From NCBI GenBank assembly GCA_003133065.1, contig PKZM01000185.1, forward strand, positions 1 to 34,987: a DNA stretch of 34,987 bases, in the 5' to 3' direction. The translations under genes were made by a program, and so were the position numbers. This document shows positions 1 to 34,987 of the stretch, piece after piece. The first letter of the stretch is position 1; every line of letters starts with the position of its first letter. Under the pieces are notes generated by a model. The model saw nothing but the letters and a program-made list of their open reading frames with translations. It made no database searches and was not told where the DNA came from. The stretch is from Acetobacteraceae bacterium (lineage in GTDB: Bacteria > Pseudomonadota > Alphaproteobacteria > Acetobacterales > Acetobacteraceae).

Positions 1-31
1 CGCTGCCGCCGCCACATGCTACATCCGCCGC

Positions 32-445
32 ATGGCCTTGCATCTGATAAAACTCTCCGTGGGCGCCACCTGCCTGGATGATCTGCGTAACTGGCAAACA
101 CGCTATGCCCTTGCCCGGCCACCCTTGCGGCACAGCACCCGGAACTTCCCCCGCCGAGCCGCCGAAATTCTCGATGGCGGCTCCATCTACTGGGTGATCA
201 ACCGCATCATCACCGCCCGCCAACGCATCCTGGACATCGCCGAGGGCCAGCGTGACGACGGCACGCCCTGCACCGACCTGATCCTCGATGCCGGGCTGGT
301 GCCGGTGCAACCGCTGTTCAAGAAGCCTTTCCAAGGGTGGCGCTACCTGCCGGAAGCGGACGCGCCAGAAGATGCCAAGCGCACGGCGCCCATCGATCTG
401 CCGGAGTCGCTCAAGCGCGACCTGGCGGCGCTTTGCCTGCTCTGA
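32..445 (+). CDS. DUF1489 family protein
   Basis: The 137-residue product begins with the pattern typical of DUF1489 (MALHLIKLSVG, then a DLRNWQ segment) and keeps the later family blocks: DGGSIYWVI near residue 49, CTDLILD near 81, and KPFQGWRYL near 98 followed by an acidic EDA stretch. Length and both ends fit the family, which is widespread in Alphaproteobacteria and has no established function. The ATG at 32 opens exactly at the family's usual N-terminus, but no strong Shine-Dalgarno sequence is visible before it. The gene converges with the sulfotransferase-like gene, with an AT-rich repeat between them. Only 31 bases precede it, so its promoter cannot be judged. Confidence 0.88.
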   Translation: MALHLIKLSVGATCLDDLRNWQTRYALARPPLRHSTRNFPRRAAEILDGGSIYWVINRIITARQRILDIAEGQRDDGTPCTDLILDAGLVPVQPLFKKPFQGWRYLPEADAPEDAKRTAPIDLPESLKRDLAALCLL

Positions 446-461
446 ACTATCCTAAAGACAG

Positions 462-580
462 AAAGGTCTTCTTTTCTGAAGAAAAGAAGCAAAAGACTTT
501 TATCGTGCTGTCGCGGACTCGCCGGCAGCGTACGCCAAGTGTCAAAAGTTTTTTGGTTCTTTTTTTCAAAAAAGAACATG
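462..580. repeat. Composite AT-rich hairpin repeat, copy R1
   Basis: Two AT-rich hairpins (about 462-504 and 543-580) flank a GC-rich spacer of about 38 bases that contains GTCGCGGACTCGCCGGCAGC. The first hairpin pairs CTTCTTTTCT with AGAAAAGAAG-like arms; the second pairs GTTCTTTTTT with AAAAAAGAAC. Similar composites occur at 19040-19160, 29190-29314 and 34903-34987, with related spacers. This copy fills the space between two convergent genes and touches the TAA stop of the sulfotransferase-like gene. It may act as a two-way terminator, but other copies lie where termination makes no sense. Confidence 0.8.
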
Positions 581-588
581 CTTCTTTT

Positions 589-1602
589 TTATGCCGCCAG
601 CTTCACCGGCTCCATCTGCGCATACAGATCCTCCAGCAGCGCCATCGCCCCCGGCAGCATCGTCCAGCCCGCGAGATAATACCGGTGCACGGCCACCCCA
701 GGGATCATCAGCCTGCCATCCCCCGCCCGTGGCACCACCGCCCCCGAAAATGCTGCCATATGGGCCGCGCAGGCAGCCAGGATCGGGGTTTTATCGTTGA
801 TTCGCCATGTCGCCGCCGCCGGCGCCAGCATTGTTCGGAACGCGTCCATCCCCTCACCGCGCCGCGCCGACAGCAATTCTCCGCGGCGGCTCAACAGGAA
901 CTGCTCGCCGCGCAGCCGCGCCATCTCCCCCAGCGCACGCGCGACCTCCGTCATGAGGGGAGACCACCGCGTGTTCAGCCGCTCCGCCCGCAGCTCGGGG
1001 GCAATCTGGCCGCGCCAGCCCACGAAGCTTGCGAGAAAGTCATCCACGATATCGGCTTTGGCGTGCATCAGCACATCATGGGAGACGATCCGGAGCGAAT
1101 CGGGGCCGAACAGATCCGCCCATTTGCGCCACATGACCGCTTCATTTACAAACTCCGTGGTCTGCGCGTGAACCATCGCGCCCAGAAACCAATCCGGAAA
1201 AGGCGACCCGGCACGCCCCTTCTGACGCTGCGCCCATAATGAGGGCAGGCGCGCGCTCCAGCGCCGGCAATAGGCCACCACCACCGTGGGCGCCCCGCCG
1301 ATGGCTGCCCGCAATGGCCGCAACTGGTCAGCCCGCAGATGCGCCAGCAGCTCGCTGGAAATGATCGCGGTGTGGTAGCCCTGGTTGCGGGCGCGGGTGA
1401 AACTGCCCGCGATATCCGGCAGTATCGGCTGTTGCAGCGCCTCGCCCAGCACGCTGCGCCGCGCGTTGGCAATCCGAAAATCGTGCAGATCGGTCATATA
1501 CAGGATGCCGTCCGCGGCCAGTGGCTCGCGTATGGCGTAAAGCGTGTCCTGCAACGTAGTGGTGCCGGTCTTCTGCGGCCCGATATGAATGATGAAGCGC
1601 AT
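589..1602 (-). CDS. Sulfotransferase-like P-loop protein
   Basis: The 337-residue protein starts MRFIIHIGPQKTGTTTLQ. The PKTGTT segment at residues 10-15 is the 5'-phosphosulfate (PAPS) binding loop of the sulfotransferase superfamily. A second region near residues 117-127 (STALLAHLR-like, with ISSELLAHLRAD) fits the usual strand after the loop. No signal peptide or membrane segment is visible, so the protein is probably cytosolic. The acceptor substrate cannot be inferred: no glycan or lipid biosynthesis genes are nearby. The start ATG at 1602 places the P-loop at the very N-terminus, as is normal for the family, although no clear ribosome site precedes it. The gene is convergent with DUF1489. 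Most members of this family of similar length are annotated only as sulfotransferase family proteins. Confidence 0.75.
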   Translation of the reverse strand: MRFIIHIGPQKTGTTTLQDTLYAIREPLAADGILYMTDLHDFRIANARRSVLGEALQQPILPDIAGSFTRARNQGYHTAIISSELLAHLRADQLRPLRAAIGGAPTVVVAYCRRWSARLPSLWAQRQKGRAGSPFPDWFLGAMVHAQTTEFVNEAVMWRKWADLFGPDSLRIVSHDVLMHAKADIVDDFLASFVGWRGQIAPELRAERLNTRWSPLMTEVARALGEMARLRGEQFLLSRRGELLSARRGEGMDAFRTMLAPAAATWRINDKTPILAACAAHMAAFSGAVVPRAGDGRLMIPGVAVHRYYLAGWTMLPGAMALLEDLYAQMEPVKLAA

Positions 1603-1999
1603 AAGACAGCGAGCAAGCCCCCAACCAGTCGATCATTCTGTTACAAATCACCGGCCTCCGGCAACAATATTATAGGGAAAATATATTTCCGAAATGATTA
1701 CACCAACCGGCGTTGAGTTCGACCTTCGCAGATTCCATCATTGCGAGAAGCGGCGAAAATCCAGGACGACGCGGCGAACGCTTGCCGTGTAGCTCTGGAT
1801 CGCCGCGCCGCGAAGGGGCGGCTCGCGATCGGGGAGAAAAGCAGAGGGTCAGGCTCAACGCCGATTGGGATGGCGTGTCTTGGTCGAAAAATCTCATCGG
1901 ATGTTAAACTTTCGTATTCAACCGCGCGCCGCACGGGCAGGATGAACCCGATCATCGCATCCCCGTTATGACCCTCGGTCTAGCCGTTGGAGAACATGC
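1603..1999. other. Intergenic stretch without a convincing gene
   Basis: About 400 bases lie between the divergent sulfotransferase-like and DUF3309-like genes. Short open frames here have no recognisable protein features. The first 90 bases are relatively AT-rich (for example AATATTATAGGGAAAATATATTTC near 1665-1688) and could hold the promoter of the minus-strand gene. Positions 1737-1834 hold a degenerate inverted repeat described separately. The last 50 bases lead into the small membrane protein gene. Confidence 0.6.
1737..1834. repeat. Degenerate inverted repeat of the ATTGCGAG / ATCCAG type
   Basis: The left arm reads CATTGCGAGAAGCGGCG then AAAATCCAGG. The right arm reads CTCTGGATCGCCGCGCCGCG and then GGCTCGCGATC. 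Reverse-complementing the right arm gives ATCGCGAG at one end and GGCGATCCAG at the other, matching the left arm at both ends with divergence between. From memory, this resembles a widespread dispersed intergenic palindrome built on TCATTGCGAG...AATCCAG. The arms are too diverged to be sure that it is a recent copy. Confidence 0.4.
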
Positions 2000-2194
2000 T
2001 TGCTTTTCATCATCATCGTCGTCCTGGTCATCCTGGCCCTGGGCGGTTTCGGCCATAGCGGCTACCAGCGTGGCTGGTATGGCCGCGACCCCTACTACGA
2101 ACGCCCGCCCAATGCCGGCTATGGCGGCAGTGGCCTGGGCCTGGTCATCGTCCTGGTCATTCTGTTCCTGATCTTCTCCCACCACAGGTACTGA
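2000..2194 (+). CDS. Small two-helix membrane protein, DUF3309-like
   Basis: This is a 64-residue protein with a hydrophobic helix at about residues 2-15 (FIIIVVLVILALGG), a polar Gly/Tyr-rich loop (HSGYQRGWYGRDPYYERPP), and a second hydrophobic helix at about 47-60 (LGLVIVLVILFLIF). That layout matches the DUF3309 family of tiny membrane proteins, whose function is unknown. The start is taken as TTG at 2000, because GGAG at 1989-1992 lies 7 bases upstream. The ATG at 1996 is in another frame and does not give the hydrophobic helix. The gene stands alone. The assignment to DUF3309 rests on layout more than on specific residues. Confidence 0.65.
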   Translation: MLFIIIVVLVILALGGFGHSGYQRGWYGRDPYYERPPNAGYGGSGLGLVIVLVILFLIFSHHRY

Positions 2195-2211
2195 TTGGCC
2201 GGCGGATGGGC

Positions 2212-2253
2212 CGCCCGCGACGCGGCGCATCCCCCCGCCGCGTCGGTCGGGCG
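2212..2253. terminator. GC-rich hairpin after the small membrane protein gene
   Basis: CGCCCGCGACGCGGCG pairs with CGCCGCGTCGGTCGGGCG across a loop of about 8 bases. It lies 18 bases after the stop of the small membrane protein gene. No T-run follows on either side, so it is not a classic intrinsic terminator; transcript end protection or simple GC-rich structure are alternatives. Confidence 0.3.
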
Positions 2254-2327
2254 AGGTAAGGTCCCCATGCCGCATCGCTGACCGCCTCGGTCGCGTCATC
2301 GTGCATCAGGAAGAGATACTCGGTCAT
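2247..2327 (-). pseudogene. N-terminal remnant of a YCII-domain protein
   Basis: Reading on the minus strand from ATG at 2327, the first 27 residues (MTEYLFLMHDDATEA, then AAWGPYLAR) match the usual opening of YCII-related proteins. GGAG just before the ATG is a plausible ribosome site. After LAR the frame continues as arginine- and proline-rich sequence (PTRRGDAPRRGR) with no family resemblance, into the hairpin at 2212-2253. I read this as a gene that lost its 3' two-thirds. The alternative is a chance resemblance over a short stretch. Confidence 0.45.
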
Positions 2328-2382
2328 CGCTCCGCCAACGCTCCAGAAACCCGGCCCCGGCCCTGCCATCCGGCGGCGGTCG

Positions 2383-3033
2383 CTAAGCCGCCAGCCGGTA
2401 AATCGTCGTGGGTCGCGTGACATGGTCCTCCAGCTCCAGCGTCGTTGGCACCTCGTAGAACGCCAGTTGTGCCAGCCCCTCCGCCGGCAAATACGCCCGC
2501 CCCGGATCGGCAATCCACACCTCCGCCCCGGCGGCCGCCATCGCCCGCAGCCACGGCAGGATATGCCGCGTCATTGGCGCCTCGTAACACACGTCCCCGC
2601 ACAGGATCAGATCCCAGCGGTTCGGCTGCCCGACCACATCCCCGGCCCCCGCCGCGACGCGCACGCCATTTTCCGCGGCATTGAGACGGGTGGCCGCCAC
2701 GGCCAGCGCATCGATCTCGGCCGCTTCCACGCAGGACGCACCGGCCCGCGCCGCCGCGATGCCGGCGATTCCGCAGCCAGCCGCAAAATCCAGCACCCGG
2801 CGGCCGGCGGCATGCGATGGCGCATCGAGCAGCGTGCGGGCAATCGCCTGACCGCCCGGCCACGCGAACGCCCAGAACGGCGGGGCTATGTTGCGCTGCC
2901 GGAGCCAGTCCTCGCTCGCCTGCCAGATCGGCGTGATCTCGCTGGCCAGATGCAGAGCCAGTTCCGGCACCAGGGGGGCGCGCCCGAGCGCGGTATGGGC
3001 GCGGATGAAGGCCTCGGCCGCATCGCCACTCAC
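2383..3033 (-). CDS. Class I SAM methyltransferase, METTL20/Nnt1-like (predicted protein-lysine methyltransferase)
   Basis: The 216-residue protein has a SAM-binding motif I, VLDFAAGCGIAGIAAARAG, near residue 80, an acidic end of strand 2 (AAEID near 105), and the family signature DPGRAYLP near 176. The DPGRxY motif and overall length fit the COG3897 group, which includes the methyltransferases that modify a lysine pair on electron transfer flavoprotein beta subunit. The nearby PFWAFAWPGGQAIAR segment at about residue 52 is also typical. The ATG at 3033 overlaps the ubiA stop by four bases (ATGA), so translation is probably coupled to ubiA. The actual target protein cannot be told from sequence; ETF-beta is the best guess from family knowledge. 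Confidence 0.8.
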   Translation of the reverse strand: MSGDAAEAFIRAHTALGRAPLVPELALHLASEITPIWQASEDWLRQRNIAPPFWAFAWPGGQAIARTLLDAPSHAAGRRVLDFAAGCGIAGIAAARAGASCVEAAEIDALAVAATRLNAAENGVRVAAGAGDVVGQPNRWDLILCGDVCYEAPMTRHILPWLRAMAAAGAEVWIADPGRAYLPAEGLAQLAFYEVPTTLELEDHVTRPTTIYRLAA

Positions 3034-3932
3034 AGCCGCCCGGCAACCAGCGCCAGCGCCACGGCCAGGCCCGCCTCACGATTCATCCTGAACAGGCGCA
3101 GGCACCACGCCGGGCTGGCGATGTTCAGCTCCAGCACTTGCCGCCCGAGCAGCGCCGCGGGCAGGATCAGCAGGAAGAACGAAAACGCCGAAAGCCCGGC
3201 CAGCCACGTGGCCAGACCCAGGCACACCACCATCGCCCCATAGGCCGTGCCGACAAAGGCCCGCGGCGCATGCGCGAACCGGCGCGATGTGCTCTTCACG
3301 CCGACCACGGCATCATCCTCCAGATCCTGGAACCCGTAGATGGTATCGAAGCCGAGATCCCAGAAAATCGCGGCCGCGTAGATGGCGGCCCACGCCGCGC
3401 CCACATGGCCGCCAGCGGCCGCATAGCCGACGGGGGCACCGACCCCGAAAGTGAATCCCATCACCAGTTGCGGCCACCAGGTGATGCGTTTGGCCAGCGG
3501 ATACAGCGCGACCAGGATCAGCGAACCCGCCCCCAGGATCTGCGCCAGCGCATTTAATTGCAGCAGCACCGCCAGCCCCACGCAGAGCAGCAGCACCAGG
3601 AACACCGCCGCCTGCCGCAGCGAGAGCGCGCCGCTCGCCAGCGGCCGCTGGGCGGTGCGGGCCACGCGCGCATCGAGATCCCGATCCCACATGTCGTTCA
3701 CCACGCAGCCCGCCGCGCGCATCACCGTGGCGCCGATGCCGAACAGCACCGCGAGAAGCAGCGTCTGCCGCCACGGCGCCGCAGCGAGCAGAATCCCCCA
3801 CACGCCCGGCAGATACAGCAGCCAGATCCCCGTGGGCCGGTCCAGCCGCGCCAGCAGCACAAACGGCCTGATCCGCGCAGGCAGGTGCTGCACCCACCCC
3901 TGCGCCCTGATATCCGTAAACGCCTCGCCCAT
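3030..3932 (-). CDS. ubiA: 4-hydroxybenzoate polyprenyltransferase
   Basis: This integral membrane enzyme joins a polyprenyl tail to 4-hydroxybenzoate in ubiquinone synthesis. The first aspartate-rich motif is visible as N79-D80-xx-D83-xxx-D87 (NDMWDRDLD), followed by RTAQRPLASG. The second is DTIYGFQDLEDDAVVG at about 196-211. At least seven hydrophobic stretches fit the nine-helix UbiA fold. At 300 residues the length is normal. The frame stays open for 63 codons upstream through a repeat, but the ATG at 3932 is chosen because GGGGAG lies about 6 bases before it and the protein then begins where UbiA proteins usually do. The downstream methyltransferase overlaps by ATGA. Confidence 0.95.
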   Translation of the reverse strand: MGEAFTDIRAQGWVQHLPARIRPFVLLARLDRPTGIWLLYLPGVWGILLAAAPWRQTLLLAVLFGIGATVMRAAGCVVNDMWDRDLDARVARTAQRPLASGALSLRQAAVFLVLLLCVGLAVLLQLNALAQILGAGSLILVALYPLAKRITWWPQLVMGFTFGVGAPVGYAAAGGHVGAAWAAIYAAAIFWDLGFDTIYGFQDLEDDAVVGVKSTSRRFAHAPRAFVGTAYGAMVVCLGLATWLAGLSAFSFFLLILPAALLGRQVLELNIASPAWCLRLFRMNREAGLAVALALVAGRL

Positions 3933-3949
3933 TTCGCTCCCCGCAATAG

Positions 3950-4025
3950 ATAAAAGTTTTTTGCTTCTTTTTTTCAAAAAAGAAGAGTCTTCTTTCTTGA
4001 AAGAAAGAAGCAAAGACCTTTTGGC
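3950..4025. repeat. AT-rich double-hairpin repeat, copy R2
   Basis: Two hairpins lie back to back: CTTCTTTTTT/AAAAAAGAAG at 3964-3985 and CTTCTTTCTT/AAGAAAGAAG-like arms at 3990-4011. Outer arms AAAAGTTTTTTGC and GCAAAGACCTTTT make the whole block a larger palindrome. It fills most of the 108 bases between the divergent ubiA and rsmE starts, so it cannot be simply a terminator here and probably overlaps both promoters. Confidence 0.85.
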
Positions 4026-4040
4026 TTTTGGGTACGCACC

Positions 4041-4745
4041 ATGAAACCGGGTATCCGACTGTTCATACACGACAACCTCGGCCAGAGCGGCGAGGTCCAG
4101 GCCGAGGCAGGCCAGGCGCACTACCTGGCCAGCGTCATGCGCCGCGCTGTAGGCGACAGCGTGGACCTGTTCAATGGCCGCGATGGCGAATGGCGCGCCA
4201 CCATCACCGAGCTGAGGCGGGACCGCGCCCGCTTCACCGTCCTCACCCCCCTCCGGCTACAGACGCCCGAGCCCGACCTGTGGCTGATCTTCGCCCCCCT
4301 CAAGCGCGATGCCACCGACCTGGCCGTGCAAAAAGCCACCGAACTCGGCGTATCGGCCATCCACCCGGTGTTCACCGCCCACACCAACACCGCCCGCCTC
4401 AACCTTGATCGCCTCGCCGCGATCGCCACCGAGGCCGCGGAACAATGCGAACGCCTCAGCGTGCCCACCATCCACGCGCCCCGCCCCCTGCCGGACCTGC
4501 TGGCGGGCTGGCCCGAAGGCAGGCCACTTGCCGCCGCCATCGAACGCGGCGCGCCCGGGCCGATACCCCAGGCCGGCGCCCTGCTGGTGGGCCCGGAAGG
4601 CGGCTTCGCACCCGCGGAGCTTGACGCGCTGCGCCGGGCTCGCTTTGTGTCGCCCATCTGCCTCGGCCCACGCGTGTTGCGGGCGGAGACGGCCATCATC
4701 GCCGGCCTGGCGCTCTTGCAAGGGTGCGGCTGGTCAACCAATTGA
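4041..4745 (+). CDS. rsmE: 16S rRNA (uracil-1498-N3)-methyltransferase
   Basis: RsmE methylates U1498 of 16S rRNA using SAM. The 234-residue product has an N-terminal PUA-like part (RLFIHDN, then GQAHYLASVMRRAVGD near residues 26-40) and a C-terminal SPOUT knot. The knot signatures are LIFAPLKRDATDLAVQKATE near 83-102, LVGPEGGF near 181-188, and LGPRVLRAETA near 211-221. Length and motif spacing are standard. The ATG at 4041 sits 16 bases after repeat R2, and no strong Shine-Dalgarno sequence is visible. In many Alphaproteobacteria rsmE lies beside ubiA and gshA, and that order is kept here. Confidence 0.95.
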   Translation: MKPGIRLFIHDNLGQSGEVQAEAGQAHYLASVMRRAVGDSVDLFNGRDGEWRATITELRRDRARFTVLTPLRLQTPEPDLWLIFAPLKRDATDLAVQKATELGVSAIHPVFTAHTNTARLNLDRLAAIATEAAEQCERLSVPTIHAPRPLPDLLAGWPEGRPLAAAIERGAPGPIPQAGALLVGPEGGFAPAELDALRRARFVSPICLGPRVLRAETAIIAGLALLQGCGWSTN

Positions 4746-4801
4746 GGCGCCGTTGCCCAGACGCAACGCGCCACAGCCGAAACGCCTAGGCCAGGAGAAG
4801 C

Positions 4802-6178
4802 ATGTCCAACCCGGGTGAGGAAGACGCGACGCCGATTACCGGCACCGCCGCGCTGGCTGCCTACTTCGCCGCCGGCGCCAAGCCGCGCGACGCATTCCGC
4901 ATTGGTACCGAGCACGAGAAATTCGGCTTCCGCCGGCCAGGCACGCAGAGCGGAGGCGAGGGGGCGGGCGGTGATTTCGCAGCCCCCGCCTACGAACCGC
5001 GCGGCATAAGGGCCATGCTGGAAGGCATAGCCGGCCTCGGCTGGGAGGAAATCCGCGATCAGGGCAATCTGATCGGCCTGAAAGCGGCCGGGCAAAGCGT
5101 ATCCCTTGAACCCGGCGGCCAGTTCGAACTCTCCGGCGCCCCGGTTGCCACCATCCACGCGACTGCCGACGAGCTGCGCCGCCATTTCAACGATATCCAT
5201 GCCGTGGGGGCGCCGTTGGGGCTCGGCTTCGCCCCTTTGGGCTTCCACCCCACGGCCCGGCGCGCGGACATGCCTTTCATGCCCAAGAGCCGCTACGTGA
5301 TCATGCGCCGCTATATGCCGCTGGTGGGCAGCTTGGGGCTGGACATGATGCTGCGCACCTGCACGGTGCAGGTGAACCTGGACTTTGCCAGCGAAGCCGA
5401 CATGGTGCGCAAACTCCGCGTGGGCCTTCTGCTGCAACCCGTGGCGACCGCGCTGTTCGCCAATTCCCCCTTCACGGAGGGAAAGCCCAACGGCTTTCTC
5501 TCCGCCCGCGCCAATGTCTGGACCGATACGGATCCCGATCGCACCGGCATCCCCCCCGTGTTCTTCGAGGATGGTTTCGGCTTCGAACGCTATGCCGACT
5601 GGCTGCTGGACGTGCCGATGTATTTTGTTGCCCGCGAGGGCAAGCTGATCGACGTTGCGGGCGAATCGTTCCGCAAATTCATCGCGGGCGAGGTGCCCGC
5701 GCTGGCGGGAGTGACCGCCACGATCGGTGACTTCGCGGATCATTTCACCACGGTGTTCACCGAGGTGCGGCTGAAACGCTTCCTGGAGATGCGGGGTGCG
5801 GACGCGGGCAGCCCCGCGATGATGCTGGCCCAATCCGCCTTCTGGGTGGGTCTGCTTTATGACGATGCGGCGCTGGAGGCCGCGGCGAAACTGGTTGCTC
5901 ACTACGACTGGCGCGCGCTCGCCGCCATTCGCGCCGAGGTGCCACGGCACGGCCTGGCCGCCCCTTTCGCGGGCGGCACCGTGCGTGATCTCGCCCGCGC
6001 GGCCGTCAGCATTGCGCGCGACGGCCTGCGCGCGCGTGGCCATGGCGAGGAAAGCTTCCTCGATCCAATTGATGCCATCGTCGCCGGCGCCCCCACCCAG
6101 GCCGAGCACTGGCTGGAGCGCTACCACGGCGCCTGGGCCGGCGATGTGACCCGAATCTTCGAGGAAGCCGCAGTGTGA
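4802..6178 (+). CDS. gshA: Glutamate-cysteine ligase, plant/alphaproteobacterial type
   Basis: This enzyme makes gamma-glutamylcysteine from glutamate, cysteine and ATP, the first step of glutathione synthesis. At 458 residues it has the length of the GCS2-family, plant-type enzyme, not the larger E. coli type. Characteristic segments are RIGTEHEKFGF near residue 33, SLEPGGQFELSGAP near 100, and MRRYMPLVGSLGLDMMLRTCTVQVN near 167-191 (substrate pocket). The ATG at 4802 has GGAG 6 bases upstream. rsmE lies just upstream with a 56-base gap, so co-transcription is likely. A long open frame on the opposite strand is a GC-rich shadow. Confidence 0.95.
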   Translation: MSNPGEEDATPITGTAALAAYFAAGAKPRDAFRIGTEHEKFGFRRPGTQSGGEGAGGDFAAPAYEPRGIRAMLEGIAGLGWEEIRDQGNLIGLKAAGQSVSLEPGGQFELSGAPVATIHATADELRRHFNDIHAVGAPLGLGFAPLGFHPTARRADMPFMPKSRYVIMRRYMPLVGSLGLDMMLRTCTVQVNLDFASEADMVRKLRVGLLLQPVATALFANSPFTEGKPNGFLSARANVWTDTDPDRTGIPPVFFEDGFGFERYADWLLDVPMYFVAREGKLIDVAGESFRKFIAGEVPALAGVTATIGDFADHFTTVFTEVRLKRFLEMRGADAGSPAMMLAQSAFWVGLLYDDAALEAAAKLVAHYDWRALAAIRAEVPRHGLAAPFAGGTVRDLARAAVSIARDGLRARGHGEESFLDPIDAIVAGAPTQAEHWLERYHGAWAGDVTRIFEEAAV

Positions 6179-6221
6179 TGTGCGTGTGTGTGCTTCCGGA
6201 AGGTCCGCGACAGCCCGCCGA

Positions 6222-6264
6222 ACGTTTTTTGCTTCTTTTTTTCAAAAAAGAAGAACTTTCTTTC
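6222..6264. repeat. AT-rich hairpin repeat, copy R3
   Basis: A single hairpin, CTTCTTTTTTTCAAAAAAGAAG, is preceded by the usual GTTTTTTG and by a GC-rich flank CCGCGACAGCCCGCCGAAC that resembles the flanks of other copies. It separates gshA from pncA and lies within an in-frame but unlikely upstream extension of pncA. Confidence 0.8.
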
Positions 6265-6287
6265 CTGCCTTACGGCCGTTCCCTCCC

Positions 6288-6938
6288 GTGAAGATCGACC
6301 CCCAGCGCGACATACTCGCCCTGATCGATATCCAGCCCAGCTTCATGCCCGGCGGGGAGCTTCCGGTGGCCGATGGGGACGCCGTCGTCCCGATTGCCAA
6401 CACCCTGCTCGCCACGTTTTTCCCCCATGCGGTGGCCACCCAGGACTGGCACCCCCCGGGCCACCACTCCTTCGCCAGCACGCACCCCGGCCGTGCCCCC
6501 TACGAGCAGATCGACATGCCCTATGGACCCCAAATCCTCTGGCCGGACCATGCTATCCAAGGCAGTGCCGGCGCTGCGCTGCACCCCGCTTTGCACACAG
6601 ACCGCATTGAACTCTTGCTACGCAAAGGCTTTCGCCCTGAGATCGACAGTTACTCCGCGTTTTTTGAAAACGATCGGGGCACCCCAACCGGCCTTGCGGG
6701 CTATCTGCGCGAACGCGGCTTCACGCGGCTGTTTTTCGCGGGCTTGGCCACCGATTTTTGCGTTGCCTACTCCGCCGAGGACGCCATCCGCCTTGGCTTT
6801 GGCGCCATTATCCTGGAAGATGCCTGCCGCGCCATCGCGCTGCCAGAACGGGGCGGGGCGACCACCCTGACCACCGCCCGCAAGCGCCTGACAGACCTGG
6901 GAGTCCGGTTCGCGCCCAGCACGGATCTGCGCGCATGA
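6288..6938 (+). CDS. pncA: Nicotinamidase
   Basis: This enzyme hydrolyses nicotinamide to nicotinate in NAD salvage. From a GTG start at 6288 the protein is 216 residues, close to the usual 210-215. The catalytic triad is visible as D14 (ALIDIQPSF), K113 (LLRKGF) and C158 (GLATDFCV). The metal ligands are D53, H55 and H59 (DWHPPGH). The frame stays open back to 6180 through repeat R3, but those 36 extra residues are a translation of the repeat and have no family counterpart. No good ribosome site precedes the GTG. The gene follows gshA with a 109-base gap. Confidence 0.92.
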   Translation: MKIDPQRDILALIDIQPSFMPGGELPVADGDAVVPIANTLLATFFPHAVATQDWHPPGHHSFASTHPGRAPYEQIDMPYGPQILWPDHAIQGSAGAALHPALHTDRIELLLRKGFRPEIDSYSAFFENDRGTPTGLAGYLRERGFTRLFFAGLATDFCVAYSAEDAIRLGFGAIILEDACRAIALPERGGATTLTTARKRLTDLGVRFAPSTDLRA

Positions 6939-6953
6939 AACATGGCCCAACAG

Positions 6954-7075
6954 ACAAAAGTTTTTTGCTTCTTTTTTTCAAAAAAGAAGAGTCTTTCTTC
7001 CTCTTCCGCGTGGAGGGCTTTAATCCGCTGCGCTGGCCCTTCTTTCTTGAAAGAAAGAAGCAAAGACCTTTTGCC
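6954..7075. repeat. AT-rich split double-hairpin repeat, copy R4
   Basis: One hairpin at about 6957-6991 (AAAAGTTTTTTGC, then CTTCTTTTTTTCAAAAAAGAAG) and another at about 7039-7073 (CTTCTTTCTTGAAAGAAAGAAG, then GCAAAGACCTTTTG) are separated by some 47 bases of GC-richer sequence. Copy R2 has the same two hairpins directly joined, so this copy seems to carry an insertion between them. The flanks CCCAACAGAC and GCCTGTTGGG are inverted copies of each other, which marks the ends of the unit. Confidence 0.8.
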
Positions 7076-7077
7076 TG

Positions 7078-8109
7078 TTGGGTGTGAGCGCCTTGGCACC
7101 ACACGCCAGACTTTACCCGGGCGATCTCGCGCCATGGTTCCGCCAGCGCAGCGACACGCCGGCCGGCGCCTATAGTTTCGATATGGCGGCGGGCCGCCAC
7201 GTGCTGCTCTGCTTCACCACGCCGCAAGCCCAAACCGCGCTGGCCGCGATCCATGCGCACCGCGCCCTGTTCGACAACCGCACCGCCATCTGCTTCACCA
7301 TCTCCACCGAAGCAGCCGCCACCCACATCCCCGGCACCATCCACATCCACGACCACGATCTCGCCGTCTCGCAGCTCTACGGCACCGATTTGCACCCGCT
7401 CTGGTTCGTACTGGATCCCCGCCTGCGCATCCTCGGCATCTTCCCCGCAACGGGAGAGGGCGCCTCCGCCGCATTCACCCTTCTTGCGCACGCCCAGACC
7501 CAACCCCGCGACGACGCCCAGATCCCCGTCCTCACCATCCCCGCCGTGTTCGAACCGGATTTCTGTGCCCGGCTGATCGCCACCTACACCGCCGATGGGG
7601 GGCAAAGCTCCGCCGTGTTCACCGAGGCGGTGCCCGGCGCTTCCGCCACCGTGACCGATGCGGCGGCAAAGCGGCGCCGCGACCTGAGACTGGCGGACCG
7701 CGCGCTGATCGACCAGATCCAGATGCGCATCTTCCGCCGCGTGGTGCCGGAGATCGCCCACGCCTTTCAGTTCCATGCGACCCGCCTGGAGCGCCTGATC
7801 ATCGCTTGCTACGACGCCGAAGATGGCGGCCACTTCGCCCCCCATCGTGACAACACGGTGGCGGCCACGGCGCATCGCCGGTTCGCCGTGTCGATCAACC
7901 TCAATGAGGATTTCGACGGTGGCGGAATCAGCTTTCCCGAATACGGCCCGCGCGCCTTCAAGCCGCCCGCCGGCGGGGCGCTGGTTTTCTCATGTTCGCT
8001 GATGCACGCCGTGGCGCCGATGCGCCGCGGCCGCCGCTACGCCTGCCTGCCCTTCGTGTACGACGACGCGGCCGCCGCGCTGCGCCGCGCCCCCGCTGCA
8101 ACACGGTAG
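7078..8109 (+). CDS. 2-oxoglutarate/Fe(II) oxygenase with a degenerate peroxiredoxin-like N-terminal domain
   Basis: The C-terminal half (about residues 155-335) is a prolyl-4-hydroxylase-like oxygenase. It has iron ligands H256 and D258 (HFAPHRDN), distal H310 (LMHAVAP) and arginines 317-320 for 2-oxoglutarate. The double-glycine DGGGISFPEYG turn is also typical. The N-terminal half (about 10-135) has the order of a peroxiredoxin fold: GDLAPWF, then HVLLCFTTPQAQT, then LYGTDLHPLWFVLDP. It lacks the peroxidatic cysteine that should sit in the TTPQAQT region. The start is TTG at 7078 or GTG at 7084; both abut repeat R4 and neither has a clear ribosome site. The substrate is unknown. Confidence 0.8.
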   Translation: MGVSALAPHARLYPGDLAPWFRQRSDTPAGAYSFDMAAGRHVLLCFTTPQAQTALAAIHAHRALFDNRTAICFTISTEAAATHIPGTIHIHDHDLAVSQLYGTDLHPLWFVLDPRLRILGIFPATGEGASAAFTLLAHAQTQPRDDAQIPVLTIPAVFEPDFCARLIATYTADGGQSSAVFTEAVPGASATVTDAAAKRRRDLRLADRALIDQIQMRIFRRVVPEIAHAFQFHATRLERLIIACYDAEDGGHFAPHRDNTVAATAHRRFAVSINLNEDFDGGGISFPEYGPRAFKPPAGGALVFSCSLMHAVAPMRRGRRYACLPFVYDDAAAALRRAPAATR

Positions 8110-8159
8110 GGTGGCTGTTCCACCCGTCTATCGCCCGCCGGGTCGCCCCGGCTTCGGCA

Positions 8160-8546
8160 TCAGAGGGGGTAGGCGGGATCGTATTGCATCGCCCCGACCC
8201 GGTTGCCCTCCGTATCGTGGAAAAACGCGAGCCTTCCGACGCCATCGATGACGAATGGCCGAGAAACGACTGTTCCGCCAAAACGCGATATCAGCGCCAA
8301 CACCGCATCGAGGTCATCCACCCCAATGCTGCATTCAAAGCCGCGCATGCCCGCCCCATCCAGCTTGTGCTGCCGTTCCTGCAACGCGCCCTGCAGGCCG
8401 GGATCATCCGCGGGGCCGGTGTGGATGAGGTAGAAATTGGGGGGGCCCCAGGGCTCGAAACGCCAGCCAAACACATTTTCATAGAACGAACGCGCCCGCT
8501 CCACCTGGTCTGCCTGCACGGCGAAGTGACGGATATGGTTGGGCAC
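8160..8546 (-). CDS. VOC (glyoxalase/bleomycin-resistance fold) family protein
   Basis: The 128-residue protein starts VPNHIRHFAVQADQVERARSFYENVFGW, the standard opening of a vicinal-oxygen-chelate domain. It ends with RLAFFHDTEGNRVGAMQYD, the usual C-terminal strand. Likely metal-site positions are H6 in the first module and a C-terminal acidic residue, but the full set is not certain. The GTG at 8546 is chosen because GAGGAG lies 8 bases upstream; further upstream codons run into the divergent AraC gene. Function in such small VOC proteins is usually unknown. The divergent AraC-type gene 91 bases away is a candidate regulator. Confidence 0.85.
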   Translation of the reverse strand: MPNHIRHFAVQADQVERARSFYENVFGWRFEPWGPPNFYLIHTGPADDPGLQGALQERQHKLDGAGMRGFECSIGVDDLDAVLALISRFGGTVVSRPFVIDGVGRLAFFHDTEGNRVGAMQYDPAYPL

Positions 8547-8637
8547 AGGTTTTCTCCTCGGCTGCGCGCCGATCATAGGGCTGGCGAGCACTGGCGGCCT
8601 TGCGCAAGGATGACGAAATCTATCGAGAAAGCGACAG

Positions 8638-9390
8638 ATGGACACGTTCATCCGCACTTTGGGCGCAAGCTACGAGCACGGCCACGAGATCGGCACCCAC
8701 GACCATGGGTGGGGGCAGCTGATTTACGCCAGCAGCGGCGCGATCCATGTGACCGCTTGCGGCCAAGCCTGGCTGATCCCCCCGGCCCGCGCGGTGTGGA
8801 TGCCGCCGGGAACGCCGCACCGCCTGCGCATGCGCGGCCGCACGCGGCTGCGCACCCTGTACATAGCGCCGCTGCATTGCGCCGAGCTTGCAGCCAGGCC
8901 GCTCGGCCTCATCGTTTCACCGTTGCTGCGCGCGTTGATCCAGGAGCTTGTGCGGATCGGCCATGTCACCATGGCCGATCGCCGGCACCGTGCGATGGGG
9001 GAAGCGATGCTGGTGATGTTGGCGCGGGCGGAGCGCTTTCCCCTGGCTTTGAACCTGCCGGCTGATCGGCGCGCCCAGCGTGTTGCCGAGGCCATTCTCG
9101 CCCACCCCGGCAGCGGCGATACGCTGAATGACATTGCGGCGGCGTGCGGCGCCACGCTGCGCACCATGCAGCGTATATTTTTGGCGGAAACCGGCATGCC
9201 GCTTTCCGAATGGCGCCAGATGGCCCGCCTGATGGTGGCGGCTTCCGTTCTGCTGGACGGGAAAAGTGTAACGGATGCTGCCCTGGAAGCCGGCTATTCC
9301 GGCCTCAGCGCTTTCATCCATGCTTTCGGCACGAAGGTGGGCCAAACCCCCTCCGCCTTCCGACTCGCGGCGACCGATGTAAGCTTGTAG
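8638..9390 (+). CDS. AraC-family transcriptional regulator with cupin sensor domain
   Basis: The 250-residue protein has an N-terminal cupin segment: HDHGWGQLIYASSGAIHV at about 21-38, and PPARAVWMPPGTPHRLRM at about 48-65. The C-terminal part (about 150-245) is an AraC DNA-binding domain with two helix-turn-helix units. The second carries ALEAGYSGLSAFIHAFGTKVGQTPSAFR, the classic AraC signature. This arrangement (cupin without a dimerisation extension) is common among regulators that control one neighbouring gene. The divergent VOC gene is the natural target. The ATG at 8638 is preceded by GAGAAAG, a modest ribosome site. Confidence 0.9.
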   Translation: MDTFIRTLGASYEHGHEIGTHDHGWGQLIYASSGAIHVTACGQAWLIPPARAVWMPPGTPHRLRMRGRTRLRTLYIAPLHCAELAARPLGLIVSPLLRALIQELVRIGHVTMADRRHRAMGEAMLVMLARAERFPLALNLPADRRAQRVAEAILAHPGSGDTLNDIAAACGATLRTMQRIFLAETGMPLSEWRQMARLMVAASVLLDGKSVTDAALEAGYSGLSAFIHAFGTKVGQTPSAFRLAATDVSL

Positions 9391-9563
9391 GCTGTGGGTG
9401 CCGGCGGCGCTGTTTTTGCCGGGCGAAGCATCCCCGTATGATAAATGACTCGCGGACCTTGCGCGTCGGTGTGAGTGTTCGCCTTCAACCGACTTAAGCG
9501 ATAAGGCTGGGGCGGCAGAAATCCGCCCATATCGGGCGTGCCGTGGACCGGCGGGAATCATTG

Positions 9564-12248
9564 ATGGCGCGGAAAAGCAAGCAAAGCGGTCACGAACCAC
9601 CGCACAAGACGACCAAGCGACGCATCGGCGTGGCACGGCAAGGCGCGGTTAAGGCATCGGCCCCGATCGATATCACGACCTGCGACCGCGAGCCTATCCA
9701 TACGCCAGGGGCGATTCTGCCGCATGGTGCCATGCTGGTGTTGGATGCAGAAACACTGGACATCCTACAGGTTGCCGGTGACCTGAGGGGTCTGCTGGGC
9801 GCATCCGCCGAGGAATTACTGGGTTATCCCGCCGCGGCGATTTTTCAACCCCGGCAGATCGACACTTTGCGTGCGTTGAGCACCAGACTTACGCTGCTCA
9901 AACCGCGGCATTTGCTGGATCCGCAAATGCGCGTGGCCGCCGATCGGCCGCTGGATGCGAGCCTGCACCGCAGTGATGGCGTGCTGATTGTAGAGCTTGA
10001 AAAGGCCGATAACGAGGAGCGGTTCGCCGCCGATCCGCTCGCGGCCGTTCAGGAGATGATAGGGGGTCTGGACGAGGCGCCGTCTTTGACAAGTTTGTGC
10101 CAGATGGCGGCAGACCGCGTGCGAGACGTCGCCGCCTATGATCGGGTTCTGGTGTATCGATTCATGGAGGATGGCTCAGGCTGGGTTATTGCGGAGAGCA
10201 AGCAGGACGGTTTTGAGCCGTTCCTTGACCTGCACTACCCGGCCGCCGATATCCCCAAACAGGCGCGCGCGCTGTACGTGAAGACCGGGTTGCGGCTGAT
10301 CACGCAAGTGGATTATGAACCGGCACCTCTTATGCCGGCGAATAATCCGCGCACCGGCAAAGCACTGGATATGAGCCAGGCGATATTGCGCGATGTTTCT
10401 CCCATCCATCGGGAGTACCTGCGCAACATGGGGATAGATGCCTCCATGTCGATTTCCATCATCCTCGGCGGCGCGTTGTGGGGGCTGATTGCCTGCCATC
10501 ACTATAGCCCGCGCCGTCTGCCGCAACATTTGCGCGCCGTGTGCGAGTTGTTCGGCTCGATGTTTTCCTATCAGTTGGAGGTTTTTGAAAAGCGGGAACA
10601 ATTCAATGCGCGCCTCAACAGCCGCATTGTCCTGCAGAATCTGATGCTGAACCTGGCCAGTGCCGATGATTATGCACGCGGCCTTACCGAACAATCGCCG
10701 AATTTGCTCGATTACATTCACGGCGGCACGACATCCGTGGACGGCCGCGAGCATGGCGGCGGTGCCGTCAGCGTTGATGGTGAACTGACCGTTTTGGGGA
10801 CCACGCCGACCCCCGAGCAGATCAACCTGCTTGTAGATTGGTTGAACACGCAAATGCCGGACACGGACGGCGTTTACGACACTGATCGGCTGGGTGAATG
10901 TTGGGAACCGGCCAAAGCGTTCGCCGATGTGGCCAGCGGCCTGTTGGTCATTTCCGTCTCGTACAGGCCATCGGATTACATCATCTGGTTTCGCCCGGAA
11001 ATGGTCGGCACCGCGCTATGGGCCGGGGAGCCTGGCAAGACCGTTGTGCCAGGCCGCGACGGCGACATGCTCAGGCCGCGCAAGTCGTTTGAGATATGGA
11101 AAGAGTCGGTGCGCGGCCGGGGGCTGCCGTGGTTGCCATCGGATCTGGATGCGGCGCGTGACCTGCGCATGTCGCTTCTCAATGTGGTGCTTCGGCGCAT
11201 AACGGACGCGGCCCGCGAGCGGAAACACGCGACCGAACGTGACCAGTTGCTGATGGCCGAACTCGATCACCGCGTGAAGAATACGCTGGCGAATATAGAG
11301 GCGCTGGTGGTACAGACGAGCCAGAGTGCGGACTCCCTTTCCGGGTTTGTGGCGGGGCTGGCCGCACGCATTCAATCCATGGCCAAGGCCCACAGCCTAC
11401 TGTCACAAAGCCGCTGGGAGGGTGTGGCGATCAACAATCTTCTCATGGAAGAGCTGGATCCTTATATCCGCGGACATGCGGCGTTCGATATCGTGGGACC
11501 GGACCTCGTTCTGACATCAAAATCGGCGCTCGCACTGTCTTTAGCGATTCATGAACTGGCCACCAATGCGAGCAAATATGGCGCGCTGAGTTCCCGCAGC
11601 GGACGGGTTTCGATACATTGGGCGCTGACGCAAAACGGGGGGCTTGAGCTTTCCTGGACGGAATCGGGCGGTCCAAATGTCAGCGCGCCGACCCGCCGTG
11701 GCTTTGGCTCGACACTGATTGAGCGGGCTCTGGCAATGGAGACCGACGGCACCGCAACCCTGCGCTACCTGCCCGGGGGGGTGGTTTGTGACGTGACACT
11801 GCCATCCACATCCATGGCGCCATTTGACCCGGCGATCGGCGTTCCGCCACCGATCACGTTCTGCAATATTCCCCAAGAACCCAAACGCGCCGACAAAGAT
11901 ATTCGTGTTTTGGTGGTCGAAGATTCCTTCCTGATCATCAGCGCGCTTGAGTTGGCGTTCGATAGCTTCGGTTGGACGATGGTAGGCCCGGCGACGCGCG
12001 TGCGTAAGGCTATGGCGCTGGTCAAATCGGAGAATTTTGACGCCGTGCTGCTGGACGTGAATCTGGACGGAGAAATGTCCTGGGATGTGGCGGCGGCATT
12101 GCAGGCGCGTGGCGTTCCGTTTGTGTTGAGCACGGGTTATGAAATCGCCGCAGTTCTGCCGGACTTTCTCCGCGGCAGCAGGTGCGTGAAGAAACCTTTC
12201 AAAATCGAGGAGTTAGAGCAGGCCATTTTAGACATAATCCCATCGTGA
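9564..12248 (+). CDS. Bacteriophytochrome hybrid sensor kinase (PAS-GAF-PHY-HWE kinase-receiver)
   Basis: This is a red/far-red light sensor of 894 residues. The biliverdin-attachment cysteine is C40 in TTCDREPIHTPGAILPHG, ahead of the PAS domain. The GAF domain (about 170-320) carries YPAADIPKQAR near 225 and HREYLRNMGIDASMSISI near 282. A PHY domain follows (about 340-520). The kinase is of the HWE type: H569 in AELDHRVKNTLAN, the HELATNASKYGALS N-box, and WTESGGP. A receiver domain begins near 780 with phosphoacceptor D831 (LLDVN). The ATG at 9564 follows GGGAA by 6 bases; a GTG at 9543 is possible. No heme oxygenase gene lies nearby to supply biliverdin. The HWE-plus-receiver layout recalls Agrobacterium Agp2. 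Confidence 0.93.
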   Translation: MARKSKQSGHEPPHKTTKRRIGVARQGAVKASAPIDITTCDREPIHTPGAILPHGAMLVLDAETLDILQVAGDLRGLLGASAEELLGYPAAAIFQPRQIDTLRALSTRLTLLKPRHLLDPQMRVAADRPLDASLHRSDGVLIVELEKADNEERFAADPLAAVQEMIGGLDEAPSLTSLCQMAADRVRDVAAYDRVLVYRFMEDGSGWVIAESKQDGFEPFLDLHYPAADIPKQARALYVKTGLRLITQVDYEPAPLMPANNPRTGKALDMSQAILRDVSPIHREYLRNMGIDASMSISIILGGALWGLIACHHYSPRRLPQHLRAVCELFGSMFSYQLEVFEKREQFNARLNSRIVLQNLMLNLASADDYARGLTEQSPNLLDYIHGGTTSVDGREHGGGAVSVDGELTVLGTTPTPEQINLLVDWLNTQMPDTDGVYDTDRLGECWEPAKAFADVASGLLVISVSYRPSDYIIWFRPEMVGTALWAGEPGKTVVPGRDGDMLRPRKSFEIWKESVRGRGLPWLPSDLDAARDLRMSLLNVVLRRITDAARERKHATERDQLLMAELDHRVKNTLANIEALVVQTSQSADSLSGFVAGLAARIQSMAKAHSLLSQSRWEGVAINNLLMEELDPYIRGHAAFDIVGPDLVLTSKSALALSLAIHELATNASKYGALSSRSGRVSIHWALTQNGGLELSWTESGGPNVSAPTRRGFGSTLIERALAMETDGTATLRYLPGGVVCDVTLPSTSMAPFDPAIGVPPPITFCNIPQEPKRADKDIRVLVVEDSFLIISALELAFDSFGWTMVGPATRVRKAMALVKSENFDAVLLDVNLDGEMSWDVAAALQARGVPFVLSTGYEIAAVLPDFLRGSRCVKKPFKIEELEQAILDIIPS

Positions 12249-12287
12249 GGAGCGGCCATCAGCCCAAAGCCCCAGGTTAACAGTGAC

Positions 12288-13289
12288 CTACTTCAATGCC
12301 ACAGCGTACGCACCGACCGGCAACGCCACCGGAATGACCCCGCGCGCACGCAGAAAGTCTGCAAATCTGTCATACTTCTTGACATCAAGCGAGAACGGAT
12401 CCACCGCAAAGCAGCCGATCGTAAACCGCCACGCCGACAGGTTCAGCGCATTATCGTCATTCGGATACAGCTTCACGAAATCCGCCCAAGCCTGATCCGG
12501 ATGCGCCCTGATATAAGCAACCCCCTCCTGCACCGCGCGTAAAAAACGGGCCATTGCCGGGTCATGCGCGCGGCTCTTCTGCACGATCATGATCAGATAG
12601 TCGAAATCCGGCACGCCATACGCTTCATAATCGAACCCGCGCGGCTTGGCGCCATGCTCGATCAATTCGAACGTCTCAAAATTCCTGTCCACACCGACGG
12701 CATCTACCTGGCCCGTGAGCAACGAGGTTGTGAGCGCGGTGCCGATATTTACCAGCGTCACGTCTGTGAGCTTTAACCCCGCGGTGGACAGCATCTGCGC
12801 GATATCCGCCAGGTTCACATCACCGCCCACATTATTATAGCCGACACGTTTGCCCTTCAGATCGCCGATCGTTTTTATCCCGCTGGGTTCAAGAGTCTCC
12901 AGCGTTTCCATTGGCCGGTCGATCAGCACGCCGATCCGCGCCAATTGCAACCCTTGCGCCACCTGCTGATACAGCTGCGGTTGATAGCCAATGGCGATAT
13001 CCCCACGCCCCGCGGCCACCAGAAGCGGCGGCATGCTGGGATCGGCCGGTTCCACAAATTCCACATCCAGGCCCTGCCGCTGAAAAGCCCCGATGGCTTG
13101 TGCCACAATGAGCGGCCCGTGATTTGGGTTGACAAACCAATCCAGCAGCACGGTCAGCTTATCATTGGCGTGCGCCGGCGCGATCAGCGCAAGAAGCACG
13201 CACGCAATAGGTAAAAGTTCTTTTCTTCTTTCCTTCAAGAAAGAAGATTCTCCTTTTCTGAAGAAAAGAAGCAAAAGACTTTTATTCAT
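12288..13289 (-). CDS. ThiY-like ABC substrate-binding protein (NMT1/THI5 fold), copy 2
   Basis: This is a periplasmic binding protein for a thiamine pyrimidine-type ligand, by homology. The mature part starts NDKLTVLLDWFVNPNHGPLI, with the LDWxxNxxH block typical of ThiY. IAIGYQPQLYQQVAQG, GIKTIGDLKGKRVGY and YEAYGVPDFDYLI follow in family order. The signal peptide ends LLPIACVLLALIAPAHA. The ATG at 13289 lies one base after the stop of the thiaminase I-like gene (TGATATG), but the first 25 codons are repeat R5. A TTG at 13238 inside the repeat has AAGGAG 11 bases before it and gives a compact signal peptide starting MKERRKELLPIAC. It is the last gene of the operon and converges with the phytochrome gene. 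Confidence 0.88.
   Translation of the reverse strand: MNKSLLLLFFRKGESSFLKERRKELLPIACVLLALIAPAHANDKLTVLLDWFVNPNHGPLIVAQAIGAFQRQGLDVEFVEPADPSMPPLLVAAGRGDIAIGYQPQLYQQVAQGLQLARIGVLIDRPMETLETLEPSGIKTIGDLKGKRVGYNNVGGDVNLADIAQMLSTAGLKLTDVTLVNIGTALTTSLLTGQVDAVGVDRNFETFELIEHGAKPRGFDYEAYGVPDFDYLIMIVQKSRAHDPAMARFLRAVQEGVAYIRAHPDQAWADFVKLYPNDDNALNLSAWRFTIGCFAVDPFSLDVKKYDRFADFLRARGVIPVALPVGAYAVALK
13210..13286. repeat. AT-rich double-hairpin repeat inside the signal-peptide region, copy R5
   Basis: The outer arms GTAAAAGTTCTTTTC and GAAGCAAAAGACTTTTA enclose two hairpins, as in R2 and R6. It lies within the 5' end of the copy 2 binding-protein gene and is translated as SLLLLFFRKGESSFLKERRK if the ATG at 13289 is used. 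Other copies have AAGAAG where this one has AAGGAG (minus strand, 13250-13255). Confidence 0.85.
13250..13255 (-). promoter_or_regulatory. Shine-Dalgarno-like AAGGAG inside repeat R5
   Basis: AAGGAG on the minus strand lies 11 bases before an in-frame TTG (13238) that would start the binding-protein signal peptide. Sister repeats read AAGAAG here, so a single base change would have created a good ribosome site. The spacing is slightly long. Confidence 0.4.
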
Positions 13290-13290
13290 A

Positions 13291-14481
13291 TCAGTGGCTC
13301 GCAGGCAAGGCCGCGCTGACGGCGGCGGCGGCCTTGTGCAGCATGGCGTTAAGGGCGGGGGCCTCAACCACGATCCCATTATTCAGAATCGGCAGAAACC
13401 TCGCGTAGAGCGGCGCTGCTGCCAGTATCGCCTTGTCCGCGTAGCTATCCGCCCGTGCCGGCAAAAGATACCGCGGCGGCGTACCCACGTGCGGAACCAG
13501 CAAAGCCCGGTACGTGGACGCCTGCATGGCGTAGCGAATGAAATCCTCCGCATCCTGATGCAGCACGCCGTGTACATGGGCATCGATACCATACATATCC
13601 ACCCAAACGACCTGATGCGGCTCGGCCTCGGAAAACGGCCACGGGCCCACATGGATATCCGCTTGTGCCAGGCAATAATCCCCTGCCCGGCAGGATGTTT
13701 CACCCTCCTCCAGAATGTCGTGAGTGGCTTCGGAATACCCGATGAATGCGCTGCCCGCGCCCCGCGCGAATTGCCGCGCATAAAATCCGGGCTTTGTGTC
13801 ATCAGCCAGGTTGCGCCCGAACCCGGCCGGCTCCAGCGCCAGAATCTGCTGCATGGTCCGTACCAGTGCCGGATCGGGGCCGCGCTTCACATCCGCCAGT
13901 GCGCCCGCAGCACTTGCCTCGCGGCCGAGAAAATACGACAGGATCAGTTCTCCCAACGCAGGCTCGGTCATATCCAGGAGAAGCCCTCGCGCCGGCGGCA
14001 ACGCCACTTGCAACGCAGCCAGTGTGTGCGCAGACGCCAACGCAGGCTGATCCGCCCGCGTGAACAGAAAGTCACTGCACAACCAATGCGGAACAGCCAC
14101 CAGCACGTGACCCTGCAATGCTGCCTGCTGCGCGAGCGGATACAGTTGCGGCACCGTCGCGGCGAATCCCGGCGAGAAAGGCGCGAGCTTATGGTGGTCC
14201 AGGAAGTCCTTCAAGAAGATCGCGTCTATTTCGTGAATGTCCGAATCCTCTTCCAGCACACCGCCGGCGCCCGGCGTGGCATCATAGTAGTTTTCGTTCA
14301 GCGTTATCCGCAGCAATACCCCGGGATGGGCTTCCTCAAACCCTTGTTTCAGTATTAACGCCGCGTCCGCCGCATCGGGGATATAAGGATACATGGAAAG
14401 ATGCAGCACGCGCGGCATCGGCGCCGCGCTGCCAAGCAGCCAGGCGGCTACTGCCCACAGGCTGCAAAACCTAAGGCGCAT
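13291..14481 (-). CDS. Thiaminase I-like secreted protein (thiamine pyridinylase family)
   Basis: Thiaminase I cuts thiamine at the methylene bridge, handing the pyrimidine to a nucleophile and freeing the thiazole. The 396-residue product has a signal peptide (MRLRFCSLWAVAAWLLGSAA). Blocks that match thiaminase I as I remember it are LHLSMYPYIPD, then EIDAIFLKDFLDHHKLAPF, VPHWLCSDFLF with C135 at the nucleophile position, ARGAGSAFIGYSE with E251 at the catalytic-base position, and RYLLPAR. The Cys-to-Glu spacing (116) is close to the 128 of the Paenibacillus enzyme. The ATG at 14481 overlaps the GntR gene end by 11 bases and has AAGG 9 bases upstream. The fold is related to binding proteins, so a pure ligand-binding role is the main alternative. 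Confidence 0.78.
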   Translation of the reverse strand: MRLRFCSLWAVAAWLLGSAAPMPRVLHLSMYPYIPDAADAALILKQGFEEAHPGVLLRITLNENYYDATPGAGGVLEEDSDIHEIDAIFLKDFLDHHKLAPFSPGFAATVPQLYPLAQQAALQGHVLVAVPHWLCSDFLFTRADQPALASAHTLAALQVALPPARGLLLDMTEPALGELILSYFLGREASAAGALADVKRGPDPALVRTMQQILALEPAGFGRNLADDTKPGFYARQFARGAGSAFIGYSEATHDILEEGETSCRAGDYCLAQADIHVGPWPFSEAEPHQVVWVDMYGIDAHVHGVLHQDAEDFIRYAMQASTYRALLVPHVGTPPRYLLPARADSYADKAILAAAPLYARFLPILNNGIVVEAPALNAMLHKAAAAVSAALPASH

Positions 14482-15190
14482 TCTGGGTATCCTTGTCTTC
14501 CGCGACATGGCCCGCATCGATCACGTGGAGCCGCATTGCATGATAGGCAGCTTCTGGCTCCCGCCGCAGGATCGCCTGGACAATCCCGTGATGCTCCATA
14601 TGGGAAATCTCCATGCGCCGGCGTTCGGAGATGAATTCCGCCCGCGTATAGGGCAAGGTGCGCATCCGCATCTGCTCTATCCCGCGCGAAAGCACGGCGT
14701 TATGGGCACCTTCATGCACAATCTGGTGCAGCAGCTTGTTTGTCTTGTCAAAACGCTGCGCCTGGCCGCGCGCGACGATCTGCACCATATCAGCCTGCAC
14801 GGCCGAGAGATGCTGGCGTTCCGCCTCCGTCATCCGCTGCGCCGCGTACCGCGCGCCGGAAGCCTCAAGATCGGCAATGACCTCGACAAGATAGGTGAAA
14901 TGATCCAGGCTCCGCTCGGCCACAACCACGCCCTGCCGCAACCTGATATCCACCATGCCCAGAGACGCAAGTTGGCGCAGTGCTTCGCGCACAGGCGTAC
15001 GGGACACCTGATAGCGTGCGGCTATTTCATTTTCTTCCAGCCGCATCCCCGGCGGCAGCGTACCGCGCGCGATGTCGTTCACGATCTTCTGCTGCACAAT
15101 CCCAGCCAGCGTCGGCGCCGGCTCGCGGACCTCCGCCTCCACAGCCAAAGCCAGCGTGGCGTCAAGCCCGGGCTTCAATCGCGCTTTCAT
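14471..15190 (-). CDS. GntR-family (FadR/FCD) transcriptional repressor
   Basis: The 239-residue protein has an N-terminal winged helix (about 27-95) with GTLPPGMRLEENEIAARYQ and SRTPVREALRQLASLGMVD, the standard GntR recognition helix. A C-terminal all-helical FCD domain follows, with likely metal-site residues among D148, H155 and H197 (FDKTNKLLHQIVHEGAHN and HMEHHGIVQAI). FCD regulators usually sense an organic acid or pathway intermediate and repress their own cluster. The start codon overlaps the stop of the aldehyde dehydrogenase remnant (ATGA). Its likely binding site is CGTGTATACACG, found at both main promoters and ahead of the Rieske genes. Confidence 0.92.
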   Translation of the reverse strand: MKARLKPGLDATLALAVEAEVREPAPTLAGIVQQKIVNDIARGTLPPGMRLEENEIAARYQVSRTPVREALRQLASLGMVDIRLRQGVVVAERSLDHFTYLVEVIADLEASGARYAAQRMTEAERQHLSAVQADMVQIVARGQAQRFDKTNKLLHQIVHEGAHNAVLSRGIEQMRMRTLPYTRAEFISERRRMEISHMEHHGIVQAILRREPEAAYHAMRLHVIDAGHVAEDKDTQNAP

Positions 15191-15537
15191 AGGCGGGCGA
15201 CAACGCCTTTGACTTCGGTATAGTGCTCGATGGCCGCAAACCCCGAAGCCCGCCCCCAGCCCGATTGCTTGTAGCCACCCATCGGGAACGCCGGATCGAA
15301 GAAATTATGCGTATTGATGCACAGATTGCCCCATTTTATCCGCCCGGCAATCTGATGCTCGGCCTTCAAATTTTGCGTCCACACGCTCGCATGAAGCCCA
15401 TAGATACTGTCGTTGGCGGCCGCCACGGCTTCATCGATATCCGCGAACGGTACTGCGCACAGCACCGGGCCGAACACCCCCCCCACAAACGCACCCGACT
15501 CGGCTCCTATGTTCAGGTCGGCAGCATCCATGGACAA
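15187..15537 (-). pseudogene. C-terminal fragment of an aldehyde dehydrogenase
   Basis: The roughly 95 C-terminal residues are well preserved: FGPVLCAVPFADIDEAVAAA, NDSIYGLHASVWT, then WGNLCINTHNFFDPAFPMGG and YKQSGWGRASG. The NAD-binding part and the catalytic cysteine region are missing. The first 20 residues (MSMDAADLNIGAESGAFVGG) resemble the stretch ahead of the EEIFGPVL motif only loosely. Repeat R6 lies immediately upstream, so the gene may have been cut at the repeat. Its stop overlaps the GntR start by ATGA, which may explain why the fragment survives: it can pass ribosomes to GntR. A missing upstream dehydrogenase function might be supplied elsewhere. Confidence 0.8.
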
Positions 15538-15549
15538 AGCTCCTCAATA

Positions 15550-15625
15550 AGTAAAAGTTCTTTGCTTCTTTCTTTCAAGAAAGAAGACTCTTCTTTTTTG
15601 AAAAAAAGAAGCAAAAAACTTTTAT
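15550..15625. repeat. AT-rich double-hairpin repeat, copy R6
   Basis: GTAAAAGTTCTTTGCTTC, two hairpins and GAAGCAAAAAACTTTTA form a palindrome at the junction between the dimethylformamidase-like large subunit and the dehydrogenase fragment. The TAA stop of the large subunit (15622-15624) is part of the repeat edge. The flanks match R5 (CAATAGGTAAAAG there, CAATAAGTAAAAG here). Confidence 0.85.
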
Positions 15626-17784
15626 TCGTTGGCGTGTAGGAAGCGGCGCAGTACGTTCAGGGTGATCTGGCTGACATTATTTTTATAGCCATTATGCGAT
15701 AGACTGCCGGCCCAGGCGATTGAGCCGGTGGCGAACACGGCGCCGCCCCCGGCGCAGTCGAAGTAAACCATCTCCGCATAAACCGCGGAAGTCTCCGCCT
15801 GGCCCGCGTAGTTGATCAGGAGATCCTCCACCGTCGGCAGATAATTACGCGTATGATTCTCCGATCGCGCCAGAACAAGCGTGTTTGGCGGCGTGCCCAG
15901 CGCCGGTTCTGTGCGGTCAAGTTCCAGCCCGGCGGCGCCGCCGCCGATCAACCCGAAATCGCCGATGATTTCGTCCGAGACGCCCGCGAAAATAAAAGCT
16001 GCCTCCTGGCGATAACTATCCGGCAAACGCCGATAGTAGCTGCTCACATCAAAGCCCTGGCCCACAAACCCCACGCCCACCACCGATTGCGGCGCACGCC
16101 CCAACCTTCGCCACAATCCGCCTGGCTCCCCGCTATAGGCGTGCACCGCTTCCCCAGGCGGCGTGATCCAGCCATTGCCGACTTCGGCGCGCCGCACTTC
16201 AATAATGCCCGGCCGTGTCGGATGGAACGCGATGCGCCAATACAGCGCATTGGCCCCCATATGCATGATGTGGCCGCCGCCATCGCGATACGCCAGTAAT
16301 GCGTCATGCATGCGGGTTGACCAATATTCCGCGTGAGTGGCCGTCATTACGCACGCATACGGCGACAGGACGGCTGCACCTTCGGCGTGCAAATCCTCAT
16401 CCGTAATGCAGTCGCACGCGATACCGTTTTTATCGAGAAAGTCCAGCAAATGCGTGTCCGCCGCCAACTGCCACAGCGAAGACCCCGTGCCGCCGAGCCA
16501 ACTTTGATATTTTGGCCGCATGTTCAGGATTGGGCGATGGCGGGACGAGGTCATGATGCCGCTGCCGTCATCATGAACGTCGTAGAGGGAACCTCCAAGT
16601 TCACGATGCGCCGCCAGATGCAGATCATTCGGCCCGAAGGCCGGCACGTGATCATGCACGCGTTCGGCCAGTGCGGCATCCAGGGCCAGGTGCTCGTTCG
16701 CGTAAGCCAGATAGCTTGCTGTGGGGATGATCAGCGCAAGCCGCGCCCCACTGCCGCCGGCACGCGGCCGCACCACGAACGGGACATAATCCTCATCCTG
16801 CGCAGTATGCACACGGGCCGCATACAGCCCGCTCGGCAGGTCGGTCGGCGCTGTCCACGTAAAGTCGGTTTTCCAAGAGGCATCTTCGCAATCGTCCTGA
16901 TGGAAATGGATGGCGGCATACTGCGCCGTTGCGCGCTGCCAATCGAACACCGTGCCGTCCCACGCGTGGCCTGCCACGCCGCGGGCCGGCCCCTGCACCA
17001 GCGTGCCATGCAGCGCGTTTGGCCCCGAATCCTGCACGACATCGGTGCCGATCCCCACGCTGAAATCCCACGCGCCGACCAGCGCCTCGCCACAGTGCAG
17101 CACGGGGGCTTCCAGGCGCCCGTTGAAATGCCCCGCGAACCGGCCCGGCGCCCCCGCCGGCCGCGCAGCGAGAACCAGGGCAGCATGCTCCACGCCGAGG
17201 CCGCGAAGGCCGGTGTCCCGCCCTGTTTCCCCGCTATCGCATATGCCAGGATACCGGACCAGCGCCTGCTGCCGCACCTGCGCGCGCCCGGTCTCCACAT
17301 CGAATATCGCCTCCACACGATACCAGTGGCGCGCCAGCAGAGGCAGCCCCAGATGGAGCGTGGCGCTGCCGCCGGTTCCATCGCCCAGGCGAAGGCTCAA
17401 GCCCTGAGAACCCGCAAACGCCAGAATGAAGCCGGCCCCGCTGGCAGGCTGCCACAGGCTTGCGATTGTCTGGTCCATTTGATCCGGCAAGGTTGGCCAT
17501 ACCAACACGCTGAATCGAAAACTGGCTAGCGCCGACGGCCCCCTGTGCACGGGGATAACAGCACAGGAACCAGCATTCACCTTCTGGGGCCGGCCAGCAA
17601 TCCGCCAGTTTGCATCTGGCACACTCTGCTCGCGATAGCCCGGGCCCGCCGGATTGGTGTCCGCGTTAAACAACCGCACAATCGCGGCATCATAGGCTGC
17701 CGAATCCTCACTGCTGACCTTGAACGCGATGGTTTCGCCAGGCGCGACGCTGATCTTGTCGGCATATCCCAGCAGGCTTTTCAT
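15622..17784 (-). CDS. N,N-dimethylformamidase-like large (beta) subunit
   Basis: Dimethylformamidase is an iron-dependent amidohydrolase made of a small and a large chain. This 720-residue protein has the family layout: an N-terminal beta-sandwich/lectin-like region (about 1-340, including FRFSVLVWPTLP and HWYRVEAIFDV) and a C-terminal DMFA-like domain (about 345-715). Residues matching the known iron site are Y401 (GGSLYDVHDDG), H484 and E486 (TATHAEYWS). Their spacing, 83 and 2, is close to Y440, H519 and E521 of the Paracoccus enzyme, recalled from memory. The ATG at 17784 overlaps the small-subunit stop (ATGA). Relatives often act on unknown amides, so dimethylformamide need not be the substrate; an N-formyl pyrimidine fits the neighbours better. 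Confidence 0.85.
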   Translation of the reverse strand: MKSLLGYADKISVAPGETIAFKVSSEDSAAYDAAIVRLFNADTNPAGPGYREQSVPDANWRIAGRPQKVNAGSCAVIPVHRGPSALASFRFSVLVWPTLPDQMDQTIASLWQPASGAGFILAFAGSQGLSLRLGDGTGGSATLHLGLPLLARHWYRVEAIFDVETGRAQVRQQALVRYPGICDSGETGRDTGLRGLGVEHAALVLAARPAGAPGRFAGHFNGRLEAPVLHCGEALVGAWDFSVGIGTDVVQDSGPNALHGTLVQGPARGVAGHAWDGTVFDWQRATAQYAAIHFHQDDCEDASWKTDFTWTAPTDLPSGLYAARVHTAQDEDYVPFVVRPRAGGSGARLALIIPTASYLAYANEHLALDAALAERVHDHVPAFGPNDLHLAAHRELGGSLYDVHDDGSGIMTSSRHRPILNMRPKYQSWLGGTGSSLWQLAADTHLLDFLDKNGIACDCITDEDLHAEGAAVLSPYACVMTATHAEYWSTRMHDALLAYRDGGGHIMHMGANALYWRIAFHPTRPGIIEVRRAEVGNGWITPPGEAVHAYSGEPGGLWRRLGRAPQSVVGVGFVGQGFDVSSYYRRLPDSYRQEAAFIFAGVSDEIIGDFGLIGGGAAGLELDRTEPALGTPPNTLVLARSENHTRNYLPTVEDLLINYAGQAETSAVYAEMVYFDCAGGGAVFATGSIAWAGSLSHNGYKNNVSQITLNVLRRFLHANE

Positions 17785-18128
17785 TCGGCGCCACCTTCCG
17801 ACCACAGCGCTTCATCGTGCGGCAACGCGTATCCCGTCTCCGCCTCCCAGCGCAGGCGGAACACATGGCGTTCCGCATCCTCGATCGTCGTGAAGACAGG
17901 GCCGTCGATACGCGTTGGCGGCACACCGCGCACGCCACTGATGCGCCCGATCGCCCATTGCGCATGCGGCTTCAGGCAAATCAGACAATATTTGCCGGCG
18001 ACGGGGCCGCTGCGCAGGATATTGAGGACTGCCTCCAGCGCCGCGCTATGATGCCCGATCGGCCGGACCCAGAATTCCCGCACCGGATCAAGCCGCGTGG
18101 GATCGATCCGGGTGGCCCGATTCCTCAT
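17781..18128 (-). CDS. N,N-dimethylformamidase-like small (alpha) subunit
   Basis: The 115-residue protein is read from ATG at 18128, which overlaps the stop of the upstream binding-protein gene by ATGA. It resembles the small chain of dimethylformamidase: a helical N-terminal part (RLDPVREFWVRPIGHHSAALE), a central GKYCLICLKPHAQWAIGRI segment and a C-terminal FTTIEDAERHVFRLRWEAE helix that corresponds to the EEA-HAVFLRRIE end of the known subunit. Sequence similarity in this small chain is low, so the call rests mostly on size, the end motif and the adjacent large subunit with an ATGA overlap. It has no signal peptide, so the enzyme is expected in the cytoplasm. Confidence 0.72.
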   Translation of the reverse strand: MRNRATRIDPTRLDPVREFWVRPIGHHSAALEAVLNILRSGPVAGKYCLICLKPHAQWAIGRISGVRGVPPTRIDGPVFTTIEDAERHVFRLRWEAETGYALPHDEALWSEGGAE

Positions 18129-19168
18129 GGCTCCAGCTGCACCGCGAACTGGCTGATTGGGAGTGCCGTGCCGATAATGCCCTCGTGAGCGAGAAAGTCC
18201 TGAAATGCCATATAGCGCTTCGCATCCAGGGCTGCCGGATCGGGCGCCAGCAGGGGCAAGGTGGCCGCCCACGCAGCCTTGTTCAAAGCCGTATCCATTT
18301 CCGGATGGTCTTTTACCAGATCGGCCCAGACCGAATCTGGGTGGGCCGCCAAGCAGGCCGCCCCCTGTTTGAGCGCAGTGAGGAAGCGCTTTAGGCGAGG
18401 GTCGCCGAGCTTGTTATGCGACGCGACGAGAATCAATTCATCGTAGAGCGGCACGCCGTTAGTTTGGGGTGTAAACACGATCGGCGCGCGCCCCATCTGC
18501 TGCGCCTCTATCACCTCGTAATTGCTGTAAGCACCGATCGCCGCATCGAGTTGGTGCGACATTAGGGCTGGCAGCATCTGGAAATTCACTTTCACCACCG
18601 TCACGTCGTCTAGCGAGAGGTGATGGCTCTTCAGCATGGCACCAAGCAGCGCCTCCTCAACACCGCCTACGGACACACCAATCTTGCGGCCTTTGAGATC
18701 CTCCATGGTTTTGATGCCGCTGTCGCCCAACGCCATCACGGTGTTCAGGGGGCGGTTCACGAGTGTTGCCACGCGCACCAGGCCAAGCCCGTGATCGTCC
18801 ATCATGTTCAACTGGGTCTGGTAGCTTACGGCGAGATCGGCTTGGCCGGCCGCCACCAGCCGCGGCGGCGAATCCGGATCGGCCGGGGGCAGAATGCTCA
18901 CATCCAGGCCCTGCGCCGCGTAATCGCCGCAATACTGGGCGGCGAACAAGGCGGCGTGGTTGGTATCGACGAACCAATCGAGAATAACGTTGAACTTATC
19001 AGCGGCGTGCGCGCAGGGGGAAAAAAGCAAGAAAAGAAGGAAGGCCTTCTTTTTTGAAAAAAAGAAGCAAAAAACTTCTGACTGTTGGGGCGCGACTCGC
19101 CGGAAGCGCGCGCAAAGGGACAAAAGTTTTTTGGTTCTTTTTTTCAAAAAAGAACTCTTTCTTCTCAA
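18125..19168 (-). CDS. ThiY-like ABC substrate-binding protein (NMT1/THI5 fold), copy 1
   Basis: This is a periplasmic binding protein of the same family as the one at 12288-13289. The mature part starts ADKFNVILDWFVDTNHAALF; the LDWFVNxNH block has D in place of the first N. LAVSYQTQLNMMDDHG, GIKTMEDLKGRKIGV and NGVPLYDELILVASH follow. The hydrophobic core FLLFLLFSPCAHA ends at a good cleavage site. The start is uncertain: a TTG at 19168 overlaps the TonB receptor stop (TTGA), and another TTG lies at 19123. In either case the codons before the hydrophobic core are repeat R7, which supplies the SKKK charge. The two binding proteins probably share the single ATPase-permease pair at 23439-24991. 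Confidence 0.87.
   Translation of the reverse strand: MRRKSSFLKKRTKKLLSLCARFRRVAPQQSEVFCFFFSKKKAFLLFLLFSPCAHAADKFNVILDWFVDTNHAALFAAQYCGDYAAQGLDVSILPPADPDSPPRLVAAGQADLAVSYQTQLNMMDDHGLGLVRVATLVNRPLNTVMALGDSGIKTMEDLKGRKIGVSVGGVEEALLGAMLKSHHLSLDDVTVVKVNFQMLPALMSHQLDAAIGAYSNYEVIEAQQMGRAPIVFTPQTNGVPLYDELILVASHNKLGDPRLKRFLTALKQGAACLAAHPDSVWADLVKDHPEMDTALNKAAWAATLPLLAPDPAALDAKRYMAFQDFLAHEGIIGTALPISQFAVQLEP
19040..19160. repeat. Composite AT-rich hairpin repeat, copy R7
   Basis: A hairpin at about 19043-19075 (CCTTCTTTTTTGAAAAAAAGAAG) and another at about 19121-19155 (GTTCTTTTTTTCAAAAAAGAAC) flank the spacer GTTGGGGCGCGACTCGCCGG. It sits inside the 5' end of the copy 1 binding-protein gene and reaches to within 5 bases of the TonB receptor stop. 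Confidence 0.85.
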
Positions 19169-21603
19169 AACGCCTGCCGCAGCGTCACGATTCCGGCAAT
19201 GCCACCACCGATGAAGTAGGTAGGCGCATTGCCGGGCACGAAGGTTCCGTATTTTGCATACGTTCCATTCAGGTTTGTTCCCGGCGAGGCAATACCGGAG
19301 AGGTAGTTGGCATTGGTGAGATTGATGATGTTCAGCCGCAGTTCCGGCCGCCCCTTCAGCCCAACTTTCGGGAAGCGGTAGCCCACGGTGAAATCCGCAG
19401 TCGCGTAGGCTGGCATCTTCTGATCGTTCATGAAGGTGCTATATTGCGATCCCACATATTTCGCGCTGATTGTGCTGAACAGCGAGCCGTCATCGTAGTT
19501 GATTGCCAGCGCCGCCGTCACGGCCGGGCTGCGCACCGCGATCTTGCCCGCCGTAGGCAGATAATCGACGCCGCCACTGGAACTGGCCACGGCAAAATCA
19601 TTGTCCTGCGTCGCATGCAGATACTCGAATGACGCATAGGGGCTGAAATGGTTCCACGGCCTCAGCCCGGCCTCCAAATCCACGCCGCGCGATGTCTGTC
19701 CGCCGGCATCGAAGGTTTCGGCGATATAATTCTCACTCACCAGCGTCGTGACTTGCCGATGGGTGAAATTGTAGTTGAACGCATCGATCGTGGCCGTCAC
19801 CAGCGGCCCCGTATAGCGGTAGCCGCCTTCTTCCAGGATGGAGTACTCAGAATGCGGATGCTGCGGTGCCGTGTAGCTGATGTAGCCAAAGCTGTAGGTG
19901 TCGAACAGGGTTGCTTCCGCCGGGGTTCGGAAATTTGTTGTTGCATTGAAGAAGATCTGGTTATCCGAATCGAACTTGTATTTGGCCGAGAAGCGCGGCA
20001 TGGGTTCCGCGCTGTTCAGCGTGGCGCCGTATTGCGGCCCTGGCACCGCATTGGTGCCCACGCGGCGCACGATCGTTTCCTTGAAGCCGAAATCGAGTGT
20101 CAGCTTATTGTCGAGTAGCGAAAGTGTATCGGCGATATACGCCATGTTTGTGGTTGTTTCCACATGGTCGCCGCCGAGCAGATAGAGCTGGCCATTGGAA
20201 AGTTTTATCAATGTGTTCGGATTATCCGCCCACAGATCGCCCGGCTGCCCTGCCGTGCTCACGCCACTGACGGATTCGGTATCCACCTCATCGCCGTAAT
20301 CATACCAGTATCCGAAGGTGATTTTCTGAACGCCGATTTCATAGGTGAATTTCGGCGTGAAGCCAGCGCGGTATTGCGTTTCATTATAGTTGTTCATGAC
20401 GATGGCCTCGCCGTCCACCGCATTGGGCAACTGCACTGTATACGGCCCTGCCAGGCCCTGATAATTGCCAGTGGTGTACTGTGTGCTGCCGTATGGCGTG
20501 TTGCCGTTATTCCACTCCCAGTAAGGCGTGGCTTCAAAGTGCCAGCCCCCCCCAAGGTTCAGAATCGTGGGTAGGCTGCCATAGAACAGCCGCCAGGTTC
20601 CCACATAGAGCTTGTAGTAGTCCGCATCGAGCGTATCGTTGTTCGGGCCGGTAGGGGCGTAATACCTGTCGTTGAGAGCATCCGCACCATACGGGGTGGC
20701 GGGATTATCCGCACCGTAGCGGCCATAGGTTTTGAAATTGGCCAGCGTAGGCTCGGGATAGTTGCTGGTGATGCCATCATGATACGTGCCCACGGCGGCG
20801 ATGCGGTTACCATCCCCCCATTCCTTCACGAACTTGAAATCGATATGCTGCCGCTTGTCCCGCCCGGGGCCGCGCCAGTTTTCGTCCGCGGTGTGGGAAT
20901 AGGATACGAACGCGCGCACCCCCGTATCGCCGATCAGCCCGCTATCCAGCCGGATATATTCGCGGTCCGCGTGGTAAGACCCATACGCCACATCCGCGCT
21001 GCCGCCTGGATCCAGCGCGGGATCCAGCATGGATATGTTCATAAGGCCGCCGGCGGCACTCACCACCGGGCTATCCAGATCGGCCGATCCTTGGGAAAGC
21101 GTGATTTCGTCGATATTCTCGCTGTCGATGAACTGCGCCGGGAACGCCGTGTAGAAGCCCACATCGTTCAGCGGCATGCCTTCCAGCACATAGCCGATTT
21201 CATCCTGCCCCAGGCCGCGCACATTGATGCTGCCCTGCTCGGAGAGCCCATATGCATCGCTCTGCGCCACCTGCACGCCGGGTGTGAGTGCCACGTACTG
21301 GTAGGCATTCTGGATTGACGCCTGCTTGGAAATATACTCGCTGGAGACGACGCTCACTGCTTTGGCCAGGTTCACGGTCTTGATCAGCCCGCCGCCCCGC
21401 GCGCGGCGGCGCACGCCCGTTACCAGCACGTCCTCCGCGGTGGCACGCCGGGGTTTGTTGGCACCGGGAGGCGCCTTTGTGCCGGGCGGCAGCGTGGTTG
21501 CCGGCTCATCGATGGTGGAATGTGATATCTGTCCGAATGCCGGCGCCAGCGGGATGATCGCCGTTCCCGCCAGAAGTGCCATCATCAGATGCGGCTTAGC
21601 CAT
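19165..21603 (-). CDS. TonB-dependent outer-membrane receptor
   Basis: The 812-residue protein imports a scarce ligand across the outer membrane using TonB energy. A signal peptide is visible (MAKPHLMMALLAGTAIIPLAPAFG). A TonB-box-like EDVLVTG lies near residue 52, followed by a plug domain with VQVAQSDAYGLSEQGSINVR and GLGQDEIGYVLEGMPLND at about 116-150. A long beta-barrel rich in aromatic and Gly residues follows, ending in VTLRQAF with the terminal Phe required for barrel assembly. The ATG at 21603 has GGGGA 6 bases upstream. It lies 51 bases after the monooxygenase gene and overlaps the next gene by TTGA, so the ligand is probably the compound handled by this operon. Confidence 0.94.
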   Translation of the reverse strand: MAKPHLMMALLAGTAIIPLAPAFGQISHSTIDEPATTLPPGTKAPPGANKPRRATAEDVLVTGVRRRARGGGLIKTVNLAKAVSVVSSEYISKQASIQNAYQYVALTPGVQVAQSDAYGLSEQGSINVRGLGQDEIGYVLEGMPLNDVGFYTAFPAQFIDSENIDEITLSQGSADLDSPVVSAAGGLMNISMLDPALDPGGSADVAYGSYHADREYIRLDSGLIGDTGVRAFVSYSHTADENWRGPGRDKRQHIDFKFVKEWGDGNRIAAVGTYHDGITSNYPEPTLANFKTYGRYGADNPATPYGADALNDRYYAPTGPNNDTLDADYYKLYVGTWRLFYGSLPTILNLGGGWHFEATPYWEWNNGNTPYGSTQYTTGNYQGLAGPYTVQLPNAVDGEAIVMNNYNETQYRAGFTPKFTYEIGVQKITFGYWYDYGDEVDTESVSGVSTAGQPGDLWADNPNTLIKLSNGQLYLLGGDHVETTTNMAYIADTLSLLDNKLTLDFGFKETIVRRVGTNAVPGPQYGATLNSAEPMPRFSAKYKFDSDNQIFFNATTNFRTPAEATLFDTYSFGYISYTAPQHPHSEYSILEEGGYRYTGPLVTATIDAFNYNFTHRQVTTLVSENYIAETFDAGGQTSRGVDLEAGLRPWNHFSPYASFEYLHATQDNDFAVASSSGGVDYLPTAGKIAVRSPAVTAALAINYDDGSLFSTISAKYVGSQYSTFMNDQKMPAYATADFTVGYRFPKVGLKGRPELRLNIINLTNANYLSGIASPGTNLNGTYAKYGTFVPGNAPTYFIGGGIAGIVTLRQAF

Positions 21604-21654
21604 GTGTCGTCCCCGTCTCGTATGCGTGTGGATTAGGCAAATTCTCATTGCAGT

Positions 21655-23016
21655 TCAGGCGACATCCCGCAGGGCGGGAGTCTGGGCACGCGTTGTACGG
21701 CGCTTTGGATGCGCCAGCCCCAGATGGCCGCGCAGCGTGGTGGCGCTGTAATCCTGGCGGAACAGCCCGCGCCGCTGCAATTCCGGCACCACCAGATCCA
21801 CGAAATCCTCCAGGCCTCCGGGCAACGTAGCAGGCATGAGGTTGAATCCGTCCGCGGCGCGGGCGTTTAAACGTTCCTCCAATTGATCGGCCACCTGCGC
21901 CGGCGTGCCACGCACCGACCAGTGCCCATAGCCGCCGGCTGCCACCTGCACCGCCAGATCCCGCAGCGACAAATTGCGATCCTCTGCTATTCCCAGGAGA
22001 AGTTTTAGATGTGTTGTGCCGGCGATCGTGGTGAGCCCCTTTGGCACGGGACCATCGGGGTTGTAGCGCGAGAGATCGGCGCCACCCAGGCATTGAGAGA
22101 GCAGCGATAGCGCAACCGCCTCATCTACCAGTTCGGAGAGCGCGGCGTATTTATCCTCGGCCTCCTGCGCGCTGCGGCCGATGATTGTGTAAACGCCCGG
22201 CATGATCTTCAAACTATCGGGATCACGACCGTATTTCGGCATACGGCTTTTCACGTCCGCGTAAAATGCCTGTGCGGAAGCCAGGTCGCTCTGCACGGAA
22301 TACACCATATCCGCGGTTTCTGCCGCGAGTTCCCGCCCGGGTTCCGATCCCCCGGCCTGCACCATCAGCGGCTGCCCCTGCGGTGAACGCGCCACGCACA
22401 TCGGCCCGCGAACGGTAAAATACGTGCCGGCGTGGTCAAGTGCCTGCACACCATCAGGATCGAAGAATCGTCCGCTCGACTTGTCCATCACGAAGGCATC
22501 GTCGGCCCAGCTATCCCAAAGCCCCCTGACCACATGGGCAAATTCCTTTGCCCGCGCATAGCGTTGATCGTGCGGCAGCATAGCCACGCCGAAGTTCTTT
22601 GCCTCGTTGTGGTTGACGCCGGTGACCAAATTCCAGCCGGCGCGGCCGCCGCTGAGATGATCCAGTGAAAGATAGCGCCGCGCGACATAGTATGGCTGAT
22701 CATAGGTTGTGCTGGATGTTGCAACCAGGCCGATCTTGTCCGTTACCATCGCAAGTGCTGCGAGCAGCGTCATGGGATCGAAGAACGTGGCGCGATCCCC
22801 GCGGCTGGTATGTTCCAAGTTCATGCCGGGCAGGCCAGCACCATCGTATAGGAAGATGGCATCCAGCTTGCCGCGCTCGGCAATCTTGGCCAGATGCGCC
22901 CAATAATGAACATTCGTGCCGTTTTCCAGCGGCACCTCCGGATGGCGCCAGCTCGCAATATGATGGCCCGTTGCCATGATAAAGGCACACAGATGCATCT
23001 GGCGACGATCCGGCAC
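21655..23016 (-). CDS. LLM-class flavin-dependent monooxygenase (NtaA/SnaA/DszA family), copy 1
   Basis: The 453-residue enzyme uses reduced FMN and oxygen. Family marks are MHLCAFIMATGHHIASWRHP at the N-terminus, LDAIFLYDGAGLP, FFDPMTLLAALAMVT, a SGGRAGWNLVTGVNHNEAKN block near 148, and GQPLMVQAGGSEPGRELAA near 240. Known relatives open nitrilotriacetate, pristinamycin or dibenzothiophene sulfone, so C-N or C-S bond oxidation is plausible. The GTG at 23016 has AAGGAG 7 bases upstream and gives the normal N-terminus; the frame runs further back without homology. It is the first gene of the long minus-strand operon, behind a promoter with a GntR-type palindrome. No flavin reductase partner is present in the window. 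Confidence 0.92.
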   Translation of the reverse strand: MPDRRQMHLCAFIMATGHHIASWRHPEVPLENGTNVHYWAHLAKIAERGKLDAIFLYDGAGLPGMNLEHTSRGDRATFFDPMTLLAALAMVTDKIGLVATSSTTYDQPYYVARRYLSLDHLSGGRAGWNLVTGVNHNEAKNFGVAMLPHDQRYARAKEFAHVVRGLWDSWADDAFVMDKSSGRFFDPDGVQALDHAGTYFTVRGPMCVARSPQGQPLMVQAGGSEPGRELAAETADMVYSVQSDLASAQAFYADVKSRMPKYGRDPDSLKIMPGVYTIIGRSAQEAEDKYAALSELVDEAVALSLLSQCLGGADLSRYNPDGPVPKGLTTIAGTTHLKLLLGIAEDRNLSLRDLAVQVAAGGYGHWSVRGTPAQVADQLEERLNARAADGFNLMPATLPGGLEDFVDLVVPELQRRGLFRQDYSATTLRGHLGLAHPKRRTTRAQTPALRDVA

Positions 23017-23125
23017 GCCGTGCTCCTTCCCCCATCTGTGCACGGGTGTGATTGCGCGAAACGACACACCCAGGCAGGCCCCATCCATGGACGCACGCGT
23101 GGCCGCCGCGGTCAAATCGGCGTTG

Positions 23126-23158
23126 CGTGTATACACGGCTGCGGCGAAGTCTTTGCAA
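23126..23158 (-). promoter_or_regulatory. Promoter with embedded operator O1 for the minus-strand operon
   Basis: On the minus strand, TTGCAA (23158-23153) and TGTATA (23135-23130) are separated by 17 bases, which is good sigma-70 geometry. The -10 lies inside the perfect palindrome CGTGTATACACG (23126-23137). A repressor bound there would block polymerase. Transcription would start near 23123, giving a leader of roughly 107 bases before the GTG at 23016. Confidence 0.6.
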
Positions 23159-23334
23159 ACGACGTGCCACACTATGTGACCGCTTGCCGGAATACAAATC
23201 ATACGCGTAGCCCTGCATGCGGGCACGCTTCCGCGGCACTTGACAAGGCAGATGCCTATCTATCGCTCAGTGGCGCGTGTGCGGGATGGAAAACCCGAAG
23301 CCGCATGTTGCCACGCACAACGTGCTTGCTTTCA

Positions 23335-23348
23335 CCGTGTATACACGG
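23335..23348. promoter_or_regulatory. Operator palindrome O2 upstream of the ABC transporter operon
   Basis: CCGTGTATACACGG is a perfect 14-base palindrome, 91 bases before the ABC ATPase start. A weak promoter TTGCTT (23326-23331) with CAGTAT (23350-23355) would place the operator in its spacer; this promoter is tentative. The core 12 bases are identical to O1 and O3. Confidence 0.6.
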
Positions 23349-23438
23349 GCAGTATGCGCCGCCGGTGCGATATGACCTGTCGCGGCGAATGAGTGCACGC
23401 GCGAGCCACGCCGGATCCTGGCTGCTGGAGAGTTTCCC

Positions 23439-24227
23439 TTGGCGGACACGCATATCCTGCCGTCGCCCACGCCGGTCGGCCCCGCGCCCCCTGTTCGGCC
23501 CGCTGCCGGCATCGTGATCACCGACTTGGCACTGCGCTATGGGACACGCAGCATCTTCACCGGCCTGAACCTGGATGTGGCGGGCGGGACGTTCGTGGTG
23601 CTGCTGGGCACCAGTGGCGTGGGCAAAAGCAGCTTGCTCAAGATTGTCGCCGGCCTCGCCAAACCCGCCGCCGGCCGCGTTACCACCAGCGAGGGTAAAT
23701 CTCTTTCCGGCCACGTCGCGTATATGGGCCAAACCGATCTGCTCTACCCATGGGCGAGTGTCATTGCCAACGTGATGATCGGCTCGCGCTTGCGCGGGGA
23801 GCGGCCGGATAGCGCCCGCGCGAGGCATTTGCTTGCCCGCGTGGGCCTGGCCGACCGTGCGCACGCGCTGCCTGCCGAACTGTCCGGCGGCATGCGCCAG
23901 CGCGCTGCCATCGCCCGCACGCTGTATGAGGATCGGCCTATCGTGCTGATGGACGAACCGTTCTCCGCGCTGGATACTTTTACCCGCGCGCGGATTCAGG
24001 ATCTGGCAGCCGAGTTGCTGCAAGGCCGCACCGTGTTGATGATCACGCATGATCCGCTGGAAGCCTGCCGGCTTGGCCACCACTTGGTTGTCATGTCCGG
24101 GACACCCGCGCAACTCGGCGCCCCCATTTCCCTCCGCGGCACCACCCCGCGTGCACTGGACAATGCGGAATTGCTGCGCACCCAAGGCGAACTCATGAAA
24201 CTGCTCACGCCCCAGGCGCCCGAATGA
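23439..24227 (+). CDS. ABC transporter ATPase (ThiZ/SsuB/TauB type)
   Basis: This 262-residue ATPase energises import of the ligand delivered by the ThiY-like proteins. The Walker A motif is GTSGVGKSS (57-65), the Q-loop is MGQTDLLYPW, the signature LSGGMRQRAAIARTL, and Walker B IVLMDEPFSALD, followed by the H-loop in LMITHDPLEA. These match the nitrate/sulfonate/taurine/pyrimidine importer group. The start is TTG at 23439, with GGAG 9 bases upstream. Its end overlaps the permease start by four bases (ATGA), which confirms that they work as a pair. Specificity is inferred from the operon partners, not from this protein itself. Confidence 0.92.
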   Translation: MADTHILPSPTPVGPAPPVRPAAGIVITDLALRYGTRSIFTGLNLDVAGGTFVVLLGTSGVGKSSLLKIVAGLAKPAAGRVTTSEGKSLSGHVAYMGQTDLLYPWASVIANVMIGSRLRGERPDSARARHLLARVGLADRAHALPAELSGGMRQRAAIARTLYEDRPIVLMDEPFSALDTFTRARIQDLAAELLQGRTVLMITHDPLEACRLGHHLVVMSGTPAQLGAPISLRGTTPRALDNAELLRTQGELMKLLTPQAPE

Positions 24228-24991
24228 ACACCCTGCGCCACGTCGCCCGCCCCCTGATCACGACCGCGGTGCTGATTTTCGTCTGGTGGGCTTTCACCCG
24301 CATCAGCCAGGTGCCCGCCTATCTGCTCCCCGGCCCATCCTCCGTGGCGGAAGCCTTGTGGCATCAGCGAACCCTGCTGATGTGGAACACGCTGACCACC
24401 TTCAATGAAGTGGCTCTGGGCTTGTTGATCGGCACCCTGCTTGGGGCTGCCTGCGGCATGGTCATCGTATTCTCACCGCTGATGCAGCGCTGGCTGATGC
24501 CGATCCTGCTGCTCAGCCAGGCGGTGCCGATTTTTGCCCTGGCGCCGCTGCTTGTGCTCTGGTTTGGCTTCGGCATCACATCGAAGGTGATCGTGGCGGT
24601 GCTGGTGATCTTCTTCCCCGTTACCGCCTCGTTCTCCGATGGCCTGCGCCGCACCGATCGGGGCATGCTGGATCTGGCCACCACCATGAACGCCTCCAAA
24701 TTCTCCATTCTCCACCATGTCCGCCTGCCGGCAGCCATGCCGGCCTTCGGCTCCGGCCTGCGCGTTGCCGCAGCCGTGGCACCCATCGGCGCCATCTTCG
24801 GCGAATGGGTCGGATCCTCCTCCGGCCTCGGCTACATGATGCTGAATGCTAACGCGCGCATTGAAACCGACGTGATGTTCGCAGCCCTTCTCGTGCTGGC
24901 GATCATGACCATCCTGCTCTGGGTAGTCGTCGATCGCGGTCTCAAAAGACTGCTGTATTGGGTGCCCGATACGACAGGTGCACCCATATGA
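24224..24991 (+). CDS. ABC transporter permease (ThiX/SsuC type)
   Basis: This 255-residue integral membrane protein has about six hydrophobic helices, including PLITTAVLIFVWWAF at the N-terminus and LLVLAIMTILLWVVVD near the C-terminus. The cytoplasmic EAA-type loop is visible around DLATTMNASKFSILHHVRLP followed by AAMPAFGSGLRVA (about 147-180), the contact site with the ATPase. EWVGSSSGLGYMMLNANARI is typical of the SsuC/ThiX group. The ATG at 24224 overlaps the ATPase stop. A 147-bp palindrome begins 8 bases after the permease stop and could reduce downstream expression. Confidence 0.93.
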   Translation: MNTLRHVARPLITTAVLIFVWWAFTRISQVPAYLLPGPSSVAEALWHQRTLLMWNTLTTFNEVALGLLIGTLLGAACGMVIVFSPLMQRWLMPILLLSQAVPIFALAPLLVLWFGFGITSKVIVAVLVIFFPVTASFSDGLRRTDRGMLDLATTMNASKFSILHHVRLPAAMPAFGSGLRVAAAVAPIGAIFGEWVGSSSGLGYMMLNANARIETDVMFAALLVLAIMTILLWVVVDRGLKRLLYWVPDTTGAPI

Positions 24992-24999
24992 AAAAGCAA

Positions 25000-25146
25000 G
25001 GCCAGGGGCGCGGCCCCTGGACCCCGCTGGAGCCGAAAGGCCCCAGACCCGGGCTTCGCCCTGCAATCCCACACCGTTGGGGATCGACAGGATGGGCGTC
25101 TGGGGCCCCTAGGCCGCAGCGGGGTCCGGGGGCCGCGCCCCTGGCC
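25000..25146. repeat. 147-bp GC-rich palindromic element
   Basis: The outer arms 25000-25029 and 25117-25146 are inverted copies that match at 29 of 30 positions (GGCCAGGGGCGCGGCCCC... in the left arm). A second, inner pair (GGCCCCAGAC at 25039-25048 and GTCTGGGGCC at 25098-25107) matches perfectly. The element has no coding capacity of its own and sits between the permease and amidohydrolase genes. It looks like a dispersed non-autonomous repeat, unrelated to the AT-rich hairpins; it may also act as an attenuator inside the operon. Confidence 0.85.
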
Positions 25147-25166
25147 TTCCCTCAGAAAGGTTCCCC

Positions 25167-26558
25167 ATGCGCACCATCCTGAAAGCCGGGTCGCTCTACA
25201 CCGGCCTCACCAACCACGCGCTCCCCCAGCACGGCCTCGTCATCGAAGCCGGCCGCATCGCCGCCATCGAACCCTGGTCCTGCCTGCCCGAGCCTCGCAC
25301 GGGCGATATCGTGGCCGATTACAGCACGCACTTCGTCATGCCCGGCCTTGCTGACCTGCACACCCACCTCAGCTACGGCAACGCCCGCAGCGAGGAGGAA
25401 CTGGATCTGTACGGCAGCCTGGAATACCGCACCCTGCGGGCGCTGGCCGCCGCCCAGCGCATGCTCAAATCCGGCTACACTGCCCTGCTGGACCCGGCCT
25501 GCGCCGGCCTGACCACCCCCGCTTTGCGCGATGCCCTGTTCGTCGGGATGTTCACCGGCCCCCGCATCACCACGGGCGGCCCCGCCATCACCTCACGCCA
25601 AGGCCTCTACGACTACTATCCAAGCTGGGTCGGCTGCCCGCCCTGCTCCACCGGCGAACTCGTCCGCTCGCCCGCCGAAGCCATCGAAGCCATCCGCCGC
25701 CAAACCAAAGACGGCGTAGACATCATCAAACTCGCCATGGATGGCATCCAGGGTGGCAACCACGGTGGCCTCTACGCAGCCTTCACCCAGGAAGAAACCA
25801 CCGCCATGGTGCGCGAGGCACAGCGGCTCGGCCGCCGCGTGGCGGTGCACGCCCGCGGCCGGGAAGGCGTGTTGTACGCCGCCCGCGCCGGCGCCGATAT
25901 CCTCTTCCACGCCTCCCGGATCGATGATGACGGTATCAGCGCCGCACGGGATAACGGCTGCGCCATCTGCCCATCGCTGCTGCTGCTGACGAACAACATC
26001 CAGTTCGCCCAGCCGGACGACGCATCCTATGATTGGTGGCCCAATATCCAGCGCGCCGAACTGGCCGAAGCGCGCGTGAACCTCCGCCGCGCCTATGATC
26101 GCGGCGTGCCCATCCTCACCGGGTCCGAAACCGGTTTCGCCGTCACCCCCTATGGCGAATGGGCCGCCCGCGAACTGGAACTGATGGTCGATTACCTCGA
26201 TCTGCCGCAAGACGAGGTGCTGCAAATCGCCACCCACCGCAACCGCGCCTATTTGCGCGACGGCGAGGGATTCGACAGTCTTTCCCCCGGCAAATTTGCC
26301 GACATTCTTATCGTTGATGGCGACCCGCTCACGGATATCGCCGTGCTCCAGAAAGCCGACGCCATCGTCGATGTCTGGCTCGGCGGCAAACGCGTGTCGC
26401 TTCCCGACATGCCCGTGGAAATCCCCCGCCACCCCGCCGAACTGGCACAGGGCATGTGGAACCGTGTATACACGCGCGCCAGCACCGGCACGCTCCGTCG
26501 GCCAGCCCGCCCCCCCCGCAGCGAACCCGACATTGCGCACGCGGAAGGCTCCCTGTGA
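25167..26558 (+). CDS. Metal-dependent amidohydrolase (imidazolonepropionase/prolidase-like)
   Basis: This 463-residue hydrolase has the TIM-barrel metal site: H65 and H67 (PGLADLHTHLSYG), K188 (DIIKLAMDG) as the likely bridging carboxylated lysine, H228 (VAVHARGREG) and H248 (LFHASRID). The usual catalytic Asp after the last strand is replaced by E321 (LTGSETGF). The C-terminal SPGKFADILIVDGDPLTDI is standard for the family. The substrate is unknown, but family members cut amide or ring C-N bonds. The ATG at 25167 is preceded by AAAGG. The stop overlaps the Rieske start (TGATG). Its last 90 bases contain operator O3 and an internal promoter for the downstream genes. Confidence 0.9.
   Translation: MRTILKAGSLYTGLTNHALPQHGLVIEAGRIAAIEPWSCLPEPRTGDIVADYSTHFVMPGLADLHTHLSYGNARSEEELDLYGSLEYRTLRALAAAQRMLKSGYTALLDPACAGLTTPALRDALFVGMFTGPRITTGGPAITSRQGLYDYYPSWVGCPPCSTGELVRSPAEAIEAIRRQTKDGVDIIKLAMDGIQGGNHGGLYAAFTQEETTAMVREAQRLGRRVAVHARGREGVLYAARAGADILFHASRIDDDGISAARDNGCAICPSLLLLTNNIQFAQPDDASYDWWPNIQRAELAEARVNLRRAYDRGVPILTGSETGFAVTPYGEWAARELELMVDYLDLPQDEVLQIATHRNRAYLRDGEGFDSLSPGKFADILIVDGDPLTDIAVLQKADAIVDVWLGGKRVSLPDMPVEIPRHPAELAQGMWNRVYTRASTGTLRRPARPPRSEPDIAHAEGSL
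26442..26474 (+). promoter_or_regulatory. Internal promoter with operator O3 ahead of the Rieske genes
   Basis: CTGGCA (26442-26447) and TGTATA (26465-26470) are separated by 17 bases, the same geometry as the O1 promoter. The -10 is again embedded in CGTGTATACACG (26463-26474). It lies within the amidohydrolase coding sequence (the RVYTR codons), about 84 bases before the Rieske alpha start, and would allow separate control of the oxygenase genes. Coding constraint makes chance less likely to explain a perfect 12-base match, but does not exclude it. Confidence 0.5.
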
Positions 26559-27850
26559 TGGATGCCGCCACTGTGCCGTCCGCAGACCCCATCCAGCGCT
26601 ACAGCTTCCCCGCCGCCGATTGCAGCCGCATCCCCTACGGCATGTATCGCGACGCGGACATCTACGCGCTGGAACAGGAGCGGATCTTCCGCGGCCCGGT
26701 CTGGAACTATCTTGCTTTGGAGTGTGAACTCCCGAACCCCGGCGATTTCCGTGTGGTGGCCGTGGGTGATACGCCCGTCATCGTGAACCGCGCGCGTGAT
26801 GGCAATGTCCATGCTATGGTGAATCGCTGCGCCCATCGCGGGGCCATCGTGCAGCGCGCCATCCATGGCAATGTGCGCAAGCATGTCTGCTGCTATCACC
26901 AATGGTCCTACGAGCTCACGGGCAAACTCACCGGCATCCCGTTCCGCCGCGGCGTGGAAGGTGTCGGCGGTCTCCCCGCGGATTTCGACATGGCGGAGCA
27001 CGGGCTGCAAAAGCTCCGCGTGGAGGTTCTCTGCGGGGTCATCTTCGGCAGTTTCTCGCCCGAGGCCTGCCCGCTGGAGGATTTTCTCGACGCCCCCTTT
27101 GTCGCCCAAATCCGGCGACTGTTCCACAAACCCCCTGTTGTGCTGGGCTACCAGCGTCAGCGCGTCTTCGGCAACTGGAAGCTGTATACGGATAATCTGC
27201 GCGATCCCAACCATGGCGGCCTGCTGCACATGTTCCAGATCACCTTCGGCATCGCCCGCCTCAGCGGCCGGGGCGGCGCCACCCTGGATCGGGACGGCAA
27301 GCACAACATGTCCTGGGCCGCCCAAGGCGCCCGCCCGGAAGGTGAAACGCCCCAGGCCGACGCCGGCTACGGCGATACCGGCCGCGGCGACATGGATATC
27401 CGCCTGCGCGACCCATCCATGCTGCGCTACCACAAGGAATATCCCGACGATCTTTCCCTGACTGTGGCGTCCATCTTTCCCAACTGCGCGTTCCAGCAGA
27501 TCGGCAACACCCTTGCCGTGCGGCAGATCCGCACCAAATCGGCCGATGAATTCGAGATTGTCTCCACCTATTTTGGCTACGACGACGATGATGCCGCCAT
27601 GCGTCGCCACCGCCTGCGTAAGGCCAACCTCGCCGGCCCGGCCGGTCTTGTTTCCATGGAGGATGGTGAAGCGGTCGAACTCGTGCATCGGGCCATCCTG
27701 CGGGATCTCGATGAACATTCCGTGGTGGAATTCGGCGGCCGCGGCCCCGTCACCGATCAGCCCAACCTGGTGACCGATGTACCCATGCGCGGCTTCTGGA
27801 TTACCTACTGCAGGCTGATGGGCATACATGCCGGCCCGGCCAACGCATGA
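26558..27850 (+). CDS. Rieske non-heme iron oxygenase, large (alpha) subunit
   Basis: This 430-residue oxygenase hydroxylates an aromatic or heteroaromatic ring. The Rieske [2Fe-2S] ligands are C91, H93, C111 and H114 (CAHRG and CCYHQW). The mononuclear iron site is D212-N213-xx-D216-xx-H219-xxxx-H224 (DNLRDPNHGGLLH), where D216 is the bridging Asp. The sequence is nearest to anthranilate/benzoate/terephthalate-type dioxygenases. The ATG at 26558 shares one base with the amidohydrolase stop. The small subunit follows with an ATGA overlap, so the enzyme is a two-component hexamer type. No ferredoxin or reductase gene is present here. Confidence 0.93.
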   Translation: MDAATVPSADPIQRYSFPAADCSRIPYGMYRDADIYALEQERIFRGPVWNYLALECELPNPGDFRVVAVGDTPVIVNRARDGNVHAMVNRCAHRGAIVQRAIHGNVRKHVCCYHQWSYELTGKLTGIPFRRGVEGVGGLPADFDMAEHGLQKLRVEVLCGVIFGSFSPEACPLEDFLDAPFVAQIRRLFHKPPVVLGYQRQRVFGNWKLYTDNLRDPNHGGLLHMFQITFGIARLSGRGGATLDRDGKHNMSWAAQGARPEGETPQADAGYGDTGRGDMDIRLRDPSMLRYHKEYPDDLSLTVASIFPNCAFQQIGNTLAVRQIRTKSADEFEIVSTYFGYDDDDAAMRRHRLRKANLAGPAGLVSMEDGEAVELVHRAILRDLDEHSVVEFGGRGPVTDQPNLVTDVPMRGFWITYCRLMGIHAGPANA

Positions 27851-28326
27851 GCAACCTTCTCCCGCTCGAACTGCACATGCAAATGACGCTTTTGTTCGAG
27901 GAATACGCAAGGCTTCTGGATGAAGATCGTCTGGAGGAATGGACCGATCTGTTCACGGAGGAATGTCTGTACGAAATCGTCAGCCGTGAAAACGTGCAGC
28001 AGAACCTGCCGCTCTCGCTCATGCTCTGCGACAACAAGAACATGATCCGGGACCGGATCAGTGCTCTGCGGCAAGCCAACATCTACAACATCCATACCGA
28101 TTGCCACGTAATCGGCCCCATACGTGGCACGGTGGGTGAGGCCGGTTACGAGGCCAGCGCCGCCTACTCGCTTTTCCAAAGCACGCAGGAGGGCGAAACC
28201 CGCCTCTTCAGCGTCGGCCGCTACCACGCACTCGTCATTGAGCGCGGCGGGCTGCTCCGGTTCGTCCGCCAACGTGTCATCGTCGATACCGGCGCCATAC
28301 TCACCCTGCTGGCCACCCCGATCTGA
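27847..28326 (+). CDS. Rieske oxygenase small (beta) subunit
   Basis: The 159-residue protein has the cone-shaped SnoaL-like fold of ring-hydroxylating oxygenase beta subunits. Typical blocks are YARLLDEDRLEEWTDLFTEE at about 19-38, LMLCDNKNMIRDRISALR near 60, NIHTDCHVIGPI near 81, and the final strand FVRQRVIVDTG. It has no redox centre and serves to hold the alpha subunit trimer together. The start overlaps the alpha-subunit stop (ATGA), and the next gene follows after 37 bases. Confidence 0.92.
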   Translation: MSNLLPLELHMQMTLLFEEYARLLDEDRLEEWTDLFTEECLYEIVSRENVQQNLPLSLMLCDNKNMIRDRISALRQANIYNIHTDCHVIGPIRGTVGEAGYEASAAYSLFQSTQEGETRLFSVGRYHALVIERGGLLRFVRQRVIVDTGAILTLLATPI

Positions 28327-28363
28327 TCAAGTCGCTTGTCCGAGCACGAGGAAAACGCTTTCG

Positions 28364-29185
28364 ATGCAATCCATCTCCTACCCGCTCGCCATCGGCGCCC
28401 ACACCACGCGAATCATCGAGGCCGGTGTGGGACCCGCCGTGATGTTCGTGCATGGCCTGGGCGCGCGCGCCGACCGCTGGCGCGGCACCGTGGAACGCAT
28501 TGCCGATCACGGCTACCGCGCTATCGCGTGGGATCTGCATGGCCACGGCTTCGCGAGCAAGGAGCACGACGGCCCTGCCAATGTGCCGGCTCTTGCCGAT
28601 TTCCTGTGGGCTATCCTGGATCGCCTGGACGTCGGCCCGGTCGTGCTGGTCGGCACCTCGCTCGGTGCCCACATCGCGGCCTATGCCGCCTGCCAGTTTC
28701 CCGCCCGCGTTGGCGGCATCGCCATGGTTGGCGCCCTCGGGGTGGTACCCATTCCCCAGCTTACCGCCGACACGATCCGCAGGAACGTCCAGGCTGCCTC
28801 TCGCCCGCAGATCGAGGCCAAACTGAAATTCGTGATCGTGGATCCGGCACAAGTGCCCCAATCCCTCATCGAGGAAGAATGGCGCATTAACAACGCCCCC
28901 GGCGCCCTGCAAGCCTTCGGCCGCCTGGGCGACTACCTGGCGAGCGGCATAGCGGGGGATTACGTTGCAGAGAAACTCGTGGCGCTGTTCCCACCTGCAA
29001 AATTTCTCCTGATCTGGGGCGCGCTGGACACCGCCGTTCCGCTTGCCGTCGGGGAAGAATGTCGGCAGGCGCTTAATAATCCTGAATACGTTCTTATTCC
29101 ACATGCGGGCCATGCCCCGTACTATGAACAACCCGATCTTTTTGATCCGCCGCTTCTCGCCTTCCTCGAAAAAGCGGCCGCATAA
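28364..29185 (+). CDS. Alpha/beta hydrolase (C-C or ester hydrolase type)
   Basis: The 273-residue enzyme has the triad S99 in GTSLG, D222 in WGALDTAVP and H250 in PHAGHAPYYEQPDLF. The oxyanion loop is MFVHGLGARADRW near 27-39. The arrangement resembles meta-cleavage-product hydrolases and related esterases that often accompany Rieske oxygenases. No ring-cleavage dioxygenase is in the window, so an ester, carbamate or amide substrate is equally possible. The ATG at 28364 gives the normal N-terminus, with GAGG about 12 bases upstream. It is the last gene of the plus-strand operon and converges with the alcohol dehydrogenase across repeat R8. Confidence 0.88.
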   Translation: MQSISYPLAIGAHTTRIIEAGVGPAVMFVHGLGARADRWRGTVERIADHGYRAIAWDLHGHGFASKEHDGPANVPALADFLWAILDRLDVGPVVLVGTSLGAHIAAYAACQFPARVGGIAMVGALGVVPIPQLTADTIRRNVQAASRPQIEAKLKFVIVDPAQVPQSLIEEEWRINNAPGALQAFGRLGDYLASGIAGDYVAEKLVALFPPAKFLLIWGALDTAVPLAVGEECRQALNNPEYVLIPHAGHAPYYEQPDLFDPPLLAFLEKAAA

Positions 29186-29189
29186 GCTA

Positions 29190-29314
29190 AGAAAGAAAAG
29201 TCTTCTTTTCTGAAGAAAAGAAGCAAAAGACTTCTGCTCGGCTGTCGCGGAGTCGCCGGCAGCGTGCGACAAAGAACAAAAGTTTTTTGGTTCTTTTTTT
29301 TTCAAAAAAGAACT
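29190..29314. repeat. Composite AT-rich hairpin repeat, copy R8
   Basis: Hairpins at about 29199-29232 (AGTCTTCTTTTCTGAAGAAAAG) and 29279-29313 (GTTCTTTTTT/AAAAAAGAAC arms) flank the spacer GCTGTCGCGGAGTCGCCGGC, almost identical to the R1 spacer. It lies between two convergent genes and may terminate both operons. Confidence 0.85.
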
Positions 29315-29319
29315 CTTCC

Positions 29320-30357
29320 CTACTCCTGCACCAACAACACCACCCTACCCATCAATCCCCCCGACTCCACCGCCTCCAGCCCGCGCGCGAACTCCGCCAA
29401 CGGCAGCGTATAATCCACCACCGGCTTCATCTTTCCCATCGCCACCAGGTCCACCACATCGTGCAAATCCTGCAATGTGGATCCTACCGAGGCCAGCACC
29501 ACCAGCTCGCGCACGATCAGCGCCACCGGATGCACGGAAAATTCCTCGCCCGTATATCCCACCAGCACCAGCCGCCCGCGCCGGCGCAGCATCGCCATGG
29601 AAGCCCGCATTGTCGCGGCCAGCCCTACCAGCTCGAACACGACGTCCGCGCCTTCACCCGTGATTGCAGCCACGTCCGCCGCCACGTCGCTCACCTTGCC
29701 GGCATCGATCGTCACTGAAGCGCCCAGGTCTTTTGCCAACGCCAGCTTCTCAACGCCGATGTCGATGGCGATCGTCCGCGCCCCGCACGAAGCCGCATAT
29801 TGCAACAGCGCCAGCCCAACGCCGCCCGTGCCATGCACCACTACCCACTCGCCTGGCCGTATCCCTGCCATCTTGCCGGCATGCACCGCAGTGGATCCAG
29901 CACAGCCCATCGGCGCAATCTGCGCCAACGGCACATCATCGGGCACCTTCACGCAATTCGTCGCCCGCACGACCATGAACTCCGCGTAACCGCCATCGGT
30001 GGTAAAACCAGGCTGGGCGAGGGGTGCCGGGCAAAGCTGCTCATCACCCGTGCGGCAATACCGGCATTGCCCGCAGCCCTCATAATAATACACCACCACG
30101 CGCTCGCCCAACCGGCGCGCATTCACGCCGGCTCCAAGCTTTTCGATCACGCCGGCAATTTCGTGCCCCACGGCGAAGTCCCGACGCCCCAGATCCAGCA
30201 ATCCGTCGCGCAGATGTAGCTCGGTGCGGCACATGCCGCACGCCTCCACCCGCACACGCACCTGGCCGGTCGCCGGTTCGGGTATCGCCACAGCACGCAG
30301 CGCGAAGGATTGCGCTGGCCCAAGATAGCGTACACTGCGCATTGTCCCTGTGGTCAT
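29320..30357 (-). CDS. Zinc-dependent alcohol dehydrogenase (MDR family)
   Basis: This 345-residue medium-chain dehydrogenase oxidises an alcohol with NAD(P). The catalytic zinc site includes the cysteine in EACGMCRTELHLRDG and the histidine in FAVGHEIAG. The structural zinc is held by four cysteines in GCGQCRYCRTGDEQLC. The cofactor loop is VVVHGTGGVGLALLQ, near residue 170. The ATG at 30357 has AAGGAGG 5-6 bases upstream, one of the best ribosome sites in the window. It is the last gene of the second minus-strand operon, 17 bases after tenA. A hydroxymethyl- or hydroxyethyl-substituted ring would be a natural substrate in this setting, but that is inference. Confidence 0.93.
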   Translation of the reverse strand: MTTGTMRSVRYLGPAQSFALRAVAIPEPATGQVRVRVEACGMCRTELHLRDGLLDLGRRDFAVGHEIAGVIEKLGAGVNARRLGERVVVYYYEGCGQCRYCRTGDEQLCPAPLAQPGFTTDGGYAEFMVVRATNCVKVPDDVPLAQIAPMGCAGSTAVHAGKMAGIRPGEWVVVHGTGGVGLALLQYAASCGARTIAIDIGVEKLALAKDLGASVTIDAGKVSDVAADVAAITGEGADVVFELVGLAATMRASMAMLRRRGRLVLVGYTGEEFSVHPVALIVRELVVLASVGSTLQDLHDVVDLVAMGKMKPVVDYTLPLAEFARGLEAVESGGLMGRVVLLVQE

Positions 30358-30374
30358 ATCCGCCTCCTTCACCG

Positions 30375-31079
30375 TCAAACCGGAAAATTCCGCTGTTGCC
30401 CGGCGCGCCAGAACGCCGCTTCCAGTTGCGCAGCGGTGCGGAAATCCCGCAGCAGCATCGGATACCGCGCCTCTGCCCCCCGCGCAGCCCATACCCGGTC
30501 AAGCGCCTCCATCGCCTCGATCGCGCCGGCTGCGTACTCATCGGAAGCATAAGCCTGCATCCACCGCAGATACGGGTTTCCCTCGATCTTCGTTTCCGGA
30601 TCGGCCAGCAATCGCGCCCCCACCTCGCCATACCCTACGGAGCACGCCGAAAGGCTCACAAGCAGGTCCAGCACATCTCCCGCCACCCCGCGGTCCACCA
30701 AAAACCGCGAATATGCCAGCAACTCCAGAGATTCCGGCTGCGCTTGCATGTCCGCCTCGCTCAACCCCCATTGCGCGCAGAATTCCACATGCAGCGGCAT
30801 CTCTGCCAGCACATGGCCCATCACCCGCGCGGCCGCCCGCATCTCCGGCAGCGTATCGCTCTTGAATACCGCGAGCGCATAGCAGCGCGCATAATGAATC
30901 AGATACAGATAATCCTGTGTCAGGAAGGTACGAAAGTCGTTCTCTGGCAACGTCCCTCGCGCCAGGGCCCGCACGAATTCATGCTGGGTATACGCCGCCC
31001 AATCCGCACCCGCATCCCGGCGCAACCGCCCGAACAGGCCGCCTTCAATCTGCTTCAGAAAACCCGCCGGCTCCGCCAT
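30375..31079 (-). CDS. tenA: TenA-family aminopyrimidine aminohydrolase (thiaminase II)
   Basis: TenA hydrolyses 4-amino-5-aminomethyl-2-methylpyrimidine, a thiamine breakdown product, to HMP; it can also hydrolyse thiamine. The 234-residue protein keeps the triad: D56 (FLTQDYLYLIHYAR), C146 (SACSVGYGEVG) and E220 (AAQLEAAFW). It is therefore a TenA_C-type enzyme. MPLHVEFCAQWGL near 95 and NPYLRWMQAYASDEY near 168 are further family blocks. The frame stays open 53 codons upstream into repeat R9, but the ATG at 31079 has GAGAGGTG just before it and gives the usual N-terminus. In known salvage routes TenA follows deformylation of the pyrimidine by an amidohydrolase; several amidases lie in this locus. 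Confidence 0.9.
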   Translation of the reverse strand: MAEPAGFLKQIEGGLFGRLRRDAGADWAAYTQHEFVRALARGTLPENDFRTFLTQDYLYLIHYARCYALAVFKSDTLPEMRAAARVMGHVLAEMPLHVEFCAQWGLSEADMQAQPESLELLAYSRFLVDRGVAGDVLDLLVSLSACSVGYGEVGARLLADPETKIEGNPYLRWMQAYASDEYAAGAIEAMEALDRVWAARGAEARYPMLLRDFRTAAQLEAAFWRAGQQRNFPV

Positions 31080-31208
31080 CCCACCTCTCCCATGCGCCGC
31101 CGCGGCGCGTTCCGCACGCAGTGGATGCCGCCAATCCAGGCCCCCGGTCAACCACCAAATCATATCCCCAACGCGTGCGTTTTCGGCCCAGTCCGCGACA
31201 GCAACGCC

Positions 31209-31256
31209 AACAGTCTTTTGCTCCTTTTCTTCAGACAAGAAGACCTTTCTTCCTTA
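31209..31256. repeat. Degenerate AT-rich hairpin repeat, copy R9
   Basis: AACAGTCTTTTGCTCC, then TTTTCTTCAGACAAGAAGA and CCTTTCTTCC, resemble the other copies but with several mismatches. It lies in the 174-base gap between the amidase and tenA genes, inside an operon, and reaches the amidase stop. Confidence 0.65.
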
Positions 31257-32681
31257 AATCTCCACTCCACTCGCCGGATCAATGATCGGGAATTCGATCA
31301 GAAAATCACGGGACTGCTCGAGCAGGCGGAGAATATGAAGCACGCCCGAATCATCAAACCGTCTTCCCGCGATTTGCACGCTGATCGGGCATTCGCCCTG
31401 ATCTGCCTGCATCACCGCGACTGTGCCTGCTGGACGGCCGAGCTGATTGAACCAGCATGCGAAGCCCATATGGCTCATCGCGCCGAGCGGCGGGCTCGGG
31501 CTGATGGCGTCTACCGGAAACTGGCGGACCGGCAGGGCAGGCGAAAGGATATAATCGAAGGGCGCCAATTGCTTCTCCAACCGGGAAGCTGCCGCGCCCA
31601 GTCGCTTGGCCATCTTGCCCATGAACAGCGCCGTGTGGTTGAGGGCTTCGTCGCACATCCGCCCGATATCGGCCTGCACCAGGCCGCGCCGTGCGGCCGG
31701 TGCCGCGTACAGCTCCGGCAGGCCTTTATGCAGCATGGTCCAGGTGACGGCGTCGTAATCCTCCTGCGTCACATCCAGATCCTGCAGGGCAGTAACGTCC
31801 GCGCCCCGCGCGGCGAGCACCTGCGCAGCTTGCGTGGCCGCACGCAGGGTGAGTTCATCCACGGCATCGCCATAGCGCAACCCAGCCAGAAAACCGATAC
31901 TGATGCCGTCAATCCGGCCGATGGTTTTGCGATCATCCCTGAATTGTCCGGGGTGCGCGTAGTGGTCGGCGGGATCGTACTGGCCGACCACCTCCAGCAA
32001 TGCGGCGACATCACCCACCGTGCGGGCCATCGGGCCGGCGCCGCGGTAATTGCCGGGCGGATCGTAGGCCACGCGCCCTTGTGTCGCGTGGATCGATGCG
32101 AGGCCGCAGGCGGCGGCCGGCAGCCGCACCGAACCCACCATATCGGTACCAAGTGCCAGCGGCGCCACGCCACAAGCCAGGCATGCCGCCGCCCCCGCAC
32201 TGGAACCCGCGGGATTGGTCAGCGGATTCCAGGGATTACGCACGATCCCCGAATGCGAACTGAGGCCAGACATCAGCAGCCCGTAATCCGGCATCGATGT
32301 TTTCGCCACGATGACCATTCCCGCCTCACGCGCGCGCCGCACCGGTGCCGCATCGAACGTGGAAACCACGCCCTCACTCACCGCGCTGCCATGCCAGCGC
32401 GGCAGGCCACGAATATTGAAACTGTCCTTAAAGGTGATTGGCACGCCATCCAGGGGGCCGAGCGGCGTGCCCGCGCGCCAGCGTGCCGCGCTGCTGGCCG
32501 CTTCACGGCGTGCATCCTCGCCATTGATGCAGGTCACCGCGGCATAACGCGCCTGTGCCTGCCGCGCCGCGGCCAGCACGGTATCGGTAACCTCGATCGG
32601 GCTGATGGTACTGTCCGCATATCGCGCCCGCAACTCTGCGGCATTGAGGGCCAGCAGCGCCGCGCGATGCGCACCACTCAC
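31254..32681 (-). CDS. Amidase-signature family amidase
   Basis: This 475-residue serine hydrolase has the Ser-cisSer-Lys triad K85 (PITFKDSFNIRG), S160 (NPAGSSAGAA) and S184 (DMVGSVRLPA). The spacings 75 and 24 are the same as in fatty-acid amide hydrolase (K142, S217, S241). GVPITFKDS and PLALGTD are standard. The loop NPAGSSAG replaces the more common GGSSGG. The start is GTG at 32681, whose GTGA overlaps the sulfurtransferase stop and has GGAG 7 bases upstream; an ATG at 32732 is possible but would overlap by 55 bases. A ring-attached amide or formamide, such as the product a TenA route needs removed, is a plausible substrate. Confidence 0.92.
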   Translation of the reverse strand: MSGAHRAALLALNAAELRARYADSTISPIEVTDTVLAAARQAQARYAAVTCINGEDARREAASSAARWRAGTPLGPLDGVPITFKDSFNIRGLPRWHGSAVSEGVVSTFDAAPVRRAREAGMVIVAKTSMPDYGLLMSGLSSHSGIVRNPWNPLTNPAGSSAGAAACLACGVAPLALGTDMVGSVRLPAAACGLASIHATQGRVAYDPPGNYRGAGPMARTVGDVAALLEVVGQYDPADHYAHPGQFRDDRKTIGRIDGISIGFLAGLRYGDAVDELTLRAATQAAQVLAARGADVTALQDLDVTQEDYDAVTWTMLHKGLPELYAAPAARRGLVQADIGRMCDEALNHTALFMGKMAKRLGAAASRLEKQLAPFDYILSPALPVRQFPVDAISPSPPLGAMSHMGFACWFNQLGRPAGTVAVMQADQGECPISVQIAGRRFDDSGVLHILRLLEQSRDFLIEFPIIDPASGVEI

Positions 32682-33565
32682 TGTGTCCGCTCCGGTCCCG
32701 TCTCCAACTTCAGTGCCGGATTGGCTTTCCATTCGTTCAGAGAGCCATCATAGATCTTTGCTGCGCCATACCCCGCTTCGCTCAGCGCCAGCGCCAGCCC
32801 CGCCGCGTTGATGCCACCGCCACAATAGAGCAGTATTTCGTCCGCCCGATCCAAACCCACGCGGCTTGCGTGCTGTCGCACGCGCGCCAGATCGATTCGC
32901 CCAGACGCATCCAGCATGTCCCGGAACGGCATGTTGTAACTCCCTGGGATATGCCCGCGGCGTGGATCCAGGCTGGTCTGCCCGGTGAAGTCGCCACGCG
33001 GCAGCGCGCATATCAGATGCGCCACGCGCCGCCCTGCAACCACATCCAGCACCTCTGTGGTGCCGACATAAGCATCAGGCCGTTCCACCGGAACGAAATC
33101 ACCCGGCCGCGCAGACACATCCCCGGCCCCAAATTCAAGCTTGCCGCCCGCTTCTATCCACGCCTTCAGGCCGCCATCGAGCACGCGCACATGGGTGTGT
33201 CCAAAGCCGCGCAACACCCACCACACGCGCGCCGCCCAGGCGCCACTCAGCGAATCATACGCCACCACAAGGCTGTTCGCATGAATGCCCAGCGCCCGCA
33301 CCACACGCGCGAACGCCTCCGCGCGGGGCCGGGTGAACAAGAACGCGCCGTCGGGGTCCGAAAACCCGTCGTTCAGATCGGCGAACCTTGCCCCCGGAAT
33401 ATGCCCGTCCCCTTGGAAACCCGGCCGCCCGCTGAGATAGGTTAGCTTGCCGCCGGCGGTTTCCGCTGGCCCGACGCGCGCATCCAAAATCAACAGTTCT
33501 GGCCGATCGAAATGCTTACGCAACCAGGTAGCACTGACCAGGTTCGAGGATCTCTCGGCACTCAT
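32678..33565 (-). CDS. Sulfurtransferase, two-domain rhodanese / 3-mercaptopyruvate type
   Basis: The 295-residue protein has two rhodanese domains. The N-terminal one (about 5-140) includes LLILDARVGP and GHIPGARFADLN. The C-terminal one (about 165-285) includes RRGHIPGSYNMPF and the active C248 in LYCGGGINAAGLAL. The active loop CGGGIN differs from the CGSGVT of typical mercaptopyruvate sulfurtransferases, so the sulfur donor is uncertain. The ATG at 33565 overlaps the upstream monooxygenase stop (ATGA). In this operon it could accept sulfur released from a substrate such as a thiazole ring; that role is inference. Confidence 0.9.
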   Translation of the reverse strand: MSAERSSNLVSATWLRKHFDRPELLILDARVGPAETAGGKLTYLSGRPGFQGDGHIPGARFADLNDGFSDPDGAFLFTRPRAEAFARVVRALGIHANSLVVAYDSLSGAWAARVWWVLRGFGHTHVRVLDGGLKAWIEAGGKLEFGAGDVSARPGDFVPVERPDAYVGTTEVLDVVAGRRVAHLICALPRGDFTGQTSLDPRRGHIPGSYNMPFRDMLDASGRIDLARVRQHASRVGLDRADEILLYCGGGINAAGLALALSEAGYGAAKIYDGSLNEWKANPALKLETGPERTQ

Positions 33566-34893
33566 CGCGCTGCCCGCGCCCGCCATTCGCCCCGTTCCGG
33601 GCGGCGCAGGCCAAGATTATCACGCAGCGTTTGCCCTTCGTAGCGCGTGCGAAGAAGCCCCCGCCGTTGCAGTTCCGGCACCACATGGGCAGCAAAGTCG
33701 CTGAACGCGCCGGGCAAATGCGTCGCCTGGATCATGAATCCGTCCGCGGCGCCCTGCTCCATCCAGTTTTCCATCCGATCGGCAATCTCGCCCGGCGCGC
33801 CGATCATGTCGCCCTCGGTGCGGGCGCCATACCATTTGCCGATCTGGCGCACTGTCAGTTGCTCGCGCTCGGCAAATTCCACAACCTCACGGTAATGGCC
33901 CTCCACGCCCACCTCCGCCAGGCTCGGCAGCCGCCCATCCAGATCGTATTTTGTCAGATCCACGTTCACGTGATAGGCCAGCCGCGAAAGGCCGGCCTCC
34001 GGCGTCACCAGATCCTCGAAATCGTTATGTTTTCGAATAGCTTCTTCCTGGGTGGCGCCGATTACCGTGGTCGCGGCCGGCAGGATTTTCAGTTGCGCTG
34101 GGTCGCGGCCATGGCGGGCGGCACGCTGTTTCATGTCGGCATAGAAGCCGATCGCCGTCTGAAGCGATTCATGGCTGCAGAAAATCACATCAGCCCAGCG
34201 CGCGGCGAAATCCCGACCCGCCGGAGATGCACCCGCCTGCACGATCACCGGATATCCTTGTGGCGCCCGCGGCACGCTCAGCGGCCCCTGCACGCCAAAA
34301 TAGGGGCCGTGGTGATCGATCGAGTCCACCCGCTCCGGCCGCCCGAAAATGCCACTCGCCTTGTCCAGAACCAGCGCATCGTCGGCCCAGCTATCCCACA
34401 ACCGGGCTGCCGCGGTCAGGAACTCCTCAGCACGCGCATAGCGTTCAGCACGCGGGGGCAAGCTTGCCTCGCCGAAATTCTGCGCTTCCGCATCCTGAAA
34501 GGAGGTCACGACATTCCAGGCCGCGCGGCCCTCGGTGAGGTGATCCAGCGTGGCGAAGGCGCGGGCCACATGATAGGGCTGGGCGTAGCCGGTAGAGAGC
34601 GTCGCGGCGATGCCCAAATGCCGAGTCACGGCTGCCATCATGGCAATCACCGGCATTGGATCCAGCCGCGGCGTGCCGGATCCCCAGCGCACGGCCGGAT
34701 CGAACGTGCCGCCCAAACTGCGCGGCATGGCCAACGCGTCAGGGATGAACACCATGTCGAACATCGCGGCTTCGAGCATGCGCGCGATGTCGGTGTAGTA
34801 GCGGGCGCGGAGAAAATCGGGGGAGGCCTCGGCGTGACGCCAGCCCGCGGTGCCTTGGGGGCCGGCGTTCATGAAGGCGGCGAGGTGCATCAT
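33562..34893 (-). CDS. LLM-class flavin-dependent monooxygenase (NtaA/SnaA/DszA family), copy 2
   Basis: The 443-residue enzyme is a diverged relative of the one at 21655-23016. Shared blocks include LHL/MHLAAFMNAGPQGTAGWRH at the N-terminus, FDMVFIPDALAMP, LDHLTEGRAAWNVVTSFQDAEA, RLWDSWADDALVLDKASGIF and VIVQAGASPAGRDFAARWAD. Both copies also end in the same style (PGAFSDFAAHVVPELQRRGL). It needs reduced FMN from a reductase not found in the window. The start is one of two adjacent ATGs (34893 or 34890); no Shine-Dalgarno sequence precedes them because repeat R10 begins 10 bases upstream. It heads the second minus-strand operon, as far as can be seen. Confidence 0.9.
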   Translation of the reverse strand: MMHLAAFMNAGPQGTAGWRHAEASPDFLRARYYTDIARMLEAAMFDMVFIPDALAMPRSLGGTFDPAVRWGSGTPRLDPMPVIAMMAAVTRHLGIAATLSTGYAQPYHVARAFATLDHLTEGRAAWNVVTSFQDAEAQNFGEASLPPRAERYARAEEFLTAAARLWDSWADDALVLDKASGIFGRPERVDSIDHHGPYFGVQGPLSVPRAPQGYPVIVQAGASPAGRDFAARWADVIFCSHESLQTAIGFYADMKQRAARHGRDPAQLKILPAATTVIGATQEEAIRKHNDFEDLVTPEAGLSRLAYHVNVDLTKYDLDGRLPSLAEVGVEGHYREVVEFAEREQLTVRQIGKWYGARTEGDMIGAPGEIADRMENWMEQGAADGFMIQATHLPGAFSDFAAHVVPELQRRGLLRTRYEGQTLRDNLGLRRPERGEWRARAAR

Positions 34894-34902
34894 GGAAGGA
34901 AG

Positions 34903-34987
34903 GTCTTCTTTTTTGAAAAAAAGAAGCAAAAAACTTTTGACTGTTGGTGCGAGGCTCGCCGCCAGCGTACGCGATAGGTGGAAGTTT
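34903..34987. repeat. Composite AT-rich hairpin repeat, copy R10 (cut by the window end)
   Basis: A hairpin at about 34911-34927 and its GCAAAAAACTTTTG arm are followed by the spacer GACTGTTGGTGCGAGGCTCG and CCGCCAGCGTACGC, related to those of R1, R7 and R8. A second hairpin would begin near 34980 but the window ends. It directly precedes the monooxygenase start on the minus strand, so it forms the visible 5' leader of that operon. Confidence 0.75.

Follow-up and report, generated by a model that had tools for sequence, protein, structure and literature searches.

A three-block locus of an Acetobacteraceae bacterium that may take up thiamine compounds and degrade both halves of vitamin B1

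The locus described here probably imports thiamine, its breakdown products or both, and dismantles the two halves of the molecule with a pyrimidine and a thiazole module, a reading to which we assign a probability of roughly 0.6. Its link to thiamine compounds, already suggested in a preliminary description of this DNA, is strong, with four families (thiaminase I, TenA, ThiY-like proteins and ThiM) converging on it; the individual reactions are predictions from sequence. More tentatively, at somewhat less than even odds, we propose that the genes encode an undescribed oxidative pathway mineralising both B1 rings, in which the thiazole route would span Alphaproteobacteria and Actinobacteria and the pyrimidine route would lead through an aza-anthranilate on which a Rieske dioxygenase acts. 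Bacterial thiamine breakdown has been known biochemically for decades. Within the openly licensed literature we found no description of a full gene set for this process, in line with the earlier statement that no described locus with this full set was known. The subject bears on which organisms remove scarce vitamin B1 in soils, fermented foods and the sea.

The locus and its genes

The window, i.e. the whole stretch of DNA analysed, comprises positions 1-34,987 (34,987 nucleotides, forward strand) of contig PKZM01000185.1 from Acetobacteraceae bacterium assembly GCA_003133065.1, a genome that is 89.9% complete; the preliminary description placed the locus at 12288-34893. All genes initially listed are present, with open reading frames and family matches, and they are indeed split into three divergent blocks (minus strand 12288-23226, plus strand 23439-29185, minus strand 29320-34929). 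Two genes had been missed at first reading, an aldehyde dehydrogenase (ALDH) stub inside the locus and ThiM just outside the window. Hence, the initial claim that the locus lacks a thiamine biosynthetic kinase was a window-edge error. The genes are as follows.

12288..13379, minus: NMT1/ThiY-like periplasmic binding protein 1 (Pfam NMT1 E 1e-53; THI5 4h6d E 2e-25; ThiY 3ix1 E 9e-25); true start within the ORF
13291..14517, minus: thiaminase I-like protein; signal-like stretch at the N-terminus; C147 and E263, the catalytic Cys and Glu, conserved
14471..15190, minus: GntR/FCD regulator (family match); 47-51% to regulators of related loci
15187..15516, minus: ALDH C-terminal stub; 62% to residues 431-541 of the ALDH of Komagataeibacter intermedius (K. 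intermedius)
15622..17805, minus: DMFase-like large subunit (DMFA2_C E 5e-95); Y399, Y440, H519 and E521 of DmfA2 conserved
17781..18130, minus: putative DMFase-like small subunit, the C-terminal part of ORF 17781-18272
18125..19168, minus: ThiY-like periplasmic binding protein 2 (ThiY 3ix1 E 1e-29, clearly better than THI5)
19165..21648, minus: TonB-dependent receptor (family match); 33% to the TonB gene preceding the thiaminase in Tanticharoenia
21655..23050, minus: LLM1, NtaA/DmoA-family flavin monooxygenase (TIGR03860 543 bits; best solved match YtnJ/MoxC); 67-75% in related loci; start approximate
23439..24227, plus: ABC ATPase (family match); 68-72% in related loci
24224..24991, plus: ABC permease (family match); 66-69% in related loci
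25167..26558, plus: amidohydrolase (family match); 65-72% in related loci
26540..27850, plus: Rieske oxygenase alpha, aryl-carboxylate type (TphA2 7q04 E 5e-108; salicylate 5-hydroxylase); start approximate
27847..28326, plus: Rieske oxygenase beta (AndAd 152 bits, cut-off 230)
28336..29185, plus: alpha/beta hydrolase (family match)
29320..30380, minus: zinc alcohol dehydrogenase, ADH (family match); 58-72% in related loci; start approximate
30375..31238, minus: TenA, thiaminase II / aminopyrimidine aminohydrolase family (Pfam TENA E 1e-41; 3mvu E 1e-45)
31254..32732, minus: amidase, signature family (Pfam E 7e-65); Lys-Ser-Ser motifs conserved in 5 module homologues
32678..33586, minus: 3-mercaptopyruvate-sulfurtransferase-like (MST-like) protein; loop CGGGINA with the active-site Cys
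33562..34929, minus: LLM2, DszA-like flavin monooxygenase (DszA 5tlc E 1e-114, 387 bits vs 299 for the next best)
contig 35006-35833, minus, outside the window: ThiM, hydroxyethylthiazole kinase (NF006830 209 bits, above the cut-off of 180)

According to sequence alignment, catalytic residues are kept in the thiaminase-like, TenA, DMFase-like, amidase and Rieske proteins.

Thiaminase I-like protein

The thiaminase I-like protein is similar to 2THI across residues 37-380 (E 4e-16) and reaches 71.5 bits against TIGR04541, under the curated cut-off of 175. Residues C147, E263, D307, Y43 and D98 are invariant among three homologues, and C147 and E263 align with Cys113 and Glu241 of thiaminase I, which from earlier structure work we take to be its catalytic residues. 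A structure predicted from three sequences was set aside at a mean pLDDT of 36.5. In searches of genome contigs, the three-sequence alignment gave matches as query and a single sequence gave none; relative genome G216 was not among the matches listed, and phages yielded no thiaminase match. Homologues on a Bradyrhizobium plasmid, in a Bacteroidetes MAG and in Chthonobacter were set aside, as their neighbourhoods are without this cluster. Judged by these matches, thiaminase I is an optional part of the conserved cluster, so that the cleavage of thiamine outside the inner membrane, originally put forward for the locus, can no longer be regarded as a general feature of such loci.

Pyrimidine module

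For uptake, the TonB receptor, the ThiY-like binding proteins and the ABC pair would import thiamine fragments such as formylaminopyrimidine; one ATPase-permease pair is encoded beside two binding-protein genes. The DMFase-like enzyme would take off the formyl group of formylaminopyrimidine, a deformylation step carried out in Bacillus by YlmB, and TenA would turn aminomethylpyrimidine into HMP. The ADH, together with an ALDH that is intact in relatives, may oxidise HMP to 4-amino-2-methylpyrimidine-5-carboxylate, which would represent a ring-nitrogen analogue of anthranilate and could be attacked by the aryl-carboxylate-type Rieske oxygenase, before amidohydrolase, LLM1 and alpha/beta hydrolase complete the putative ring opening.

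The closest solved structures of the DMFase-like large subunit are N-acetyl-beta-Phe acylase and DMFase, and the alignment to Paracoccus aminophilus DmfA2 revealed that Y399, Y440 and E521, presumably the iron ligands of DMFase, are kept. The putative small-subunit ORF has no Pfam match; it shares 59% with the ORF at the same place in K. intermedius and 50% with that in G216. Plasmid DMFase homologues that we inspected stand in other gene contexts. TenA scores 116 bits against TIGR04306 (curated cut-off 130), and the Asp, Cys and Glu that we assume to be catalytic are conserved in an alignment with 3mvu and THI20. The ALDH stub has lost approximately 430 N-terminal amino acids, with intergenic repeat copies at the break point, and the gene is complete at the equivalent position in relatives.

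At 65-72% identity the amidohydrolase was found only in genomes carrying this cluster, and on these comparisons it is the best marker for the pyrimidine module; homologues at 45-48% were set aside, and the two of these that we examined lacked the cluster. The Rieske alpha subunit groups by sequence with the aryl-carboxylate clade, though it remains under the curated cut-off of the AndAc model (438 vs 750 bits). Its Fe ligands and the carboxylate-binding Arg309 are kept; this position is Arg in 5/5 locus orthologues, and the second-carboxylate Arg390 is replaced by Leu in the same five. In TPADO, R309 binds the substrate carboxylate (PMC9060491).

Thiazole module

Hydroxyethylthiazole would be released by thiaminase I or TenA and phosphorylated by ThiM. 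LLM2 may then open the thiazole ring oxidatively at a C-S bond, the amidase would take off the formyl group after ring opening, RidA (present in relatives) would hydrolyse the enamine, and the MST-like enzyme would take the sulfur from the resulting alpha-mercaptoketone. LLM2 is of the NtaA/DmoA type and has the C-S cleaving enzyme DszA as nearest solved relative. ThiM, which against a second model, TIGR00694, scores 198 bits and thus falls under the cut-off of 256, lies directly upstream of LLM2, an order also seen in two other genomes; with two N at contig positions 34988-34989, this adjacency spans an assembly join here. The MST-like protein reaches 141 bits, under the curated 3-mercaptopyruvate sulfurtransferase cut-off of 250, and its loop CGGGINA, identical in 8 homologues, is unlike CGSGVTA, presumably the usual loop of that enzyme.

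LLM2 orthologues of 65-74% occur near ThiM in 6 other genomes, and among 397 genomes searched all those with an LLM2 orthologue at E <= 1e-150 (7/7) have ThiM near LLM2 and the sulfurtransferase. Seven Acetobacteraceae genomes from five genera carry all three genes together, as do a Paracoccaceae plasmid and Pseudonocardia plasmids, and amidase and RidA often accompany them. Only 3/72,556 plasmids have ThiM at E <= 1e-20, and the same three are the only ones with LLM2 at 60% or above. With this conserved trio the fate of the thiazole ring becomes open to direct testing, and ThiM next to both a DszA-like LLM and a sulfurtransferase with the CGGGINA loop is a usable marker for B1-degrading organisms. 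In relative genome G178 and the Paracoccaceae plasmid a HAD phosphatase lies between amidase and RidA; we first weighed it as proof that the catabolic route is phosphorylated but regard it as neutral, because HAD hydrolases are also the TMP phosphatases of salvage operons.

Conservation in relatives

Komagataeibacter, Tanticharoenia and one or more additional genera share a conserved core of Rieske oxygenase, amidohydrolase, ABC pair, ADH and ThiY-like binding protein, which DMFase and TenA join in some relatives; the cluster is also conserved in G216 and G369. As other genera have most of the set too, it is not a chance assembly. The co-occurrence check proposed earlier gave a positive result: the thiaminase I-like gene, the DMFase pair and TenA occur together in Komagataeibacter. 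In G216 binding protein, DMFase small and large subunit and TenA are consecutive, i.e. in the order ThiY-deformylase-TenA. In K. intermedius the LLM2 matches are no more than weak and the cluster contains no sulfurtransferase; therefore, the two modules can be separate.

In the host genome thiC and thiG are missing, but thiD and thiE are kept, on contigs other than that of the locus. The oxygenase cluster is also present in Tanticharoenia and K. intermedius although both possess thiC and thiG, and is therefore not needed for B1 synthesis. A search of the loci revealed no TPP riboswitch; because the thiC loci of relatives show none either, its absence is uninformative and was dropped as evidence for catabolism.

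Breakdown, salvage and other explanations

B1 breakdown is supported by the cluster conservation, the kept catalytic residues, the ThiY-deformylase-TenA order and the ThiM-LLM2-sulfurtransferase linkage. Against it count the thiaminase, which is under its curated cut-off and missing from some loci, the ALDH, needed for the carboxylate step and only a stub here, and the lack of partner proteins: neither a ferredoxin/reductase for the Rieske enzyme nor a flavin reductase for the LLMs was seen in the locus, nor RidA in the window. The K. intermedius cluster, which indicates that the two modules can be separate, also counts against it. Furthermore, a host without thiC/thiG yet with thiD/thiE fits salvage, in which thiamine or damaged thiamine would be broken down, HMP (by DMFase and TenA) and hydroxyethylthiazole (by ThiM) recovered and rejoined by ThiD/ThiE, and the oxygenases would serve to mend or remove oxidised forms. 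The presence of TenA within the locus and of ThiM next to it agrees with this, and salvage has been proposed for the thiaminase I operon of Paenibacillus thiaminolyticus (PMC5627462). However, neither thiD nor thiE is inside the cluster, the regulators adjoining the modules are GntR or LysR, and known salvage involves no Rieske oxygenase, pair of LLM monooxygenases, ADH/ALDH or set of several amide hydrolases. We prefer catabolism since the oxygenase genes belong to the conserved core and occur in genomes with thiC and thiG; the original preference for it over simple salvage thus stands, with salvage still plausible for this host, if on the whole unlikely.

It is less probable still that another aza-aromatic or thiazole compound is degraded, with thiamine-type genes recruited for a look-alike. 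The families of the binding proteins, LLM monooxygenases, Rieske oxygenase and DMFase-like enzyme handle many compounds, and thiaminase, TenA and ThiM (TIGR00694) score under curated cut-offs, but the convergence of four separate thiamine-related families, the kept catalytic residues and the TonB receptor and PnuC/PnuT-type transporter that accompany the thiaminase in Tanticharoenia speak against this. We see hardly any chance for a toxin or antivitamin system, in which the thiaminase would starve competitors of B1 and the other genes protect or feed the producer: a signal-like N-terminus is present, and a secreted myxobacterial thiaminase I is reported to restrain Phytophthora (PMC10499793), but thiaminase is optional in the conserved cluster and bacimethrin-type genes are missing among the locus genes.

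Comparison with known systems

The Rieske enzyme shares Fe ligands, the carboxylate-binding Arg309 and its best NCBIfam match with anthranilate 1,2-dioxygenase AndAc/AndAd and the terephthalate/salicylate clade. In contrast to this clade, its pocket has Ala at the N224, Ser at the S243 and Leu at the R390 position, and unlike anthranilate 1,2-dioxygenase it is under the AndAc cut-off, with no AndAa/AndAb seen in the locus. LLM2 resembles DszA of dibenzothiophene desulfurisation, its closest solved relative, which acts at a C-S bond; DszB and DszC are missing, and the partners of LLM2 are ThiM, the MST-like protein, the amidase and, in relatives, RidA. With N,N-dimethylformamidase the locus enzyme shares the iron-site tyrosines and glutamate and the genes for a small and a large subunit, but its identity to Paracoccus DmfA2 is approximately 38%, and TenA and ThiY-like genes accompany it.

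The thiaminase I gene of Paenibacillus thiaminolyticus shares its operon with thiM, thiD, thiE and a HAD hydrolase gene (PMC5627462). Both cases combine thiaminase I with ThiM in a host that makes neither half of thiamine; our locus is without bacimethrin genes, thiD, thiE and a TPP riboswitch (none in the window), and adds transporters, oxygenases and amide hydrolases. Formylaminopyrimidine salvage in Bacillus (ThiY, YlmB, TenA) differs in that the cluster described here is without thiamine synthesis genes and has oxidative enzymes and a DMFase-like enzyme instead of YlmB, no YlmB-type deformylase having been found among the locus genes by Pfam/NCBIfam-type family matching. Common to both are a ThiY-like protein with an ABC pair, an amide hydrolase and TenA, which in G216 are consecutive.

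Gene content and layout of the locus

The window is the beginning of a 51,014-base contig, of which it spans 34,987 bases. The Acetobacteraceae host genome has 230 contigs totalling 4.19 Mb and is 89.9% complete. Family profile searches recovered all genes named in the preliminary description as open reading frames of the stated family. The transport genes encode two NMT1/ThiY-like binding proteins (SBP), a TonB receptor and an ABC ATPase-permease pair, and the pyrimidine/thiamine-type genes a thiaminase I-like protein and TenA. Oxidative functions are represented by two NtaA/DmoA-type LLM monooxygenases (LLM1, LLM2), a Rieske alpha/beta pair and an alcohol dehydrogenase (ADH), hydrolytic ones by an N,N-dimethylformamidase (DMFase)-like large subunit preceded by a small ORF, an amidohydrolase, an alpha/beta hydrolase and an amidase. 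A GntR regulator and a mercaptopyruvate-sulfurtransferase (MST)-like protein complete the set.

12288-23226, minus strand: locus block 1
23439-29185, plus strand: locus block 2
29320-34929, minus strand: locus block 3
15187-15516, minus strand: C-terminal stub (last approximately 110 residues) of an aldehyde dehydrogenase (ALDH), 62% identical to the intact K. intermedius ALDH at the same place
Contig 35006-35833, minus strand: ThiM, hydroxyethylthiazole kinase, just beyond the window (NF006830, 209 bits; cut-off 180)
468-501, 544-577, 3952-3985, 6220-6253, 6956-6989, 15553-15623, 19046-19155 and 34905-34938: intergenic repeat copies

The ALDH stub, previously missed, sits between GntR and the DMFase-like gene; the N-terminal part is lost in the host, where the breakpoint coincides with copies of an intergenic repeat. 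This repeat, AAAAGTTTTTTGCTTCTTTTTTTCAAAAAAGAAG with its near copies, occurs 10 times versus 0 expected, and it overlaps gene starts, e.g. those of SBP2 and LLM2. The earlier statement that the locus lacks a thiamine biosynthetic kinase did not hold, since ThiM is the gene upstream of LLM2, immediately past the window edge. Their adjacency in the host spans an assembly join (two N at 34988-34989); the order ThiM-LLM2-sulfurtransferase is also found in Tanticharoenia and genome G216. The gene directly adjoining the locus (9543-12248) was read, from the sequence alone, as a histidine kinase of the phytochrome type whose end resembles a response regulator. Also outside the locus, a peroxiredoxin/2OG-Fe oxygenase-like gene (7078-8109) shares 44% identity with a neighbour of the TonB receptor gene in the cluster of Komagataeibacter.

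Catalytic residues

The thiaminase I-like protein scores under the curated cut-off; its alignment with 2THI (E 4e-16) places the catalytic Cys and Glu, which are invariant in three homologues. The DMFase-like large subunit keeps Y399, Y440, H519 and E521 of Paracoccus aminophilus DmfA2, the amidase its Lys-Ser-Ser motifs, and the TenA catalytic residues are aligned. The sulfurtransferase loop CGGGINA is identical in eight homologues. For LLM2, the nearest solved structure is DszA (387 bits versus 299 for the next), whereas LLM1 showed no comparable preference. The Rieske alpha subunit has conserved iron ligands and, compared with terephthalate dioxygenase, keeps the carboxylate-binding arginine R309, a residue shared by a group of aryl-carboxylate oxygenases to which anthranilate and salicylate enzymes belong (PMC9060491). 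In all five locus orthologues, Leu replaces R390, the arginine for a second carboxylate.

Conservation of the cluster

Thiaminase relatives pointed to Tanticharoenia sakaeratensis and three Komagataeibacter species. In K. intermedius, a single stretch carries TonB, ADH, Rieske beta/alpha, amidohydrolase, permease, ATPase and binding protein, together with DMFase small and large subunits, ALDH, GntR, TenA and thiaminase; the predicted co-occurrence of thiaminase, DMFase pair and TenA was thus borne out. This cluster also contains (L043 5072-7755) an NCS1 permease with a weak CytX match and a cytosine-deaminase-like protein (PRK07572, 652 bits; cut-off 438), possibly for import and deamination of the thiamine pyrimidine, HMP. 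In Tanticharoenia, one stretch holds two LLMs, ADH, the Rieske pair, amidohydrolase, the ABC pair, two binding proteins, ALDH and GntR, and a second contig sulfurtransferase, LLM2, ThiM, LysR, TonB, thiaminase and a PnuC/PnuT-type transporter.

Of 397 Acetobacteraceae genomes, four carry the amidohydrolase marker (at least 65%), one of them being the host's; across the class (385 genomes) one distant match (48%) alone reached the threshold of that search. Genome G216 has almost the entire gene set; its ALDH is intact, and the genes for SBP, the small and large DMFase subunits and TenA follow one another directly. G216 was among the genomes searched for thiaminase, and no match was listed for it, so thiaminase I is an optional part of the cluster. 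Genome G369, whose closeness to Komagataeibacter shows in three genes (86-87%), carries SBP, the ABC pair, amidohydrolase, the Rieske pair, ADH and TonB on a short contig.

Thiaminase I homologues also occur in a Bradyrhizobium japonicum conjugative plasmid (L018 17869-19167; 32%), annotated merely as a binding protein beside hypothetical, ThiF-like, SIR2 and transposase genes, and in a Bacteroidetes MAG without the rest of the cluster (L008 9992-11218; 33%).

The proposed thiazole module

LLM2 orthologues (at least 65%, E <= 1e-150) were found in 7 of 397 Acetobacteraceae genomes from five genera, again counting the window's own. In every one of them, ThiM and a sulfurtransferase lie no more than a few kilobases away, accompanied by an amidase in five and by RidA in three; in G216, a RidA-like gene is located in the pyrimidine part. 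Among 72,556 PLSDB plasmids, only three carry an LLM2 relative (at least 60%), and the same three records are the only ones with a ThiM relative at E <= 1e-20. The Paracoccaceae plasmid has the order LysR-type regulator, LLM, mercaptopyruvate sulfurtransferase, amidase, HAD hydrolase, RidA, ThiM, and the inspected Pseudonocardia plasmid ThiM, LLM, rhodanese. These counts are not independent, as the strains with the two Pseudonocardia plasmids are related and the genomes share descent. Even so, the persistence of the ThiM-LLM2-sulfurtransferase linkage in rearranged surroundings and across phyla points to a joint function.

Catabolism or salvage

ThiC is absent from the host and two congeners (G000, G049 and G128 together), and thiG gave 20-34-bit partial matches or none, compared with 318-342 bits for true ThiG in relatives. 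All three have a thiE-family gene; thiD above the cut-off was found in the host only (305 bits). The host absences are provisional at 89.9% completeness; one congener is 99% complete. Since thiC and thiG are missing and thiD and thiE kept, the host probably must import both thiamine halves or whole thiamine. Hence, the locus may serve the salvage of these halves, as likewise proposed for Paenibacillus (PMC5627462). However, thiD and thiE are both unlinked to the locus, and Tanticharoenia and K. intermedius possess thiC and thiG yet retain the oxygenase genes. We therefore rate catabolism as the main role, in agreement with the preliminary preference, with salvage a likely side use in the host.

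Proposed pathway and comparison with known systems

The pyrimidine and thiazole chemistry as a whole is our proposal. ADH and ALDH would convert HMP to 4-amino-2-methylpyrimidine-5-carboxylate, on which the Rieske enzyme would act; this substrate fits the enzyme's relatives and its lone conserved arginine and, like anthranilate, has an amino group beside the carboxylate. The thiazole would be phosphorylated by ThiM, opened by a C-S cleaving LLM and deformylated by the amidase, then RidA would hydrolyze the enamine and the MST-like enzyme remove sulfur from the alpha-mercaptoketone.

The component families are all known. The gene combination and the thiazole module appear to be undescribed: as previously stated for the full set, we found no describing paper in the openly licensed literature. 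Bacillus ThiY, YlmB and TenA are mirrored here by the ThiY-like binding protein, the DMFase-like hydrolase and TenA, the DMFase-like enzyme being a possible non-homologous deformylase.
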